A DNA stretch of 64,000 nt from Ornithinimicrobium cerasi (lineage in GTDB: Bacteria; Actinomycetota; Actinomycetes; Actinomycetales; Dermatophilaceae), in contig NZ_QZMN01000003.1 of NCBI RefSeq assembly GCF_003702705.1, positions 248,001 to 312,000 on the forward strand, written 5' to 3'. A program made the translations under genes and the position numbers. The notes under the pieces are model-generated. The model worked only from the letters and a program-made list of their open reading frames with translations. It searched no databases and had not been told where the DNA came from. Every line of letters begins with the position of its first letter. Positions within the stretch are counted from its first letter, which is position 1. Shown in pieces: positions 1 through 64,000 of the stretch.

Positions 1-615
1 CAGGCCGTAACCGGCCTGACCGGGGTGGACCGCGTCGCCCGCGGCGAGGTCCGACTGCCACTGGTCGTGGGACGCGAGCGGGGTGAAGCAGTCCACGAAC
101 GGCACGCCGCGGCGCTGGCACACGTCGGACTGGGCCTCCATGAGCACCCGGACCCGGTCGTTGACCTCGTGGTCCAGCGTCGGGGTGGGGCCGACCACGA
201 AGCAGGCGATCCCCGTCGAGCTGGCCTCGTCGAGGATGTTCGCCATGTTGAGTCGCGAACGCGCGGTCGTCAGTCCCTGCGCGACGTCCTCGGCGCCCAT
301 CGAGACGACGAGCCGCCGCTCCGACCTGCCCGCCCAGCGCGGCGGGCACTCCACCCGCCACCGGTTCATCACGTCGGCCGAGCTGCTGCCGCGCACGCCG
401 AGGTTGTAGGAGGTCAGGCCGGCGTCCTGGGTGTCCGTGCGGCCCACCACCCGGGAGACCCAGCCCAGGGCCTTCGGGTCGCCGTACCCGGCCACGAAGC
501 CGTCGCCCACGAAGCAGAGCCCGATGTCGCGCGGTCCCTCCGTGACCGTGAAGTCCGCGCTGGGGGTGTAGTGCAGGTCGACGGGTCCCCCGTCGGTCCG
601 CTCGTCGGTGGTCAC
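1..615 (-). CDS. SGNH/GDSL-type hydrolase, C-terminus beyond window edge
   Basis: The minus-strand frame opens at a GTG (613-615) and runs off the left edge, so at least 205 residues are seen but no stop. The protein has the SGNH hydrolase pattern: a block I nucleophile region reading VGDGFVAGYG near residue 37, where the usual GDS serine position is occupied by glycine in GDGF, and a late DAVHPGQAGY segment matching the conserved DxxH catalytic Asp/His block. SGNH proteins are esterases, lipases or acyl-transfer enzymes; no signal peptide is visible, so a cytoplasmic esterase is likely. The start is supported by GGAGG at 626-630, ten bases upstream, and by an in-frame stop further upstream. 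It follows the 56-aa DUF6104-like gene by 30 bases and is probably co-transcribed with it. The substrate cannot be told. The Gly at the usual Ser position should be noted when activity is assumed. Confidence 0.75.
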   Translation of the reverse strand, partial: MTTDERTDGGPVDLHYTPSADFTVTEGPRDIGLCFVGDGFVAGYGDPKALGWVSRVVGRTDTQDAGLTSYNLGVRGSSSADVMNRWRVECPPRWAGRSERRLVVSMGAEDVAQGLTTARSRLNMANILDEASSTGIACFVVGPTPTLDHEVNDRVRVLMEAQSDVCQRRGVPFVDCFTPLASHDQWQSDLAAGDAVHPGQAGYGL

Positions 616-645
616 GTCGTCATCGCCTCCGCCATGCTGGGTCGC

Positions 646-816
646 TCACTCGTCGTCGTCCCGGGCGAGCCAGGTCGCCAGCCGGTCGACCGGGGTCTCG
701 AACTCGGGGTGCAGGTCGACGAAGGTCCGCAGCTGCTCGGACAGCCAGCCCAGCGTCACCTCGTCCCCGCCCCGGCGCTCGGCCAGCTCCTCGATCCCAC
801 GGTCGGTGAAGTACAC
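646..816 (-). CDS. Small DUF6104-like protein, 56 aa
   Basis: A short minus-strand gene reading VYFTDRGIEELAERRGG at its start and ending LATWLARDDDE. I recognise this as the small actinobacterial DUF6104 type, acidic and presumably cytoplasmic, of unknown function. The family start MYFTDRGIEEL fits the GTG used here (814-816). No Shine-Dalgarno lies before it. Instead a TAACCT hexamer sits six bases upstream, implying a leaderless transcript, and the TAA of that hexamer is also the stop codon of the acetyltransferase gene upstream. The SGNH hydrolase gene follows 30 bases downstream. Family assignment is from memory of the conserved sequence; no function should be inferred. Confidence 0.8.
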   Translation of the reverse strand: MYFTDRGIEELAERRGGDEVTLGWLSEQLRTFVDLHPEFETPVDRLATWLARDDDE

Positions 817-822
817 GTAGGC

Positions 823-828
823 AGGTTA
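823..828 (-). promoter_or_regulatory. Leaderless -10 (TAACCT) of the DUF6104-like gene
   Basis: On the minus strand TAACCT lies six bases before the GTG start at 816. Its first three bases are the TAA stop of the acetyltransferase gene, so the stop codon doubles as the promoter. No clear -35 was seen. Confidence 0.5.
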
Positions 829-1881
829 ACGCCCGGGCCCCGCCGAGCCCGGGAGGCTCAGGCTGCGGTGCCAGGACTGCGTCGTGTAGGCCGTGGTCCA
901 GCCCAGGCTGAGGTAGAGCCCGTCGGCCCCCGTGGGCGAGTGGGCGTCCACCTCGAGCTTGACCGACTCGCGCCCCCGGACGGCGGCGTCCGCGACGACC
1001 GTGCGCAGGAGGGACTTGGCCACCCCGCGGCCCCGGGCCCGGCGGTGGACGCCGATGTACTCCACGTAGGTGGAGTCGGGGCGGGCGCGTCCGTGCTCGT
1101 CGACGCCCCCCGTCGAGGTGGTGGCGACGAGTGCACCGGCCGGCTCGCCGTCGACGGTGGCGAGCCACCAGTGGTCCCAGCGGTGCCCCGGATCCTCGCG
1201 CAGCCGGTTGACGAACTCCTCGAAGGTCTCGCGGTAGGAGTTGAAGTGGTCGGCGAAGGACTCCTCGAGGACGAGGTGCACGGCGCGCAGGTCCTCCTCC
1301 TGCGGCATCCCCACGCCGTCGTCACGCCGGACGCGGCGGATCTCGACGCCGGGCCGGGTCACCACCGGCTCGGCATCCGTCCCCGGGTCCACCGGCCGGG
1401 TCATCTGCCACCACTCGCGGACCTGCTCGTAGCCGGCCGCCGCGAGCCACCGCTGCTGGCGCGGGTCGTCGGCGTAGGCGCCCGAGTCCAGCTGGGTGGT
1501 GGCCATGCCGCGGCGCTCCAGCACCTCCCGTCCGAGGTCCTCGGCCCGGCCGAAGCCGTGCGCGGCCAGAGGGTCGGCGTGGTGGTCGGGCAGGTCGGGG
1601 TCGACCGTCACGCCCACCAGCACCCGTCCCGCGGCCCGGTCGTGGCAGTTGATCCAGGCGCGCAGGACCCCGTCGGCGTCGCGGACCACCTCGTGCAGCC
1701 GGGTGCTGGCGCCGCGGCCGGTGACCTCGGCGGCCACCGACTGGCTGTCCGCCCCCGGCCAGCCCCGCGCCTCCCGCTCGTGCCTGCGCAGGAGCCGCGC
1801 GAGGTCGTCCAGGTCGTCGGCGTCGGGCGGGTAGGCGGTGAACCCGGCGGGCAGGGCAGGTCCGGCGGCGCTGACGGTCAT
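826..1881 (-). CDS. GNAT family N-acetyltransferase, probably two tandem GNAT domains
   Basis: This 351-residue protein ends in a clear GNAT domain: the acetyl-CoA pyrophosphate loop appears as RRARGRGVAK near residues 280-289, followed by VEYIGV-type beta strand logic just before it and an YLSLGW end strand near the C-terminus. The N-terminal half (LLRRHEREARGW to GVTVDPDLPDHHADPLAAHG) looks like a second, degenerate GNAT fold, as in other double-GNAT actinobacterial proteins. The acceptor substrate is unknown. The ATG start (1879-1881) overlaps the TGA of the alpha/beta hydrolase by four bases (ATGA), implying translational coupling in one operon behind the LacI regulator. A longer upstream open frame exists but runs through the hydrolase gene and is not used. 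Confidence 0.85.
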   Translation of the reverse strand: MTVSAAGPALPAGFTAYPPDADDLDDLARLLRRHEREARGWPGADSQSVAAEVTGRGASTRLHEVVRDADGVLRAWINCHDRAAGRVLVGVTVDPDLPDHHADPLAAHGFGRAEDLGREVLERRGMATTQLDSGAYADDPRQQRWLAAAGYEQVREWWQMTRPVDPGTDAEPVVTRPGVEIRRVRRDDGVGMPQEEDLRAVHLVLEESFADHFNSYRETFEEFVNRLREDPGHRWDHWWLATVDGEPAGALVATTSTGGVDEHGRARPDSTYVEYIGVHRRARGRGVAKSLLRTVVADAAVRGRESVKLEVDAHSPTGADGLYLSLGWTTAYTTQSWHRSLSLPGSAGPGR

Positions 1882-2687
1882 GCGGGCCAGTGTGCCAAAC
1901 GCTCCACGCCGCGGACGTGGTCCAGGTGACCCAGCACGAGCCGGCTGGTCTCGACCGGACGCTCGAGGCTGGGCAGGTGACCGGCCCAGGCGAGCTCCAC
2001 CAGCTTGCCGTGCGGGACCTCCCCGGCCACCCGACGGGCGGTCGCGGAGAAGTCCGGGAGGTCGTGGCCGCCCGCCACGGCCAGGGTCGGCGCGGTCACG
2101 TCGGCGAGGTCGAGGGGGGTGTCGTCGTCGGACTCCTCGGCCGCGCCGGCGGCCAGCTGGAGGGTGTAGGCCCGGTGCTGCATCGTCAGGACGAGCTCCC
2201 GGGCGGCGTCGTCCGCCTCGGGGCCGACGAAGTGATCGACCATGAGTTCCGAGGCGCCGTCGAGGTCGCCCGCGTCGACGAGCCTGACCTCCTCCCGCCA
2301 CAGCCGCCGGAGCTCCTCCGACGGGGTGAGGTCGGGGGCCGCGGGGCACAGGAGGGCCAGGGCGGCCACCCGGGCGGGCGTCCGGGTCGCGACCCGCAGC
2401 GCGACGGAGCCCCCCGCCGAGGCACCGACGAGGGCGAACCGGTCGAGCGCGAGGGTGTCCGCCACCTCGAGGACGTCGTCCGCCGCGTCCCACGGCCGGG
2501 TCCCGGCCGGGGTCCTGCCGAAGCCCCGCAGGTCGGGAAGGACCACCCGGTAGCCCGCGGTCACGAGGACGTCCCGCTGGTGGTGCCACATCCTGGAGTC
2601 CGCCACGCCCGCGTGCAGGAGGAGGACAGCCGGTCCCTCGCCGACGACGTCGGTGCTGATGGTCACCGGGACACGGTAGGGCACCAC
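1878..2687 (-). CDS. Alpha/beta hydrolase
   Basis: About 269 residues with the alpha/beta hydrolase fold: oxyanion region VLLLHAGVADSRMW, nucleophile elbow GASAGGS, a late acid in GGHDLPDF and the catalytic histidine in WAGHLPSLERP. The YRVVLPDLRGFGRT stretch is typical of the serine-hydrolase branch that includes esterases and C-C bond hydrolases. The start is placed at one of two adjacent GTG codons (2682-2687) because the family begins right before TISTDVVGEGPAV; the open frame continues to 2759 into the inverted-repeat element, and that extension is basic and proline-rich, unlike coding sequence of this family. It overlaps the acetyltransferase start by four bases. The substrate is unknown; position behind galactose-mutarotase and LacI genes suggests, but does not show, a role in sugar or ester removal. 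Confidence 0.8.
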   Translation of the reverse strand: MVPYRVPVTISTDVVGEGPAVLLLHAGVADSRMWHHQRDVLVTAGYRVVLPDLRGFGRTPAGTRPWDAADDVLEVADTLALDRFALVGASAGGSVALRVATRTPARVAALALLCPAAPDLTPSEELRRLWREEVRLVDAGDLDGASELMVDHFVGPEADDAARELVLTMQHRAYTLQLAAGAAEESDDDTPLDLADVTAPTLAVAGGHDLPDFSATARRVAGEVPHGKLVELAWAGHLPSLERPVETSRLVLGHLDHVRGVERLAHWPA

Positions 2688-2757
2688 CGGCGGCCCGGGG
2701 GATGGTGGTCGGACCGTGCGCCGACGTCCCCGCCGCGCCGTGCCCGCCCTCTGCGGC

Positions 2758-2825
2758 ACTCACAGGCCCGAACCCTCAAGAACGCCGGATGCATCCGCCC
2801 TTTCACACGATTGCCGCCTGTGAGT
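2758..2825. repeat. Intergenic inverted-repeat element with GGATGCATCC core, copy A
   Basis: Arms ACTCACAGGC (2758-2767) and GCCTGTGAGT (2816-2825) are exact inverse complements. Between them lies a 10-bp palindrome GGATGCATCC at 2787-2796. A second copy with the same arms and core lies at 13347-13413. Here it separates the aldose epimerase gene from the hydrolase gene on the same strand, so it could be a terminator or RNA-processing structure; there is no T-run. Confidence 0.75.
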
Positions 2826-2888
2826 TGCCGCGACGAGGGAGGTCAGGCGGGCGGCGGGCGGGCGGTGGGTGGGTGGGCGGGCGGGTGG

Positions 2889-3776
2889 TCAGAGGATCGC
2901 GGCGAGCGTCAGCGTCAGCGACCGGGAGTCGCCCGGCTGCAGGAGGACGCCGTCCGGGTCGCTGTTGAAGGCGTCCGGGGGACAGGTCATCGGCTCGATC
3001 GCCGCGCCCCGCCGGCCGATCCGGTCGCCGGTGTAGAGCTGGACCCAGCGGGCCTCGCTCGTCATCCGCACGCCCACCGTGTCCGGGTGGGTGAGCTCGA
3101 CCACCCACCGGCCCTCCGGCAGGTCGGTGTAGGCGTTGTCGACCAGCCGCTCACCCACCTCCGTGGGCGCGAGGAAGTCGTGCGGGGTGCCCGCCACCGG
3201 GGCCAGCCCCGCCGGCGAGAGCCGCTCGTCGGTGAGGAGCACGGTCGGCGCCGGGAGGTGCAGCGTGCACTCCGCCAGCGGCCGGTCGTCGCAGGAGAGG
3301 TAGGGGTGGGTGGAGGCACCGAACGGTGCGGGTCCGGACCCCTGGTTCGTGCCGGTGACGGTCAGGGTGAGCCCCTGCCCAGCGTCCAGCGCGTAGGTGG
3401 CCCGGCAGAGCACGTCGAAGGGGTAGCCGTAGGTCGCCGGCAGGTCCAGGACCCACGACCCCGCCCCCGACGAGGAGGTCTGCAGGTCCCATGCCTGGAA
3501 GGCCCCGAGCCCGTGCAGGGCCGCTCCCGTCTGCGGCTCGTCCACCGGCAGCCGGTATGACGTGCCGCCCACCTCGTACCGGCCGCCCACCACCCGGTTC
3601 GGCCACGGGACCAGGGTGCGGCCCTGGTAGCCGTCGGCGAGGTCGTCGTCCGCGCGGACGGGCTGGACGAGGTGCCGGCCCCGGTGGGTGAGGGACAGCA
3701 GGCTGGCCCCCACCTGCCCGACCCGGGCCTCGTAGCTCCCGGCAACGAGCGTGGTGATGCTGCCGTTGACGGTCAT
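2889..3776 (-). CDS. Aldose 1-epimerase (galactose mutarotase-like)
   Basis: This 295-residue protein interconverts alpha and beta anomers of free aldoses in the cytoplasm. The supporting sites are the first histidine in AALHGLGAF (around residue 92), THPYLSC carrying the second histidine, and the catalytic glutamate in GAAIEPMTCPPDAFN near the C-terminus. Length and motifs fit the GalM superfamily, the branch close to actinobacterial 'aldose 1-epimerase family' proteins. The ATG at 3774-3776 overlaps the stop of the LacI gene by four bases (ATGA), so the two are translationally coupled. The position beside a sugar importer and glycoside hydrolases suggests it handles the beta-anomers freed by those enzymes. 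The exact sugar is not determined. Confidence 0.88.
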   Translation of the reverse strand: MTVNGSITTLVAGSYEARVGQVGASLLSLTHRGRHLVQPVRADDDLADGYQGRTLVPWPNRVVGGRYEVGGTSYRLPVDEPQTGAALHGLGAFQAWDLQTSSSGAGSWVLDLPATYGYPFDVLCRATYALDAGQGLTLTVTGTNQGSGPAPFGASTHPYLSCDDRPLAECTLHLPAPTVLLTDERLSPAGLAPVAGTPHDFLAPTEVGERLVDNAYTDLPEGRWVVELTHPDTVGVRMTSEARWVQLYTGDRIGRRGAAIEPMTCPPDAFNSDPDGVLLQPGDSRSLTLTLAAIL

Positions 3777-4813
3777 GCGCTCTCCTCGAGGACGACGACG
3801 GGGTGGCGGGTGCCGGTGGTGGACTCCCGCGGCACGAGGGACCACGGCACGTCGGGGTGGGCGGGCTGCGCCGTCGACCCGTTGATCCGGTCGATCAGCA
3901 GGTCGAGGACGGTGCGGGTCAGGGCGTCCAGGTCCGGGCGGATCGTCGTCAGGGCCGGGGTGTGGAAGCGCCCCTCGGGGATGTCGTCGAACCCCGCGAC
4001 GGCGATGTCGTCGGGGACCCGGACCCCTGCCTCGAAACAGGCTCGGAGCGCGCCGACGGCCATCAGGTCGTTGAAGGCGAAGACGGCGTCCGGGCGGTGG
4101 GCCGCGGGCAGGTCGAGCAGGGCGCGCATCCCGAGGTAGCCCTCCGCCCGACCGAACCCCCGCACGCGCACCACCCGTTCGGCCGGAAGCTCGACCCCGG
4201 CGGCGTCGAGCGCCTCCCGGTAGCCCCGCAGCCGGACCGAGGCGGTGCCCTCGCGCAGCTGCCGCCCGAGCGCGGCCAGCCGGCGACGGCCGGTGCCGAG
4301 CAGGTGCTCGCCCATCGCTCGGGACGCCGCGACCGAGTCCACCGCCACGTGGTCGAACTGCGTCGGTGTCCGCCGCTCGCCCAGCAGCACCAGGGGGAGG
4401 CTGTCGGTGCGGGCGGCGATCTCCTCCGCGGTCAGGGTCAGCGGGCTGAGGATGACGCCGTCGACCATGTGGGCCCGGATGCCGGAGAGGACGAGACGCT
4501 CCTGCTCGGGGTCCCCGCCGGTCTCGTCGAGGAGGAGGAGGAACCCGCGACGGGTCGCCTGCTCGGACAACCGCGCGGCGACCTCGGCGAAGTACGGCTG
4601 GGTGAGCTGCGGCAGGGCCATCGCGATGAAGCCGCCGCGCCCGTGCTTGAGCTGGCGGGCGGCGAGGTTGGGCCGGTAGCCGAGGGCGGTCAGCGACGCG
4701 CTCACCCGCTCGCGCATCGCCGGACTGACGTGGGGCTGGTCGTTGACCACGTTCGAGACGGTCTTGACGGACACCCCGGCATGGAGCGCCACGTCCTTCA
4801 GCCTGACCGCCAT
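3773..4813 (-). CDS. LacI family transcriptional repressor
   Basis: A 346-residue regulator with the N-terminal helix-turn-helix (RLKDVALHAGVSVKTVSNVVN, residues 4-24), hinge region and a periplasmic-binding-protein-like effector domain including GVILSPL and VAGFDDIPEGRFHTPALTTI, standard for the family. It lies divergent to the sugar-importer operon, with two TTTACAACG-containing operator candidates between them, and leads the minus-strand operon of epimerase, hydrolase and acetyltransferase. The start ATG has a TACGAT hexamer six bases upstream, so the mRNA is probably leaderless. The likely role is sugar-responsive repression of the importer, the GH43 and GH2 genes, and itself. The effector is unknown. 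Confidence 0.9.
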   Translation of the reverse strand: MAVRLKDVALHAGVSVKTVSNVVNDQPHVSPAMRERVSASLTALGYRPNLAARQLKHGRGGFIAMALPQLTQPYFAEVAARLSEQATRRGFLLLLDETGGDPEQERLVLSGIRAHMVDGVILSPLTLTAEEIAARTDSLPLVLLGERRTPTQFDHVAVDSVAASRAMGEHLLGTGRRRLAALGRQLREGTASVRLRGYREALDAAGVELPAERVVRVRGFGRAEGYLGMRALLDLPAAHRPDAVFAFNDLMAVGALRACFEAGVRVPDDIAVAGFDDIPEGRFHTPALTTIRPDLDALTRTVLDLLIDRINGSTAQPAHPDVPWSLVPRESTTGTRHPVVVLEESA

Positions 4814-4819
4814 GCGGTC

Positions 4820-4825
4820 ATCGTA
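4820..4825 (-). promoter_or_regulatory. Leaderless -10 (TACGAT) of the LacI gene
   Basis: TACGAT on the minus strand is six bases upstream of the LacI ATG at 4813, with no Shine-Dalgarno between. Confidence 0.55.
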
Positions 4826-4865
4826 GGGGGCGGGAGGGTCGCGCCGGGGGCCGTGCCGGTTCGTC

Positions 4866-4879
4866 TTTACAACGTTGCA
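4866..4879. promoter_or_regulatory. LacI operator candidate O1 (TTTACAACGTTGCA)
   Basis: An imperfect palindrome centred on CAACGTTG in the divergent region. The half-site TTTACAACG recurs inverted at 4918-4926, consistent with a pair of LacI-family sites serving both directions. Confidence 0.55.
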
Positions 4880-4906
4880 CACCACCGGCATACTCAGGCA
4901 GAGCCG

Positions 4907-4926
4907 CAACGGTGATCCGTTGTAAA
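4907..4926. promoter_or_regulatory. LacI operator candidate O2 with CGTTGTAAA half-site
   Basis: CAACGG and CCGTTG are inverse complements around TGAT, and the right half extends to CGTTGTAAA, the inverse of the O1 half-site. It lies about 23 bases before the binding-protein start, where repressor binding would block transcription or initiation. Confidence 0.55.
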
Positions 4927-4948
4927 CCCGGGAGACAAGGACGTCGCA

Positions 4949-6304
4949 ATGAACCCGCAGAGCAGCCGCACCCCCTTCAACCGCCGGACCTTCCTGTCGC
5001 TGGCCGCAGCCGGAGGCATGTCGGCCACGCTGGCCGCCTGCGGCGGAGGCACCTCGCCCCGGGACGCGGGCGGGGCCGATCCCGTCGCCGCGAGCGGTGA
5101 CGGCGGCGCGAGCGGCTACGACGGTCCGAACGTGGACCTGGCCTTCTGGAACGGCTTCACCGGCGGTGACGGCCCGACGATGAAGGCCCTGGTCGACCAG
5201 TTCAACACCGAGCACGCCAACATCGCGGTGACGATGACGACCATGCAGTGGGCCGACTACTACTCCAAGCTGCCGACCGCGGTGTCCTCGGGCAACGGTC
5301 CCGACGTGGGCATCATGCACGTCGACTCCGTCGCCACCAACGCCGCGCGCAACGTCATCCAGCCGCTCGACGACGTCGCCACCGCGCTGGAGCTGCAGGA
5401 GTCGGACTTCGCCCCCGTGCCGTGGCAGGCCGGCATCTTCGACGGCAAGCGCTTCGCCATCCCGCTGGACGTCCACCCGCTCGGCTTCTACTACAACAAG
5501 GCGCTCATGGAGGAGGCCGGTCTCGACCCCGAGGCCCCGCCCACCGACGAGGCGTCCTACATGGAGGCGCTCGAGGCCCTCAAGGGCGCCGGCATCCAGG
5601 GCCACTGGGCCAGCCCGTTCCCCTTCACCGGCGGGCTGTCGGTGCAGAGCCTCATCTACCAGTTCGGCGGCAGCCTCTTCAACGAGGACGGCACCACGGT
5701 CCTGTGGGCCGAGGAGCCGGGCGTCAAGGCGATGACCTGGTGGGCCGACCTCATCAAGCAGGGGTACTCCCCGGCCAAGGTCGACCAGGACGCCGACTAC
5801 GTCGCCCTGAAGAACGGCGAGAACGCCTTCAACTGGAACGGCATCTGGCAGATCAACGACCTGAAGCAGACCGACCTGGAGTGGGGCGTCGCCGCCCTGC
5901 CCAACATCGGCGGCACGCCGGCGGCGTGGGCAGGGTCGCACCAGTTCGTGCTCCCCGTGCAGAAGTCGGCCGACGAGAACAAGGCCCAGGCCTCGCGGGT
6001 GTTCCTCAACTGGATCAGCGAGCAGTCCCAGGCCTGGGGCGAGGCCGGTCAGGTCCCCGCCCGCAACTCCGCACGGGAGGCCGAGGAGTTCACCTCGCTG
6101 GAGGAGCAGAACACGCTGGCCAGCCAGATCGACGACCTCAAGTTCCTGCCGGCCGTCCCCGGCATCGGCGACTGCATGGGCGAGTTCGACAAGGCGCTCA
6201 ACGCCTCGGTGCTCGGCGGCGCCGACCCGGCGAAGGCGCTGGCCGACGCGGCGGCGCGCGCCCAGAAGATCCTGGAGGACAACGCCACCAAGTACGGCCG
6301 CTGA
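4949..6304 (+). CDS. Sugar ABC transporter substrate-binding lipoprotein (CUT1, family 1)
   Basis: A 451-residue extracellular binding protein. The N-terminus has a twin-arginine-like NRRTFLSLAAA stretch followed by a lipobox LAAC with the acylated cysteine at residue 31, so the mature protein is a membrane-anchored lipoprotein. VDLAFWNGFTGGDGPTMKALVDQFN, GPDVGIMHVDSV and the FAIPLDVHPLGFYYNKALMEEAG motif are typical of carbohydrate-binding family 1 proteins. It is first in the operon with two permeases and three glycosidases and lies downstream of two LacI-type operator sites. GGGAGA about 15 bases upstream is only a weak Shine-Dalgarno. The ligand is presumably an oligosaccharide trimmed by the GH43/GH2 enzymes encoded next; this is inferred from context. 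Confidence 0.92.
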   Translation: MNPQSSRTPFNRRTFLSLAAAGGMSATLAACGGGTSPRDAGGADPVAASGDGGASGYDGPNVDLAFWNGFTGGDGPTMKALVDQFNTEHANIAVTMTTMQWADYYSKLPTAVSSGNGPDVGIMHVDSVATNAARNVIQPLDDVATALELQESDFAPVPWQAGIFDGKRFAIPLDVHPLGFYYNKALMEEAGLDPEAPPTDEASYMEALEALKGAGIQGHWASPFPFTGGLSVQSLIYQFGGSLFNEDGTTVLWAEEPGVKAMTWWADLIKQGYSPAKVDQDADYVALKNGENAFNWNGIWQINDLKQTDLEWGVAALPNIGGTPAAWAGSHQFVLPVQKSADENKAQASRVFLNWISEQSQAWGEAGQVPARNSAREAEEFTSLEEQNTLASQIDDLKFLPAVPGIGDCMGEFDKALNASVLGGADPAKALADAAARAQKILEDNATKYGR

Positions 6305-6306
6305 CG

Positions 6307-7305
6307 ATGGCACGCCGCACCTCGGCGGGGGCGGGCGGCCGCGCCGGCTCGCCCCTGACGCCCTACCTGTTCCTGGCGCCGTACCTGGTCCTCTTCGTCA
6401 CCTTCGTGGCCATCCCGGCCGTGCTGGGCCTGTGGATCAGCCTGCACAACTGGGACTACATGCTGGACAACCGTCCTTTCGTGGGGCTGCAGAACTACGC
6501 GGCGCTGTTCGACGAGACGTCCGTCTACTACCCGGACTTCTGGAACGGCATGAAGAACACCCTGATCTTCACGGTCGCGAGCGTGCCCTTCCTCGTGGTC
6601 CTGCCGCTGCTGCTGGCGCTGCTCCTGCACCAGAGGTTCCCGGGTCGGACCTTCTTCCGGGCGATGTTCTTCGCCCCCTACGTGCTCGGCGTCGCGGTCA
6701 TCGGCCTGATGTGGCGCTACCTGCTGGACAGCAACTTCGGCATGGTCAACGACATCCTCGGCACCGAGATCGCCTGGACCACCTCCCAGCCCTGGGCGTG
6801 GGTCTCCCTCGTCTTCGTCACGGTCTGGTGGACCCTCGGCTTCAACGCGATCATCTACCTCGCCGGGCTGGGCGACATCCCCACCGAGCAGTACGAGGCG
6901 GCCGCCCTCGACGGCGCGGGCTGGTGGGGCAAGTTCGTCAACGTGACGCTCCCCGGCCTGCGGCCCGTCCTGGTGTTCATCATGGTGACGACGATCCTGG
7001 CCAGCGCCAACATGTTCGGGCAGTCCTACCTCATCACCCAGGGCGGCCCCACGAACTCCACCGAGACGGCGATCATGGAGATCCTCGACCTCGGCCTGTC
7101 GCGCTACCAGATGGGCGCGGCGGCGGCGGAGAGCTACCTGCTCGCGCTGTTCCTCGGCGTGGTCTCGATCGTCAACTTCTGGCTGATGCGGGACAAGGAC
7201 GCCGCGGCCCAGAACAAGCTGCTCAAGCAGCAGCGCAAGGGCACCGGCACCCGTCGTCCGGACGACGTGCCCGCGACCCCTGCGAGCCTGGAGGTGTCCC
7301 GATGA
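6307..7305 (+). CDS. Sugar ABC transporter permease, MalF type
   Basis: A 332-residue inner-membrane permease with six or so hydrophobic segments, starting LFLAPYLVLFVTFVAIPAVLG, and the cytoplasmic EAA loop EAAALDGAGWWGKFVNVTLP that docks on the ATPase. The ATG is two bases past the binding-protein stop. It would form the translocation channel with the next permease. No ATPase gene is present in the operon, as is usual for actinobacterial CUT1 systems that share a multitasking ATPase. Confidence 0.92.
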   Translation: MARRTSAGAGGRAGSPLTPYLFLAPYLVLFVTFVAIPAVLGLWISLHNWDYMLDNRPFVGLQNYAALFDETSVYYPDFWNGMKNTLIFTVASVPFLVVLPLLLALLLHQRFPGRTFFRAMFFAPYVLGVAVIGLMWRYLLDSNFGMVNDILGTEIAWTTSQPWAWVSLVFVTVWWTLGFNAIIYLAGLGDIPTEQYEAAALDGAGWWGKFVNVTLPGLRPVLVFIMVTTILASANMFGQSYLITQGGPTNSTETAIMEILDLGLSRYQMGAAAAESYLLALFLGVVSIVNFWLMRDKDAAAQNKLLKQQRKGTGTRRPDDVPATPASLEVSR

Positions 7306-8129
7306 CCAAGGTCGCCCGCAACCCGCTGCTGTGGGTGCTGCTGCTCCTGCTCTCGCTCATCTTCATGGGGCCGCTCGTGGTGATGGGCCTGACCGCCCTG
7401 AAGACGCCCGGCGACGCCCAGGCCGCGGACTGGTCGTTCTGGCCGTCGGAGTTCACCGCCCGGGCGTTCGAGCTGCTCTTCAGCTCGCCCGACAACCCCA
7501 TCCTGCGCTGGTTCCTCAACTCGCTGATCGCGGCCTCGGCGCACTCGGTGCTCGTGGTGATCACGGCCTCGCTCGCCGGCTACGCGCTGGCGCGGATGGA
7601 CTTCCGGGGCAAGAACATCATGTTCGCGATCATCATCTCGACGATGTTCGTGCCGGGCTTCATCTTCATGATGCCGAACTTCCTCATGCTCGACCGGTTC
7701 GGCTGGCTGGACACCCTGCTGGCCATCGTCGTGCCGGGCGCCGCCGGGGCGTTCGGGGTGTTCTTCATGCGGCAGTTCTTCCTCTCGCTGCCCAAGGAGT
7801 TCGAGGAGAGCGCGCGCATCGACGGGGCCGGCCCGTTCACGACGTTCTTCCGGATCATGCTGCCCAACGCCACCCCGGCGCTGGTCACGCTGCTCGTCCT
7901 GAGCTTCCTGGCCAACTGGAACGACTTCATCTGGCCGCTCTACGTGCTCTTCAACGACGCCAACCTGACGCTCCAGCCCGGCCTGTCCAAGCTCCAGGGG
8001 GCCTACACGATCGACTACCCGGTCATCATGGCCGGCGCCGTCATCGCCTCGCTCCCGGTCCTCATCCTCTACACCTTCGTCCAACGCTTCGTGATCGAAG
8101 GCGTGGCCAGCTCCGGAGTCAAGGGCTGA
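7302..8129 (+). CDS. Sugar ABC transporter permease, MalG type
   Basis: A 275-residue partner permease: N-terminal membrane segment NPLLWVLLLLLSLIFMGPLVV, further hydrophobic segments, and the EAA loop FEESARIDGAGPFTTFFRIMLP. It overlaps the preceding permease by four bases (ATGA), pointing to stoichiometric coupled translation. The C-terminus ending VASSGVKG is characteristic of MalG-type subunits. Confidence 0.92.
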   Translation: MTKVARNPLLWVLLLLLSLIFMGPLVVMGLTALKTPGDAQAADWSFWPSEFTARAFELLFSSPDNPILRWFLNSLIAASAHSVLVVITASLAGYALARMDFRGKNIMFAIIISTMFVPGFIFMMPNFLMLDRFGWLDTLLAIVVPGAAGAFGVFFMRQFFLSLPKEFEESARIDGAGPFTTFFRIMLPNATPALVTLLVLSFLANWNDFIWPLYVLFNDANLTLQPGLSKLQGAYTIDYPVIMAGAVIASLPVLILYTFVQRFVIEGVASSGVKG

Positions 8130-8167
8130 CCGCTCCTCGCCCCGGGGTCCACCTCAAGGAGACGACG

Positions 8168-10420
8168 ATGTCCCGCACCCGCACGCTCCGTCCGACCGTG
8201 TCCGTCCTCGCCGCGCTCGCCCTCGGCGGCGCCGTGCTCAGCCCGCTGAGCTCGACCGCCGACGAGCACGGCACCTACACCAACCCGGTGAGCGAGTCGT
8301 TCGCCGACACCTACGCCGACCCGGCGGTGATCCAGGGCAAGGACGGCTGGTGGTACGCCTACGCCACCGCCGATCCCCTGCGCGCCGGTGACCCTCCGGG
8401 CATCGGGCACGTGTCCCGGACCAAGGACTGGTCGAGCTGGGAGTACCTCGGCACCCTCTTCACCGACGAGAACCGGCCCTCCTGGGCCGAGCCGACCGCC
8501 GGGCTGTGGGCCCCGGACGTGAGGTACGTCGACGGTCGTTACGTCCTCTACTTCACCGTCACCGACACCACGGTCAACCCCGGCGGCGACTCCGCCATCG
8601 GGGTCGCGACGTCCGACTCGCCCGCGGGGCCCTGGGTCCCGGCGGACGAACCGATCGTGCCGCCCCGGCCCACCGGTGACGGGGGCTTCTTCTGGACCTT
8701 CGACCCGGCCGGCTTCACCAGCACCGACGGGCGTCACTGGCTCTACTACGGGTCCTACTTCGGCGGCGTCCACGTCGTGGAGGTGAGCGCCGACGGCCTG
8801 ACACCGGTCGGGGAGCCCACCCAGGTGACCGCCTGGGACCGCTACGAGGGCACCTACGTCGTCGAGCACGACGGCTGGTACTACCTGACGGCCAGCTCCG
8901 CCAACTGCTGCGCCGGGCCCGCGACCGGCTACTCGGTCTTCGCCGGACGGTCCCGCTCGCCGCAGGGCCCCTTCCTCGACGCCGACGGCCTCGACCTCAA
9001 CGCCTCGGTCACCGGCGGCACGACCGTGCTCACGCAGAACGGCGAGAACGACTGGATCGGGGCCGGTCACCACGCGGTCTTCACCGACGCGCAGGGACGC
9101 GACTTCATCGCCTACCACGCGATCGACCAGGACGAGCCGTGGCTGACCGAGCCGTTCGGCATCAACCGCCGTCCGATGCTCGTCGACCGGCTGGACTGGG
9201 TCGACGGGTGGCCGCGCACCCGCGCGGGTGCCGGCCCGTCGGCCACGCCGCAGCCGCTGCCGGTCACCTCGTCCCTGCTGCCCGGGGACCCGGCCGAGCC
9301 GGCCACCGCGTTCGCGGGTATGGCGTCGGGCTCGGACCCCCAGGCCGGCGTCACGGGCGTGGTGCAGGGCACCGCGACGAGCACCGCCCCGGCACCGGCC
9401 GACGAGGCCCGGGTCCGGCTCGACGTCCGCGCCGACGAGGTGGTCTCGGTGACGCTGGGGGCCGCCCCCAAGCAGGTCCGGGTCACCCACGACGGGCCTG
9501 CGGGAGTGCTGCGGACCGAGGTCGTCATGGGCCGCAGGAAGGTGGTCAGCACCGGCACCGCCGTCCTCCCCGGGGGGGACGGCTGGCGCAGCCTGTCCCT
9601 GGAGGTGGCGGGCCGCGGCATTGAGGCGCAGGTGTCGGCCTCCGACCTCAACGACCCGATGGCGGTCGCCGCCACGCGGTTCCCCGGCTTCTCGCTCACC
9701 GCCGCGCCCGTCGTGCTCTCCGGTGACGGTGCCAGCGTCGACAACCTCACCGTGCAGACCGTGCACCAGGAGACCGCGACCCTCGCGCCCGTCCCCGAGC
9801 CCGGGGAGGTCCTCTTCCAGGAGACCTTCGCCGGGGCCCTCGACCCGTCGTGGTCGTGGGTGCGGCCGGACGACGGCATCGAGGTGGCCGGTGGCGACCT
9901 CGTCTGGCCGCTGCGGTCGGTGGACCTCGTCGGCGGCACCAACTCCGGTGCCCTGCTCCTGCGCGACATGCCCGCCGGCGACTGGATCCTCGAGACGAGC
10001 CTGACGCTCGACCTCGGGGAGGAGACCGTCCGCAACTACCAGCAGGCCGGGATCGTCGTCCACGAGACCGACGACGACTTCGCCCGCCTGGGCAGCGTCG
10101 CCATCTGGAACACCCGCACCGTGGAGTACGGCCGCGAGGTGGCCGTCGCCCCCGGCGACCCGCGCACGATCTTCGCCGGCGCGATCATCGGCGCCCCGGC
10201 GCCCACGATGTCCATGCGGATCGCGCACAGCACGAACGCCGACGGTGAGCACGTCTACCGGGCCGGCATCAGCCGCGACGGCGAGTCCTGGGTGTGGGGG
10301 GCCGCGTGGACCTTCCCCGCGGACGCGGACCCGCGCGTCGGTCTCTACGCGGGCGGCGGTGCGCAGCCCCCCGTCGAGGCGCGCTTCCACGAGGTGACCG
10401 TCTACGAGACGGCACCGTGA
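8168..10420 (+). CDS. Secreted glycoside hydrolase family 43 with C-terminal lectin-like domain
   Basis: A 750-residue exported enzyme: a Sec-type signal peptide (residues 1-33, cleavage near SSTA/DEHG), a GH43 five-bladed propeller, and a C-terminal half with a concanavalin-type beta domain (AGIVVHETDDDFARLGSVAIWN). The catalytic triad of GH43 is visible as the Asp general base in TYADPAVI, the Asp in TFDPAGF and the Glu acid in DRYEGTYVV. AAGGAG-type Shine-Dalgarno (8156-8163) supports the ATG. GH43 enzymes here are arabinofuranosidases, endo-arabinanases or beta-xylosidases; ANCCAGPATGYSVFAGRS and the context favour an arabinan-directed activity but do not prove it. It follows the importer genes in one operon and overlaps the next GH43 gene by a GTGA. 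Confidence 0.88.
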   Translation: MSRTRTLRPTVSVLAALALGGAVLSPLSSTADEHGTYTNPVSESFADTYADPAVIQGKDGWWYAYATADPLRAGDPPGIGHVSRTKDWSSWEYLGTLFTDENRPSWAEPTAGLWAPDVRYVDGRYVLYFTVTDTTVNPGGDSAIGVATSDSPAGPWVPADEPIVPPRPTGDGGFFWTFDPAGFTSTDGRHWLYYGSYFGGVHVVEVSADGLTPVGEPTQVTAWDRYEGTYVVEHDGWYYLTASSANCCAGPATGYSVFAGRSRSPQGPFLDADGLDLNASVTGGTTVLTQNGENDWIGAGHHAVFTDAQGRDFIAYHAIDQDEPWLTEPFGINRRPMLVDRLDWVDGWPRTRAGAGPSATPQPLPVTSSLLPGDPAEPATAFAGMASGSDPQAGVTGVVQGTATSTAPAPADEARVRLDVRADEVVSVTLGAAPKQVRVTHDGPAGVLRTEVVMGRRKVVSTGTAVLPGGDGWRSLSLEVAGRGIEAQVSASDLNDPMAVAATRFPGFSLTAAPVVLSGDGASVDNLTVQTVHQETATLAPVPEPGEVLFQETFAGALDPSWSWVRPDDGIEVAGGDLVWPLRSVDLVGGTNSGALLLRDMPAGDWILETSLTLDLGEETVRNYQQAGIVVHETDDDFARLGSVAIWNTRTVEYGREVAVAPGDPRTIFAGAIIGAPAPTMSMRIAHSTNADGEHVYRAGISRDGESWVWGAAWTFPADADPRVGLYAGGGAQPPVEARFHEVTVYETAP

Positions 10421-11463
10421 CCGCCCACCTGCGCCACGGCATACCTCTCGGCCTGCTCGTCCTCGCCCTCTCCGGCTGCGCCGCGGAGGGCGAGGGGGAG
10501 GGCGCGGCGACGAGCGAGGCCGCGGACGCGTCCTCGACGAGCGCCCCCGGTGGGTTCACCAACCCCGTCTACGCGACCAACTTCGCCGACCCGCACATCC
10601 TGGCGGACGGGGACGGCGGCTACCTCGCCTTCGCCACCAACGGCAACGCCATGAACGTCCAGACCGCCACGAGCGAGGACATGGTCACCTGGCGCCAGGG
10701 CAGCGACGCCCTGCCGCAGCTGCCGTCGTGGTCCACGCCCGGCAAGGTCTGGGCCCCGGAGACGATCGCGTGGGCGGACGGCACCTACCGGATGTACTAC
10801 ACGACCGCGCTCGCCGGCCAGGACCGGCAGTGCATCTCGGTGGCGACGTCCGACACGCCGGCCGGTCCCTACACGGACGACTCCAGCGAGCCGCTGATCT
10901 GCGAGATCGAGGACGGCGGGTCGATCGACACCAGCCCCTTCGTCGCCTCGGACGGGACGGCGTGGCTCTACTGGAAGAACGACGGCAACCACATCGGGGT
11001 CGACACCTTCATCCGGGCGGCGCGGCTGTCGGAGGACGGGATGAGCGTCGAGGGGGAGACGACTGACGTGCTGCAGCAGGACCTGCCGTGGGAGGACATG
11101 CTCGTCGAGGGCCCCTCGCTGTGGGAGCACGACGGGCGCTTCCACCTCTTCTACTCCGGCAACGGCTTCTGGACGGACCGGTATGCCGTGGGGCACGCCG
11201 TCTCGGACAGCCCCACGGGCCCGTTCGTCAAGGACGAGGAGCCGGTGCTGCGCGGCAACGACGTCGCCGCCGGGCCGGGCCACAACTCGCTCGTCGAGGT
11301 CGACGGCCAGGTGTGGATGGTCTACCACGCGTGGGTGCCCGGCGCGGTCGGGGACGACTCCGTCGGACGGCAGATGTGGCTGTCCCGCGTGACCTTCGCC
11401 GACGACGGGTCGGTCGAGGTCGAGCCGCCCACCGTCTCCTCCCCCATCGCACCGGAGAGCTGA
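10417..11463 (+). CDS. GH43-like lipoprotein, probable arabinofuranosidase/xylosidase
   Basis: A 348-residue cell-surface lipoprotein: signal peptide with lipobox LSGC (cysteine at residue 21), then a GH43-type propeller with TNFADPHI (general base Asp), KVWAPETIAW, GSIDTSPFVAS (second Asp) and the MLVEGPSLWEH stretch carrying the likely acid Glu. Its GTG start overlaps the stop of the larger GH43 (GTGA) and its stop overlaps the GH2 start by one base (TGATG), so the three hydrolases are coupled. The acidic, Ser/Ala/Glu-rich linker after the cysteine would hold it off the membrane. Substrate assignment between alpha-L-arabinofuranoside and beta-xyloside cannot be made from sequence alone. Confidence 0.85.
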   Translation: MTAHLRHGIPLGLLVLALSGCAAEGEGEGAATSEAADASSTSAPGGFTNPVYATNFADPHILADGDGGYLAFATNGNAMNVQTATSEDMVTWRQGSDALPQLPSWSTPGKVWAPETIAWADGTYRMYYTTALAGQDRQCISVATSDTPAGPYTDDSSEPLICEIEDGGSIDTSPFVASDGTAWLYWKNDGNHIGVDTFIRAARLSEDGMSVEGETTDVLQQDLPWEDMLVEGPSLWEHDGRFHLFYSGNGFWTDRYAVGHAVSDSPTGPFVKDEEPVLRGNDVAAGPGHNSLVEVDGQVWMVYHAWVPGAVGDDSVGRQMWLSRVTFADDGSVEVEPPTVSSPIAPES

Positions 11464-13316
11464 TGACCCACCACCAGGACATCCCCCGCCCCGAGCACCC
11501 CCGACCCCAGTTCGTCCGCGCGGAGGAGAGGTGGCTCAACCTCAACGGCTCCTGGCAGTTCGAGCGCGACCCCTCCGACTCGGGGCTGGAGCGAGGGCTG
11601 GTCGGGCGGGAGCTGGAAGGGTCGATCCTCGTCCCTTTCTGCCCGGAGTCCGAGCTGTCGGGCATCGCCGACCCGGACTGGCACGAGGCGGTGTGGTACC
11701 GCCGCACCGTCGAGCTGCCGGACGCCTTCCCCGAAGGTGACCGGGTGCTGCTGCACTGCCAGGCCGTCGACCACGACGCGACCGTCTGGCTCGACGGCGT
11801 CGAGGTGGGGCGGCACCGGGGCGGGCACACGAGCTTCACGCTCGACCTCACCGACGCGCTCGCGGGCCGCCGCAGCGGCACCCTGGTCGTCCGCGCGCGC
11901 GACCCGCGTCACGAGCCGTTGCCGCGGGGCAAGCAGGCGACGTGGTTCGCCAACACCCACTGCCAGTACACCCGCACCACCGGGATCTGGCAGACGGTCT
12001 GGCTGGAGTCGGTGCCGACGGCATACCTGGAGCGACCCCGGATCACGCCCGACGCCAACGTGGCTCTCGACCTCGACGCCACGGTGCGTCACGGCAGGGT
12101 GGGGCAGCGGGTGCGGGCGGTCCTCTCCGACGACGCCGGGCAGGTGGCGGTCGCCGAGACGCGGGTGGGCCTGCAGATGGTGCCCCGCCTGCGGCTCGAG
12201 GTGCCCGAGGACCGGCGGCGGGTGTGGCAGCCGGAGGACCCGCACCTCTACGGTCTGACGTTCGAGCTGCTCGACGCGGGAGGCGAGGTGGTCGACCGGC
12301 TCGACTCCTACGCGGGGCTGCGGACCATCGCCGTCGAGGGTCACAAGGTGCTGCTCAACGGCCGGCCGGTCTTCCAGCGGCTCGTGCTCGACCAGGGCTA
12401 CTGGCCGGAGTCGCTGATGACGGCGCCGAGCGAGGAGGCGCTCGTCCGCGACGTCGAGCTCGGGTTGGCAGCGGGTTTCAACGGCGCCCGGATCCACCAG
12501 AAGATCGCCGAGGAGCGCTTCCTGCACCACTGCGACCGGAGGGGTTACCTCGTCTGGGGGGAGTTCCCCGACTGGGGGGTGTCGGGGCAGGGTCCGGCCG
12601 GGCACAACCAGAAGCCGGGTGCGACGTTCGTGGCGCAGTGGGTGGAGGCGGTGGAGCGCGACTACTCGCACCCGAGCATCGTCGGCTGGTGCCCGCTCAA
12701 CGAGACCCACCAGTATCTCCACGACCGGTTCACCGTCCTGGACGACGTCACCCAGGCCATGTACTGGGCCACCAAGGGGATGGACCGCACCCGGCCCGTC
12801 ATCGACGCCTCGGGCTACAGCCACCGGGTCCCCACGACCGACGTCTGGGACAGCCACGACTACACCCAGGACCCCCGGGAGTTCGCCCAGGTGATGGGCG
12901 GGCTGGCGACGGGCCGCCCGCACACCAACACCGGGGAGAACACCGGGTCAGCGGTGCCCGGTGCTCCGGACTACTCCACGCCGTACGCCGGCCAGCCCTA
13001 CTTCTGCAGCGAGTACGGCGGGATCTGGTGGGTTCCGCCGCAGGAGCGCACCGAGGAGGACGCCACGAACGACGAGGGCGAGTCGTGGGGGTACGGCAAC
13101 CGGCCCGCCGACGAGGAGGAGTTCTACTCCCGCGCCGAGGGGCTGACCCGTGTGCTCGACCAGGACCCGCTGATGTTCGGCTACTGCTACACCCAGCTCA
13201 CCGACGTGTTCCAGGAGAAGAACGGCATCTACGCCTTCGACCGGTCGGCCAAGCTCGACATGGAGCGTGTGCGGGCGATCTTCGACCACCCCTCGGCGTA
13301 CGAGGCCGCCGGCTGA
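11463..13316 (+). CDS. Glycoside hydrolase family 2 (beta-galactosidase/glucuronidase-like)
   Basis: A 617-residue cytoplasmic GH2 protein without signal peptide: jelly-roll N-terminal domain (WLNLNGSWQFERD), an immunoglobulin-like middle, and a TIM barrel with acid/base Glu414 in CPLNETHQ and nucleophile Glu517 in FCSEYGGIWW. HPSIVGWCPLNE is the usual family signature. It is smaller than LacZ (about 1000 aa) and lacks the LacZ C-terminal domain, so it belongs to the shorter GH2 subfamilies whose activities include beta-galactosidase, beta-glucuronidase and alpha-L-arabinosidase. It is the last gene of the importer operon and would cleave the imported oligosaccharide inside the cell. The inverted-repeat element copy B follows 30 bases later. 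Confidence 0.88.
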   Translation: MTHHQDIPRPEHPRPQFVRAEERWLNLNGSWQFERDPSDSGLERGLVGRELEGSILVPFCPESELSGIADPDWHEAVWYRRTVELPDAFPEGDRVLLHCQAVDHDATVWLDGVEVGRHRGGHTSFTLDLTDALAGRRSGTLVVRARDPRHEPLPRGKQATWFANTHCQYTRTTGIWQTVWLESVPTAYLERPRITPDANVALDLDATVRHGRVGQRVRAVLSDDAGQVAVAETRVGLQMVPRLRLEVPEDRRRVWQPEDPHLYGLTFELLDAGGEVVDRLDSYAGLRTIAVEGHKVLLNGRPVFQRLVLDQGYWPESLMTAPSEEALVRDVELGLAAGFNGARIHQKIAEERFLHHCDRRGYLVWGEFPDWGVSGQGPAGHNQKPGATFVAQWVEAVERDYSHPSIVGWCPLNETHQYLHDRFTVLDDVTQAMYWATKGMDRTRPVIDASGYSHRVPTTDVWDSHDYTQDPREFAQVMGGLATGRPHTNTGENTGSAVPGAPDYSTPYAGQPYFCSEYGGIWWVPPQERTEEDATNDEGESWGYGNRPADEEEFYSRAEGLTRVLDQDPLMFGYCYTQLTDVFQEKNGIYAFDRSAKLDMERVRAIFDHPSAYEAAG

Positions 13317-13346
13317 CCGCTGCCGCCGCCGCGACGCCCCTCGCTG

Positions 13347-13413
13347 CTCACAGGCGGCAACCCTGCGCAACGGCGGATGCATCCCCCTGGAGGTGTGACT
13401 CGGCGCCTGTGAG
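13347..13413. repeat. Intergenic inverted-repeat element with GGATGCATCC core, copy B
   Basis: Arms CTCACAGGCG (13347-13356) and CGCCTGTGAG (13404-13413) are exact inverse complements; the palindrome GGATGCATCC lies at 13375-13384. AACCCT and the CGGATGCATCC core are shared with copy A at 2758-2825. Here it sits between convergent genes (GH2 and M20), the place for a bidirectional terminator; no T-run follows. Confidence 0.8.
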
Positions 13414-13449
13414 TCGGGGAGGGGGGACGGGGAGTGGTGGCCGCGCCGC

Positions 13450-14571
13450 TCAGTCCCGGCCGGCCGCGAGCACCAGCGCCCGGGCCAGGACGGCGGCGGC
13501 GGTCGGCAGCGGGGCGGTGTCGTAGGTCATCGTCGGCACGTGCAGCCCCGGCGTGAGCCCGACGCCGACCGCGAGCATCGCCGACCGCAGCCCGGGCCGT
13601 GCGACCGCGTAGTGGTGGAAGTCGTCGGCGCCGGTGGTGACGATCTCCTCCCGCAGCGCCTCCTCGCCGGCGACCTCGCGGATCGCCCGGGCCAGCGTCG
13701 CGGCGGCCTCGGGGTGGACCTCGGCGCCGGGGGTGCCCCCGTGCCAGTGCACCTGCACCTGCACGCCGTACGTCGCGGCGATGCGGACCACCGCCTCGTC
13801 GACCCGCTCGCGCAGCTCGGCGATCACCGCGTTGCGCTGGGCCCGCAGGTCGAGGGCCACCTCGGCCGTGCCGGGGATGACGTTGAGGCTCGCCCCGCCG
13901 GCCCGGACGCGGGTGATCTTGGCCGAGTAGGACTCCGCCGGGTTGAACCGCAGGGCGGGCAGCACCTGGTGCAGCGCCACCACGGGGTCGACGGCGTTGC
14001 GCCCGAGGTGCGGCCGCGCACCGTGGGCGTCCTCCCCGGTGAAGGTCACCAGCCCGGTGAGCGAGGCCCCGCTGTGCAGCGCGGGCGCGAGCTCGCCGGC
14101 GGCCAGCTCCTCGACCGGTCGTAGGTGCAGCCCGAACAGGTCGGTGACCCCCTCCAGCGCGCCCCGCTCGAGCAGGTCGAGCGCCCCCTCGCCGGTCTCC
14201 TCCGCGGGCTGCAGCAGGAACCGCACCCCGACCCCGTCCGGCAGGCGCTCGCCGACCAGGAGCGAGGCGACCCCCAGGACCACCGCCATGTGCGCGCTGT
14301 GACCGCAGGAGTGGACGGCATGCCCGTCGGCGTCCTCACCCGTCCAGATCGCGTCGAGGTCGGCACGCACCGCGACCCACCGCGGTCCGTCCCCCAGCTC
14401 CGCGACCGCCCCCGTGCGCCCCTCCACCTCGGTGGCGGGAACGCCCAGGCGGGCGAGCTGCTCCACGAGGTATGCCGTGGTGCCGGTCTCCCGATACGCC
14501 GGCTCGGGGTGCGCGTCGAGCCAGGCGTGCCAGTCGAGCACCTGCCGGGTGAGCTCCGGGGTCACGTCCAC
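13450..14571 (-). CDS. M20 family amidohydrolase/peptidase
   Basis: A 373-residue zinc hydrolase of the M20 (aminoacylase / IAA-amino-acid hydrolase) type. The metal-binding features are visible: RADLDAIW, the HSCGHSAHMAVVLG motif and the catalytic Glu pair in QPAEETGEGALDLLERG. GARPHLGRNAVDP and a late HVPTMTYDTAPLP are typical. The family removes acyl groups from amino acids or cleaves small peptides in the cytoplasm. The GTG start at 14569-14571 is six bases after an AGGAGG Shine-Dalgarno; an overlapping ATG is out of frame. The gene converges on the GH2 gene, with the inverted-repeat element between them, and diverges from the saccharopine-dehydrogenase-like gene. Confidence 0.85.
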   Translation of the reverse strand: MDVTPELTRQVLDWHAWLDAHPEPAYRETGTTAYLVEQLARLGVPATEVEGRTGAVAELGDGPRWVAVRADLDAIWTGEDADGHAVHSCGHSAHMAVVLGVASLLVGERLPDGVGVRFLLQPAEETGEGALDLLERGALEGVTDLFGLHLRPVEELAAGELAPALHSGASLTGLVTFTGEDAHGARPHLGRNAVDPVVALHQVLPALRFNPAESYSAKITRVRAGGASLNVIPGTAEVALDLRAQRNAVIAELRERVDEAVVRIAATYGVQVQVHWHGGTPGAEVHPEAAATLARAIREVAGEEALREEIVTTGADDFHHYAVARPGLRSAMLAVGVGLTPGLHVPTMTYDTAPLPTAAAVLARALVLAAGRD

Positions 14572-14629
14572 GTCATACCTCCTGGCGGTCGGGGCGGGCG
14601 TCGCCCACGATGCCAGACGACCTCGCTGG

Positions 14630-14635
14630 CACGAT
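14630..14635 (+). promoter_or_regulatory. Leaderless -10-like hexamer (CACGAT)
   Basis: CACGAT ends six bases before the ATG at 14642. The same hexamer and spacing appear before the ATG at 17164 and, at seven bases, before the ATG at 45636. It differs from TANNNT by a C at the first position. Confidence 0.4.
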
Positions 14636-14641
14636 GGCCCG

Positions 14642-15961
14642 ATGACCCGCGACCTCGACCTGACCCTGTTCGGCGCGACCGGCTTCGTCGGGCGGCTGAC
14701 CGCCGAGCACCTGGCCGCGACGGTCCCCGACGGCGTCACGGTGGCGCTCGCGGGCCGGTCCGTCGCACGGCTGGAGGAGGTCCGCCGCGGACTCGGCCCC
14801 CGGGCCTCGGCCTGGCAGGTCGTGGTGGCCGACGCCCAGGACGTGGCCGGGCTGGAGGCGATGGCCGCCCGCTCACGGGTCGTGGTGTCCACGGTGGGGC
14901 CCTACCGGCGCCACGGCATACCCCTGGTCCTGGCCTGCGCACGTGCCGGCACGGACTACGCCGACCTCACCGGCGAGACCCTCTTCGTGCGCGAGGCGGT
15001 GGGGCGCGCGCACCCCACCGCCCGCCGGACCGGTGCGCGGATCGTCGTCTCGTGCGGCTACGACTCCGTGCCCTCCGACCTCGCGGTGCACCTGCTGCAC
15101 CGCAGGGCGGAGGAGGACGGCGCCGGCGGGCTGACCGACACCACCCTGGTCGCCAGGGCCAGCGGAGGGGTGAGCGGCGGCACCGTCGAATCCATGCGGC
15201 TGATGGTGCAGGAGCTCGCGGACGACCCCTCGCAGCGGGCGGTCATGGCCGACCCCGAGGCGCTCTCCGGAGGGGTGGCGGGTGCCCCCGGCCAGGAGGA
15301 CGTGTGGCGCCCCTTCGTGGAGGAGCGCACCGGCCGCTGGGTGGTGCCCTTCTTCATGGGGCCCTACAACACCCGGGTGGTGCGCCGCTCGAACGCCCTC
15401 ACCGGCCGCCGCTACGGGGAGCGCTTCCGCTACCGGGAGCTGATGGCGACCGGGCGCGGGGTGCGGGGCGCGGCGCGGGCGGCCGGCGTGGTCGCCGGGC
15501 TCGGCGCGCTCGCGGCCGGGATGGCGACCCCGGGGGTGCGCCGGGTGCTGGACCGCGCCCTCCCGTCGCCGGGGGAGGGGCCGAGCGCCCGGGTGCGGGA
15601 CAGCGGCTGGTTCCGGATGGAGACCACCACCACGACCGAGGACGGCACGAGGTATGCCGCGACCGTCGCCGCGCAGGGCGACCCCGGCTACCGCGCGACC
15701 GCGGTGATGCTGGGCCAGGCCGCCCTCGTCCTGGTGTCCACGCGCCGGGACGGGACGGCCGGCGAGGGAGGCGTGCTCACGCCGGCGGTGGCGCTGGGCG
15801 ACCGGCTCGTGGCGGCGCTGCGGGCCCAGGGTTTCACGCTCGAGGTGCGGCGCGAGGAGGCCGGGCGGTTTGGGGCCGCGGGTCAGGACTTGGTCAGGGT
15901 TCGGTCAGGGTTCGGTCAAGGCTTGGTAAGAAGGCTGGTGCCCGGGACCGGCCCGTCCTAG
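14642..15961 (+). CDS. Saccharopine dehydrogenase-like NAD(P)-binding protein (trans-acting enoyl reductase type)
   Basis: A 439-residue protein with an N-terminal Rossmann fold (LTLFGATGFVGRLTAEHL) and VVVSTVGPYRRHGIPLVLACARAGTDYADLTGE, the signature of the saccharopine-dehydrogenase-like proteins annotated as trans-acting enoyl reductases. A short hydrophobic stretch lies around residues 275-300 (AARAAGVVAGLGALAAGMA). Function is not established; in mycobacteria a homologue acts in lipid (phenolic glycolipid) synthesis. The conserved part ends near LEVRREEAGR. The last 26 or so residues (ending LVRRLVPGTGPS) are encoded by the 11-bp direct repeats of the next gene's promoter, and its TAG stop is the start of that gene's -10. 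The C-terminal tail is therefore probably a by-product of regulatory DNA. Confidence 0.75.
   Translation: MTRDLDLTLFGATGFVGRLTAEHLAATVPDGVTVALAGRSVARLEEVRRGLGPRASAWQVVVADAQDVAGLEAMAARSRVVVSTVGPYRRHGIPLVLACARAGTDYADLTGETLFVREAVGRAHPTARRTGARIVVSCGYDSVPSDLAVHLLHRRAEEDGAGGLTDTTLVARASGGVSGGTVESMRLMVQELADDPSQRAVMADPEALSGGVAGAPGQEDVWRPFVEERTGRWVVPFFMGPYNTRVVRRSNALTGRRYGERFRYRELMATGRGVRGAARAAGVVAGLGALAAGMATPGVRRVLDRALPSPGEGPSARVRDSGWFRMETTTTTEDGTRYAATVAAQGDPGYRATAVMLGQAALVLVSTRRDGTAGEGGVLTPAVALGDRLVAALRAQGFTLEVRREEAGRFGAAGQDLVRVRSGFGQGLVRRLVPGTGPS
15881..15935 (+). promoter_or_regulatory. Five 11-bp direct repeats upstream of first M14 gene
   Basis: Units begin at 15881, 15892, 15903, 15914 and 15925; the two central ones are identical (GGTCAGGGTTC). 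The array ends 23 bases before the -10 hexamer, covering the -35 region. Eleven-base direct repeats on one face of the helix are the binding pattern of OmpR/PhoB-type response regulators. A related array lies before the second M14 gene (35071-35136). Confidence 0.7.
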
Positions 15962-15964
15962 CGT
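15959..15964 (+). promoter_or_regulatory. -10 (TAGCGT) of the first M14 carboxypeptidase, leaderless
   Basis: TAGCGT lies six bases before the ATG. The stretch CCTAGCGTGCGGGCATGGA is identical at the second M14 gene. The TAG is the stop codon of the preceding gene. Confidence 0.65.
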
Positions 15965-15970
15965 GCGGGC

Positions 15971-17137
15971 ATGGACCGCACTGACCTCTCCCGCCGCTCC
16001 CTCCTCGGCCTCGGCTCGCTCGCCGCGCTCTCGATCCCGCTCGCCGGGGCGGGCACGGCCTCCGCAGCCCCCACCTTCCCCGACCCGGGCAGCAGCACGC
16101 CGCTCTCGGCGATCCGCAGCTACGGCGACATGGTCGACCAGCTGCAGGCGCTGGCGCGCAGCAGCCGCTTCCCGGTGACGGTGCGCACCCTCTCCCAGAT
16201 CGGCACCCAGGAGTCGCTCTCCGAGCAGGGACGCGAGCTGTATGTCGCGACCGTCGGCTCCGGAGCGACACCGGTCTGGGTCCAGGGCCGGATCCACGGC
16301 AACGAGCCCTACGGGCTGGACTCGACGATGAGCGTGCTCAGGAGCCTGGCGACCAGCGGTGCGGCACAGTGGGCACGGATCCGCGAGGAGTTCACCGTCC
16401 ACGTCATCCCGGTCTACAACCCCGACGGGTCCGAGGCGAACATCCGGGAGACCGTCCTGTGGGACCGGGCGGCCGACGCACCGCGGCTCGACGCGCAGGG
16501 ACGGCAGCAGCGGATCGACCTCAACCGGGACTGGTCGCCGACCGGCTTCGTGGCGCGAGAGTCGCTGGCCTGGTACGAGTACTGGACGAGGGTGAAGCCC
16601 GCCTACGCGCTGGACATCCACCACCAGGGCCTCAAGCGGGACTACGTGACGGGGGAGGAGATCACCTTCTCCCTCGGGATCTCCCTCGCCCCCGGCGGCC
16701 CGACGCTGCCGACGCTGGAGGGCGGCGCCTACGACGTGCTGACGAGGCAGATGCAGAGCCACGTGTGGCTGGAGACGAAGGACTACGGGTTCGTCGGTAT
16801 CGACAAGTACGACGTCGGCCACGGCACCGTGATCGACATCCGCGGCGGCGTGGTGTCGGCGATGATGCTGGGGCTGGACCACGCCGGCCTCAACCCGACC
16901 GGGCACAGCAACCCGGCGGTCTTCTTCGAGACCTCGGGCAACACCCGCGACGGCAACATCGGGCACAAGGCCCGCGGGAAGATGGTGCGGCAGAACGTCC
17001 TCGGCCTGACCGCCTGGCTCGACGGCCTGGCGGACGGGTCGGTGTTCCAGGTGGACCCGACGATCTGGGACGACCAGATCCCGGGGACGCCCGTCCTGCG
17101 CTACCTCACCGACTGGGGCGGCGTGATCCCGGCCTGA
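15971..17137 (+). CDS. Tat-exported M14 zinc carboxypeptidase
   Basis: A 388-residue exported metallopeptidase. The N-terminus SRRSLLGLGSLAAL with a hydrophobic core and cleavage near TASAAP is a Tat-type signal. The M14 zinc site is complete: His109 and Glu112 in RIHGNEPYG and the third ligand His in DIHHQG (217/218). YNPDG, DLNRDW (substrate Arg) and the catalytic Glu320 in FFETSG are also present. M14 enzymes release C-terminal residues from peptides or cut peptidoglycan peptides outside the cell. The gene is probably transcribed as a leaderless mRNA from a promoter with five 11-bp repeats, shared with the second M14 gene at 35173, which encodes a related but clearly diverged protein. Confidence 0.9.
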   Translation: MDRTDLSRRSLLGLGSLAALSIPLAGAGTASAAPTFPDPGSSTPLSAIRSYGDMVDQLQALARSSRFPVTVRTLSQIGTQESLSEQGRELYVATVGSGATPVWVQGRIHGNEPYGLDSTMSVLRSLATSGAAQWARIREEFTVHVIPVYNPDGSEANIRETVLWDRAADAPRLDAQGRQQRIDLNRDWSPTGFVARESLAWYEYWTRVKPAYALDIHHQGLKRDYVTGEEITFSLGISLAPGGPTLPTLEGGAYDVLTRQMQSHVWLETKDYGFVGIDKYDVGHGTVIDIRGGVVSAMMLGLDHAGLNPTGHSNPAVFFETSGNTRDGNIGHKARGKMVRQNVLGLTAWLDGLADGSVFQVDPTIWDDQIPGTPVLRYLTDWGGVIPA

Positions 17138-17151
17138 GGTGGGCGACCTGA

Positions 17152-17157
17152 CACGAT
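17152..17157 (+). promoter_or_regulatory. Leaderless -10-like hexamer (CACGAT) before the amber-containing ORF
   Basis: CACGAT followed by six bases and ATG at 17164, the same geometry as at other leaderless starts here. It marks 17164 as the original start even though the next codon is TAG. Confidence 0.4.
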
Positions 17158-17178
17158 GAGGGCATGTAGCTCATCGTC

Positions 17179-17484
17179 GTGAAGTTCCCCGTCCGGCCCG
17201 AGTCCGTCGAGCGCTGGACGGACGTCGTCGCCGACTACACGGCTGCGTGCCGCGCGGAGGAGGGCAACATCTTCTTCGAGTGGTCCCGCAGCGTCGAGGA
17301 CCCGTCCGAGTTCGTGCTCGTCGAGGCGTTCACCGACGAGGGCGCGGCCGCGCACGTGCAGAGCCCCCACTTCCAGCAGGGGATCGACGCGATGCGGCCG
17401 CACCTGTCGGCCACCTCGAGGATCGTGTCCCGACGGGTGGACGGTGACGGCTGGGAGGAGATGGGCGAGCTGCGGATCGGGTGA
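17179..17484 (+). CDS. Antibiotic-biosynthesis-monooxygenase (ABM) domain protein with amber codon 2 at its natural start
   Basis: The ABM fold protein reads VKFPVRPESVERWTDVVADY onward, 101 residues, with the typical EEGNIFFEWSRS and SPHFQQGIDAM segments of putative quinol monooxygenases. These are small cofactor-free dimers. In the same frame, ATG at 17164 is followed at once by TAG and then CTC ATC GTC GTG AAG. The family usually begins M-x-(L/F)-IVVKF, so the ancestral start is almost surely 17164 with codon 2 now amber. The start given is the GTG at 17179, which has no Shine-Dalgarno. Either translation restarts there on a leaderless message, the TAG is read through, or the gene is inactive. 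The rest of the frame is intact, suggesting a recent change or a sequencing error. Confidence 0.65.
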   Translation: MKFPVRPESVERWTDVVADYTAACRAEEGNIFFEWSRSVEDPSEFVLVEAFTDEGAAAHVQSPHFQQGIDAMRPHLSATSRIVSRRVDGDGWEEMGELRIG

Positions 17485-17498
17485 TCGGCCGCGGGGGC

Positions 17499-17575
17499 GT
17501 CACGCCGAACGGGCACACCTGACCCGGTCCTGGGCGGATGCGCCCGGATCTGCAGATGTGCCCGTCCGGCGTGAC
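17499..17575. terminator. Long nested inverted repeat between convergent genes
   Basis: Arms at 17499-17517 and 17557-17575 pair over 19 bases with one mismatch (outer GTCACGCCG, inner ACGGGCACA). Inside lie a second hairpin GGGCG-GATG-CGCCC (17532-17545) and a palindrome ATCTGCAGAT (17548-17557). It sits between two convergent genes and is the best bidirectional-terminator candidate in the window. No T-run is present. Confidence 0.7.
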
Positions 17576-17586
17576 AGCGGACGGCG

Positions 17587-18240
17587 TCAGTTGGCGATGC
17601 CTCCGCACAGCACCGGCAGGGTGGCCTCGAGCGGCGCCTGGTCCGTCAGCTCCGAGGGACCGGCGTCGAAGTCGTAGGTACCGCTGGTGTTGAGGTCGAT
17701 CCCGTGCACGACGACCTGCGCGGTGTCGGCGTTGGCCAGCGAGTCCCCGTTCACGAAGGTCCTCGTGTAGCTCAGGCGGCCGTCGGCGTCGGCGACCGGG
17801 AAGCGGTCGAGCGCGAGGGCGCTGCTCGGGCTCGTGTCGCCCGAGGTGGTGAGCGAGGCGATGATGCCGCCGTAGGAGGGCGCCCCCTCGATGACGTTGA
17901 CGAGGCCGTTCCCGTCGCTGTCCGCGGCGGGGCCGGGGCAGCCGAGGTCGGCCTGGTCGGTGAAGCCGTGCAGGTGCATCGCGTGGGGAAGGAGCGGCGC
18001 CAGACCCCAGGCCTGCACGCTCACCTGCACCTTGCCGTTGGGCAGCGCCGTGATGCGGGTCGACCCGCCCGCCTGGCTGTTGGGGACCGACTCCGCCTGG
18101 ACGGGCGCGAGCCCGTAGGCGTAGGTCGCGACCCGCTCCGACGGGTTGCGGTCGTGCCCGGCCGAGGCCGGGGCGGCGGCACCCACCGCGGTGACGGCGG
18201 CGACGACGGCGAGGCTGGAGAGAGCTGCGCGGACCTTCAT
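17587..18240 (-). CDS. Secreted CHRD-domain protein
   Basis: A 217-residue exported protein: signal peptide to about residue 27 (VGAAAPASA/GHDR), then a CHRD (chordin-like) beta domain recognisable from TRITALPNGKVQVSVQAWGL, PHAMHLHGFTDQ and VVVHGIDLNTSGTYDFDAG. The paired histidine motifs (HAMHLHG, VVVHG) are standard in bacterial CHRD proteins. Function is unknown; such proteins are extracellular and sometimes bind metals. GGAG six bases upstream supports the ATG. It diverges from the MFS gene with about 115 bases between, and converges on the ABM gene across the nested inverted repeat. Confidence 0.85.
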   Translation of the reverse strand: MKVRAALSSLAVVAAVTAVGAAAPASAGHDRNPSERVATYAYGLAPVQAESVPNSQAGGSTRITALPNGKVQVSVQAWGLAPLLPHAMHLHGFTDQADLGCPGPAADSDGNGLVNVIEGAPSYGGIIASLTTSGDTSPSSALALDRFPVADADGRLSYTRTFVNGDSLANADTAQVVVHGIDLNTSGTYDFDAGPSELTDQAPLEATLPVLCGGIAN

Positions 18241-18343
18241 GATCACTCCTTCGTGGATCGGGCGACGTCCTGTCGCCCTGGTAGGAGGTCTTCGGAGCCG
18301 TGGGCCGGGGCGGATTGGACGCACGTGCCGCTGAACCGCCACC

Positions 18344-18349
18344 TAGGCT
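18344..18349 (+). promoter_or_regulatory. Leaderless -10 (TAGGCT) of the MFS gene
   Basis: TAGGCT lies six bases before the GTG at 18356; no Shine-Dalgarno is present. Confidence 0.55.
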
Positions 18350-18355
18350 TCGGCT

Positions 18356-19669
18356 GTGCGGTGGAGCGGTGAGGGGAGCAGCGCCCGCCTGATGCTCGGC
18401 GCCAGCGCGCTCACCACCCTCGGCGCCATCCCCCCGTTCCTCGTCGGCGCCCAGGCGGTCCTGCTGATGCGGGACCTCGACTTCGGTCCGGCCGGGCTCG
18501 GGCTGGCGGTGAGCACCTTCTTCGCCGTGGCGGCGCTGGTGACGATCCTGGGCGGCTCGCGCCTGGAGCGGTGGGGCGACCCGGCAGGCCGGCTCGTGGC
18601 CGGCCTGCTCGTCGCGACCGGGGGCCTGGGTCTGGCGCTGCTCGTCCGGGACTGGCCCTCCCTCGTCGCGGCGATGGCCGTGCTGGGCGCCGGCAACGCG
18701 ACCTGCCAGGGCACCTCCAACCGGACCGTCGCCACCGCCCTGCCGCCCCACCGCCGCGGCCTGGGGTTCGGCGTCAAGCAGAGCGCGGTGCCGGCCGCCA
18801 TCATGCTCGGCGGCCTCGCCGTGCCCACGACGACGGCGGCGCTGGGCTGGCGCAGCACCTTCGTCGTCACCGGCCTCCTCGGTGTCCTGCTCGCGTTCAC
18901 CGCCCTGACCTCCGCGCTGGCCGGCCGGCGCCGGCACCGCAGGACCGCGGCCGCTCGGCCCGGGGACGGTGCCGGGGCCGTCCCGGGGCGAGGTGGACGG
19001 CATACCCCCGAGGACCGGGACCGGGCGCCGTGGGGACCTCTCCTGCTGTGCGGGGTGGCCATCACCTTCGCCAGCGCCGCGGCGAACTTCCTCGGCGCCT
19101 ACCTCGCGAGCTGGGCGCACGAGGTGGGGCTGACCATCGGCCAGGCCGGCCTCCTGATGGCGGCAGGCTCCGGCAGCTCGGTCCTCGTCCGCGTCGTCAG
19201 CGGGCTGCGCGCCGACGCCCGGCACGGCGGCAACCTGTCGGTCGTCGCGGCGATGATGCTGTCCGGGGCGGCGTGCCTGGCCCTGATCGGCGCGGTGCCG
19301 CAGGTGTGGAGCGTGCTGCTGTTCGGCTTCCTGGCCTTCGCGGTCGGCTGGTCCTGGCCCGGCCTGATGCTGTATGCCGTGGCGCGGGTGGGGCGGGACG
19401 CGCCCACCCAGGCGTCCTCGGTCGTGCAGGCCGGTGCCTTCGTCGGCGGTGCCCTCGGCCCGGTCGGGTTCGGCCTGCTCGTCGCGGGCCTCGGCTTCCG
19501 CGGCGCCTGGGAGGCCGCCGCGGCGGCCCTCCTCGTGGCCGGAGTGCTCACCCTCCTCGCCCGGCACGGCTTCCGGCGGGACCTGCGCGAGCGCCCGCCG
19601 ACGGAGCCGTTCGCCTACGGCGGAGGTCGGCGGAGCCCCCGCTTCGTCACGAGGACCCGGGGCGGCTAA
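18356..19669 (+). CDS. MFS transporter
   Basis: A 437-residue membrane transporter with two blocks of about six hydrophobic segments separated by a basic and acidic central loop (ALAGRRRHRRTAAARPGDG to RDRAPWG, roughly residues 185-225). RLERWGDPAGR after the second segment matches the MFS loop 2-3 motif, and the repeated GLGFGVKQSAVPAAIMLGG region resembles the CynX/NimT-type branch. The substrate is unknown. The GTG start is supported by a TAGGCT hexamer six bases upstream, a leaderless arrangement. Its TAA stop is reused as the -10 of the thioesterase gene. Confidence 0.85.
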   Translation: MRWSGEGSSARLMLGASALTTLGAIPPFLVGAQAVLLMRDLDFGPAGLGLAVSTFFAVAALVTILGGSRLERWGDPAGRLVAGLLVATGGLGLALLVRDWPSLVAAMAVLGAGNATCQGTSNRTVATALPPHRRGLGFGVKQSAVPAAIMLGGLAVPTTTAALGWRSTFVVTGLLGVLLAFTALTSALAGRRRHRRTAAARPGDGAGAVPGRGGRHTPEDRDRAPWGPLLLCGVAITFASAAANFLGAYLASWAHEVGLTIGQAGLLMAAGSGSSVLVRVVSGLRADARHGGNLSVVAAMMLSGAACLALIGAVPQVWSVLLFGFLAFAVGWSWPGLMLYAVARVGRDAPTQASSVVQAGAFVGGALGPVGFGLLVAGLGFRGAWEAAAAALLVAGVLTLLARHGFRRDLRERPPTEPFAYGGGRRSPRFVTRTRGG

Positions 19670-19672
19670 CCT
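19667..19672 (+). promoter_or_regulatory. Leaderless -10 (TAACCT) made from the MFS stop codon
   Basis: TAACCT, whose TAA is the MFS stop, lies seven bases before the ATG at 19680. Confidence 0.5.
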
Positions 19673-19679
19673 CCGCCCC

Positions 19680-20081
19680 ATGGAACCTGCGACCCGGGGC
19701 CCCGCCTCGTCGAGCTTCTCCGACCACCTGGGTGTGCACGACGTCGAGGTCGGCACGGATCGCGCCGTCACCCGGATGGCCGTCACGGACGCGCTCGCCA
19801 ACCGCAACGGCGTGCTCCACGGCGGCGCGCTGATGTCGCTCGTGGACCACTGCGCCGGCACGCTCGCCTTCGCGCTCTGCCCGCCCGGGTTCACCAACGT
19901 GACGCTCGAGGCCAAGACCAACTTCTTCCGCAAGGCCCGCGTCGACGACACGGTGACCGCGGTGGCCACGCCGCTGCACGTCGGCCGGACGACGCTCGTG
20001 GTCCAGGTCGTCACCACCCGCGGGGACGGCAAGGAGGTCTCGGCGACCACCCAGACCCAGCTGTTCCTCGAGTGGTCCTAG
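19680..20081 (+). CDS. PaaI-type hotdog thioesterase
   Basis: A 133-residue hotdog-fold protein of the PaaI group. The sequence NRNGVLHGGALMSLVDHCAGTLAF contains the HGG active-site turn and the following Asp on the long helix, and NVTLEAKTNFFRKARV is the matching substrate-tunnel strand. Such enzymes hydrolyse acyl-CoA, often aryl-acetyl-CoA. It has its own leaderless promoter from the MFS stop codon and converges on the D-2-hydroxyacid dehydrogenase gene. Confidence 0.88.
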   Translation: MEPATRGPASSSFSDHLGVHDVEVGTDRAVTRMAVTDALANRNGVLHGGALMSLVDHCAGTLAFALCPPGFTNVTLEAKTNFFRKARVDDTVTAVATPLHVGRTTLVVQVVTTRGDGKEVSATTQTQLFLEWS

Positions 20082-20106
20082 CCCCCGGGGCAGCGGGACG
20101 GGGCCC

Positions 20107-22968
20107 TCACGGCCTGGTCGCCACCTCCAGCAGCTCGAGGACGTGCTGGTAGGGACGCCCGGTGGCTCGCGTCAGCCCCAGCTCGCAGGTCCGGTTGTTG
20201 GACACGTAGGCGGCGTACTCCCGCCCCGCCACCTCCGCCGCCTCGGGCGCGGTCGCGGCGGCGGTCAGCTCCGGGTGCAGCATGCCCCGGTCCCCGGCGA
20301 AGCCGCAGCACCCCCACGCGACCGGCACCGTGACGTCGTCGCTGACGTGCCGGGCCACCCGGACGAGCGCGTCGGTGGTGCCCAGGTGGGTGCTCGAGCA
20401 GGTCGGGTGGACGACGACCGGCCCGGTCGCCGCGGTCACCGGGAGCCGGTCCAGGAGCGTGTCGGCGACCCACGCGGTCGCGTCGACGACCCGGATCTCC
20501 CGGTAGGCCGGATCGCTCCCCAGCATCTGCACGAGCCCCTCGGCGCACGAGGCCGCCTCGCAGACCACCGGCAGCGCTCCTGCCTCGCTCGCCCCGAGCA
20601 GGGCGGGGAGCACCCGGGCGGCCATCGCGGCATACCCGCCCCGGCGCCCCTTGGACTTCCACGGTGTCCCGCAGCAGAGCCCGCCGACCCCGTCCGGGAC
20701 CCGCAGACCCACCCCGGCGCGCCCGGCCAGGGCGACGAGCGCCCGCTCGGCGCCGACACCGCCGGTGGCCGGCTCGGGCCCGAACATCGTGCCCACGCAG
20801 GGGGCGAAGTGCACCGCCGCGGCCCCGGGCACGGCCCCGTCGGTCCCGCCACGCCGCGGTCCGCCCCGAGGCAGCCCCCGGTCGTAGCGGGGGAGCGCGT
20901 CGTGGTCGACCACCGTGCGGCCCGCGCGGGTCAGCAGCGACGGCACCTGGGGGAGCACCCGTGCGGCGGTCAGGGCCGCCGACGCGGCGACCGTGCCGGC
21001 CCCCCACACCCGTGCCGCACCCCGCCACGCGACCTCCCCGACCGGCCCGGAGGCCTCGGCCCGCAGCCGGCGGGTGAGGTCGCCGGTGTTGATGAGGACC
21101 GGGCAGACCGTCAGGCACATCCCGTCGACAGCGCAGGTGTCGGTGCCGTCGTACTCGTACTGCTCGGCCAGCTCGGCCGCCAGGGCGTCGTCGCCGCGCA
21201 GCTGGGCCGCCCGCATCTCCCGCCGCACCACGATCCGCTGGCGGGGTGTCGTCGTGACGTCCCGCGAGGGGCAGACCGGCTCGCAGAACCCGCACTCGAC
21301 GCACCGGTCGACCTCCGCCTCGACCGTCGGGGCGGTCTTGAGGTCCGCGAGGTATGACGTGGGGTCGTCCGAGAGGACCGACCCGGGGTTGAGCACGCCC
21401 CGGGGGTCGAGCAGCCGCTTGAGCTCGCACATCACCTCGTAGAGCTCGTCGCCGTACTGCCGCCGCACGAACGAGGCCATGATCCGCCCGGTCCCGTGCT
21501 CGGCCTTCAGCGACCCGCCCTCGCCGAGCACGAGGTCGACCATGTCCTCGGTGAAGGCCTCGTAGCGGGCCATCGACGCCGGGTCGGCGAACTGCTCGTT
21601 GAGCATGAAGTGGACGTTGCCGTCGCGGGCGTGGCCGAAGATGACCGACTCCGGGTAGGCGTGCCGCTCGAACATCTCGGTCAGCGCCAGGATGGTGTCG
21701 CCGAGCCGGTCGACGGTGACGACGACGTCCTCGAGGAGCGCGTTGGTGCCCGCCGGCCGCGCCCCGGCGACCGCGCTGTAGAGCCCCTTGCGCACCCGCC
21801 ACAGGCCGGCGCGCTCCACCGGGTCGCGCGTCAGCGAGACCGGCACGGTGAGCGGGAGGTGGCCGAGCTCACCCTGCACGCGCGCGACGGTCTCCTCCAG
21901 GCGCGCCCGGTCGTCGTCCTGCCACTCGACTAGGAGCGCGGCGTGGTCGACGACCTCGAGGTCGGCGATCAGCCTGGGGCACAACGGGTCCTGCGCCGAG
22001 ACGCGCAGCGACGCCGCGTCGAGGAGCTCGGCCGTCGCTGTCCCGGCAGCGACGAGCTCCGGCACCGACCCGGTCGCGCGCACGACGTCGTCGAAGACGA
22101 GCAGCCCGGTCGCCACGTGCGGGCGCACGGGCACCGTCCGGAAGGTCGCCGACGCGACGAACCCCAGCGTCCCCTCGCTGCCCACCATCAGCCGGGCCAG
22201 GATCTGGGCCGGCTCGTCGAAGTCGAGGAAGGCGTTCACGCCATACCCCATGGTGTTCTTCAGCGCGAAGAGGCGACGGATCGTCGCGACCGAGCCCGCG
22301 TCGCCACGCACCCGGTCCCGCAGCCTCAGCAGCCCCTCGTGCACGTCCGGCGCGGCCGCGCGCAGCTGCCCGGCGGCCCCCGGGTCGCCCGTGTCGAGGA
22401 CCACCCCGGTCGGCAGGACGACCACGAGCGACTCCAGCGTGGCGTAGGTGTTGGCCTCCGTACCGCACTGCATCCCCGAGGAGTTGTTGGCCACCACGCC
22501 GCCCACCGTGCAGGCGCTCTCGCTGGCCGGGTCGGGGCCCAGCCGGCGGCCGTGCCGCGCCAGCAGCGCGTTCACCCGGCCGACGGTCACCCCCGGCCCG
22601 ACCCGCACCCGGGCCCCGTCGTCGAGCACCTCCACGTCGCGGAAGTGCCGACGCACGTCGACCAGGACCGTGTCGGTCACGGCCTGACCGGACAGGCTGG
22701 TGCCGCCCGCGCGGAAGGTGAGGCTGGTGCCCGCGCGGTCGCACGCGGCCATCACCGCGGCCACCTGGTCCCGGTCCCCGGGCCGCACCACGAGCTCCGG
22801 GACGAGCAGGTAGTGCGAGGCGTCGTGGGCGAGCGCGTAGCGGTCGAGGGCGCGCGAGGACACCCGCCCCTCGCCCAGGGAGGCGGCCAGCTCCTCCTCC
22901 AGCCGGGCCCACCCGCCCGCCGGGCCGCGGTCCAGGTCGTGGTCGTGGTCGTGGCTCGCTCGGTCCAT
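20107..22968 (-). CDS. FAD-linked D-2-hydroxyacid (D-lactate-type) dehydrogenase with Fe-S and CCG domains
   Basis: A 953-residue fusion oxidoreductase, probably oxidising D-lactate or D-2-hydroxyglutarate and passing electrons through iron-sulfur clusters to quinones at the membrane. Order of domains: a PCMH-type FAD-binding domain (VVRPGDRDQVAAVMAAC, FRAGGTSLSGQ, GGVVANNSSGMQCG), an FAD-oxidase C-terminal domain (GHARDGNVHFM, KAEHGTGRIMASF), two ferredoxin-like cluster motifs (CVECGFCEPVCP and CAVDGMCLTVCP) and two CCG half-domains (GLCCGTPW, WGCCGFAGD). GAGGAG just before the ATG supports the start. The histidine/aspartate-rich HDHDHD near the N-terminus is an oddity that could bind metal. 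It stands alone on the minus strand between two thioesterase genes. Confidence 0.9.
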   Translation of the reverse strand: MDRASHDHDHDLDRGPAGGWARLEEELAASLGEGRVSSRALDRYALAHDASHYLLVPELVVRPGDRDQVAAVMAACDRAGTSLTFRAGGTSLSGQAVTDTVLVDVRRHFRDVEVLDDGARVRVGPGVTVGRVNALLARHGRRLGPDPASESACTVGGVVANNSSGMQCGTEANTYATLESLVVVLPTGVVLDTGDPGAAGQLRAAAPDVHEGLLRLRDRVRGDAGSVATIRRLFALKNTMGYGVNAFLDFDEPAQILARLMVGSEGTLGFVASATFRTVPVRPHVATGLLVFDDVVRATGSVPELVAAGTATAELLDAASLRVSAQDPLCPRLIADLEVVDHAALLVEWQDDDRARLEETVARVQGELGHLPLTVPVSLTRDPVERAGLWRVRKGLYSAVAGARPAGTNALLEDVVVTVDRLGDTILALTEMFERHAYPESVIFGHARDGNVHFMLNEQFADPASMARYEAFTEDMVDLVLGEGGSLKAEHGTGRIMASFVRRQYGDELYEVMCELKRLLDPRGVLNPGSVLSDDPTSYLADLKTAPTVEAEVDRCVECGFCEPVCPSRDVTTTPRQRIVVRREMRAAQLRGDDALAAELAEQYEYDGTDTCAVDGMCLTVCPVLINTGDLTRRLRAEASGPVGEVAWRGAARVWGAGTVAASAALTAARVLPQVPSLLTRAGRTVVDHDALPRYDRGLPRGGPRRGGTDGAVPGAAAVHFAPCVGTMFGPEPATGGVGAERALVALAGRAGVGLRVPDGVGGLCCGTPWKSKGRRGGYAAMAARVLPALLGASEAGALPVVCEAASCAEGLVQMLGSDPAYREIRVVDATAWVADTLLDRLPVTAATGPVVVHPTCSSTHLGTTDALVRVARHVSDDVTVPVAWGCCGFAGDRGMLHPELTAAATAPEAAEVAGREYAAYVSNNRTCELGLTRATGRPYQHVLELLEVATRP

Positions 22969-23058
22969 CGTCTCTCCTCGCCCGCCGCGCCGGCACGCAC
23001 CGTCGCGTGGGGTCCATTAGACCCCCGACCGGGTGCGTCGTGGGGCGACGCGGCTGGG

Positions 23059-23064
23059 TAGCGT
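23059..23064 (+). promoter_or_regulatory. Leaderless -10 (TAGCGT)
   Basis: TAGCGT ends seven bases before the GTG at 23072, the same hexamer as used before both M14 genes. Confidence 0.55.
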
Positions 23065-23071
23065 GCAACCC

Positions 23072-23602
23072 GTGGCCCGACAGCTCCAGCTCCTCCGCGC
23101 CAGCGCGCGCCCGCGACCGGCGATCCCCGGGCAGGGGATCCTCGACCCCTCGGTCACCACGATGCGCGTGCGTCCCCCGGACCTGGACCTCTACCTGCAC
23201 GTCAACAACGGCGTGTACCTCCAGATGATGGACGTGGCGCGCAGCAACTACATCGCCGACCTGGGCGGGTTCCCGCTGCTGCGCGGGCGCGGCTGGTACC
23301 CCGTGGTCGCCGCGCAGACGGTGACCTACCGCCGCTCGCTCACCCTCGGCCAGCGCTTCGGGATCACCACGCGGGTGGTCGGCTGGGACGACCGCGTGGT
23401 CTACCTGGAGCAGGTCTTCGACCGCGGGACGGGGCGGATCGCCCGCGGGCTGGTCGCCGGCCGGTTCCTCACCCGCCGCAGCGGCGCCCGGGTGCCGGCG
23501 CCGGAGGTCATCGGTCTGCTGGACCCGGTGACACCCTCCCCGCAGCTCCCCGACGACGTGGCCCGGTGGGCGCGCGCGGTGGACGTGGCGCACCGCGTCT
23601 GA
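23072..23602 (+). CDS. Acyl-CoA thioesterase, 4HBT/hotdog type
   Basis: A 176-residue hotdog protein. PDLDLYLHVNNGVYLQMMDVARSNY is the classic 4-hydroxybenzoyl-CoA-thioesterase-like block with Asp/His-Asn, here in the version of THEM6-like proteins, and TVTYRRSLTLGQRFGITTRVVGWDDRVVYLEQVF continues the fold. It would cleave an acyl-CoA. The leaderless TAGCGT promoter decides the GTG start. Confidence 0.82.
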   Translation: MARQLQLLRASARPRPAIPGQGILDPSVTTMRVRPPDLDLYLHVNNGVYLQMMDVARSNYIADLGGFPLLRGRGWYPVVAAQTVTYRRSLTLGQRFGITTRVVGWDDRVVYLEQVFDRGTGRIARGLVAGRFLTRRSGARVPAPEVIGLLDPVTPSPQLPDDVARWARAVDVAHRV

Positions 23603-23644
23603 GGGGCTCGGGTATGCCGCGGGCCGGGGACCGCCGCCCGGCGC

Positions 23645-23668
23645 CGGACCTCCTCGGACGCCGGTCCG
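23645..23668. terminator. Weak hairpin between convergent thioesterase and NhaC genes
   Basis: CGGACC (23645-23650) and GGTCCG (23663-23668) form a 6-bp stem with a 12-base loop in the convergent gap. It is short and GC-rich sequence makes such stems by chance. Confidence 0.3.
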
Positions 23669-23670
23669 CC

Positions 23671-25281
23671 TCAGGTGCGGCTGATCGCCGCCTGCTCGGT
23701 CTCGGGGATCTCCTCCTCCAGCCGCGTGGACACCACCCGGCCGACCACCGCCACGAGCACGAGGCCGGCGACCACCGCGAGCAGACCCAGCCAGGTGCTG
23801 AGGGTGAGCGCGAAGACGACGTAGCCACCGAGCGCGACGACCGCACCGACCACGGCGTACGGCAGCTGGGTGGTGACGTGGGTGATGACGTTGCACCCGG
23901 CGCCCGTGCTGGACAGGATCGTGGTGTCGCTGATCGGCGAGCAGTGGTCGCCCCAGACCGCGCCGGCCAGGACGGCCCCGAAGGCCGCCAGCAGCAGCTG
24001 GTCGCCGCCCTCGACGGTGGTCATCACCTGGCCGGCGATCGGCAGCAGGATCCCGAAGGAACCCCAGGAGGTGCCGGTCGAGAAGGCCATCGCGCCGGCC
24101 AGGACGAACATCAGGGGGACGAGCCAGGCGGGGGGCAGGTCCGCCCGCTCGACGAGGGTGCCGAGGTACTCCCCGGTGCCGAGCTGACCGATGAGGGAGC
24201 CGAGCATCCAGGCCAGCAGGAGGATCCAGACGGCGGGCAGCATCGACCGCACGCCCTCCCAGGTCCCGCGGCCCAGGGTGGCGGCCGAGAACCGCGGGTT
24301 GGACGTCGTGTAGCGCACGTAGTAGTAGAGCGCCGCCGCGACCCCGAGCAGCCCGCCGTAGAGGAGGGCGTCGGTCACCGCCGTGTTGGCGAGCACGTCG
24401 AGGGGCGCCCAGCTGCCGCCCGCGCGGTAGCCGGTCCAGGTGATCCCCGCGAGCACCCCCACGACGAGCACGAGGAAGGGGATGACGAGGGCGCGCTTGG
24501 CGCCCGGCTGGTGGACGGGCAGGTCCTCGGCCAGCTCCCCGGGCACCTCCTCGGTCGCGTCGAAGGTCCGCCCCTCGGCGATGGCGCGCCGTTCCTCGCG
24601 CCGCATCGGCCCCAGGTCGAGCTGGAGGAGGACGACGATCCACACCAGGAGGACGGCGGCGATGGCGTAGTAGTTCATCACCGCGGCGCCGAGGAAAGCC
24701 TCCACGTCGCTCACCGCCAGGGCGGAGCCGGCCACGATCGGGGCCATGATGCCGATGATGCTGGCGCCCCAGCTGGAGAACGGGGCGAGCACCGCCACCG
24801 GGGCCGACGTGGAGTCGATGAGGTAGGCCAGCTTGGCCCGCGCCACGTGCATCCGGTCGGTGACCGGCCGCGAGACCTGCCCGACCGCCAACGCGTTGAA
24901 GTAGTCGTCGATGAAGATGACGATGCCCAGCACCGCGGGCAGCACGGTCGCCCCCCGGCGGGTGCGGATGCGTCCCAGCGCCCAGTCCGCGAAGGCGGCG
25001 CTGCCGCCGGCCATCATGACGAGCGCCGCGATGACGCCGAGCAGCAGCGTGAAGACGAGGATGTAGACGTAGGTGGTGTTGAGGCCGCCCTCCTCCCAGA
25101 AGATGCCGGAGAAGGCGTCCCACACCAGCCCCAGGGTGGCCAGGGGTGCCAGGTCGGCGACCAGGGCGGCGCTCGCGAGCACCCCGGCGCCCAGGCTGAG
25201 CAGCACCTTGCGGGTGGCGATGACGAGGACGATCGCCAGCAGCGGGGGAAGGACGGTGAGGACGGGCAGGGAGTCGGTCAT
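23671..25281 (-). CDS. NhaC family Na+/H+ antiporter-like transporter
   Basis: A 536-residue polytopic membrane protein of the NhaC type, which exchanges Na+ for H+ or, in some members, carries organic substrates. IVIFIDDYFNALAVGQVSRPVTDR and GASIIGIMAP and, near the C-terminus, STGTSWGSFGILLPIAGQV and GDHCSPISDTTILSSTGAGC are the hallmark motifs. The start is ATG at 25279-25281, with only a weak GAAGG upstream. A 44-bp tandem duplication lies 31 bases upstream of the start, so the promoter region differs from its ancestral state. Confidence 0.88.
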   Translation of the reverse strand: MTDSLPVLTVLPPLLAIVLVIATRKVLLSLGAGVLASAALVADLAPLATLGLVWDAFSGIFWEEGGLNTTYVYILVFTLLLGVIAALVMMAGGSAAFADWALGRIRTRRGATVLPAVLGIVIFIDDYFNALAVGQVSRPVTDRMHVARAKLAYLIDSTSAPVAVLAPFSSWGASIIGIMAPIVAGSALAVSDVEAFLGAAVMNYYAIAAVLLVWIVVLLQLDLGPMRREERRAIAEGRTFDATEEVPGELAEDLPVHQPGAKRALVIPFLVLVVGVLAGITWTGYRAGGSWAPLDVLANTAVTDALLYGGLLGVAAALYYYVRYTTSNPRFSAATLGRGTWEGVRSMLPAVWILLLAWMLGSLIGQLGTGEYLGTLVERADLPPAWLVPLMFVLAGAMAFSTGTSWGSFGILLPIAGQVMTTVEGGDQLLLAAFGAVLAGAVWGDHCSPISDTTILSSTGAGCNVITHVTTQLPYAVVGAVVALGGYVVFALTLSTWLGLLAVVAGLVLVAVVGRVVSTRLEEEIPETEQAAISRT

Positions 25282-25312
25282 CGGGGGCCGCCTTCGCACG
25301 TGGGGGTGAGTC

Positions 25313-25400
25313 CACGGTAGCGGCCGGCGAGCCTCAGCGGCCGCGGAGGACGAAGGCACGGTAGCGGCCGGCGAGCCTCAGCGGCCGCGGAGGACGAAGG
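25313..25400. repeat. Perfect 44-bp tandem duplication covering the ROK gene 3' end
   Basis: Two identical 44-base copies, 25313-25356 and 25357-25400, abut without spacer. The right copy contains the last seven codons and the stop (25378-25380) of the ROK gene; the left copy is an extra, non-functional version of that gene end, immediately upstream of NhaC. Identity indicates a recent event. Confidence 0.95.
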
Positions 25401-26604
25401 CGTCGACGCCCTCGGGGGAGAGCACGAGGTTGGTGACCAGCACCGACGCGCCCACGATGCCGGCACTGGCACCGGAGGCCGACCCGACGATGCGCAGGTG
25501 GTGGGTGCCCAGCGGCAGCGAGCGGCGGTAGACCGACTCGCGGATCCCCGCGAGCAGCTGCTCCCCGACCGCGGCCATCCGCCCACCCACGACGATGACC
25601 GAGGGGTTGAGGAGGGAGACGACCCCCGCGAGCACGGCCCCGATGTCTCGCCCGGCCTCCCGGACCGCCGCGATCGCCGCGGGGTCACCGGCCCGGGCCA
25701 GCGCGACGACCTCGGCCTGGCCCGCGACGTCCAGGCCCTGGCTCCGCAGGGAGGCCGCGATCGCGGTCCCGGAGGCCACCGCCTCGACGCACCCGCGGTT
25801 GCCGCAGGTGCACAGGGCCTGGTTGCCGTCGGGGACCGAGACGTGGCCGAGGTCGCCGGCCGCGCCCTCGGCGCCGCGCTGGAGGAGGCCCCCGCTGATG
25901 ATGCCGGCACCGATGCCCGAGGCGACCTTGACGAAGACCAGGTCCAGCACGTCGGGGTGGCGCTCCGCGTGCTCGCCGAGAGCCATGATGTTGACGTCGT
26001 TGTCGACGAGGACCGGGGCGTCCAGCCGGTCGGCGAAGAACGCGGGCACCTCGAACCGGTCCCAGCCCGGCATCACCGGGGGGCTGACCGGGCGGCCGGT
26101 GCTGAACTCGACGGGGCCGGGCAGGCCGATGCCCATCCCGGCGACCTCGGCAGCCGTGCGCCCGGCGGCCTCGAGCAGCTGCTCGGTCACGGTGGCCACC
26201 TCGCCCAGGACGACCTCGGGACCGTCCGTGATGCGGATGTCCTCGAGCCGTTCGGTCAGCACGGTGTTGGCCAGGTCGGTGACGGCCACGTGCACGTGCG
26301 ACACCCCGAGGTCCACGCCGACCACCACCCGGCTGTCCGGCGCGAAGGCCAGGGTCGCCGCGGGCCGGCCACCGTGGGACTCCGCCGCACCGGTGAGCGT
26401 CACCAGCCCGGAGGAGAGCAGCTCCTCCACGCGCCCGGTGACCGTGGACCGCGCCAGGCCGCTCGCCCGCACGAGCTCCGCCCGGGTACGGGGCACGCCG
26501 TCGCGCAGCAGCTGGAACAGGGCCCCGGGTCCGCCCGAGAGGCCCTGTCCCGGGGGTCCGGTCGGGCCCGACCGGAGGGTCGCGGCGGGGGGTGCAACAG
26601 CCAT
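25378..26604 (-). CDS. ROK family transcriptional repressor
   Basis: A 408-residue regulator: an N-terminal winged helix (LFQLLRDGVPRTRAELVRASG, roughly 30-75) followed by a ROK sugar-kinase-like fold with VVVGVDLGVSHVHVAVTDL, GIGLPGPVE and the zinc-type site CTCGNRGCVE. VASGIGAGIISGG and EGAAGDLGHVSV are the ROK consensus. It lies divergent to the ribose-type importer and probably represses it until a sugar binds. The region upstream holds two AGAACA direct repeats 12 bases apart (26645-26650, 26657-26662), possible sites for it. The 3' end has been duplicated (see tandem repeat). The start has a TTTACT hexamer six bases before the ATG, perhaps a leaderless promoter. Confidence 0.9.
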   Translation of the reverse strand: MAVAPPAATLRSGPTGPPGQGLSGGPGALFQLLRDGVPRTRAELVRASGLARSTVTGRVEELLSSGLVTLTGAAESHGGRPAATLAFAPDSRVVVGVDLGVSHVHVAVTDLANTVLTERLEDIRITDGPEVVLGEVATVTEQLLEAAGRTAAEVAGMGIGLPGPVEFSTGRPVSPPVMPGWDRFEVPAFFADRLDAPVLVDNDVNIMALGEHAERHPDVLDLVFVKVASGIGAGIISGGLLQRGAEGAAGDLGHVSVPDGNQALCTCGNRGCVEAVASGTAIAASLRSQGLDVAGQAEVVALARAGDPAAIAAVREAGRDIGAVLAGVVSLLNPSVIVVGGRMAAVGEQLLAGIRESVYRRSLPLGTHHLRIVGSASGASAGIVGASVLVTNLVLSPEGVDAFVLRGR

Positions 26605-26675
26605 GTCCGAAGTAAACCACCCCCCCTTGGGTACGGGACAGGTCAGAACAGTGACTAGAACATCCTCACTTTTGC

Positions 26676-26704
26676 TTGACGCCCGACATAAGGGTGCGTA
26701 GCGT
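26676..26704 (+). promoter_or_regulatory. Promoter TTGACG-N17-TAGCGT of the sugar importer operon
   Basis: The -35 TTGACG is at 26676-26681 and the -10 TAGCGT at 26699-26704, with exactly 17 bases between. The ATG at 26712 starts seven bases after the -10, so the transcript should begin at or next to the start codon. Confidence 0.75.
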
Positions 26705-26711
26705 TCCGCGC

Positions 26712-28241
26712 ATGGTCACCGTCGACCCCCCCGGGGGGCCCGCGCCGCTGCTGCGGATGACGGGCATCGTCAAGCACTTCCCGGGCGCGAAGGCGCTCGA
26801 CGGGGTCGACCTCGAGGTGCGAGCCGGCGAGGTCCACTGCCTCCTCGGGCAGAACGGCGCGGGGAAGTCCACGCTCATCAAGACGCTGGCGGGGGCCCAC
26901 CGGCCCGACCGCGGCGAGATCCTCATGGACGGCAGCACGGTCAGCATCGACTCGCCGACGGCGGCGCTGCGGCTGGGGATCGCGACGATGTACCAGGAGC
27001 TGGACGTCGTCGACGGCCTCAGCATCGCCGAGAACGTCTTCCTCGGTCACGAGCTGCAGCAGGCCGGCGTGCTCCGCCGGGGCGAGACCCACGCGCGGAC
27101 CCGCGACCTGCTGGCCAGGCTGGGCCACCCCGAGCTCCCGCCCCACCGCGAGGTGGGGCAGCTGTCCGCGGCCGGCAAGCAGATCGTCTCGATGGCGCGG
27201 GCGATGTCCCGCGACGCGCGGGTCATCGTCATGGACGAGCCGTCCGCGGTGCTGGACCCCGAGGAGGTCGACAACCTCTTCCGGGTCGTGGACGCGGTCA
27301 CCGCCGAGGGGGTGGCGGTGGTCTACATCTCCCACCGGCTCGAGGAGATCCGCCGGATCGGGGACCGGGTCACGGTCCTCAAGGACGGCCGGACGGTGGC
27401 CACCAACCTCCGCGTGGAGGACGAGACCACGGCCGAGGTCATCTCCCTCATGACCGGGCGCGAGGTGGTCACCGACTTCGGTGGGGGCTCGGCCGGCCTG
27501 CAGGGGGAGGAGCCGCTGCTCGACGTGTCCGGCCTCTCGCTCGCCGGCACCTTCGAGGACGTCACCTTCGCCGTCCGTCCCGGGGAGGTCGTGGGGATCG
27601 CCGGCCTCGTCGGCGCGGGACGCTCGGAGATCCTGGAGACCGTCTTCGGGGCGCGGCGGGCCACCGCCGGGCAGGTCCGGGTCGACGGTCGCGACCTGGC
27701 GTGCGGGTCCGTGCCGGCGGCCGTCGCGGCCGGCATCGGGCTGGCCCCCGAGGAGCGCAAGTCGCAGGGCCTGCTCCTCGACGAGCCGGTCTTCCGCAAC
27801 ATCACGCTGTCCACGTTCGACCGCTTCGCCCGCGGTGGGGTCCTCGACGAGCGGGCCGAGCGGCGGGTGGCCGACGAGCAGATCGCCGCCCTGAGCCTGG
27901 CTCCGGCCGACCCCGGCCGGATCACCCGGACCCTCTCCGGGGGCAACCAGCAGAAGGTGATGCTGGCCCGCTGGCTCGTGCACGGCTGCCGGGTCCTGCT
28001 CCTGGACGAGCCGACCCGCGGGGTCGACGTCGGTGCCCGGTCCGAGATCTACCGCCTCATCCGGCGGCTCGCCGCCGACGGGGCGGCCATCGTCCTGGTG
28101 TCGAGCGAGCTGGAGGAGGTGCTCCAGCTCAGCGACCAGGTGCTGGTGCTCGCCGACGGTCGGGTCGTGCACCAGGGACCCGCCGACGACATCGACGAGC
28201 ACCGGGTGCTCGACCTGGTCATGGAAGGAACGCACACATGA
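26712..28241 (+). CDS. Sugar ABC transporter ATPase, CUT2 (RbsA/MglA type)
   Basis: A 509-residue double ATPase. The first half has Walker A GQNGAGKST, a signature VGQLSAAGKQ (unlike LSGGQ but usual in this family), and DEPSAVLD. The second half has the degenerate GLVGAGRSE Walker A, LSGGNQQKV signature and DEPTRGVDVGA. It energises import of a monosaccharide-type ligand with the next two gene products. It has a textbook promoter with a 17-bp spacer and is likely leaderless. Its stop overlaps the permease start (ATGA). Confidence 0.93.
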   Translation: MVTVDPPGGPAPLLRMTGIVKHFPGAKALDGVDLEVRAGEVHCLLGQNGAGKSTLIKTLAGAHRPDRGEILMDGSTVSIDSPTAALRLGIATMYQELDVVDGLSIAENVFLGHELQQAGVLRRGETHARTRDLLARLGHPELPPHREVGQLSAAGKQIVSMARAMSRDARVIVMDEPSAVLDPEEVDNLFRVVDAVTAEGVAVVYISHRLEEIRRIGDRVTVLKDGRTVATNLRVEDETTAEVISLMTGREVVTDFGGGSAGLQGEEPLLDVSGLSLAGTFEDVTFAVRPGEVVGIAGLVGAGRSEILETVFGARRATAGQVRVDGRDLACGSVPAAVAAGIGLAPEERKSQGLLLDEPVFRNITLSTFDRFARGGVLDERAERRVADEQIAALSLAPADPGRITRTLSGGNQQKVMLARWLVHGCRVLLLDEPTRGVDVGARSEIYRLIRRLAADGAAIVLVSSELEEVLQLSDQVLVLADGRVVHQGPADDIDEHRVLDLVMEGTHT

Positions 28242-29284
28242 CGACGACCGACGCGCCGCAGACGCCGGCCGAGGGCCCCGCCCCCGAGCGGGGGCACGAG
28301 GACGCCGGGACCCGTCGGCGGGGGCTGCCCTCCCTCGGTGGCCTCGGCCGCGACCTCGGCCTCATCCTCGCGCTCGTCGCCCTCGTGGTCCTGGGCGGCG
28401 CCACCTCGGGCGAGCGCTTCCTCAGCGTGGGCAACCTGATGGTGATCCTGCAGCAGGCGGCGATCATCGGCGTGCTGAGCATCGGCGTCACCTTCGTCAT
28501 CACCTCGGGCGGGATCGACCTGTCGGTCGGCTCGGTGATGGGGCTGGCGACGGTGTGGGCCTCGACGCTGGCCACCCAGACCATGGCCCAGGACATCCAC
28601 TGGGTCGTCATGATCTTCGCCGCGCTGGCGGTCGGCACGGCCGCCGGGGTCATCAACGGTCTCATCGTGGCCTACGGCAACGTGGTCTCGTTCATCGCGA
28701 CGCTCGCCATGCTCGTCGCCGCCCGCGGCCTGGCCGAGATCATCTCCGACCGGCGCACCCAGATCGTCCGGGTCGACCCCTTCCTCGACGCCTTCCGCGG
28801 CTCCGTCCTGGGGGTGCCGGTCATCGTCTGGATCTTCGTGCTCGTCGCCGCGGCCGGCTGGTTCCTGCTGAACCGCACCACCTTCGGCCGCCGCACGGTC
28901 GCGATCGGCGGCAACCCGGAGGCCGCCCGGCTGGCGGGCATCAAGATCCGGCGGCACACCGTCATGGTGTTCGCGCTCAGCGGGCTGACCGCGGGGATCG
29001 CCGGCGTGATGATGCTGGCCCGGACCACCGCCGGCACCTCCACCAACGGCTACCTCTACGAGCTCGACGCGATCGCCGCCGTCGTGGTCGGCGGCACGCT
29101 GCTCATCGGCGGGCGCGGCACGATCATCGGCACCGTCCTCGGCGTCCTCATCTTCGCCACGCTGTCCAACCTCTTCATCCAGAACAACCTCTCGATCTCC
29201 GCGCAGTCGTTGGCCAAGGGCGCGATCATCGTCGTCGCCGTCCTGCTGCAGCAGCGCTTCGCGGCCCGGTCGCGCTCGTCCTAG
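28238..29284 (+). CDS. Sugar ABC transporter permease, CUT2 (RbsC type)
   Basis: A 348-residue permease with about nine hydrophobic segments. FVITSGGIDLSVGSVMGLATV is the RbsC signature, and GRRTVAIGGNPEAARLAGI plus GRGTIIGTVLGV are also typical. The first 40 residues are a hydrophilic, Pro/Glu-rich tail. Translationally coupled to the ATPase. Confidence 0.92.
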   Translation: MTTTDAPQTPAEGPAPERGHEDAGTRRRGLPSLGGLGRDLGLILALVALVVLGGATSGERFLSVGNLMVILQQAAIIGVLSIGVTFVITSGGIDLSVGSVMGLATVWASTLATQTMAQDIHWVVMIFAALAVGTAAGVINGLIVAYGNVVSFIATLAMLVAARGLAEIISDRRTQIVRVDPFLDAFRGSVLGVPVIVWIFVLVAAAGWFLLNRTTFGRRTVAIGGNPEAARLAGIKIRRHTVMVFALSGLTAGIAGVMMLARTTAGTSTNGYLYELDAIAAVVVGGTLLIGGRGTIIGTVLGVLIFATLSNLFIQNNLSISAQSLAKGAIIVVAVLLQQRFAARSRSS

Positions 29285-29386
29285 CGACCCCGACCCGGTG
29301 AGGGACGGCATACCCGCTCCCCACCCACCCCCGACCCCCGTGACCGCCAGAGCCAACCCGCACCATCCCGTCAAAGGAGACCCACC

Positions 29387-30454
29387 ATGGCACGCACCAC
29401 CCGAGTCCGCCGAGCCTCCCGCGCCGCCGCAGTCCTGTCGGCCGTCGCGCTGCTGGCCGCCTGCACCGGCAACACCGAGGCGGAGGTGAGCGGTGAGGAC
29501 GACGAGGGGCAGGCCTCCGAGGAGGCGGCGCCCGCGCCGGGCAGCAACGACGAGACCGGTGAGACGGTCGTCATCGGCTTCTCCGCCCCCGCCGCCGACC
29601 ACGGCTGGATGGGCGCGATCACCCAGGCCGCGATCGAGGAGGCCGAGAGCCACGAGGACGTCGAGCTGAGGGTCGCCGAGGGCACCAACGACGTGAACCT
29701 GCAGATCTCCCAGGTCGAGACCTTCATCAACGACGGCGTCGACGCGATCGTGCTGCTGCCCTTCGACGGGGCGGCGCTCACCGAGATCGCCACCGAGGCG
29801 ATGCAGGCCGGCATCCCGGTCATCAACGTGGACCGCGAGTTCAGCGCACCCGAGGCGGCCCGCGTCACGGTGCTCGGCGACAACTACGGCATGGGCCGCA
29901 GCGCCGGCGAGTACATCTGCGAGCGGCTCGCCGACCAGCCCGACGCCGTCGTGGCCGAGGTCGCCGGCATCGACAACCTGCCCCTCACCCAGGAGCGCAG
30001 CCAGGGCTTCGAGGACGCCCTCGGCGAGTGCGGTCTGGACGTCGACAACCGCGTCGCCGCCGACTTCACCGTGCAGGGCGGCGAGTCGGCCACCTCCAAC
30101 CTGCTGCAGGCGGCGCCGGAGATCGACGCGATGTGGAACCACGACGACGACCAGGGCGTCGGCGTGCTCGCCGCGATCGAGAACGCCGGGCGCGACGAGT
30201 TCTTCGTCGTCGGCGGTGCGGGCTCGGCCAACATGATGCGCGAGATCCAGTCCGGCGACAGCGTCGTGGAGGCCACCGTCATCTACCCCTCGACGCAGGC
30301 CGCCGACGGCATCCGGCTCGCGCGCCTCGTCGCGCAGGGCAAGGGCATGGGCGACCTCGTCGAGATCGAGGTGCCCCGCCTCGTCCAGCTCTACGCCCCG
30401 GTCGTCACCGCGGACAACGTCGACGAGTACCTCGACACCGCGTTCGAGTCCTGA
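29387..30454 (+). CDS. Substrate-binding lipoprotein, ribose/galactose-binding type
   Basis: A 355-residue periplasmic-binding-protein-type lipoprotein: signal peptide with lipobox LAAC (Cys26), an acidic linker, and the type 1 binding fold (VVIGFSAPAADHGWMGAIT, DAIVLLPFDGAAL, GIPVINVDREF, IDAMWNHDDDQGVGVLAAI). AAAGGAG eight bases upstream supports the ATG. It completes the CUT2 importer. The ligand cannot be read from sequence, although partners downstream (Idh/MocA dehydrogenase and TIM-barrel isomerase) suggest a polyol, inositol or modified sugar. Confidence 0.92.
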   Translation: MARTTRVRRASRAAAVLSAVALLAACTGNTEAEVSGEDDEGQASEEAAPAPGSNDETGETVVIGFSAPAADHGWMGAITQAAIEEAESHEDVELRVAEGTNDVNLQISQVETFINDGVDAIVLLPFDGAALTEIATEAMQAGIPVINVDREFSAPEAARVTVLGDNYGMGRSAGEYICERLADQPDAVVAEVAGIDNLPLTQERSQGFEDALGECGLDVDNRVAADFTVQGGESATSNLLQAAPEIDAMWNHDDDQGVGVLAAIENAGRDEFFVVGGAGSANMMREIQSGDSVVEATVIYPSTQAADGIRLARLVAQGKGMGDLVEIEVPRLVQLYAPVVTADNVDEYLDTAFES

Positions 30455-30531
30455 TCCACGCCGGACCCGGCCGGTGCGAGGCCACCGGCCGGGTCCGCCG
30501 CACCACGACCCAGCACGTCAGAGAGGACACG

Positions 30532-31749
30532 ATGAGCAACGCCGACGGCCGGCTGCGGGTGGCCATGATCGGGCACGCCTTCATGGGCCGGGCCCACTCC
30601 CAGGCCTGGCGGGTGGCGCCCCGCTTCTTCGACCTGCCCCGCGAGCCGGTGATGCAGGTCCTGGTGGGCCGGTCCCCGGACCGCGCCGAGGAGGCGGCCC
30701 GGCAGCTGGGCTGGGCCGAGGCGCAGACGGACTGGCGCGCCGTCCTGGAGCGGGACGACGTGGACCTGGTGGACATCTGCACACCCGGCGACACGCACGC
30801 GGAGATCGCGGTCGCCGCCCTCGAGGCGGGCAAGCACGTGCTCGTGGAGAAGCCGATGGCCAACACGCTCGACCAGGCCGAGCGGATGACGCAGGCCGCC
30901 GAGCGGGCAGCCGCCCGGCAGGTCTGGTCGATGGTGGGGTTCACCTACCGACGCGTCCCGGCGGTCGCGCTGGCACAGCGCCTCGTCGCGGAGGGCCGGA
31001 TCGGGGAGGTGCGCCAGGTGCGCTGCCAGTATCTGCAGGACTGGCTCGCCGACGAGCAGGCGCCGGGTTCGTGGCGCACCGACAAGGCGCTGGCGGGGTC
31101 GGGGGCGCTGGGTGACATCGGCGCCCACATCGTCGACCTGACCCACTTCATCACCGGGCAGCGCGTCGCCGGGGTGTCGGGCATGCTCGACACGATCGTC
31201 GCCGAGCGACCGGTGGCGCAGGACGTCCCGGTCCCCGGCCTCGGTGGCGTGGCCGGCGCCGACCGTGCCCCGGTCACGGTGGACGACGTCGCGATGTTCA
31301 CCGGCCGCCTGGAGTCCGGGGCCCCGTGCGTCTTCGAGGCCACCCGGATGGCGTGGGGCCGCAAGAACGCCATCCGCGTGGAGGTGAACGGGTCGACCGG
31401 CTCGCTGGCCTTCGACTTCGAGGACATGAACGTCCTGCACCTCTACGACGCGTCGGCGCCGGCCGCCGAGCAGGGTTTCACCCGCATCTACGTCACCGAG
31501 GCCGACCATCCCTACGTCGCGGCCTGGTGGCCGCCGGGCCACGGGCTGGGCTACGAGCACGGCTTCGTCCACCAGGTGGTGGACCTGGTCACGGCCGTGG
31601 CCGACGGGGAGCAGCCGCGCCCGTCCTTCGCGGACGGCCTGACCGTCCAGCGGGTGCTGGACGCGGTCGAGCGCTCGAGCCAGGACGAGGGCCGCTACAC
31701 CACGACGGGGACGACCAGGCCCGTACGGCATACCGAAGGAGAGAGCTGA
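30532..31749 (+). CDS. Gfo/Idh/MocA family oxidoreductase
   Basis: A 405-residue NAD(P)-dependent sugar or polyol dehydrogenase. The Rossmann core [15 protein letters not shown] (residues 13-27) shows the GxxxxG nucleotide loop in the order of this family, [31 protein letters not shown] carries the EKP catalytic lysine and [16 protein letters not shown] the substrate Asp/His. It oxidises a ligand hydroxyl or acts as an epimerase partner. GAGAGG eleven bases upstream supports the start, and its stop overlaps the next gene by one base. Confidence 0.88.
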
Positions 31750-32753
31750 TGTCCCGACCGATCACGCTTTTCACCGGCCAGTGGGCCGACCTGCCGTTCG
31801 AGGAGGTGGCGCGCCTGGCCTCCGAGTGGGGCTACGACGGGCTCGAGATCGCCTGCTGGGGCGACCATCTCGACCCGTGGCAGGGTGCCGAGGACGACGC
31901 CTACATCCAGGGCAAGAAGGACGTGCTGGAGAGGTACGGCCTGCAGGTGTGGGCCATCTCCAACCACCTCAAGGGTCAGGCCGTCTGCGACGACCCGATC
32001 GACGAGCGGCACCGGGGGATGCTGTCGGAGCGCGTGTGGGGCGACGGCGACCCCGAGGGCGTGCGGCAGCGGGCCGCCGAGGAGATGACGCTGACCGCGC
32101 GCACCGCGGCCCGGCTGGGCGTGAAGACCGTGATCGGCTTCACCGGCTCCTCGATCTGGAAGTACGTCGCGATGTTCCCGCCCGTGTCGCAGGAGCTCGT
32201 CGACGCCGGCTACCAGGACTTCGCCGACCGGTGGAACCCGATCCTCGACGTCTTCGACGAGGAGGGCGTGCGGTTCGCGCACGAGGTGCACCCCTCGGAG
32301 ATCGCCTACGACTACTGGACCACCCAGCGGGCGATGGAGGCGATCGGGCACCGCGAGGCCTTCGGGCTCAACTGGGACCCGAGCCACTTCGTCTGGCAGG
32401 ACCTCGACCCGGTCGGCTTCCTCTGGGACTTCAAGGACCGGATCTACCACGTCGACTGCAAGGACGCGAAGCTCCAGGTCGGCAACGGCCGCAACGGCCG
32501 GATGGGGTCGCACCTGGCGTGGGCGGACCCCCGGCGAGGGTGGGACTTCGTCTCGACGGGCCACGGCGACGTGCCGTGGGAGGCGTGCTTCCGGATGCTC
32601 AACGCGATCGGCTACGACGGTCCGATCTCGGTGGAGTGGGAGGACGCGGGCATGGACCGCCTGGTCGGGGCCCCGGACGCCCTGGAGTTCGTCCGGCGCT
32701 CGCTCTTCGACGCACCGACCGCCGCCTTCGACGCCGCCTTCAGCACGCGCTGA
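31749..32753 (+). CDS. Sugar phosphate isomerase/epimerase-like TIM barrel (AP endonuclease 2 superfamily)
   Basis: A 334-residue xylose-isomerase-like TIM barrel: [66 protein letters not shown] and YHVDCKDAK supply the usual metal-binding Glu/Asp/His positions, and [10 protein letters not shown] closes the site. Members are inosose dehydratases, tagatose/psicose epimerases and similar enzymes. It is the last gene of this importer operon and is directly coupled to the Idh/MocA gene, the standard pairing for oxidation and isomerisation of polyols. The substrate is not known. Confidence 0.85.
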
Positions 32754-32860
32754 GGCTCGGCCCGGTGGTGGGGGCGGTGCCATGATGGGCGTGGTGTGGC
32801 GGCGCGACCTCCGTCACGACCGGCGCCCAGCTTCCTCCAGCCCAGCACGGGGTGACGCAG

Positions 32861-33625
32861 ATGCAGATCGACCTCAACTCCGACCTCGGCGAGGGTCTGG
32901 GCAGCTGGCGGATGGGCGACGACGAGGCGCTGCTGGGCATCGTCACGAGCGCGAACGTCGCCTGCGGCTTCCACGCCGGTGACCCGCCCATCATGCGGGC
33001 GGTCACCACGATGGCCGCGGCGCGCGGGGTGGCCGTCGGCGCCCACGTCGCCTACCGCGACCTCACCGGTTTCGGCCGGCGGTTCATCGACATGGAGCCG
33101 GACGTGCTCACCGACGAGGTCGTCTACCAGATCGGCGCGCTCGACGGCATGGCCCGGCGCGCGGGCCACCGGGTCACCTACGTCAAGCCGCACGGCGCCC
33201 TCTACAACGCGGTCGTGACGCACGAGGAGCAGGCCGCCGCGGTCGTGCGGGCCGTGCGCGAGTACGACGCCGACCTCGTCCTCGTGGGGCTGCCCGGCTC
33301 CGTCGTGCTCCGGCTCGCCGTGGAGGCGGGTCTGCGCACCGCTCGCGAGGCGTTCGCGGACCGGGCCTACACGCCGGAGGGGCAGCTCGTGCCGCGCACC
33401 CGTCCTGGCGCCGTCCTGCACGACCGGGAGCTGATCGCCCGGCGGTGCGTCGCGATGGCGACCGGGGAGCCGGTAGCTGACGTCAACGGCGACCCGCTCA
33501 CGGTGCACCCGGACTCCCTCTGCGTCCACGGCGACACCCCCGGGGCGGTCGGGATCGCCCGTGCGGTGCGGGCGGCGCTCCAGGGCGCGGGCGTGACGCT
33601 GGCCCCGTTCGTCGCGACGGTCTGA
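32861..33625 (+). CDS. pxpA: 5-oxoprolinase subunit A (LamB/YcsF family)
   Basis: A 254-residue subunit of the ATP-dependent 5-oxoprolinase that opens pyroglutamate to glutamate. IDLNSDLGEGLGSWRMGDDEALLGIVTSANVACGFHAGDP is diagnostic, as are VKPHGALYN and EAFADRAYTPEGQLVPR. The start is placed at ATG 32861 because the family begins M-x-IDLN and GGGGTGA lies a few bases upstream; a GTG nine bases earlier is also in frame. The pxpB gene follows three bases after the stop. A CATGAT hexamer at 32781 could mark the promoter, with a leader of about 70 bases. Confidence 0.92.
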   Translation: MQIDLNSDLGEGLGSWRMGDDEALLGIVTSANVACGFHAGDPPIMRAVTTMAAARGVAVGAHVAYRDLTGFGRRFIDMEPDVLTDEVVYQIGALDGMARRAGHRVTYVKPHGALYNAVVTHEEQAAAVVRAVREYDADLVLVGLPGSVVLRLAVEAGLRTAREAFADRAYTPEGQLVPRTRPGAVLHDRELIARRCVAMATGEPVADVNGDPLTVHPDSLCVHGDTPGAVGIARAVRAALQGAGVTLAPFVATV

Positions 33626-33628
33626 GGC

Positions 33629-34237
33629 GTGCGCGTCCTGCCGAGCGGCTCCCGCGGGCTGCTGCTGGAGCTGGACTCCCTCGAGGAGGTCCTGGCCCGT
33701 TACGCCGCGCTCCGGGAGGTCGACCTCCCGGTCCTGGACCTCGTCCCGGCCGGACGCACGATCCTCGTCGTCGCCGACCGGGGCACCGACCTGCGCGCCC
33801 TGGAGCAGCGGGTCCGGGCGGTCGCGCCGGTCGAGCACGCCGGCGCCGACCTGGACCCCGTCGAGGTGCCGGTGCGCTACGACGGGGAGGACCTGCACGA
33901 GGCGGCCGACCTGCTCGCGTGCTCGGTGGAGGAGCTGGTGCGCCGACACCGCGAGGAGGCGTGGACGGTCGCGTTCTGCGGATTCGCCCCCGGCTTCGCC
34001 TACCTGCGCGGCACCCGGTCCGGCTGGGACACCCCTCGCCGCACCTCCCCGCGGACCCGTGTGCCGGCCGGTGCGCTGGCCCTCGCGGGGGAGTTCACCG
34101 CCGTCTACCCGCGGGAGTCGCCGGGCGGCTGGCAGCTCATCGGCCACGCCCTCGTGCCGATGTTCGACCTCCACCGCGACCCGCCCTCGCTGCTGCTGCC
34201 CGGCACCCCGGTGCGTTTCGTGGAGGCCCGGGTATGA
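33629..34237 (+). CDS. pxpB: 5-oxoprolinase subunit B
   Basis: A 202-residue carboxyltransferase-type subunit (KipI/AHS1 domain), recognised by FCGFAPGFAYLRGT, TPRRTSPRTRVPAGALALAG and GGWQLIGHAL. It starts with GTG and is translationally linked with pxpA and pxpC (overlap of four bases with the latter). Together the three subunits form the complex found across bacteria. Confidence 0.92.
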   Translation: MRVLPSGSRGLLLELDSLEEVLARYAALREVDLPVLDLVPAGRTILVVADRGTDLRALEQRVRAVAPVEHAGADLDPVEVPVRYDGEDLHEAADLLACSVEELVRRHREEAWTVAFCGFAPGFAYLRGTRSGWDTPRRTSPRTRVPAGALALAGEFTAVYPRESPGGWQLIGHALVPMFDLHRDPPSLLLPGTPVRFVEARV

Positions 34238-35097
34238 CGTCGCTCACCGTGGTGGAGCCCGGCACCCTCACCACGGTCCAGGACTTCGGCCGGCCGGGGC
34301 AGGCGGCCCTGGGCGTCGGTCGCTCGGGCTGCTGCGACCGCGGGGCGCACCGGCTGGCCAACGCCCTGGTCGGCAACCACCCCACGCTGGCGACCCTGGA
34401 GGTCACCCTCGGCGGGCTCGTGCTGACCGCCGACGGGGACGTCGTCGTCGCCACCACCGGGGCACGCTGCCCGGGGGTGCCCCACCTGGGCCCCTTCTCC
34501 CTGGGACCGGGGGAGGAGCTGCGCCTCGGCATACCCGCGGCCGGCCTGCGCACCTATGTCGCGGTGCGCGGCGGCATCGACGTGGAGCCGGTGCTGGGCA
34601 GCCGCTCCACCGACGTGCTCGCCGGGCTCGGCCCCCCGGTGGTCGCGGCTGGCGACCGGCTCCCGGTGGGCACCACCCCCCGGCCGGTGCCCGGGGTGGA
34701 CGTCGCCGCGGTCCCGGAGCCGACCGGCGACCTGCTCACCGTGCCGGTGACCCCCGGCCCCCGCCGCGACTGGTTCGACGACGCCCAGTGGCGGCGGCTC
34801 CTCGAGCAGGCCTGGACCGTCGACCCGCGGTCCGACCGCGTCGGCGCGCGGCTGGTCGGCGATCCGCTGGTCCGCACCCGCGAGGGCGAGCTGACGAGCG
34901 AGGGGATGCTGCGCGGCGCCCTGCAGGTCCCGCCGTCGGGTCTGCCCGTGCTCCTCCTCGCGGACCACCCGGTGACCGGTGGCTACCCCGTCATCGGCTA
35001 CGTCGACGACGAGGCGGTCGACCGGTGCGCCCAGCTGCGACCGGGCCAGCAGGTGCGGTTCACGTCGCTGCGTCAGGACGCGGCCAGGGAGCGGTAA
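34234..35097 (+). CDS. pxpC: 5-oxoprolinase subunit C (KipA/AHS2 biotin-dependent-carboxyltransferase fold)
   Basis: A 287-residue subunit with the AHS2 domain: TVVEPGTLTTVQDFGRPG at the N-terminus, GVGRSGCCDRGAHRLAN, and LTSEGMLRGALQVPPSGLPVLLLADHPVTGGYP near the end. The ATG overlaps the pxpB stop. The last coding bases (35071-35097) already show the 11-base periodicity of the repeats that precede the second M14 gene, so the 3' end doubles as regulatory DNA. Confidence 0.92.
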   Translation: MTSLTVVEPGTLTTVQDFGRPGQAALGVGRSGCCDRGAHRLANALVGNHPTLATLEVTLGGLVLTADGDVVVATTGARCPGVPHLGPFSLGPGEELRLGIPAAGLRTYVAVRGGIDVEPVLGSRSTDVLAGLGPPVVAAGDRLPVGTTPRPVPGVDVAAVPEPTGDLLTVPVTPGPRRDWFDDAQWRRLLEQAWTVDPRSDRVGARLVGDPLVRTREGELTSEGMLRGALQVPPSGLPVLLLADHPVTGGYPVIGYVDDEAVDRCAQLRPGQQVRFTSLRQDAARER

Positions 35098-35136
35098 AGA
35101 CCTGGTCAGGGTTCGGTCTGGGTTGCGTCAGAAGCC
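35071..35136 (+). promoter_or_regulatory. Six 11-bp direct repeats upstream of second M14 gene
   Basis: Units begin at 35071, 35082, 35093, 35104, 35115 and 35126. The unit at 35104 (GGTCAGGGTTC) is identical to two units of the first array; others diverge (e.g. GGTCTGGGTTG, CGTCAGAAGCC). The array again stops about 24 bases before the -10, at the -35 position. Confidence 0.65.
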
Positions 35137-35160
35137 TGGTCAGGGGCCCGTCGACCTGCC

Positions 35161-35166
35161 TAGCGT
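35161..35166 (+). promoter_or_regulatory. -10 (TAGCGT) of the second M14 gene, leaderless
   Basis: TAGCGT, six bases, then ATG at 35173, with the same bases around it as at the first M14 gene. Confidence 0.65.
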
Positions 35167-35172
35167 GCGGGC

Positions 35173-36210
35173 ATGGAACTCAGCCGCAGAAGTCTCGTCG
35201 CCGCGCTCGTCGCCGCACCCATCGCCCTCGGCTCCCTCCCCGCGCTGGCGGTGGGCAACGGTCCCGAGTGGGGCGGGAACGGCAACATCACCACCGCGCA
35301 CCTGTCCACCTACGACGACCTCGCCGACTTCCTGCACACGCAGGACGCCCGCCAGGACGCGATGGAGCTCACGGTCATCGGCCAGTCGGTCAAGGGCCGC
35401 GACCTCTACCTGGCGTCCTGGGTCAGCGACCCCGACAACCCGACGATCCTGTACCTGACCCAGCAGCACGGCAACGAGCAGCTGACCACCGAGGGCGCGA
35501 TGGAGTTCATCAAGCACCTCGGCACCGGCCGGGGCAGCGACGTGCTCGACGGGGTCAACATCCTCGTCGTGCCGATGCTCAACCCGGACGGCGCCATGGG
35601 GGACGTCAACTTCTCCCTCGACAACTACATCGCCCACGGCGACCGGCACCTGACCCGCGCCAACGCCGTCGGCGTGGACCTCAACCGCGACCACGTCGCG
35701 CGGGTCCAGCCCGAGACGCAGGCGCTGCACGACAACGTGCTCGGCGCCTACGACATCGACTACATGATCGACCTGCACCACCAGGGGGCCTACAGCGCGA
35801 TCGGCGAGGAGTGGGTCAGCGGCTCGATCCTCTACCCGACCACGCCCAACGCCGACCCGGAGGTCGTCGAGCGCTCCAAGCAGCTGGGCGCCGTGGTCTA
35901 CGACGCCGTCGACTCCACGGGCTGGGGCCTGCTGGCCAGGTACGAGGGCGGCTCCGCGGAGACCATCAGCCGCAACGGCCTCGCGGTCGAGTACGGCATC
36001 GCCACCCTGCTGTTCGAGATGCGGGGCATGTCCGACCACTCCAGCCCCACGTCGGTGCTCGGCGCGCGCAGCAGCGGCTACCTGATCCGTCAGACCGTCA
36101 TCACCCTCGAGGCGACGGCGCGGGCGATCGCCGACGGGTCGGTCGAGACGGTCGACACCTCCTTCTGGGACACGCTCCCGACGCAGAACTGGTACAACCC
36201 CGACGAGTGA
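35173..36210 (+). CDS. Tat-exported M14 zinc carboxypeptidase, second copy
   Basis: A 345-residue metallopeptidase with a Tat-like signal (LSRRSLVAALVAAPIALGS, cleavage near LA/VGNG). Zinc ligands: His99 and Glu102 in QQHGNEQ and His202/203 in DLHHQGAY; also LNPDG, DLNRDH and catalytic Glu282 in LFEMRG. Clearly homologous to the gene at 15971 in the catalytic core but diverged elsewhere, so paralogues rather than a recent duplication. It shares with it the 11-bp repeat promoter and leaderless start. It follows the 5-oxoprolinase genes, so a link to peptide and pyroglutamate recycling is possible. Confidence 0.9.
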   Translation: MELSRRSLVAALVAAPIALGSLPALAVGNGPEWGGNGNITTAHLSTYDDLADFLHTQDARQDAMELTVIGQSVKGRDLYLASWVSDPDNPTILYLTQQHGNEQLTTEGAMEFIKHLGTGRGSDVLDGVNILVVPMLNPDGAMGDVNFSLDNYIAHGDRHLTRANAVGVDLNRDHVARVQPETQALHDNVLGAYDIDYMIDLHHQGAYSAIGEEWVSGSILYPTTPNADPEVVERSKQLGAVVYDAVDSTGWGLLARYEGGSAETISRNGLAVEYGIATLLFEMRGMSDHSSPTSVLGARSSGYLIRQTVITLEATARAIADGSVETVDTSFWDTLPTQNWYNPDE

Positions 36211-36288
36211 GGGCGCGGGTATGACGAGGGGCGGGTGCCGTGGGCGCCCGCCCGCGGCGTCGGTGGCCGGCGCGAGGGGGGCGTTCGG

Positions 36289-36294
36289 TAGCGT
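36289..36294 (+). promoter_or_regulatory. -10 (TAGCGT) upstream of the SHOCT gene
   Basis: TAGCGT 28 bases before the GTG at 36323; unlike most genes here the message would have a short leader with GAGAGG. Confidence 0.45.
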
Positions 36295-36322
36295 GGTGCA
36301 CTCAGCACAGAGAGGCAGGGGC

Positions 36323-36955
36323 GTGCAGGAGGAGATCGACGGGGTGCCCGGGGAGAACGCGGCATACACCGACCCGAAGGTGGGCAGGCGGCTGCTGCAC
36401 ACGGCGCGCCAGTCCCTGCGGCTCGTGCTGCACCCGGGGGAGCGGGTCCTCGGGATGTTCGCCGTCACCCGCTTCCGCCGCTCCGTCACCCTCCTGGTCG
36501 TGACCGACCGGCGGTTGCTGACGCTGGGCGACCAGCACGTCGGGATGCCGGTGGTGGACGAGGTGGTGCGGGCCGACGTGGTCAGCCTGCACGTGGAGCG
36601 CGAGAAGGTCTTCACCTCCGGTCTGGTGACGGCGACGACCGACCAGGGCGAGGTCAGCCTCGGCACGCTGACCTTCGGACCGGACACCTTCCTCCGCCTG
36701 GAGGAGGTCCTCGCCCGCACCGACACGGCGATGCCCGTCATCCCGACCGTGCCGCCCTGGGGCGAGGCGCCGGCAGGTCCTGGGGGGCGCGAGCCCGGGG
36801 ACGTCGTCGGCCCACGGTCTGCGCCCGTCCGGGCGTCGGAGCACCCGCTGGTGGCCCAGCTGACGGCGCTGGCCGACCTGCACGATCGCGGGGGCCTCAC
36901 CGACGCGGAGTTCACGGCGGCCAAGGCCAGGCTGCTGGCGGACCCCACGCCGTAG
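36323..36955 (+). CDS. PH-like/SHOCT domain protein
   Basis: A 210-residue cytoplasmic protein. The first two thirds look like a bacterial PH-like domain (FAVTRFRRSVTLLVVTDRRLLTL, FTSGLVTATTDQGEVSLGTLTFG); a Pro/Gly/Ala-rich linker follows, then a C-terminal SHOCT motif (LADLHDRGGLTDAEFTAAKARLL). SHOCT modules are short protein-interaction or oligomerisation tails of unknown detail. The start is GTG with GAGAGG upstream; the open frame extends further 5' without coding character. Confidence 0.7.
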   Translation: MQEEIDGVPGENAAYTDPKVGRRLLHTARQSLRLVLHPGERVLGMFAVTRFRRSVTLLVVTDRRLLTLGDQHVGMPVVDEVVRADVVSLHVEREKVFTSGLVTATTDQGEVSLGTLTFGPDTFLRLEEVLARTDTAMPVIPTVPPWGEAPAGPGGREPGDVVGPRSAPVRASEHPLVAQLTALADLHDRGGLTDAEFTAAKARLLADPTP

Positions 36956-36959
36956 GGGG

Positions 36960-36988
36960 TTGACAGAAGGATCCGGCACCGCCATAGT
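36960..36988 (+). promoter_or_regulatory. Promoter TTGACA-N17-CATAGT of the cellobiose-type operon
   Basis: Perfect -35 TTGACA (36960-36965), 17-base spacer, -10 CATAGT (36983-36988). The operator palindrome begins five bases after the -10, over the expected start of transcription. Confidence 0.8.
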
Positions 36989-36993
36989 CAGTC

Positions 36994-37009
36994 GTGAGAG
37001 CGCTCTCAC
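36994..37009. promoter_or_regulatory. LacI-family operator, 16-bp perfect palindrome GTGAGAGCGCTCTCAC
   Basis: A perfect palindrome centred between 37001 and 37002. It closely resembles the CebR operator of Streptomyces (TGGGAGCGCTCCCA) with one changed base per half. It lies across the transcription start and 50 bases before the binding-protein ATG, and the LacI gene that should bind it is the last gene of the operon. Confidence 0.85.
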
Positions 37010-37058
37010 AAAGGTCCACGACCGGGCCGGGGTGCTTGCCACGGACAAAGGAGTCGCG

Positions 37059-38366
37059 ATGAGACGCAGTACCTCCCCCTACCTCCTGCTGGCTGCCGGC
37101 ACGGCCGCGAGCCTCGTGCTCGCCGCCTGCGGGGGAGCCTCGGACGCGGGCGACGACGGCGGGGACGGGAACGCTGCCTCGGCCGGTGACGGCGAGCAGG
37201 TGTCGCTGACCGTGGCCACCTTCAACGAGTTCGGCTACGAGGAGCTGCTGGAGGAGTACGAGGACCTCAACCCCGGCGTCACCGTCGAGCACGTCAAGGC
37301 GGACACCGCCGACAACGCCCGCGCCGCGCTGCGCAACAGCCTGGGCGCGAACTCCGGGGCCGCCGACATCGAGGCGATCGAGGTCGACTGGGTCACCGAG
37401 TTCAAGCAGTACCCCGACAAGTTCGCGGACCTGAGCTCCGCCGACGTCGAGGGCCGCTGGTTGGACTGGAAGACCGAGGCGGTGACCCTCGAGGACGGCA
37501 CGCTCATGGGCTACGGCACGGACATCGGCCCCGAGGCCGTCTGCTACCGCGCCGACCTCTTCGAGGAGGCCGGGCTGCCCACCGACCGCGAGGAGGTCGC
37601 CGAGCTGCTCGGGGAGTCGTGGGAGGACTACTTCGCCGTCGGCAAGGAGTTCGTCGCGGCCTCCGACGCCGCCTGGTACGACTCGGCCGGTGCCCTGTGG
37701 CAGGGGATGATCAACCAGGTCGACTACGCCTACGAGGACGCCGACGACAACGTCGTCGCCACCACGAACCCGCAGGTGCGCGAGCTCTACGACCAGGTGC
37801 TCGCCGCCTCGGTCGACGACGAGCTCTCGGCCGGGCTGGGCCAGTGGAGCAGCGACTGGAGCTCCTCGTTCCAGGAGGACGAGTTCGCCACGATGCTCTG
37901 CCCCGGCTGGATGCTCGGCGTCATCGCCGGCAACGCCGAGGGCGTCGAGGGCTGGGACGTGGCCAACGTCTTCCCCGGCGGCGGCGGCAACTGGGGCGGG
38001 TCCTACCTGACCGTGCCGGCCCAGGGCGAGAACATCGAGGAGGCCACCAAGCTGGCCGCCTGGCTGACCGCGCCGGAGCAGCAGATCAAGGCCTTCGAGG
38101 CCAAGGGCACCTTCCCCAGCCAGGTCGAGGCGCTCGAGTCGGACGTCCTGCTCGGGTCCACCAACGCCTTCTTCAACGACGCCCCGACCGGCCAGATCCT
38201 GGCCGAGCGCGCCGAGGCCGTCACGATGATGCCGCACAAGGGACCGAAGTACTTCGAGATCAACACGGCCCTTCAGGACGCCATCACCCGGGTCGACGTC
38301 GACGGCTCGGACGACCCCGACAGCAGCTGGGCGAAGTTCGTCGCGGCCGTGGAGGCGCTGGGCTGA
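37059..38366 (+). CDS. Sugar (cellobiose-type) ABC transporter substrate-binding lipoprotein
   Basis: A 435-residue lipoprotein (lipobox LAAC, Cys24) with the family 1 solute-binding fold: VSLTVATFNEFGYEELLEEYEDLNPGVTVEHV, DIEAIEVDWVTEF, TDIGPEAVCYRADLFEEAGL and the tryptophan-rich GQWSSDWSSSF. AAAGGAG upstream of the ATG. First gene of a five-gene operon ending with its LacI regulator. Gene order matches the cebEFG-bglC arrangement of Streptomyces, so cellobiose or another beta-glucan oligosaccharide is the likely ligand; this is inference from synteny and from the operator. Confidence 0.92.
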   Translation: MRRSTSPYLLLAAGTAASLVLAACGGASDAGDDGGDGNAASAGDGEQVSLTVATFNEFGYEELLEEYEDLNPGVTVEHVKADTADNARAALRNSLGANSGAADIEAIEVDWVTEFKQYPDKFADLSSADVEGRWLDWKTEAVTLEDGTLMGYGTDIGPEAVCYRADLFEEAGLPTDREEVAELLGESWEDYFAVGKEFVAASDAAWYDSAGALWQGMINQVDYAYEDADDNVVATTNPQVRELYDQVLAASVDDELSAGLGQWSSDWSSSFQEDEFATMLCPGWMLGVIAGNAEGVEGWDVANVFPGGGGNWGGSYLTVPAQGENIEEATKLAAWLTAPEQQIKAFEAKGTFPSQVEALESDVLLGSTNAFFNDAPTGQILAERAEAVTMMPHKGPKYFEINTALQDAITRVDVDGSDDPDSSWAKFVAAVEALG

Positions 38367-38368
38367 CC

Positions 38369-39358
38369 GTGGGAGCAGCGACGACGGCTCCACCGGCGAG
38401 CCACTCCATGCCGGCCCCGGCCCCGGTCCCGCCCCGCGGCGGACGCCGGGGCCGGGGCCGGCTCGGCCGGCTCGACAGCACCGTCTCCCCCTACCTCTAC
38501 ATCGCCCCGTTCTTCCTGCTCTTCCTCGTCACCGGGCTCTTCCCGCTCGTCTACACCGGGTGGGTGGCGCTGCACGACTGGGACCAGATCATGGGTCAGG
38601 GCGAGTTCGTCGGGATGGCCAACTACGTCGACGTGCTCACCGGCCGGGGCTTCTGGCGAGCGCTGTCCAACACGGTCAGCATCTTCGTCCTCTCCTCGGT
38701 CCCGCAGATCCTGGCGGCCCTGCTCATCGCCACCCTCCTCGACCGCAACCTCCGGGCCAGGACGCTGTGGCGGATGGGGGTCCTGCTGCCCTACGTCGTC
38801 GCGCCGGTCGCCGTGGCGCTGATCTTCAACAACCTGTTCGCGGACCGGTTCGGCCTGATCAACCTGCTGCTCGAGACGGCCGGGCTGGAGCCGGTGCGCT
38901 GGCACTCCGACCGGTTCGCCAGCCACGTCGCGATCGCGACGATGGTCAACTTCCGGTGGACCGGCTACAACGCGCTGATCCTGCTGGCCGCCATGCAGGC
39001 CATCCCGCGCGACCTCTACGAGCAGGCCGCCATCGACGGGGCCAACGCGTGGCGGCAGTTCTGGTCGGTGACCGTGCCGATGCTGCGTCCCACGCTCATC
39101 TTCGTCATCATCACCTCCACCATCGGCGGCCTCCAGATCTTCGACGAGCCCAAGATGTACGACCAGTTCGGCCGCGGCGGCGCCGACCAGCAGTGGCAGA
39201 CGCTGACCATCTATCTCTACGAGCTGGGCTGGACGCGCGCCGACTTCGGTATGGCGTCGGCCGTCGCCGTGCTCCTGTTCCTGCTGATCGTCGCCTTCGG
39301 CGTGGTCAACTTCCTCCTCACCCGACGCATCGCCCACGACGAGGGAGGCCGTCGATGA
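38369..39358 (+). CDS. Sugar ABC transporter permease, MalF type (CebF-like)
   Basis: A 329-residue permease: basic, Pro-rich N-terminal tail (about 35 residues), then YLYIAPFFLLFLVTGLFPLVYTG and further membrane segments, with EAA loop EQAAIDGANAWRQFWSVTVP. Starts with GTG two bases after the binding-protein stop; ends overlapping the next permease by four bases. Confidence 0.9.
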   Translation: MGAATTAPPASHSMPAPAPVPPRGGRRGRGRLGRLDSTVSPYLYIAPFFLLFLVTGLFPLVYTGWVALHDWDQIMGQGEFVGMANYVDVLTGRGFWRALSNTVSIFVLSSVPQILAALLIATLLDRNLRARTLWRMGVLLPYVVAPVAVALIFNNLFADRFGLINLLLETAGLEPVRWHSDRFASHVAIATMVNFRWTGYNALILLAAMQAIPRDLYEQAAIDGANAWRQFWSVTVPMLRPTLIFVIITSTIGGLQIFDEPKMYDQFGRGGADQQWQTLTIYLYELGWTRADFGMASAVAVLLFLLIVAFGVVNFLLTRRIAHDEGGRR

Positions 39359-40170
39359 GACGCCCCGGCTGGACCGTCTACGGGCTGCTCGCGGCCGTCG
39401 TCCTCGGCAGCATGTTCCCGTTGTGGTGGTCGATCGTGGTGGCCAGCCACGACTCCACGGTCCTGGCGCGGGACCGCTTCCCGCTGCTGCCAGGAGGCAA
39501 CTTCTTCCGCAACGCGGCCACCGTGCTCGACACGGTCCCCTTCTGGCGCGCCACGCTCAACTCGGTCATCGTCTCCACGACCGTCTCGGCGTCGGTGGTG
39601 TTCTTCTCCACGCTCGCGGGCTACGCCTTCGCCAAGCTGCGCTTCCGCGGGTCCGGACCGCTCCTCGTCTTCGTCATCGCCACCATGGCGGTGCCGACCC
39701 AGCTGGGAGTGGTGCCGCTCTACCAGGTGATGGCCCGGCTCGGCTGGACCGGCGAGCTGACGGCGGTGATCGTCCCAGGCCTGGTGACCGCCTTCGGGGT
39801 CTTCTGGATGGCGCAGTACCTCGCCCAGGCCGTGCCCTCCGAGCTCATCGAGGCCGCCCGCGTCGACGGGGCGAACATGTTCCGCACCTTCTGGCACGTC
39901 GGGCTGCCCGCCGCCCGGCCGGCCGCCTCGATGCTCTTCCTCTTCACCTTCGTGGCGACCTGGACCAACTTCTTCTGGCCCTTCATCGTCCTCGGCCCGT
40001 CCAACCCCACCCTCCCCGTCGCGCTGCAGCAGCTGCAGGCCGCCCACTTCGTCGACTACTCGCTGGTGCTGGCGGGGGCCGTCCTCGCGACGGTCCCGCT
40101 GCTGGTGCTGTTCGCCCTGGCCGGGCGCCAGCTGGTGTCCGGCATCATGCAAGGAGCTGTCAAGCAATGA
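39355..40170 (+). CDS. Sugar ABC transporter permease, MalG type (CebG-like)
   Basis: A 271-residue partner permease with AAVVLGSMFPLWWSIVVAS, AGYAFAKLRFRG and EAA loop IEAARVDGANMFRTFWHVGLP. Coupled by ATGA overlaps to the permease before and the beta-glucosidase after. Confidence 0.9.
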   Translation: MRRPGWTVYGLLAAVVLGSMFPLWWSIVVASHDSTVLARDRFPLLPGGNFFRNAATVLDTVPFWRATLNSVIVSTTVSASVVFFSTLAGYAFAKLRFRGSGPLLVFVIATMAVPTQLGVVPLYQVMARLGWTGELTAVIVPGLVTAFGVFWMAQYLAQAVPSELIEAARVDGANMFRTFWHVGLPAARPAASMLFLFTFVATWTNFFWPFIVLGPSNPTLPVALQQLQAAHFVDYSLVLAGAVLATVPLLVLFALAGRQLVSGIMQGAVKQ

Positions 40171-41618
40171 CCCCCGGTCCCGCACCGTCCTTCCCGGGCG
40201 ACTTCCTCTGGGGCGCCGCCACCGCGTCCTACCAGATCGAGGGCGCCGGCACCGCCGACGGCCGCAGCGAGAGCATCTGGGACACCTTCTCGCGGATGCC
40301 GGGCAAGGTCCTCCACGGCCACGACGGCTTGACCGCGTGCGACCACTACCACCGCTACCCCGACGACGTGGCGCTGATGCGCGAGCTCAACCTCACGGCA
40401 TACCGGTTCTCCCTCGCCTGGACCCGGATCCTGCCGGACGGGCGCACCCTGAACCGGCCCGGGCTGGACTTCTACTCGCGCCTCGTCGACGAGCTGCTCG
40501 GGGCGGGCGTCACGCCCTGGCTCACGCTCTACCACTGGGACCTGCCGCAGGCGCTCGAGGACGCCGGCGGCTGGCCGGAGCGTGACACCGCGCTGCGGTT
40601 CGTGGACTACGCGGCGGCCGTGCACGACGCGCTCGGGGACCGGGTGCACTACTGGACGACCCTCAACGAGCCCTGGTGCTCGGCCTTCCTCGGGTATGCC
40701 GCCGGCGTGCACGCGCCGGGTCGCACCGAGCCGCAGGCGGCTCTCCGGGCGGCGCACCACCTGCTGCTCGGCCACGGACTGGCCACCCAGGAGCTGCGCC
40801 GCCGAGACCCCTCCCTCAGCCTGGGGCTGACGCTGAACTTCACCGACACCCAGCCCCTGGACCCGGCGTCCGAGCGGGACCAGGACGCGGCCCGCCGCCT
40901 CGACGGGCTGGCCAACCGGTTCTTCGTGGAGCCGGTGACGCTCGGCGCCTACCCGCAGGACGTGCTCGCGGACCTGGGCGACCTGTGGCCGCAGGACCTC
41001 GTGCAGGACGGTGACCTGGAGGTCATCTCCACGCCGATCGACGTGCTGGGCGTCAACTACTACGCGACCCAGGCGGTCACCGCGGGCTGCCCGCCGGAGC
41101 GGGCACCGCTCGCGGCGGCGCAGGCCCGGCGCCACGACCTGCCCTCGCCGTCGGTCGGGTCCGAGCACGTCGCGGTGGTGCGACGCGGCATACCCGTCTC
41201 GGACATGGGGTGGGAGATCTCGGCGGACGGGCTGAGCGACCTCCTGCTGCGGCTGCACAAGGACTACACCGGGCCGCTGGGGGTGCGGCTGACCGTGACC
41301 GAGAACGGCGCGGCGATGGACGACGTGCCGGACGCGACGGGCTACGTCGAGGACCGGGACCGCGTGGACTACCTCGACCGGCACCTGCGCGCCGTGCACG
41401 AGGCGCTGGCCCGGGGGGCCGACGTCAACGGCTACTTCGTCTGGTCCCTCCTCGACAACTTCGAGTGGGCCTGGGGCTACACCAAGCGGTTCGGGATCGT
41501 GCGGGTCGACTACGACACCCAGCGGCGGACTCCCAAGGCGAGCGCCCGGTGGTACGCCGACGTGGCAGGATCGGGGCTGATCCGCAGCCGGAACGGAGCG
41601 GGGGCCACGGCGGAGTGA
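40167..41618 (+). CDS. GH1 beta-glucosidase
   Basis: A 483-residue cytoplasmic GH1 enzyme, acting on imported cellobiose or other beta-glucosides. The acid/base is Glu168 in TTLNEPW and the nucleophile Glu379 in LTVTENGAAM; FLWGAATASYQIEGA (residues 13-27), YRFSLAWTRILPDG and SLLDNFEWAWGYTKRFGIVRVDY complete the family signature. No signal peptide. It follows the importer permeases by an ATGA overlap. By gene order it corresponds to BglC of the Streptomyces ceb locus. It could hydrolyse beta-galactosides as well; family 1 is broad. Confidence 0.94.
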   Translation: MTPGPAPSFPGDFLWGAATASYQIEGAGTADGRSESIWDTFSRMPGKVLHGHDGLTACDHYHRYPDDVALMRELNLTAYRFSLAWTRILPDGRTLNRPGLDFYSRLVDELLGAGVTPWLTLYHWDLPQALEDAGGWPERDTALRFVDYAAAVHDALGDRVHYWTTLNEPWCSAFLGYAAGVHAPGRTEPQAALRAAHHLLLGHGLATQELRRRDPSLSLGLTLNFTDTQPLDPASERDQDAARRLDGLANRFFVEPVTLGAYPQDVLADLGDLWPQDLVQDGDLEVISTPIDVLGVNYYATQAVTAGCPPERAPLAAAQARRHDLPSPSVGSEHVAVVRRGIPVSDMGWEISADGLSDLLLRLHKDYTGPLGVRLTVTENGAAMDDVPDATGYVEDRDRVDYLDRHLRAVHEALARGADVNGYFVWSLLDNFEWAWGYTKRFGIVRVDYDTQRRTPKASARWYADVAGSGLIRSRNGAGATAE

Positions 41619-41626
41619 GGACCTGA

Positions 41627-42634
41627 GTGAGCGCGCGACGACCACCGACCCTGGAGGACGTGGCCGCCCGGGCGGGTGTCTCGCGGGCGACCGCCTCGCG
41701 CGTCGTCAACGACGACCCCCGGGTGCGCGAGAGCGCGCGGGAGGCGGTGACCTCGGCGATCGCCGAGCTGGGCTACCTGCCCAACCGGGCGGCGCGGTCC
41801 CTCGTGGTCCGCGAGCCCGACTCGGTCGCGGTGCTGATCCACGAGCCCGACCAGCGCATCTTCGCCGACCCGTTCTTCAGCGGGATGCTGCGCGGGGTGA
41901 GCTCGCGGCTCGCGGGGACCCCCCTTCAGATGGTGCTGCTGCTGGGCGAGCCGGCCCGGGACGCGGCGCGGATGGAGCGCTACCTGCGCGCCGGGCATAC
42001 CGACGGGGTGATCGTCGTCAGCGCGCACAGGGGCGACGGCCTGGTCTCGGTCCTCACCGAGACGCGGCTGCCCACGGTGTTCGTCGGGCGGCCGCTGACC
42101 GAGGGGCCGGCCTTCGCCTACGTCGACGTCGACAACCGTGAGGGCGGGCGCATCGCGACGCGACGGCTGGTGGAGCGCGGCTGCCGGCGGATCGCCACGA
42201 TCACCGGGCCGACCGACATGGCGGCCGGGATCGACCGGCTCGAGGGGTGGAGGGACACGCTGACCGGGGCGGGTCTGCCGACCGACGCGGTCGAGACCGG
42301 GGACTTCACGTCGCAGGGCGGGGCGGAGGCGATGCGGCGCCTGCTCGCCGCTCACCCGGACCTCGACGGGGTCTTCGTGGCCTCCGACCTGATGGCGGCC
42401 GCGGCGATGGCCGAGATCCAGGCCACCGGCCGGCGGGTCCCTGAGGACGTGGCGCTCGTCGGCTTCGACGCCTCGGCCGCCGCGTCGCTCACCCGACCGC
42501 CGCTGACGTCGGTGGAGAACCCGGTCTCGGAGATGGCCGTCCGTGCGACCGAGCTGCTGCTGCGGCTGCTGCGCGGCGAGGAGGTGGCGCCGGAGGTGCT
42601 CCCGACCCGGCTGGTGGAGGGCGGGACCGCCTGA
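41627..42634 (+). CDS. LacI family repressor of the cellobiose-type operon (CebR-like)
   Basis: A 335-residue regulator with HTH LEDVAARAGVSRATASRVVND (residues 9-29), GYLPNRAARSLVV hinge helix, and effector fold FASDLMAAAAMAEIQATGRR/VPEDVALVGFDASAAASLT. It is last in the operon it probably controls through the palindrome at 36994-37009, giving autoregulation. GTG start eight bases after the GH1 stop. It converges on the aminotransferase gene with only two bases between the stop codons, so no terminator space exists. Confidence 0.9.
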   Translation: MSARRPPTLEDVAARAGVSRATASRVVNDDPRVRESAREAVTSAIAELGYLPNRAARSLVVREPDSVAVLIHEPDQRIFADPFFSGMLRGVSSRLAGTPLQMVLLLGEPARDAARMERYLRAGHTDGVIVVSAHRGDGLVSVLTETRLPTVFVGRPLTEGPAFAYVDVDNREGGRIATRRLVERGCRRIATITGPTDMAAGIDRLEGWRDTLTGAGLPTDAVETGDFTSQGGAEAMRRLLAAHPDLDGVFVASDLMAAAAMAEIQATGRRVPEDVALVGFDASAAASLTRPPLTSVENPVSEMAVRATELLLRLLRGEEVAPEVLPTRLVEGGTA

Positions 42635-42636
42635 CC

Positions 42637-44001
42637 TCAGCCCACGTGCGCGTCGGCCACCGAGAGCGCCTCGTCGAGCACGTCGAGGCCGGCGTGCAGG
42701 TCCTCGTCGGGGATGTTGAGCGGCGGGACGACGTGGACCCGGTTGAAGTTGACGAAGGGCAGCACGCCGCCGGTGCGCAGTGCGGCGGTGAGCTCGGTCA
42801 TCGCGGGTGAGCTGCCGCCGTAGGGCGCCAGCGGCTCCCGGGTCTCCCGGTCCCTCACGAGCTCGACGGCCCAGAAGCAGCCGAGGCCGCGGACGTCGCC
42901 GACGCTGGGGTGGCGCTCGGCGATCTCACGCAGGCGCGGCCCGATGACCTCGCGGCCCAGCCGGGCGGCGTTGTCGACCATCCCCTCCTCCCGCATCGCG
43001 GTGATGGTGGCGACGGCGGCCGCGCAGGCGAGCGGGTGCCCGGAGTAGGTCAGGCCGCCCGGGTAGGCGCGCTCGTCGAAGGTCGCGGCGATCTCGTCCC
43101 GGATCGCGACACCGCCGAGCGGGACGTAGCCGGAGTTGACCCCCTTGGCGAAGGCGACGAGGTCGGGCTCGAGGTCCCAGTGGTCGAAGGCGAACCACGC
43201 ACCGCTGCGCCCGAAGCCCGCCATCACCTCGTCGGCGATCAGGACGATGCCGAAGCGGTGCGTCAGCTCCCGCACCCCGGCGAGGTAGCCCGGAGGCGGC
43301 AGGTAGATGCCCGCCGTGCCGGGGATGGTCTCGAGGATCAGCGCCGCGATGTTGGTCGGACCCTCGAGGACGATCAGGTCCTCCAGGTGCCGCAGCGCGC
43401 GCTCGGTCTCCTCCTCCTCGGTGGTCGAGCCGAAGTAGCTGCGGTAGGTGTAGGCCGGCATGAAGTGGACGACGCCCTCGGCCGAGTAGTCGTTGGCGAA
43501 GCGGCGCGGGTCGCCGGTGACGTTCACGGCCAGCTGGGTCCCGCCGTGGTAGCTCCGGTAGGCCGAGAGCACCTTGGTCCGCCCCGTGTGCAACCGGGCC
43601 ATCCGGATCGCGTGCTCGACGGCGTCCGCGCCGCCGTTGGTGAAGAACACCCTGTCCAGCCCGGTGGGCGTGAGCTCGGTGATGAGGCGGGCCGCCTCCG
43701 AGCGGGCGTCGTTGACGTGCTGGGGCGCGACGGTGCACAGGCGTCCGGCCTGCTCCTGGATGGCCGCGACGACGGCCGGGTGCTGGTGGCCGATGTTGGT
43801 GTTGACCAGCTGGGAGGAGAGGTCGATGAGGCGGTTGCCGTCGCCGTCCCAGACGTAGGACCCCGAGGCGGCGAGGACCGTCATCGGCTGGAAGAGCGCC
43901 TGCGCCTGCCAGGAGTGGAAGACGTGGGCCCGGTCGAGCTCGTGGGCGCGGCGGCCGGCCTCGAGGTCGGTCGCCGAGATCGGGGTGGTGTCGGTGGTCA
44001 T
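42637..44001 (-). CDS. Class III PLP-dependent aminotransferase
   Basis: A 454-residue fold-type I aminotransferase: TNGGADAVEHAIRMAR (cofactor phosphate), Asp257 in LIADEVMAGFGRSG and the Schiff-base Lys286 in AFAKGVNSGYVPLGG. Coupled with the methylmalonate-semialdehyde dehydrogenase gene (52 bases between), it fits an omega-amino-acid or beta-amino-acid aminotransferase, such as beta-alanine, GABA or taurine transamination, but the amine donor is not specified by sequence. GGAGG nine bases upstream supports the start. Confidence 0.88.
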   Translation of the reverse strand: MTTDTTPISATDLEAGRRAHELDRAHVFHSWQAQALFQPMTVLAASGSYVWDGDGNRLIDLSSQLVNTNIGHQHPAVVAAIQEQAGRLCTVAPQHVNDARSEAARLITELTPTGLDRVFFTNGGADAVEHAIRMARLHTGRTKVLSAYRSYHGGTQLAVNVTGDPRRFANDYSAEGVVHFMPAYTYRSYFGSTTEEEETERALRHLEDLIVLEGPTNIAALILETIPGTAGIYLPPPGYLAGVRELTHRFGIVLIADEVMAGFGRSGAWFAFDHWDLEPDLVAFAKGVNSGYVPLGGVAIRDEIAATFDERAYPGGLTYSGHPLACAAAVATITAMREEGMVDNAARLGREVIGPRLREIAERHPSVGDVRGLGCFWAVELVRDRETREPLAPYGGSSPAMTELTAALRTGGVLPFVNFNRVHVVPPLNIPDEDLHAGLDVLDEALSVADAHVG

Positions 44002-44053
44002 CGGTGCGGCCTCCGGGGGTCGGGGTGAGCGGGTGGCTGGCGGACCGGCTGGC

Positions 44054-45553
44054 TCACGCGTTGGTGGGGAAGCCGAGCTGCAGGCCGGCGTGGCTGGGGT
44101 CGAGCCACCGGCTGGTGACGACCTTGCCGCGGGTGAAGAAGTGGACGCCCTCGGTCCCGTGCGCGTGGGAGTCGCCGAAGAGGCTGTTCTTCCACCCGCC
44201 GAAGGAGTAGTACGCCATCGGGACCGGGATGGGGACGTTGATGCCGATCATGCCGACCTCCACCTCGTTCTGGAAGCGCCGGGCCGCGCCGCCGTCGTTG
44301 GTGAAGATCGCGGTGCCGTTGCCGTAGGGGTTGCCGTTGATCAGCTGCAGACCCTCCTCGTAGCCCTCCACGCGGACCACGGAGAGCACCGGCCCGAAGA
44401 TCTCGTCGGTGTAGACCGTCATGTCGGGGGTGACGTCGTCGAGCAGCGTCGGGTTGAGGAAGAACCCGTCACCCTCGGCGTCGGGGTCCACGGTGCGACC
44501 GTCGAGGACGAGGGTGGCACCGGCCTCCTCACCGGCGTCGACGTAGGCGGCGACCTTGTCCCGGTGCTCGGCGGTGATGAGCGGGCCCATGTCGCAGCTG
44601 CGGGTGCCGTCGCCGACGCGCAGCCCCTGGGTGCGCTCGCTGATCTTGGCGACCAGCTCGTCGGCGATCGAGTCGACGGCGACGACGGCGGAGATGGCCA
44701 TGCACCGCTCGCCCGCGGCGCCGTAGCCGGCGCTGACCGCGGCGTCGGCCGCCAGGTCGAGGTCGGCGTCGGGCAGCACGAGCATGTGGTTCTTCGCGCC
44801 GCCCAGGGCCTGCACGCGCTTGCCGGAGGCGGTGCCGTGCTCGTAGACGTAGCGGGCCACCGGGGTGGAGCCGACGAAGGAGACGGAGGCGACCTGCGGG
44901 TCGGTGAGGAGGGCGTCGACGGCCTCCTTGTCGCCGTGGACGACGTTGAAGACACCCTCGGGCAGGCCCGCCTCGGCCCACAGCGCGGCGAGCCAGTTGG
45001 CCGGCGAGGGATCCTTCTCCGAGGGCTTGACGACCACCGTGTTGCCGGCCGCGATGGCGACGGGGAAGAACCACATCGGCACCATGGCCGGGAAGTTGAA
45101 CGGGGAGATGATCGCGCTCACGCCCAGCGGCTGACGCACGGAGTGGACGTCGACGCCGGTCGAGGCGTTCTCGGTGAACCCTCCCTTCAGCAGGTGCGGC
45201 ATACCGCAGGCGAACTCGACGACCTCCTGGCCGCGGCTCACCTCGCCCATCGCGTCGGCGAGGACCTTGCCGTGCTCCTCGGTGATGAGCGCCGCCAGCT
45301 CGGGCTGGCGCGCGTTCAGCAGCTCCCGGAAGCGGAAGAGGATGGCGGCCCGCCGAGACAGGGCGGTGTCCCGCCAGCCGGGGAACGCGGCTGCGGCGGC
45401 GGCCACCGCCTCGCCCACCTGGTCGGCGTCGGCGAGGGCGACCCGTCGGACGACCTTGCCGGTGGCGGGGTTGTGCACGTCAAGAGTCCGGGCGTCCGCG
45501 GGGGCGGCGACCTCCTGGCCGTTGATCCAGTGTCCGAGGGTCTGCAGTGTCAT
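44054..45553 (-). CDS. mmsA: CoA-acylating methylmalonate-semialdehyde dehydrogenase
   Basis: A 499-residue aldehyde dehydrogenase of the CoA-acylating type, converting malonate- or methylmalonate-semialdehyde to acetyl- or propionyl-CoA in valine, beta-alanine or inositol breakdown. The catalytic cysteine is Cys284 in GAAGERCMAIS; LGHWINGQEV at the N-terminus, ISPFNFPAMVPMWFFPVAI and GPVLSVVRVE are typical of MmsA. It lies directly upstream of the class III aminotransferase; together they make a two-step route from an omega-amino acid to an acyl-CoA. Leaderless: TAGGGT is seven bases before the ATG. Confidence 0.93.
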   Translation of the reverse strand: MTLQTLGHWINGQEVAAPADARTLDVHNPATGKVVRRVALADADQVGEAVAAAAAAFPGWRDTALSRRAAILFRFRELLNARQPELAALITEEHGKVLADAMGEVSRGQEVVEFACGMPHLLKGGFTENASTGVDVHSVRQPLGVSAIISPFNFPAMVPMWFFPVAIAAGNTVVVKPSEKDPSPANWLAALWAEAGLPEGVFNVVHGDKEAVDALLTDPQVASVSFVGSTPVARYVYEHGTASGKRVQALGGAKNHMLVLPDADLDLAADAAVSAGYGAAGERCMAISAVVAVDSIADELVAKISERTQGLRVGDGTRSCDMGPLITAEHRDKVAAYVDAGEEAGATLVLDGRTVDPDAEGDGFFLNPTLLDDVTPDMTVYTDEIFGPVLSVVRVEGYEEGLQLINGNPYGNGTAIFTNDGGAARRFQNEVEVGMIGINVPIPVPMAYYSFGGWKNSLFGDSHAHGTEGVHFFTRGKVVTSRWLDPSHAGLQLGFPTNA

Positions 45554-45560
45554 GGGACCG

Positions 45561-45566
45561 ACCCTA
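45561..45566 (-). promoter_or_regulatory. Leaderless -10 (TAGGGT) of mmsA
   Basis: Minus-strand TAGGGT, seven bases before the ATG at 45553. Divergent from the TauE-type gene's hexamer at 45623. Confidence 0.55.
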
Positions 45567-45622
45567 GACCCGCAACGGTCCGCCCTCCACGGGTCCTGCC
45601 CCGGCCGGGGCGGGTGACAGGG

Positions 45623-45628
45623 CACGAT
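45623..45628 (+). promoter_or_regulatory. Leaderless -10-like hexamer (CACGAT) of the TauE/SafE-type gene
   Basis: CACGAT, seven bases, ATG at 45636; supports that start over the ATG at 45627. Confidence 0.4.
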
Positions 45629-45635
45629 GGGCGGC

Positions 45636-46397
45636 ATGGAGCTCACCGCCGTCACCGTGCTCGTCATGGTGGCGGCGATCGTCGTCGGGGCGTCGCTGCA
45701 GCGGGTCTCCGGCACGGGGATGGGGCTTGTCGTCGCGCCCCTGCTCGCGGTGCTTCTCGGGGCCGCGCCGGGGGTGCTGCTGGCCAACGCCACGACGACG
45801 GTGTCGGCGCTGCTGCTGACGCTGGCCGTGCGCCGCGACGTCGAGTGGCGGCGGGCGCTGCTGATCGGGGTGTTCGCGGTGCCCGGTGCGGCGCTTGGGG
45901 CGCTGGTCGTCGGGAACGTGCCGGCGTCGGCGCTGCAGGTCCTGGTCGGGGCCATCGTGCTGGTGGCGCTGGGCCTGAGCTCGCTGGCGGCCCTGCTCGG
46001 GCGGTTGCCGGAGGTGCGACGGCCGTGGGTGACCCCGGCCGCCGGGTTCCTGGGTGCGGCCTTCAACACGACGGCGGGCGTGGCGGCACCGGTCATGGTC
46101 GTGCACGCGCGGCTGGTGCGGTGGGGCCAGGCCGGGTTCGCGGCCACGATGCAGCCGGTCTACATGACGATGGGTGCCCTGTCCGTGCTGGCCAAGACGG
46201 TCATGACCCCGGTGACCACGTGGACGCCGCCGTGGTGGCTGGTCGCGCTCGCCGTCGCGGCCGTCCTGGTCGGGATCGCCGTCGGGGGCGTGCTGGTGTC
46301 CCGGGTCTCGGCGTCGGCGGCCCGGCGGACGGCCACCCTGCTGGCGGCGGCCGGGGGGCTGAGCGCGGTCGTCCGGGGGGTGCTCACCTGGGGGTGA
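45636..46397 (+). CDS. TauE/SafE family membrane permease
   Basis: A 253-residue protein with seven to eight hydrophobic segments. SGTGMGLVVAPLLAVLLG and GAAFNTTAGVAAPVMVVHA are the two half-repeats of the sulfite-exporter-like family. It may export sulfite, sulfonates or other organic anions. An ATG nine bases earlier (45627) is also in frame, but the hexamer spacing favours 45636. Divergent from mmsA, whose relatives degrade amino acids such as taurine; a functional link is possible only as inference. Confidence 0.82.
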   Translation: MELTAVTVLVMVAAIVVGASLQRVSGTGMGLVVAPLLAVLLGAAPGVLLANATTTVSALLLTLAVRRDVEWRRALLIGVFAVPGAALGALVVGNVPASALQVLVGAIVLVALGLSSLAALLGRLPEVRRPWVTPAAGFLGAAFNTTAGVAAPVMVVHARLVRWGQAGFAATMQPVYMTMGALSVLAKTVMTPVTTWTPPWWLVALAVAAVLVGIAVGGVLVSRVSASAARRTATLLAAAGGLSAVVRGVLTWG

Positions 46398-46500
46398 GAG
46401 GCGGTATGCCCTCGCTCGCCGCCCCCGGGTCTAGCGCGGTCGTCCGCGGGTGCTCACCTGGTCGGCGGGTGCTCACCTGGGGGTGGGAGGCGGCATACCC
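46362..46500. repeat. Imperfect tandem duplication at the 3' end of the TauE-type gene
   Basis: The stretch AGCGCGGTCGTCCG plus GGGTGCTCACCTGG at the gene's last codons (from 46362) recurs from 46433, and GGGTGCTCACCTGG a third time at 46467. Each outer copy ends in GGAGGCGG or GAGGCGG followed by one GGTATGCC (46403) or GGCATACC (46492) motif. It fills the intergenic space before the FMN/F420 gene. Confidence 0.7.
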
Positions 46501-46519
46501 GCGCCTCCTGCAGAAGGGT

Positions 46520-46990
46520 CTAGCTGTCCTCGACCAGCCGGGCCGGGAAGCCGCCGGTGGCGACGGGTGACCAGCGGGTCGGGGTGATGCGCAGCAGCGA
46601 CTTGCCCTGAGCGACCATCGCCTCGCGGTACTCCGCCCAGTCGGGGTGCTCACCGGCCACCGCCCGGAAGTAGTCGACGAGCGGCTCGACGGACTCGGGG
46701 CAGTCGATCACCTCGCACTCCCCGTCGACCTGCACCCACGCGCCGCCGAAGTCGTCGGAGAGGACGACGACGCTCACCCGGGGGTCGCGGCGGGCGTTGG
46801 TGGTCTTGGCCCGCTCGGGGTAGGTCGAGATGACGATCCGGCCTCGGTCGTCGACGCCCCCGGTCACGGGCGAGGCCTGGGGGCGCCCGTCGGAGCGACT
46901 GGTGATGAGGACGAGGTTGTGGCGCGGGCGGACGAAGTCCAGGAGCTCCTGGAGACCGACGTCGGTGGTCGTGGCGATGGTGCGTGGCAT
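46520..46990 (-). CDS. PPOX-class F420/FMN-dependent split-barrel protein
   Basis: A 156-residue split beta-barrel flavin/deazaflavin reductase-like protein: FVRPRHNLVLITSRSDGRPQASPVTGGVD, DDRGRIVISTYPERAKTTNARRDPRVSVVVLS and YREAMVAQGKSLLRITP. This PPOX-class actinobacterial type often binds F420. Substrate unknown. A CAGACT hexamer six bases before the ATG suggests a leaderless start. It is divergent from the DUF222/HNH gene. Confidence 0.85.
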   Translation of the reverse strand: MPRTIATTTDVGLQELLDFVRPRHNLVLITSRSDGRPQASPVTGGVDDRGRIVISTYPERAKTTNARRDPRVSVVVLSDDFGGAWVQVDGECEVIDCPESVEPLVDYFRAVAGEHPDWAEYREAMVAQGKSLLRITPTRWSPVATGGFPARLVEDS

Positions 46991-47058
46991 GGGGTCAGTC
47001 TGCCCGGTGGAGTCCGCGACACGCAGCGCGCTTCCGCAGGTATGTCGTACAGGTGTTC

Positions 47059-47064
47059 TATAGT
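47059..47064 (+). promoter_or_regulatory. -10 (TATAGT) of the DUF222/HNH gene
   Basis: TATAGT in the divergent region, 34 bases before the GTG start at 47099. Its AT-richness stands out in this genome; the transcript would carry a purine-rich leader with GGAGGGGA. Confidence 0.6.
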
Positions 47065-47098
47065 TGGTGTCAGCAGGGGAGGACGGGAGGGGAGTCTC

Positions 47099-49387
47099 GT
47101 GGAGGAGATGACTGGACGTGGCGGTAGGGCCGACACCGCTCGGCCGGCGATGCTGGTGCAGGGCCTCGGGGTGAGCGGCGACGTGCCCCACGGTGCGCGG
47201 TGGCTGACGGAGGACGTCGTGCCTCCCCGGTGGCGTGACCACGCGGTCGTCGGGCTGGACGGGGTGGTCCGGGTGCGGTGGCTGCGACGTGTTGACGACG
47301 TGGACGACGTGCAGGAGGGGGTCGCCGGGGCCGAGGGTGCCGGGAGGGCGGAGGTGGCGGGGACGTCTGGGCGGGCCGAGGGCACCGAGGTACCGGTGCG
47401 TGAGCGCCCTTCCGCCGATCTGTTCGCGCTGGCAGCACCTTTCCTCGGCGGCACGTCCTCGATCCCGGCGGAGGAGTGCCTGACCGGCATCGAAGCCATG
47501 CACGTGCTGATGAGCAGGATGGCTGCGGGGCGTCTGCACGCTGCAGGCGAGCTGGCGGCTCGGGCCGCCGAGGTGCTGCTCGAGGAGGAGGGCGTGGCAG
47601 ACCCGGACGAGCTGTCCAGGACCCGGCGGGAGGACTGGCGCCGCCGGGCGAAGATGACTGCCGGCCAGGAGATCGCCGCACTCACCGGGTGGGGTCGGGG
47701 CAAGTCGCGCGAGCTGGTGGCCATCGCGCTGACGCCCCGAACCACCCGTCGGGCGGTCGACCAGGCTCTGCACTCAGGGATCGCGTCGTGGTGGCAGGTC
47801 GACAAGTTCTGGAGGGACACGCGGATGCTGCCGCACGAGGACGCAGCACTGGTCGCGCGAGCGCTCTTCGCCACCGACCCCCAGGCCGCCGACGCAGCCG
47901 TGGAGCGGCTGGACCCGGAGGGCAGCCTGACGAGCGATCCCTGGCAGGACGCGCTCTTCGTCAAGGCGCTCGCCCGGGAGATCGCCCGCGCGCGGGGCGC
48001 TGACGCGGAGGCCGAGGCGAGACGCAGGGCGGCGAGGCGGCAGGAGCGCGACGCCTTCGCCCTGATCGACGACGACGGCGAGGGCCAGGTGGTGGTGAGG
48101 GGTGACGCCGCCACCTCGGCGGCGTGCGCGGACCGGCTGCACCTCCTGGCGACCACGCTGCGTCAGGGCGGGGACGGGCGCACCGTGGCCCAGCTCCGTG
48201 CAGACCTCGCTCATGCCCTCCTGCTGCACGGGGTGCTTCCCCTCGGCGGCCAGGAGGCGACCGGGGGCGTCGCGGGCACCGTCGGGGGCGTCGAGACTGC
48301 CTCCGGGGGCGTCGACGAGGGCGATCGATGGGGAGACGACCTGATCGCGCCCGAGGAGCTGGAGCGCCTGGCCCAGGTGCTCACCGGCACACCGTCGTAC
48401 CACCTCCAGGTCATCGTCCCGTGGGACACCCTCACGGGGCAGCCGTGGCTCTCGGGATCGTGCGTCTGCGGGGGAGGCGGTGAGGGTACGCAGCCGACGT
48501 CCCCACCACGGTCGTCCGCGCCCGCCCGGTCTCCGGGACCACGGAGGCGTGAGGGGGTGGGGCACGTGCTGTCGAGGACCCCGGTCTTCCTGACCGGTGC
48601 AGCGCTGCGTGCCATGGCCCTGGCACCCGGGACGACGTTCTCGAGGATCCTCGTCGACCCGGCCGACGGGCGCTGCGTCGAGCGCTCGGTGGCGAGGTAC
48701 CAGCCGGACCGCCTCATGCGGGAGCAGATCCTGGCGGCCGATGTCACGTCCCGCGGGTTCGGGTCGGCCACCCTGGCCCGGGACTCCCAGCTCGACCACG
48801 TCCTCGAGTACCTCGCGGGCGGGGAGACGAGCGAGACCAATCTCCAGGCGCTGGACGTGGCTTCCCACCTGCGCAAGACGCGCAAGGAGTGGGCCGCGAC
48901 CATCGGCCGTCTGCGCGACGTCACCTGGACCTCCTTCTTCGGGCGCGTCTACCGCACGCGGGTCCACGACTACCGCCAGTACCTCTCCACAGGAGTGAGC
49001 CAGGTGGAGGCGGGGGAGTCGACGCACCCGGGCAACGCGGTGGGACTGCGCGCTGAGGACCGCCGGCAGCTCGCGTCCTGGCTGACCTACGCCGCACTCA
49101 CCGCGCGCCAGGTCGGTGCACCCCTGGAGGCCTCCGACGACGACCCCGACGGCGACGACACGCTGCCCGGGCGGCGGCACCCGGCCGTCTGGCTGCGTCG
49201 CACCCGGGAGCGGGACGGTCGCAAGATCTCCGGACCGCGGCCGGGCACGCCGACACCCGAGCAGGTCATCTCCGTCCCTGCGTCGACCATCCTGAGGGCG
49301 GCGCACTGGACGGACCCGTTCACCGAACCGGACCCGGCCCCGCGGACGACGACCTGGAACGCGCAGGATGACCCGCCACCGTTCTGA
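47099..49387 (+). CDS. DUF222/13E12-type protein with degenerate HNH domain
   Basis: A 762-residue protein of the DUF222 (13E12 repeat) plus HNH endonuclease family, which is common, multicopy and of unknown role in actinobacteria. The middle (RWRRRAKMTAGQEIAALTGWG-type segment to VDKFWRDTRMLPHEDAALVARALF) is DUF222. The C-terminal HNH region keeps LDHV and NLQALD but all four zinc cysteines of the family are replaced: TSRGFGS where relatives have TCRxxGC, SQLDH in place of CDLDH, LDV in place of LCR. Only one histidine of the HH pair remains. The catalytic histidine is present, but the fold must lack zinc. It has its own TATAGT promoter, an acidic/basic linker, and its last 68 bases overlap the opposite-strand membrane gene. 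Confidence 0.85.
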   Translation: MEEMTGRGGRADTARPAMLVQGLGVSGDVPHGARWLTEDVVPPRWRDHAVVGLDGVVRVRWLRRVDDVDDVQEGVAGAEGAGRAEVAGTSGRAEGTEVPVRERPSADLFALAAPFLGGTSSIPAEECLTGIEAMHVLMSRMAAGRLHAAGELAARAAEVLLEEEGVADPDELSRTRREDWRRRAKMTAGQEIAALTGWGRGKSRELVAIALTPRTTRRAVDQALHSGIASWWQVDKFWRDTRMLPHEDAALVARALFATDPQAADAAVERLDPEGSLTSDPWQDALFVKALAREIARARGADAEAEARRRAARRQERDAFALIDDDGEGQVVVRGDAATSAACADRLHLLATTLRQGGDGRTVAQLRADLAHALLLHGVLPLGGQEATGGVAGTVGGVETASGGVDEGDRWGDDLIAPEELERLAQVLTGTPSYHLQVIVPWDTLTGQPWLSGSCVCGGGGEGTQPTSPPRSSAPARSPGPRRREGVGHVLSRTPVFLTGAALRAMALAPGTTFSRILVDPADGRCVERSVARYQPDRLMREQILAADVTSRGFGSATLARDSQLDHVLEYLAGGETSETNLQALDVASHLRKTRKEWAATIGRLRDVTWTSFFGRVYRTRVHDYRQYLSTGVSQVEAGESTHPGNAVGLRAEDRRQLASWLTYAALTARQVGAPLEASDDDPDGDDTLPGRRHPAVWLRRTRERDGRKISGPRPGTPTPEQVISVPASTILRAAHWTDPFTEPDPAPRTTTWNAQDDPPPF

Positions 49388-50219
49388 CACCCACCTCACG
49401 GACCCGCCGCAGGTATGCCGTCACGGCGCCGACGCTGACCGCCACCAAGAACGAGACCATCACGGCCGGCGGTATGGCCGCAGCCCCCTCGGTCCCCAGC
49501 ATCAGCAGCATCGCGACGACGATGCTGGCACCCATCAGCGCCGAGAAGACGAGCCACGGCCCGAGCCAGAACAACCCCCCAGGCCGGCCGAGCCAGGCGC
49601 CCACACCCGTCACCACGAGGGCCGGCAGCACGATCGACAGGTCGATCACGTGGATGGGGTTCACCCACAGCCCGGCCTCGGTGAGGCTGTCGGGCACCGT
49701 CCCGGTGACGGCCGCAGGGACGAGCTCGCCCAGCCAGAGGGCTGCGAAGAGGACGCCGGTGCCCACGCTGACGCCCGCGGCGACCCGCGTCCACGTCCGG
49801 TGGGGGAAGTCGAACCCGCCGCTGCGCAGTGGCCCGACGTGCACGACCAACGCCCACGCGCTGAGCCCCAGCACAGCGACATACGCGAGGAACAGGTAGT
49901 TGAGGTGGACCGCCATCGCGTAGACGACGAAGGCGTACACGAGGTAGAGCAGGGCTCCCAGCCAGACGAGGCCGGCCCGCATGGACCCGTGCGCGTGCCG
50001 CACCGCCGCTGCGAGGAGGACGACGACCGCGACGAGGTTGCCCACGTCCTGGCCCCTGGCCTGCGTCGCCCAGTTCACCGTCTCCTGGGCGTAGACGCGG
50101 GGGTCCGTCAGCCCGGCGACGCTGCACACGAGCACCAGGAGCGAGATCGGGACCGACCAGGCCAGCACCGAACGAGCGGCCAGGCCCGTCCGCGGGCGAC
50201 CCGCGACCGCGCTCGTCAC
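49320..50219 (-). CDS. Unknown membrane protein
   Basis: A 299-residue protein with about eight hydrophobic segments (for example ISLLVLVCSVAGL, YLFLAYVAVLGLSAWALVV, IVVAMLLMLG). No family was recognised. The C-terminal tail after AYLRRV is basic and serine-rich. The GTG start overlaps the stop of the upstream membrane gene by four bases (GTGA), so the two form an operon and may act together. The 3' end overlaps the convergent HNH gene by 68 bases, antisense to its coding end. Confidence 0.6.
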   Translation of the reverse strand: MTSAVAGRPRTGLAARSVLAWSVPISLLVLVCSVAGLTDPRVYAQETVNWATQARGQDVGNLVAVVVLLAAAVRHAHGSMRAGLVWLGALLYLVYAFVVYAMAVHLNYLFLAYVAVLGLSAWALVVHVGPLRSGGFDFPHRTWTRVAAGVSVGTGVLFAALWLGELVPAAVTGTVPDSLTEAGLWVNPIHVIDLSIVLPALVVTGVGAWLGRPGGLFWLGPWLVFSALMGASIVVAMLLMLGTEGAAAIPPAVMVSFLVAVSVGAVTAYLRRVREVGVRTVAGHPARSRSSSAGPGPVR

Positions 50220-50980
50220 GGGCGCCGACCCTCGACCGGCACCGGACGGCGCAGGACGACCGCGAGCAGAGGCCCGGCCACGATCAGGGTGAGCCAGACG
50301 ATGCTGATCACGAGGATCTCGAAGACGTCACCGCGGTCCCGGCCCTGCACCACCGACACCACTCCGAGACCTGCTGCCACGGAGGCGGGGCTGGCCACGA
50401 GGACCCACCTGAGCACCCGCTCGACGCGCGACCCCGCCGACAGCGCCGGCGCCAGGCAGAGGAGGGACAGACTCATGAGCAGGTAGCCCAGCTCCTCGAG
50501 CGCGATGAAGACCCCGCCGGGGTTGTACTGCGTCAACAGCGCCCAGCCGTCCAGCTGCCCCTTCTCCAGGGCGAGCGGCATCACCGACGACTGGACGTAG
50601 TAGTCGATCAGGAGGACGGCCGCGGCGATCGTCGCCAGGCACAGGGCGATCTGGGTGTAGACCTTCCGCTCGGGCTCGACGTGCTGGTGCACGACGGCGA
50701 CGAGCGCGACGAACAGCACCATGAGCACCATGGCAGGGAACATCCAGAGGTAGTCACCCGGCCACTGCGCCACGATCACCTCGTCGGTGAAGGGGTACGG
50801 CACCTTGTCCGGCAGCGCCGTGAGCGCCAGGGCGAAGGTCACCAGCGTGAGCGCCGCCGTGGCCAGGGCCACCCCGGCGCCGAAGCCGCTCCCGTCACGC
50901 GCACGCGCGGTGGACGGCGAGCTCCGGACACCTCCTGCGGCTGGAGGGCCTGCGGACCGTCCTCGGACGTCGACACCCAT
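50216..50980 (-). CDS. Unknown membrane protein
   Basis: A 254-residue polytopic protein: hydrophilic N-terminal tail of about 30 residues, then roughly six hydrophobic segments (LVTFALALTAL, FPAMVLMVLFVALVAVV, ALCLATIAAAVLLIDYYVQ and others). YNPGGVFIALEELGYLLMSLSLLCLA is a notable conserved-looking stretch with acidic residues inside a membrane segment. Family not recognised. AGGAGG is six bases before the ATG. Two TACGCT/TAGTGC-like hexamers lie 20-30 bases upstream. Pairs with the following membrane gene. Confidence 0.6.
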   Translation of the reverse strand: MGVDVRGRSAGPPAAGGVRSSPSTARARDGSGFGAGVALATAALTLVTFALALTALPDKVPYPFTDEVIVAQWPGDYLWMFPAMVLMVLFVALVAVVHQHVEPERKVYTQIALCLATIAAAVLLIDYYVQSSVMPLALEKGQLDGWALLTQYNPGGVFIALEELGYLLMSLSLLCLAPALSAGSRVERVLRWVLVASPASVAAGLGVVSVVQGRDRGDVFEILVISIVWLTLIVAGPLLAVVLRRPVPVEGRRP

Positions 50981-51028
50981 CTCGTGCCTCCTAGCACTAC
51001 TACACAGCGTAGCACCAGAGGTCTCGGG

Positions 51029-52504
51029 TCAGCTGTCCTGCGGGCGTTCCAGGACGTGCGTGCGGGCCTCGGCGTAGCGCTCCCGGACCCGCGCGCCGTC
51101 GCCGCCCGGACCCGGCTCCACGAGCACGGTCTCGTGCAGCGGCCAGTCGGGGGGCGGGGCCTGGGACGTCGCGAGCACCCAGGCGGCCTGCCGGGCGGCG
51201 CCGTTGGCGACGTACTCGTCCGGCGTCGGCACCAGCACCGGCGTGCCGAGCACGTCGGCGAGCGCCTGCCGCAGGGTCAGCGACCGGGCTGCGCCACCCA
51301 CGAGGAGGAAGCGCCGCGCCAGCACCCCCTCGGCCGCCAGGGCGTCCACCGCGTCGGCGAGCAGGCAGGCGATCGACTCCACGGCCGCGCGGGCGAGGTG
51401 CGCGGGCGTCGTGGTGCCGAGGGTGAGCCCGTGCAGGGAGCCCGTGGCCAGCGGCAGGTTGGGCGTGCGCTCACCCTCGAGGTACGGCACGAGGACCAGC
51501 CCGCCCGCGCCCACCGGAGCCTGGGCAGCCAGGGTGTCCAGCCCGCTCACGTCCGTGCCCAGCAGGCGGGCGGTCGCGTCGAGCACCCGCGCGCCGTTGA
51601 GGGTGCACGCCAGGGGCAGGAAGCGGCCCGTGGCGTCGGCGAAGCCGCTCACCAGGCCGCTGACGTCTGCGGTACCCCGGTCCGTGACCGCGGACACCAC
51701 CCCCGACGTGCCGACCGAGAGCACCACGTCACCGGGGCCGGCGCCCAGGCCGAGCGCGGCCGCGGCGTTGTCCCCCGCCCCGGGGCCGAGGGGTATGCCG
51801 TCCGCGCCGGCTCCGCGTGCGGCGGGTCCGCGCGCGGCGGCGCCGGCGTCGAGCCTGCGTCCCCTGGTGGTCCCGGGGCTGTCGGCCGGCCCGAGGACGC
51901 GCGGCAGCCCGACGTCCCGACCCAGGACCTCTCGGACCAGGTCGGGCAGGTATCGGCCGGCCGCCGGGTGCCAGTAGCCGGTGCCGGAGGCGTCGGACCG
52001 GTCCGTGGTCAGGTCGGCGAGCCGGCCGGTCCCGCGCAACCGCCAGGTCAACCAGTCGTGGGGGAGGGCGACTGCCGACGTACGGTCGGCGTGCTGCGGC
52101 TCGTGCTCGCGGAGCCACGCGAGCTTGGTCACGGTGTAGGACGCGACCGGTACCGAGCCGGTGGTCGTCGCCCACCAGGCCGCCCCGCGCTCCTCCACCA
52201 GACGCTCGGCCTGCGGGGCGGAGCGGGTGTCGTTCCACAGCAGCGCCGGGCGGACCACCTGCCCCGCCTCGTCGAGCGCGACCATGCCGTGCTGCTGCCC
52301 CGCCACCGAGACGGCTGCCACGTCATCCAGGCCGCCCGCCTGCGCGACCGCCTCCCCGAGCGCCCGCCACCAGGCCTCCGGGTCCACCTCGGTGCCGTCG
52401 GGGTGGGCGGCACGCCCGGAGCGCACCAGGTCCCCGCTGGCGGCGTCCCGCACGACGACCTTGCAGGACTGGGTGGAGGAGTCGATCCCGGCGACGAGCG
52501 GCAT
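51029..52504 (-). CDS. xylB: Xylulokinase
   Basis: A 491-residue FGGY kinase that phosphorylates D-xylulose with ATP in the cytoplasm. [15 protein letters not shown] is the first ATP-site block, [13 protein letters not shown] and ALLWNDTRS are the substrate region, [15 protein letters not shown] holds the catalytic Asp, and [10 protein letters not shown] the second phosphate block. It follows xylose isomerase three bases after that gene's stop, the standard pair for xylose entry into the pentose phosphate pathway. The insertion after [14 protein letters not shown] is Ala/Gly-rich and longer than usual. Confidence 0.94.
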
Positions 52505-52507
52505 ACC

Positions 52508-53701
52508 TCAGACGGCTCCGAGGAGGTGGCGCAGGGCGAGCTGGTTGAGGTGGACGTGCGCGTAGCCGCGCGAGCCCAGCCGCTCGGACTCCTCGAGGAT
52601 CTCCACGCCGAGGTCGCCCTCGGTCCGGAGCAGCGAGGCGGGCGACTCGCCCTCGTCCAGGGTCGGGCGGGCCAGCTCCTCGAGCCCGGAGGCGCGCATC
52701 GCCTCCTGCACCTGCGGGTCGGCGCGGAACGCGACGGCCCGCTCGGCCAGGAGCGAGTAGGCCTCCATGTTGGCGGCCGCCGACACCCACACCCCCTCCA
52801 GGTCCTCGGTCCGCGAGGGCTTGTAGTCGAAGTGCCGGGGGCCGTCGTAGCGCGGACCGCCGCCCGGGAAGCCGTTCTCCAGCAGGTCCACCGTGAAGAA
52901 CGCCGACAGCAGGTCGCCGTGCCCGAACACGAGGTCCTGGTCGAAGCGCGGCCCGTGCTGACCGTTGAGGTCGATGTGGAAGAGCTTGCCCTGCCACAGC
53001 GCCTGGCTGATGCCGGCGGTGAAGTTGAGCCCGGCCATCTGCTCGTGCCCGACCTCGGGGTTGAGCCCGACGATGTCCCCGTGCTCGAGGGTGGAGATGA
53101 AGCCCAGGGCGTGGCCCACCGTCGGCAGGAGGATGTCCCCGCGGGGCTCGTTGGGCTTGGGCTCGAGGGCGATCCGCATCCCGTAGCCGCGCTCCTTGAT
53201 GAACGACGCGACGGCGTCGACGCCCTCGGCGTAGCGGTCCAGCGCGGCCTTGTGGTCCTTGGCGCCGTCGTACTCCGCCCCCTCGCGGCCGCCCCACATC
53301 ACGAACGTGGCCGCTCCCAGCTCGGCACCGAGCTCGACCTGGCGCAGCACCTTGCGCAGGGCGAGCCGGCGCACGCCGCGGTCGTTGCTGGTGAGGGCGC
53401 CGTCCTTGAACACCGGGTGGCTGAAGGTGTTGGTGGTGACCATCGGCACCGTGAGACCGGTCTCCTCCAGCGCGGTGCGGAACCGCGCCAGCGTCGCGTC
53501 CCGGTCGGCGGTGGAGGCTCCCAGCGGGACGAGGTCGTCGTCGTGGAAGGTGACGCCGGAGGCCCCCAGCTCGGCGAGGCGGTGGACGGACTCGACGGGG
53601 TCGATCGGGGCGCGGGTCGCGTCACCGAACGGGTCCTGGGCGGACCAGCCGACGGTCCAGAGGCCGAAGGTGAACGGGACCTGGGCGAGCGTGGTGGGCA
53701 C
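52508..53701 (-). CDS. xylA: Xylose isomerase
   Basis: A 397-residue class I xylose isomerase converting D-xylose to D-xylulose. [11 protein letters not shown] holds the catalytic His, and [45 protein letters not shown] provide the two-metal ligands. Start: GTG at 53699-53701, six bases after AAGGAGG. An upstream extension of the frame exists but has no start logic. Transcribed divergently from the importer behind a TTGCGC-N17-TAGTTT promoter. Confidence 0.95.
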
Positions 53702-53729
53702 GAGAGCCTCCTTGGTTGGTTGTGCGTCA

Positions 53730-53758
53730 AAACTATCCAGTCGCAGGCTCGCGCGCAA
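53730..53758 (-). promoter_or_regulatory. xylA promoter TTGCGC-N17-TAGTTT
   Basis: On the minus strand the -35 TTGCGC is at 53753-53758 and the -10 TAGTTT at 53730-53735, 17 bases apart. The operator at 53782-53795 lies upstream of the -35, so control of this side would need upstream or cooperative binding. Confidence 0.6.
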
Positions 53759-53781
53759 CCCCACCGTCACCGTTGCGAAAT

Positions 53782-53795
53782 CGTTATCGATAACG
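53782..53795. promoter_or_regulatory. Operator CGTTATCGATAACG, perfect 14-bp palindrome
   Basis: A perfect palindrome in the divergent xylA/importer region, one base before the TTGACA -35 of the importer, positioned to block that promoter. Probable target of the LacI regulator at 60967-61983 or the ROK regulator at 62174. Confidence 0.75.
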
Positions 53796-53796
53796 T

Positions 53797-53826
53797 TTGA
53801 CACGCGGCGCAACTAACTGGCAGATT
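53797..53826 (+). promoter_or_regulatory. Importer promoter TTGACA-N18-CAGATT
   Basis: Perfect -35 TTGACA (53797-53802), 18 bases, -10-like CAGATT (53821-53826), then GAGGAG at 53852 and the ATG. The -10 is a weak match; the -35 is exact. Confidence 0.6.
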
Positions 53827-53864
53827 CAGGCTACGGAACTCACTCGACGCTGAGGAGCATGACC

Positions 53865-55178
53865 ATGAAGATGACCCGCGCACTGAGCCTGATGGCCTCG
53901 GGAGGCCTGGTTCTCACTCTCGCCGCCTGCGGCGGCGACGGTGGTGAGGAGGTCGACGAGGGCGGGTCGACGGGTGGGGGAGCCGCCGCCGGCGACACGA
54001 CGATCACCTGGTGGCACAACTCCAACACCGGGGAGGGGCTGGAGTACTACCAGCAGCTGGCCGACGACTTCGCCGAGGAGAACGGCATCACCATCCAGGT
54101 CGAGGCGATGCAGCACGAGGACATGCTCACCCAGCTCGACGCGGCCTTCCAGGCCGGCGACGCCCCGGACATCTACATGGAGCGCGGCGGCGGCGAGCTC
54201 GCCGACCACGTGGAGGCCGGGCTGACCCGTGACCTCACCGAGGACGCCGCGGAGGAGATCGAGCTGCTCGGCGGCACGGTCCAGGGGTGGACGGTCGAGG
54301 ACCGGGTCTACGCGCTGCCGTTCTCCGTCGGCGTCGTGGGCTTCTGGTACAACACCGAGATGTTCGAGGAGGCCGGGATCACCGAGCCGCCCGCCACCTG
54401 GGACGAGATGTACGAGGCCATCGACCAGCTCAAGGCCGCCGGCATGGAGCCGATCTCGGTCGGGGCGGGCGACGGCTGGCCGGCCGCGCACTACTGGTAC
54501 CAGTTCGCGCTGCGGCACTGCGCCGAGGACGTGCTCACCAGCGCCGTCCAGTCCCTCGACTTCTCCGACCAGTGCTTCATCAGCGCCGGGGAGGACGTCG
54601 AGCGGCTGATCGCCGCCGAGCCGTTCAACCGCGGGTTCCTGTCCACCCCCGCCCAGTCCGGTCCGACCAGCGCCTCGGGCCTGCTCGCGACGGAGCAGGT
54701 GGCGATGGAGATGCAGGGCCACTGGGAGCCGGGCGTGATGGCCGGCCTGACGGAGGACGGCGAGGGGCTGGGCGACAAGCTCGGCTGGTTCCCGTTCCCG
54801 CAGGTCGAGGGTGGCCAGGGTGATCCCGAGGCCCAGCTCGGCGGCGGCGACGCGTGGGGCGTCTCCGCCGACGCGCCGGACGAGGCCGTCGACTTCGTGC
54901 GCTTCCTGCTCTCCGACGAGGTCCAGAGGGGCTTCGCCGAGCGGGACATGGGCCTGCCGACCAACCCCAACGTCGGCGACGCGGTCCAGGACCCGGCACT
55001 GGCCGGTCTGCTCGAGGTGCGCGACAGCGCCCCCTACGTCCAGCTCTACTTCGACACCGCCTTCGTCCAGTCCGTCGGCGGGGCCATGAACGACGCGATC
55101 GAGCTGATGTTCGCCGGTCAGGCGACCCCGCAGGACATCGTGGCCGACACCCAGGCCGCGGCGGACTCCGCGGGCTGA
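53865..55178 (+). CDS. Sugar (xylo-oligosaccharide-type) ABC transporter substrate-binding lipoprotein
   Basis: A 437-residue lipoprotein (lipobox LAAC, Cys22) of the family 1 sugar-binding fold: TTITWWHNSNTGEGLEYYQ, DAPDIYMERGGGELAD, YALPFSVGVVGFWYNTEMFEEAGI, and WPAAHYWYQFALRHC. The start is set at ATG 53865 because GAGGAG ends seven bases before it; in-frame ATGs at 53859 and 53871 are also possible. It heads an operon with two permeases and a GH3 enzyme, divergent from xylAB, so xylo-oligosaccharides or xylobiose are the likely ligands (BxlE-like, by context). Confidence 0.9.
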   Translation: MKMTRALSLMASGGLVLTLAACGGDGGEEVDEGGSTGGGAAAGDTTITWWHNSNTGEGLEYYQQLADDFAEENGITIQVEAMQHEDMLTQLDAAFQAGDAPDIYMERGGGELADHVEAGLTRDLTEDAAEEIELLGGTVQGWTVEDRVYALPFSVGVVGFWYNTEMFEEAGITEPPATWDEMYEAIDQLKAAGMEPISVGAGDGWPAAHYWYQFALRHCAEDVLTSAVQSLDFSDQCFISAGEDVERLIAAEPFNRGFLSTPAQSGPTSASGLLATEQVAMEMQGHWEPGVMAGLTEDGEGLGDKLGWFPFPQVEGGQGDPEAQLGGGDAWGVSADAPDEAVDFVRFLLSDEVQRGFAERDMGLPTNPNVGDAVQDPALAGLLEVRDSAPYVQLYFDTAFVQSVGGAMNDAIELMFAGQATPQDIVADTQAAADSAG

Positions 55179-55192
55179 CCGCCCGCCTGACG

Positions 55193-56176
55193 ATGACCGT
55201 CCTCCCCGTCGCCCCCCGGGCGACCACGGATCCCTCCGCCGGCCGCGCCTCGCGGCCGGCGGGGGCCCGGGGTCGCGACTGGCGCATGGCGCTGGAGATC
55301 GTGGGCTTCACCGCCCCGGCCCTGCTGCTCTTCGCCGTCTTCGTGGTCTGGCCGATCCTGCGTGCCGTCCAGTTCTCCGTCTACCGCTGGAAGGGCTTCG
55401 GCCCCCTCGTCGACTTCGTCGGCCTGCAGAACTACGTCAGCGTGCTCACCGACGACGTCTTCACCGGTGCGGTCGGGCACAACCTGCTCATCGTGGTGCT
55501 CTCGATCCTCGTGCAGCTGCCGCTCGGCCTGGCCATCGCGCTGCTGCTCAACCGCCGGATGCGCGGTCAGGGCGTGCTCCGGACGATCATCTTCGTCCCG
55601 TACGTGCTGTCGGAGGTCATCGCCGGTGTCGTCTGGTTCCAGCTGCTGCAGCCGGGCCGCGGCGTCGTCGAGACGCTGCTCGGCACGGTCGGTCTCGAGG
55701 GGCCCTTCCAGGGGTTCCTCGGCACCCCGGAGCTGGCCATGCCCACCCTCATCGTGGTGCTGACCTGGAAGTACGTCGGCCTCGCGGTCCTGCTCTTCCT
55801 CGCCGGCCTGCAGGGCGTGCCGGCCGAGCTCTCCGAGGCGGCCCAGATCGACGGGGCCACCTGGTGGCAGACCCAGTGGCGGGTCACCATCCCGCTGCTC
55901 GGTCCGACCATCCGGATGTGGGCCTTCCTGTCGATGATCGGCTCGCTGCAGCTCTTCGACATGGTGTGGATCCTGACCGGCGGCGGACCCGCCAACGCGA
56001 CGACGACCATGGCCACCTTCCTCGTCAACGAGGGCACGAAGCGGCAGAACTACGGCATCGCCGCCGCCGCGTCGGTCGTCCTCTTCGTCATCGCCCTGGT
56101 GATGGCTCTCCTCTACCAGCGGTTCGTGCTCCGGCGCGACACCGACGACGCCGACGTCGTCCGGGGGGTCCGATGA
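55193..56176 (+). CDS. Sugar ABC transporter permease, MalF type (BxlF-like)
   Basis: A 327-residue permease: hydrophilic, Arg-rich N-tail, then ALLLFAVFVVWPILRAVQF and further segments; EAA loop SEAAQIDGATWWQTQWRVTIP. ATG 15 bases after the binding-protein stop. Ends in an ATGA overlap with the next permease. Confidence 0.9.
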   Translation: MTVLPVAPRATTDPSAGRASRPAGARGRDWRMALEIVGFTAPALLLFAVFVVWPILRAVQFSVYRWKGFGPLVDFVGLQNYVSVLTDDVFTGAVGHNLLIVVLSILVQLPLGLAIALLLNRRMRGQGVLRTIIFVPYVLSEVIAGVVWFQLLQPGRGVVETLLGTVGLEGPFQGFLGTPELAMPTLIVVLTWKYVGLAVLLFLAGLQGVPAELSEAAQIDGATWWQTQWRVTIPLLGPTIRMWAFLSMIGSLQLFDMVWILTGGGPANATTTMATFLVNEGTKRQNYGIAAAASVVLFVIALVMALLYQRFVLRRDTDDADVVRGVR

Positions 56177-57033
56177 GCGCCGTTCCCGTCACCCGAGGCT
56201 CCCGCGAGGGCAGCGGCCGCCGCGAGGGCGGCGTGCTGGTCTACCTCGCCGCGCTGCTCGTCGTGATCATCACCCTGGGCCCGGTCCTGTATGCCGTGCT
56301 CGGCGGCTTCCGCAGCAACGCGCAGCTGGCCGCCGACCCCGCCGGCCTGCCCGACCCCTGGCTGCTGGACAGCTACCGCCGCGTCGTCACCGAGGGCGCC
56401 TTCTGGACCTATGCCCTCAACTCCGTGGCAGTGGCCGTGATCACCACGGTGGTCACCGTCGTCCTCGGCCTGATGGCCGCCTACCCGCTGGCCCGCTACC
56501 AGTTCCGGTGGCGCGAGCCGCTGTTCATGGTCTTCGTCGTCGGCCTGCTCTTCCCGGCCACCGTCGCGATCATCCCGCTCTTCATCCTCGTCACCCGTGA
56601 CCTGAGCCTCGGCAACACCTGGTGGGGCGTCGCGCTGCCCCAGGCGGCGTTCGCGCTGCCGATGACCATCGTCATCCTGCGCCCGTTCCTGATGGCCATC
56701 CCGCGCGAGCTGGAGGAGGCCGCGACCGTGGACGGCGCCTCACGGCTGCAGTTCTTCTGGCGGATCCTGCTGCCGCTGTCGGCGCCGGGCGCGATCACCG
56801 TCGGGGTGCTGGCCTTCGTCGGCTCCTGGAACGCCTACCTGCTGCCCCTGCTCCTGCTGCGGGGAGACATGAAGACGCTGCCCCTGGGCGTGGCCGACTT
56901 CTCCTCGCAGTACTCCTCGGACACCGCCGGCGTCTTCGCCTTCACCACGCTGGCGATGATCCCCGCGCTGATCTTCTTCCTCGCCATGCAGAAGCGGATC
57001 GTCAGCGGCCTGCAGGGCGCGGTCAAGGGCTGA
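56173..57033 (+). CDS. Sugar ABC transporter permease, MalG type (BxlG-like)
   Basis: A 286-residue permease: GGVLVYLAALLVVIITLGPVLYAVLGG at the N-terminus, AAYPLARYQFRW and EAA loop EEAATVDGASRLQFFWRILLP. The C-terminus ISGLQGAVKG-like (IVSGLQGAVKG) is usual for MalG-type subunits. No ATPase gene follows. Confidence 0.9.
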   Translation: MSAVPVTRGSREGSGRREGGVLVYLAALLVVIITLGPVLYAVLGGFRSNAQLAADPAGLPDPWLLDSYRRVVTEGAFWTYALNSVAVAVITTVVTVVLGLMAAYPLARYQFRWREPLFMVFVVGLLFPATVAIIPLFILVTRDLSLGNTWWGVALPQAAFALPMTIVILRPFLMAIPRELEEAATVDGASRLQFFWRILLPLSAPGAITVGVLAFVGSWNAYLLPLLLLRGDMKTLPLGVADFSSQYSSDTAGVFAFTTLAMIPALIFFLAMQKRIVSGLQGAVKG

Positions 57034-57116
57034 CCGTCCTCGACCGCCCCTGACCCGCCCGTGACCCTGCCGACCCGCCCGGCCCCCCCACACCTCCGCC
57101 CAGAGAGACCTGCCCC

Positions 57117-59429
57117 ATGAGCCAGACCACCGCGCAGCCCGACACCAGCACCAGCACCGTCGCGGTCCCCGAGGACCCCACCGACGTGGCGGGCCTCGTC
57201 GCGTCGATGACCCTGGAGGAGAAGCTGGCCCAGATCGTCGGCTTCTGGGACAAGGGTGACGGTGACGCGGTCGCGCCGCTGCAGGGCGCCTTCGTCGAGC
57301 CGAAGAGCCTCCACGACGTCGCCGCCTCCGGACTGGGCCACCTGACCCGGGTCTACGGCACCCGGCCGGTGGACCCGCTCGAGCGGGCCCGCTGGCTGTG
57401 GGACTTCCAGCGCTGGATCGTGAGCAGCACGCGGCACGGCATACCGGCGCTGGTCCACGAGGAGTGCCTGACGGGGCTGTCCGCGTGGGGCGCGGCCACC
57501 TACCCGACCCCGCTCGCCTGGGGTGCCACCTTCGACCCCGACCTCGTCACCGAGGCGGCGGCCCTGGTCGGCCGCTCGATGCGGCAGCTCGGTGTGCACC
57601 AGGGGCTGGCGCCCGTGCTCGACGTCGTCCGCGACCCCCGCTGGGGGCGGGTCGAGGAGGCGATCTCCGAGGACCCCTACCTCGTCGCCACCGTCGGGAC
57701 CGGGTATGTCGTGGGCCTGCAGTCCGCAGGGATCCACGCCACCCTCAAGCACTTCGTCGGCTACTCCGCCTCGCAGGCCGGGCGCAACTTCGCCCCCGTC
57801 CACGCCGGGCCGCGCGAGCTCGAGGACGTGCTGTTGGTGCCCTTCGAGATGGCTGTCGTCGAGGGCGGCGCGCGGTCGGTCATGCATTCCTACAGCGAGA
57901 TCGACGGCGTCCCCGTCGCCGCCGACCCGACCCTGCTCACCGGGGTGCTGCGCGAGCGGTGGGGCTTCGACGGCACCGTCGTCGCCGACTACTTCGGGGT
58001 CGCCTTCCTCGCGCTGCTCCACCACGTCGCCGCGGACCTCGGCGACGCCGCCGGTCAGGCGCTGCTCGCCGGCGTCGACGTCGAGCTGCCCACCGGTGAC
58101 GCCTACCTCGGCCCGCTCGCGGCCGCGGTGCGCTCCGGTGCGGTCGACGAGTCCCTCGTCGACCGGGCCTGCACCCGGGCGCTGGAGCAGAAGGCCGAGC
58201 TCGGGCTGCTCGGGGCCACCTTCGAGGACGAGCCGCCGACCGAGGTCGACCTCGACGGTCCCGAGCACCGGGCGCTCGCCGCCCGGCTGGCCGAGGAGTC
58301 CGTGGTGCTGCTGTCCAACGACGGGACGCTCCCGCTCGCGGCTCCGCGCCGGGTCGCGGTCCTGGGCCCGAACGCCGACCGGCTGGCGGCCCTCCTCGGC
58401 TGCTACGCGTTCGTCAACCATGTCATCCCGCAGCACCCCGGCACCGAGCCGGGCATCGAGGTCCCGACGGTCCTCGAGGCGCTCACGGGCGAGTGGCCGG
58501 ACGTCCAGGTGCGGTTCGCACGAGGCTGCGAGGTGGACTCCGACGACGTCACCGGCATCGAGGAGGCGGTCACCGCGGCGCGGGAGGCCGAGGTGGCGGT
58601 CCTCGTCGTGGGTGACTCCTCGGGGCTCTTCGGGCGCGGCACCTCCGGGGAGGGCTGCGACCGCGACGACCTCGAGCTGCCGGGCGTGCAGCGCCGCCTC
58701 GTCGAGGAGGTCGTGGCGACCGGCACCCCCGTCGTCCTCGTCCTCGTCACCGGGCGCCCCTACGCCGTGGACTGGGCCCTGGGCTCGTGCGCCGCCGTGG
58801 TCCAGGCCTTCTTCCCGGGCGAGGAGGGCGCCGGCGCGGTCGCGGGGGTGCTCTCGGGCCGGGTCAACCCCTCCGGGCACCTGCCGGTCAGCATGCCGCG
58901 GTCGGCCGGCAGCCAGCCCTACACCTACCTCCACCCCGCGCTGGGCGGCGACTCCGACGTCACGAACCTCTCGAGCCGACCGGCGCTGCCGTTCGGGCAC
59001 GGGTTGTCCTACACGACCTTCGAGCTCACCGACCTCGACGTCCTCGCCGGCTCGACCGCCGACGACGTCGTCGTGCGGGTCCGCGTGCACAACACGGGGG
59101 ACCGCCCCGGGGACGACGTCGTCCAGCTCTACGCCCGCGACCTGGTGGCCTCCGTGACACGCCCGGTGGCCCAGCTCGTGGGCTACGCCCGCGTCCGGCT
59201 GGCCGCCGGTGAGTCCCGCACCCTGACGCTGCGGGTGCCGCCCTCCCGCCTCTCGTTCACCGTCCGCGACGGGCGGCGGGTCGTCGAGCCTGGGGAGGTG
59301 GAGGTGTGGGTCGGCGACTGCGTCACCGACCGCCGCCAGCTGCGCACCGTCATGCTGACCGGCGGCGTGCACGAGGTGGCGCTGCACGACCCGCGCCGCA
59401 CCACCGTGGAGGTCGGGACGGGGATCTGA
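57117..59429 (+). CDS. Glycoside hydrolase family 3 (beta-xylosidase-like)
   Basis: A 770-residue cytoplasmic GH3 enzyme, fourth gene of the operon. GQ-rich N-terminal barrel with GLAPVLDVVRDPRWGRVEEAISEDP, LKHFVGYS and nucleophile Asp291 in TVVADYFGVAF (the usual SDW/SDY with Ala replacing Ser), then the second domain with VAVLGPNADR and the C-terminal fibronectin-like domain. Acid/base is not pinned down. The long first domain and the ending match beta-xylosidases and beta-glucosidases of the bxl type; with the xylose genes adjacent, beta-xylosidase is the best call. GAGAGACC a few bases upstream is a modest Shine-Dalgarno. Confidence 0.9.
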   Translation: MSQTTAQPDTSTSTVAVPEDPTDVAGLVASMTLEEKLAQIVGFWDKGDGDAVAPLQGAFVEPKSLHDVAASGLGHLTRVYGTRPVDPLERARWLWDFQRWIVSSTRHGIPALVHEECLTGLSAWGAATYPTPLAWGATFDPDLVTEAAALVGRSMRQLGVHQGLAPVLDVVRDPRWGRVEEAISEDPYLVATVGTGYVVGLQSAGIHATLKHFVGYSASQAGRNFAPVHAGPRELEDVLLVPFEMAVVEGGARSVMHSYSEIDGVPVAADPTLLTGVLRERWGFDGTVVADYFGVAFLALLHHVAADLGDAAGQALLAGVDVELPTGDAYLGPLAAAVRSGAVDESLVDRACTRALEQKAELGLLGATFEDEPPTEVDLDGPEHRALAARLAEESVVLLSNDGTLPLAAPRRVAVLGPNADRLAALLGCYAFVNHVIPQHPGTEPGIEVPTVLEALTGEWPDVQVRFARGCEVDSDDVTGIEEAVTAAREAEVAVLVVGDSSGLFGRGTSGEGCDRDDLELPGVQRRLVEEVVATGTPVVLVLVTGRPYAVDWALGSCAAVVQAFFPGEEGAGAVAGVLSGRVNPSGHLPVSMPRSAGSQPYTYLHPALGGDSDVTNLSSRPALPFGHGLSYTTFELTDLDVLAGSTADDVVVRVRVHNTGDRPGDDVVQLYARDLVASVTRPVAQLVGYARVRLAAGESRTLTLRVPPSRLSFTVRDGRRVVEPGEVEVWVGDCVTDRRQLRTVMLTGGVHEVALHDPRRTTVEVGTGI

Positions 59430-59492
59430 CGCCTCGCGGGAGCGTCCGTGCCGGGACCGGCGAGGCCGGTCGACAGCCGCCCCGGCCGGCCG

Positions 59493-59498
59493 TAGTCT
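59493..59498 (+). promoter_or_regulatory. Leaderless -10 (TAGTCT)
   Basis: TAGTCT, seven bases, then GTG at 59506, which opens a 15-codon frame upstream of the PP-loop gene. Confidence 0.5.
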
Positions 59499-59505
59499 CC
59501 GCTGC

Positions 59506-59553
59506 GTGACTCCTGTGCCGGTGGACCGCGCCGACGACCCGCGGACCGGCTGA
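59506..59553 (+). CDS. Possible 15-aa leaderless leader peptide of the PP-loop gene
   Basis: GTG to TGA, 15 codons (VTPVPVDRADDPRTG), beginning seven bases after TAGTCT. Its TGA overlaps the ATG of the next gene (TGATG), so translation of the short frame would deliver ribosomes to that start, which has no Shine-Dalgarno. Acidic and proline-rich; no homology claimed. It could equally be unused sequence before a longer real start. Confidence 0.4.
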   Translation: MTPVPVDRADDPRTG

Positions 59554-60932
59554 TGCACGTCGAGGTCGAGCACACGCCCGGCAGGGTGACCTTCACGCTG
59601 GAGCCGGGCGCCGCCGAGCGCACCGGCCGGCGCGTCGAGCTCGCACGCCGCAGCGCCAGCTTCCTGCTCGACGTCCCGCCGGGGCAGGTGCACCCGGACC
59701 TCCTCGTCGTCAGCGCGCTCCTCTGCGCCCGCCCGTGGGTGCACCGGTCCACCCCCTTCTCCTGCTCCGTCCCGGCGAGCCGGGAGCTGGCCGACGCCGT
59801 CCGCTCCGGTCCTCGGTTGAGGCTGGCGCACGTGGGGGAGGGCTCCCCCCGCCCGGCCCCGCAGGACGGTAGCCCCGGCCTCTGCTTCAGCGGGGGCACG
59901 GACAGCGTCGCGGCCCTCGTCCTGATGCCGGGCACCACCCAGAGCTACCACCTCTCCCGGCAGACGCCGGAGGACGAGCGTCGGGCCACGATGATGGACG
60001 GACGGGCGGCGTTGCAGTCGTGCGAGGTCCTGCGGCGGCACAGGCGCCCGGTGACCGTCGTGCCGAGCGACGTCGAGTACCTCCGGAACCCCACGGGTTT
60101 CCCGCACGACCTGACCACGGCCGTCCCCCTGCTGCTGCACGCCGACGTCCGCCGCCTCGACGCCGTCGCCTGGGGCGCGCCCCTGGAGGCCACCTACCGG
60201 CTGCAGCGGGGCCGGTACCGCGACTACGCCCAGTCGCCGTTCGTCGCCGAGTGGGGACCGGTGCTCGACGTCCTGGGCCTGCCCGTGTGCGTGCCGGTCG
60301 CCGGGGTGTCGGAGGTGGTGACCAGCGCGATCGTCCACCAGCACCCGCTCGGGGAGGCCGCCCAGTCCTGCGTGCGCGGCCCCCGCCTGGGGCGCCCGTG
60401 CGGACGGTGCCCCAAGTGCACCCGCAAGACGCTGCTGGCCGCCACGGTGAGCGGCAGGTGGCCCGGCGACAGTGCGCTGGAGCGGCAGTGGCGTGATCGG
60501 GAGGCACGTCAGCACCTCCTGGCCGAGCCGATGAAGGTCGAGCCGGTGCTGGCCCACGGCGTGCACCGCTACCTGGCCCAGGGCGGTCGCAGCGACCTCC
60601 TGCGGCTGGTGGCGGCCAAGGCCGGCCCCGATCCGCGCGACTGGCTCGTCCGCTCCTACGAGCCGGCGCTCCAGCTCCTCCCGGAGCGCTACCGCCCCGC
60701 CATCACCGAGGAGGTCCACCGGTTCGCCCCGCCCATGAGCGCGGACGAGGAGGCGGCCGTCCGCGCCTACGACGTCACCGTGCCGGACGACCGGCGGGCC
60801 GCCGCCCAGGTCGAGCTGGAGCGCTGGATGGCGGCGCACCCTCCTCGTGATCGGGCGCGCCGGGCCTGGAACCGGGCGCGCCGCGAGGTGCGCGCCCGGC
60901 TCGGGCGGCGCCGGTCGGCACCGGCGCGCTGA
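59553..60932 (+). CDS. Uncharacterised PP-loop (QueC-like) ATP pyrophosphatase domain protein
   Basis: A 459-residue protein. It has the PP-loop SGGTDS at residues 113-118 (LCFSGGTDSVAALVL) that binds ATP for adenylation in ATP-pyrophosphatases, and a later four-cysteine zinc-type site (Cys273, 283, 286, 289; GRPCGRCPKC) of the pattern seen in QueC. Between them lie FPHDLTTAVPLLL and AWGAPLEATYRL, not family-specific to me. The C-terminal 150 residues are helical and highly basic at the end (RDRARRAWNRARREVRARLG). Function unknown; it probably activates a substrate carboxylate by adenylation. It sits between the xylan operon and its LacI regulator without an obvious sugar role. The start is coupled to the short leaderless frame. 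Confidence 0.75.
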   Translation: MHVEVEHTPGRVTFTLEPGAAERTGRRVELARRSASFLLDVPPGQVHPDLLVVSALLCARPWVHRSTPFSCSVPASRELADAVRSGPRLRLAHVGEGSPRPAPQDGSPGLCFSGGTDSVAALVLMPGTTQSYHLSRQTPEDERRATMMDGRAALQSCEVLRRHRRPVTVVPSDVEYLRNPTGFPHDLTTAVPLLLHADVRRLDAVAWGAPLEATYRLQRGRYRDYAQSPFVAEWGPVLDVLGLPVCVPVAGVSEVVTSAIVHQHPLGEAAQSCVRGPRLGRPCGRCPKCTRKTLLAATVSGRWPGDSALERQWRDREARQHLLAEPMKVEPVLAHGVHRYLAQGGRSDLLRLVAAKAGPDPRDWLVRSYEPALQLLPERYRPAITEEVHRFAPPMSADEEAAVRAYDVTVPDDRRAAAQVELERWMAAHPPRDRARRAWNRARREVRARLGRRRSAPAR

Positions 60933-60941
60933 CCCGCGATT

Positions 60942-60958
60942 GGACCGTCGCCCGGTCC
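60942..60958. terminator. Hairpin GGACCG-tcgcc-CGGTCC in convergent gap
   Basis: A 6-bp perfect stem with a 5-base loop between the convergent PP-loop and LacI genes. No T-run. The compact gap makes a bidirectional terminator plausible. Confidence 0.4.
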
Positions 60959-60966
60959 GGACGCGG

Positions 60967-61983
60967 TCAGAGCCGGCCGGGTGCGGGCGGGCCGGTGGAG
61001 GCGCGCTCGACCAGCCGGGTGTCCAGGCGCACGTGCGGCTGGGCCAGCTCCTCGCCCGCGAGCAGCGAGAGCAGCAGGTCGAGAGCGCAGCGGCCCATCT
61101 CCCGCAGCGGCTGCGCCACCGTCGTCAGCGCGGGCTGGGCCAGCGCCGACTCCGGGATGTTGTCGAAGCCGACCACGGAGAGGTCCGCGGGGACCTGCAG
61201 CCCCAGCGTCCGGGCCACCTCGACGGTCCGGATCGCCATCAGGTCGTTGGCGGCGAAGACCGCCGTCGGGCGGTCGCGCCGGTCGAGCAGCAGCAGCGCC
61301 GGTGCGACGGCCGACTCGGACCGGTAGGACCCCGTCGCCAGCAGGGTCTCGTCGACCTCGAGGCCGGCCGCCGCCATCGCCTGCCGGAAACCGTGCTCGC
61401 GGAGGCGGGCCGACTCCAGGTCCTCCCGCCCCCGGATCATCCCGATCCTGGTGTGCCCCAGGCCGATCAGGTGCTCGACGGCCGACCGTGCCCCACCGAC
61501 GTTGTCGGAGTCGACGGTCGGCACGTCGCTGCTGCCGGTGTGCGGGTCGATGGCCACGACCGGTACCGCAGCACCGGGCTCGATGACGGTGGGGGTGACG
61601 ACGATCGCCCCGTCCAGGAGGGTGCCGCCCAGGCGGCGCAGCGACCGGCGCTCCCAGCCCACCGTCTCGCCGTGGGTCGCCCCGGCGAAGGCCATCAGCT
61701 CGTAGTCCGTGTCGGCCATCGCGCCGGACACCCCCTTGAGCAGCTCGGTGCTGAACGGCTCGAACTCCGCGACCAGCACCCCGAGGATGCCGGTCCGCGT
61801 GCTGCGCAGGCTGCGCGCCCCCAGGCTGGCCTCGTAGCCCAGCTCGGAGATGACGTCGGCGACGCGCGCGGTGGTGGTGGCGGACACGCCATACCTGCCG
61901 TTGACGACCTTGGAGACGGTGGCGACGGACACGCCGGCCTGTCGCGCGACGTCCTCCATCCGGACGCGGCCGTAGGTCACCAT
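60967..61983 (-). CDS. LacI family repressor of the xylan/xylose locus
   Basis: A 338-residue regulator with HTH MEDVARQAGVSVATVSKVVN (residues 9-28), ASLGARSLRSTRTGILGV and effector domain VFAANDLMAIRTVEVARTLG, VPADLSVVGFDNIPESALAQPALTT. The ATG at 61983 follows a GATAAT hexamer by six bases (leaderless). Likely binds CGTTATCGATAACG at 53782-53795, though another target cannot be excluded. Divergent from the ROK regulator gene. Confidence 0.9.
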   Translation of the reverse strand: MVTYGRVRMEDVARQAGVSVATVSKVVNGRYGVSATTTARVADVISELGYEASLGARSLRSTRTGILGVLVAEFEPFSTELLKGVSGAMADTDYELMAFAGATHGETVGWERRSLRRLGGTLLDGAIVVTPTVIEPGAAVPVVAIDPHTGSSDVPTVDSDNVGGARSAVEHLIGLGHTRIGMIRGREDLESARLREHGFRQAMAAAGLEVDETLLATGSYRSESAVAPALLLLDRRDRPTAVFAANDLMAIRTVEVARTLGLQVPADLSVVGFDNIPESALAQPALTTVAQPLREMGRCALDLLLSLLAGEELAQPHVRLDTRLVERASTGPPAPGRL

Positions 61984-61989
61984 GGCGCC

Positions 61990-61995
61990 ATTATC
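61990..61995 (-). promoter_or_regulatory. Leaderless -10 (GATAAT) of the LacI gene
   Basis: Minus-strand GATAAT six bases before the ATG at 61983. The palindrome ATGGCGCCAT (61982-61991) overlaps hexamer and start codon. Confidence 0.5.
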
Positions 61996-62098
61996 GCGAC
62001 GACCGTGCGGGACGTGCGCAGGTGGTGGGCGGCAGCCCCGCTCGTCCCTGACCGGTCGGTGGAGCACGGAGGAGGTTCCGCGCTCCCCGTCGTTGCGG

Positions 62099-62122
62099 CA
62101 CAAAACTTTCGTCACAAAACTT
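62099..62122. promoter_or_regulatory. Direct repeats of CACAAAACTT, possible ROK site
   Basis: Two exact copies (62099-62108 and 62113-62122), start-to-start distance 14, in an AT-rich patch that stands out in this GC-rich region, between the LacI and ROK genes. ROK-family XylR sites in other Gram-positives are of similar A/C/T composition, so autoregulation by the adjacent ROK protein is possible. Confidence 0.5.
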
Positions 62123-62160
62123 ATCTCGGGTCGGCGGGGCCCGCACGGCGCGCGGGTGCG

Positions 62161-62166
62161 TACGCT
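62161..62166 (+). promoter_or_regulatory. Leaderless -10 (TACGCT) of the ROK gene
   Basis: TACGCT, seven bases, ATG at 62174. Confidence 0.5.
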
Positions 62167-62173
62167 GGGCCGC

Positions 62174-63376
62174 ATGCTCCCGGTGTCCGACGCGGCCGCG
62201 CCGCTCCTGGCCCACCAGTCGACGCTGCGCGAGACCAACCTCGCGGTCGTGCTGAGGTGCGTGTCCGGCGCCGCCGAGCCGCCTTCCCGGGCGGGGGTCG
62301 CGGCCGCGACCGGCCTGACCCGCTCGACCGTCTCGCGCCTGGTCGACGAGCTCGTCGCCGGCGGTCTGGTCGAGGAGGGCGCTGCCCTGCTCGCCGGTCC
62401 GGGGCGGCCGGCGACACCCCTGCGGCCCTCGGGTCGCGTCTGCGCGCTGGGCCTGCAGGTCAACGCCGCCCACGTGGCCGCCCGGCTCATCGACCTGGGC
62501 GGACGGATGCTGTCCGAGTCGCGGTCCGAGCCCGACCTCGTCGGCTCCGAACCGGCCGTGGCGCTCGACCTGCTCGCCGACCACCTGCGCGAGGTCCTCG
62601 CCCGCACGCCCGAGGGCGGCCGGGTCGTCGGCGCGGGGCTTGCCCTGCCCGGCGTGGTCGACGGGTCCGGCGAGCGGCTGCTGCGTGCGCCCAACCTCGG
62701 CTGGCGGGACCTGGCCCCCGGCACCGGCCTGCGCGAACAGCTCCACGGCATACCCCTGAGCCTGGGGAACGAGGCCAACCTCGCGGCGCACGCGTTCGTC
62801 CAGCCCGCGCCGGGCCGCCTCGGACGTGCCGGCCACTTCGTCTACGTCTCGGGCGAGATCGGGATCGGGGGTGCCGTCGTCACCGACCACCGCGTCCAGA
62901 CCGGCCGGCACGGCTTCGCCGGCGAGATCGGGCACATGCCCTTCCGCCCCGGCGGCGACCCGTGCCCGTGCGGCTCGGACGGCTGCCTGGAGCGGTATGC
63001 CGGTCGCCTCGCCCTCACCCGTCGCGCCGGTCTGCCCCCGACCACGACGCTCGCCGAGCTGGACCGGCTGGCGGAGGACGGGCACGCGGCCAGCCGGGCG
63101 GCCATCGACCTCGCCGCCGAGGCGCTCGGCGTCGTCCTCGCCGGGGTCGTCAACCTGCTGGACGTCCCCACGATCGTGCTCGGCGGCGAGATCGGCGACC
63201 TCGCGGACCGGATCACCCCGACCGTCCAGGCCCGGCTCCGCGCCCGGGTGATGGCCGCCGACTGGATGCCGCTGGAGGTCGTCCGCGACCCCGACGACGT
63301 CGCCGGGGCCAGCGGTGGCGCGCTGCTGCACCTGTCCCGCGTCGTGACCGCACCGGTCGCCTTCCTGGCGGCCTGA
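62174..63376 (+). CDS. ROK family regulator (XylR-like)
   Basis: A 400-residue ROK protein: winged helix near residues 20-70 (TGLTRSTVSRLVDELVAGGLVEEG), then sugar-kinase-like fold GAGLALPGVVD, GNEANLAAHAF, VSGEIGIGGAVVTD, GFAGEIGHMPF and zinc site CPCGSDGCLE. In xylan loci such proteins are XylR repressors responding to xylose. Leaderless from TACGCT. An acetyl-xylan-esterase-type gene follows 11 bases after its stop. Confidence 0.88.
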   Translation: MLPVSDAAAPLLAHQSTLRETNLAVVLRCVSGAAEPPSRAGVAAATGLTRSTVSRLVDELVAGGLVEEGAALLAGPGRPATPLRPSGRVCALGLQVNAAHVAARLIDLGGRMLSESRSEPDLVGSEPAVALDLLADHLREVLARTPEGGRVVGAGLALPGVVDGSGERLLRAPNLGWRDLAPGTGLREQLHGIPLSLGNEANLAAHAFVQPAPGRLGRAGHFVYVSGEIGIGGAVVTDHRVQTGRHGFAGEIGHMPFRPGGDPCPCGSDGCLERYAGRLALTRRAGLPPTTTLAELDRLAEDGHAASRAAIDLAAEALGVVLAGVVNLLDVPTIVLGGEIGDLADRITPTVQARLRARVMAADWMPLEVVRDPDDVAGASGGALLHLSRVVTAPVAFLAA

Positions 63377-63387
63377 GGAGGAGGACC

Positions 63388-64000
63388 GTGCTCGTCGACC
63401 TGCCCCTGGACCAGCTCCGGGACTACCGGCCCGAGGTGCCGGAGCCGGACGACTTCGACGACTTCTGGGCGACCACCCTCGCGCAGGCGCGGTCGGCCCC
63501 GACCGTCGCCACCAGCGAGCCCGCCGACACCCCCGTGACGGCCCTGCGGGTCGAGGACGTCACGTTCCCGGGGTTCGGGGGCGAGCCGGTGCGGGCGTGG
63601 TTCGTGGCCCCACCGGTCCCCGGCCCGCTGCCCTGCGTGGTCGAGCTCATCGGCTACGGGGGCGGGCGGGGGTTGCCGCACGAGCGGCTGGGCTGGGCGG
63701 CGGCCGGCTACGCCTCCCTCGTCATGGACACGCGCGGCCAGGCCTCGACCTGGGGCAGCGGTGGCGGCACGCCCGACCCGCACGGGTCCGGACCCGCTCA
63801 CCCCGGCGTGATGACCCGCGGGATCGAGTCCCCGCAGACCTACTACTACCGCCGCCTCGTCACCGACGCCGTCCGGGCCGTGGACCACGTCCTCACCCGT
63901 CCCGACGTGGACCCGGACCGGGTGGCGGTGGTCGGCACCAGCCAGGGCGGCGGGCTGGCGCTCGCCACGGGGGCGCTGCACGGGCGGGTGGCGGCGGTGG
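63388..64000 (+). CDS. Acetyl xylan esterase / cephalosporin-C deacetylase family (CE7), 3' end beyond window
   Basis: At least 204 residues of a CE7 esterase that removes acetyl groups from xylo-oligosaccharides. DDFDDFWATTLAQARS, ELIGYGGGRG, VMDTRGQASTWG (RGQ oxyanion motif) and the nucleophile elbow GTSQGGGLAL are all family features; the catalytic Asp and His lie beyond 64000. GAGGAGGA five bases before the GTG supports the start. No signal peptide, so it acts inside on imported acetylated oligomers. Final gene of the xylan locus seen here. Confidence 0.9.
   Translation, partial: MLVDLPLDQLRDYRPEVPEPDDFDDFWATTLAQARSAPTVATSEPADTPVTALRVEDVTFPGFGGEPVRAWFVAPPVPGPLPCVVELIGYGGGRGLPHERLGWAAAGYASLVMDTRGQASTWGSGGGTPDPHGSGPAHPGVMTRGIESPQTYYYRRLVTDAVRAVDHVLTRPDVDPDRVAVVGTSQGGGLALATGALHGRVAAV

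Follow-up and report, generated by a model that had tools for sequence, protein, structure and literature searches.

A probable tandem 11-bp operator, apparently undescribed, at promoters of secreted hydrolase genes in Ornithinimicrobium

Results

Two M14 carboxypeptidase genes behind 11-bp repeat arrays

The window, i.e., the whole 64,000-nucleotide stretch of Ornithinimicrobium cerasi DNA that was analysed (G000:C43:248001-312000, where G000 is the organism's own genome), contains two M14 carboxypeptidase-type genes, denoted A and B, each preceded by a tandem array of 11-bp units (Table 1). Genes were called with a simple in-house caller, which places some starts wrongly. Both proteins have SRRSL N-termini and HGNE motifs and are 26.6% identical over 380 alignment columns. 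The closest named matches to protein A, at 78-80%, are from Serinicoccus sediminis, an uncultured Serinicoccus and O. sediminis. Gene B follows directly upon three 5-oxoprolinase genes (LamB/YcsF, CT_C_D and CT_A_B), which we take to be pxpABC-like; in several relatives (G011, G012 and others) this place is occupied by an RNA-like stretch and a DNA ligase gene. In G016, the A-like and B genes adjoin each other.

The units of array A start at 15881, 15892, 15903 and 15914, with a weaker fifth at 15925. The array overlaps the 3' end of an upstream ORF in our gene call, the stop codon of which is the TAG of the TAGCGT element. Array B consists of units at 35071 (CGTCAGG), 35082 (GGCCAGG), 35093 (GGTAAAG), 35104 (GGTCAGG), 35115 (GGTCTGG) and 35126 (CGTCAGA), and extends across the stop codon of CT_A_B (pxpC-like), the next gene upstream. 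A preliminary description of this DNA had reported tandem 11-bp units at both genes, which was correct, although array B, with its six units, is longer than it stated. Reading both promoters also bore out the TAGCGT-N6-ATG arrangement that it described after each array, as well as the identical bases: CCTAGCGTGCGGGCATGGA is common to the two promoters and starts, which align well from the fourth unit to ATGGA. The geometry of the gene A promoter suggests a leaderless start.

The arrays before the two twin-arginine M14 genes exceed chance, as shuffle and spacing controls in the window were near zero. A two-unit 22-mer with at most three mismatches matched the window four times, compared to a mean of 0.01 in 100 shuffles. 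At a score of 13/14, there were six matches at a spacing of 11 (five in arrays A and B and one at 57049), and none or one at each of the other spacings, 8-10 and 12-16. The match outside the arrays is a single two-unit site on the minus strand (57049-57066, 13/14). The regulator and pstS loci (247,119 bases) gave one match at a spacing of 11 and 0 to 6 at each of the others. A 20-mer search of the own genome with at most three mismatches found the promoters of A and B only (control, 0).

Table 1. Positions of genes, arrays, promoter elements, other targets and RNA-like loci. Plain numbers are window positions.
Feature	Position	Strand	Description
Array A	15881..15935	+	Five 11-bp units, GGTCARG-N4 type; last weak (GGTAAGA)
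-10 of gene A	15959..15964	+	TAGCGT, 27 bp 3' of last 7-mer
Gene A	15971..17137	+	M14 carboxypeptidase-type, twin-arginine N-terminus; Pfam Peptidase_M14 match; own-genome target (array A)
LamB/YcsF, CT_C_D, CT_A_B genes	32861..35097	+	5-oxoprolinase; gene B directly behind
Array B	35071..35136	+	Six 11-bp units, fit decreasing; spans stop codon of upstream gene
-10 of gene B	35161..35166	+	TAGCGT, 28 bp 3' of last 7-mer
Gene B	35173..36210	+	M14 carboxypeptidase-type, twin-arginine N-terminus; Pfam Peptidase_M14 match; own-genome target (array B)
Third M14 gene	C63:124858		Own-genome target; divergent from weakly matching choice-of-anchor-B/LVIVD protein
Fourth M14 gene	C43:236949		Own-genome target
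M36 fungalysin	C7:110783-110833		Own-genome target; five units
Cyanophycinase/S51-like gene	C43:340706		Own-genome target; signal peptide; below NCBIfam cut-off
LVIVD-repeat protein	C80:171930-171969		Own-genome target
RNA-like stretch	L424, L425, L427, L429, L430, L433, L434, L435, L438, L440, L441, L444, L446		Loci in relatives

Occurrence of the array in the genome, genus and order

With one mismatch allowed, GGTCARG-N4-GGTCARG matched the own genome 36 times, compared to 6 for the reversed pattern. Across 32 genomes of the genus, the counts were 732 and 225, and the pattern exceeded its control in 30 of them; in G009 and G021 the two counts were equal (7 vs 7 in G021). A tighter pattern, GGTCARGRNTYGGTCARG, gave 63 matches vs 7 in the 18 genomes searched and was present in 17 of these. 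The three-unit pattern had 16 matches at eight places in the own genome, vs two for the control.

We then compared promoters of M14 genes with background. The M14 set comprised 35 genes: A, B, L110 (found via its array) and 32 from a protein search, most M14-like proteins of 800-1300 aa from that search being left out. An array pair scoring at least 13/14 was present within 300 bp upstream of 14 of these genes, while the other 21 scored below 13 and had no strong array. Excluding A, B and L110, 11/32 M14 genes had an array, vs none of 181 background genes taken from the regulator and pstS loci (Fisher p = 1.6e-10; p values assume independent promoters, and some are orthologous).

In an order-wide search, 70 of 149 genomes had a match, mostly few per genome, and the control matched too. 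Outside the family, most of the matches inspected could be put down to chance or stand before genes of other kinds; in family f8, arrays recur, likewise ahead of other genes. In G178, from another genus of the same family, a three-unit array precedes an M4 peptidase gene followed by an M28 peptidase gene.

Phase relative to the -10 element

The position of the arrays relative to TANNNT elements was analysed in 101 arrays from genus loci, which clustering by flank reduced to 91. Within 75 bp on the CTTGACC side there were 30 TANNNT elements, and 20 of them fall at 10 mod 11 bp, i.e., 10+11k (binomial p = 1.8e-14, uncorrected for the choice of phase). These 20 belong to some ten kinds of target, several of which occur in two or more species, and are not all independent. 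On the GGTCARG side, 8 of 17 lie at 5 mod 11 (27+11k, with gaps of 27, 38, 49 and 71; p = 5e-5). Random anchors placed at most three TANNNT elements in any one phase, of about 3.4 in total. Gene A keeps the forward phase (27), while gene B (28) and the own M36 promoter (11) are each off by one.

The commonest form, found in 19 operators, is SYTGACC-N4-CYTKACC-N4-NCATACC-N4-CTTKRCC-N10-TA-G-S-G/T-T. A composite pattern of operator and -10 element had 25 matches in 16 of the 32 genomes, with none for the control: 7 at M14 genes, 1 at the own cyanophycinase-like gene, 1 at an M36 gene, 14 of the RNA/ligase type (one of the 25, L437, was assigned from its coordinate only) and 2 others, G030:C13 and G031:C4, which have no TAGCGT and are probably due to chance. 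Direct repeats of 11 bp in two or more units and a fixed helical placement near the -35/-10 region were thus both observed, supporting the preliminary interpretation of the arrays as a putative tandem operator of the OmpR/PhoB kind, whose end lies immediately 5' of the -35 position.

Targets of the array

In the own genome, the array stands before genes for hydrolases that carry signal peptides (Table 1). Two three-unit places (C32:50988 and C59:129869) and other pair-pattern matches stand outside this list. The shared regulon proposed earlier for the two enzymes is supported and proves wider, taking in the M36 fungalysin, the cyanophycinase-like protein, the LVIVD protein and further M14 genes. 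In relatives, arrays precede genes for M14, M36, M28 and M1 peptidases, a DUF6351 protein, a GDSL lipase, an LVIVD protein, a polysaccharide deacetylase with cell-wall-binding repeats, an ATP-dependent DNA ligase, and a protein of 190-280 aa that has an OmpR-type winged helix but lacks a receiver domain by Pfam. Some of these are not secreted enzymes, namely the ligase and an M1 aminopeptidase with no visible signal peptide.

Arrays were expected in the orthologous promoters of relatives, and this held in part. Arrays do precede the A-like genes in G007, G016, G022 and G031, but they point the other way; in G012 and G018, the A-like genes do not rise above background, with no array at a score of 13. 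The B orthologues in G016 and G011 have kept a TAGCGT near the start, but their units have decayed. Since the arrays are flipped, absent or decayed at these genes, the two window promoters probably came to resemble each other only recently in this lineage, inside an older regulon, through promoter duplication or parallel change.

An RNA-like stretch next to the DNA ligase gene

Thirteen of the composite matches were aligned and share an operator followed by about 160-190 nt closed by a strong GC-rich hairpin. The stretch adjoins the ATP-dependent DNA ligase gene in 12 of the 13 and is one gene away in G028. Of 26 predicted base pairs, six have both partners changed; four of these belong to the hairpin and two to an outer stem, although one of the latter two is broken in 4/13 sequences. 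There was no family match in Rfam, either at the gathering threshold (12 loci) or at E up to 2 (7 loci). An automated length pattern was too narrow and found 5 of the 13. The window does not contain the stretch, and no composite match of the RNA/ligase type was found in G000. Judged from its conservation and terminator-like end, the stretch is probably a small RNA, transcription being presumed.

Candidate regulators

G000 encodes eight full OmpR-type proteins and five more divergent winged-helix matches. Within 1.5 kb of these 13 genes there were two weak sites only (12/14), tying no regulator to the array. Among the regulators, MtrA alone was named by NCBIfam above the cut-off, and it is present in the genomes classified. 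We proceeded by elimination, which took in RegX3, R170, R172, R173, R174 and CutR and left in MtrA and GlnR. R170 and R172, which are like M. tuberculosis PhoP, have CACAG/CCAG repeats at their own promoters by eye; for R172, these CCAG/CACAG repeats were seen by eye near the start upstream of L172, L333, L343, L351 and L360. R174 has GAAGATCTG repeats at its own promoter (by eye), and the CutR site differs from the array. R173 is not among the eight regulators (E up to 1e-15) of G022, which bears arrays, and was not among the 10 of 11 regulators examined in array-bearing G016. RegX3/PhoP was rejected on its own PHO boxes, which stand at pstS in place of the array.

By elimination, the reader may be R171 (G000:C66:186619), which has its own sensor kinase; we name it as a tentative candidate. 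R171 is present in all seven array-bearing genomes classified (G000, G004, G013, G016, G018, G022 and G028), G013 counting as array-bearing by the loose pattern only (32 vs 10; tight pattern, 0). It occurs in G021 too, a genome without enrichment of the motif. Its recognition helix resembles that of RegX3, a likeness that would fit a shared TCA core. In a search of solved structures, R171 was nearest to RegX3 and R173 to PrrA, and neither result settled the reader.

We considered the possibility that the array is read by a SARP-type activator, in which a winged helix is joined to a BTAD domain. SARP operators are heptamer direct repeats with an 11-bp period near the -10 element and have a TCGAG-type consensus. 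The reverse form of the array resembles such sites, with heptamers, 4-bp spacers and an end 10 bp before the -10. The candidate is a 308-aa protein (G000:C1:100086) that matches both BTAD and Trans_reg_C and whose gene adjoins a receiver-domain gene; just upstream is CTTTACC-N4-CTTTACC (12/14), 9-10 bp before CAGAGT. However, this site is weak, and about 0.1 such site would be expected by chance near the 13 winged-helix genes (estimated from 325 matches). Furthermore, in the forward form 27 bp separate the array from the -10, and we know of no SARP operator in a second orientation with a 27-bp gap. We regard a SARP-type reader as unlikely, although it is the chief alternative to R171.

An orphan, receiver-less winged-helix family of the OmpR type reached 85 bits or more in 20 of 28 genomes. 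Its genes (L218, L222, L231, L298-L317) usually adjoin one for a secreted S8 protease, and several genomes have fur and catalase genes nearby. An orphan winged-helix gene near upp, with an array-like site close by, also occurs in two further families of the order (L257 and L396). The receiver-less protein could itself be the reader, controlling its own gene and the rest, as its promoter has an array in forward phase (gap 27 or 49) in G002, G004, G026 and G028 and the protease is its usual neighbour. It was, however, not found at 85 bits or more in G000 and G016, both of which bear arrays, which rejects it as sole reader; it fits better as a target, and as the reader it is very unlikely.

The preliminary description had likened the arrays to PhoP boxes and suggested phosphate or envelope stress as a signal. 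The PHO unit, GtTCAccnnnn (PMC6754071), does have the 11-bp period and the TCA core in common with the array. In the 11 genomes with a pstS match, however, the pstS promoter is at most two mismatches from a PHO-box pair (exact in G000, G012 and G029), with GTTCACC-type boxes, and has no GGTCARG pair of at least 13/14; G018 has one of 12. Nor was any phosphate gene seen among the annotated targets, and a reading by RegX3/PhoP is highly improbable.

That the likeness of A and B is a local promoter duplication, with repeats formed by slippage and no regulator, is scarcely credible: the two genes are neighbours in G016, their promoters align closely and relatives of A carry the array in the other orientation, but unrelated genes carry it in both orientations at a fixed helical phase, which refutes this as a full account, although duplication may explain the 19 identical bases of the two promoters.

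Discussion

What the DNA shows directly is a unit that repeats every 11 bp, recurs across the genus ahead of secreted peptidases and other hydrolases, and keeps a fixed helical phase to the -10 in either orientation. We consider it likely that a winged-helix activator with the OmpR/PhoB fold uses the arrays as tandem operators at promoters of secreted hydrolases. We infer that the factor activates, that it belongs to a two-component system, and which regulator it is. Such an activator would bind successive GGTCARG-N4 units in head-to-tail order, with one unit to each helical turn, and would aid RNA polymerase at promoters with a TAGNNT-type -10. In relatives, the operator would also drive the terminator-ended stretch and the orphan winged-helix gene that usually lies beside the S8 protease, which could give the regulon a post-transcriptional and a feed-forward branch.

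The operator can be compared to known systems. The PHO boxes of PhoP in Streptomyces and PolR in Microlunatus are 11-bp direct repeats with an OmpR-type reader (PMC6754071, PMC2605767). They share the direct repeats and the TCA core with the array, but the PHO unit is GTTCAC rather than GGTCARG, and it serves phosphate genes rather than secreted peptidases; the own genome has separate PHO boxes at pstS. MtrA sites (PMC5650626) are likewise two short direct repeats for a conserved OmpR-type regulator, whereas the MtrA targets named there, bldD and whiI, differ, a comparison made by description. CutRS/CssRS of Streptomyces is similar in that a two-component system controls exported proteases; in contrast, the CutR site is TAWATAAA and the targets are HtrA-type quality-control proteases (PMC12802291). 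No description of the motif or regulon was found in the open-access literature, among the matches listed. The operator thus appears to be real and conserved, and new, though built on a known kind of DNA recognition, and the regulon of secreted hydrolases is apparently undescribed as far as our searches went.

Taken together, our reading is of a genus-wide and partly family-wide regulon for extracellular proteolysis, with an operator working in two orientations, each at its own helical phase, that drives a small RNA and a receiver-less regulator, and with R171 and its kinase, a conserved but uncharacterised two-component pair, as the reading system; in this complete form we put it forward with less than even confidence. 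The triggers of protease secretion in non-model actinobacteria are poorly known, and here one 11-bp word and one phase rule would predict targets from DNA. The two-orientation phase rule would also supply naturally occurring data on the contact between RNA polymerase and tandem winged-helix activators. An unexpected branch of the regulon would be the RNA-like stretch.
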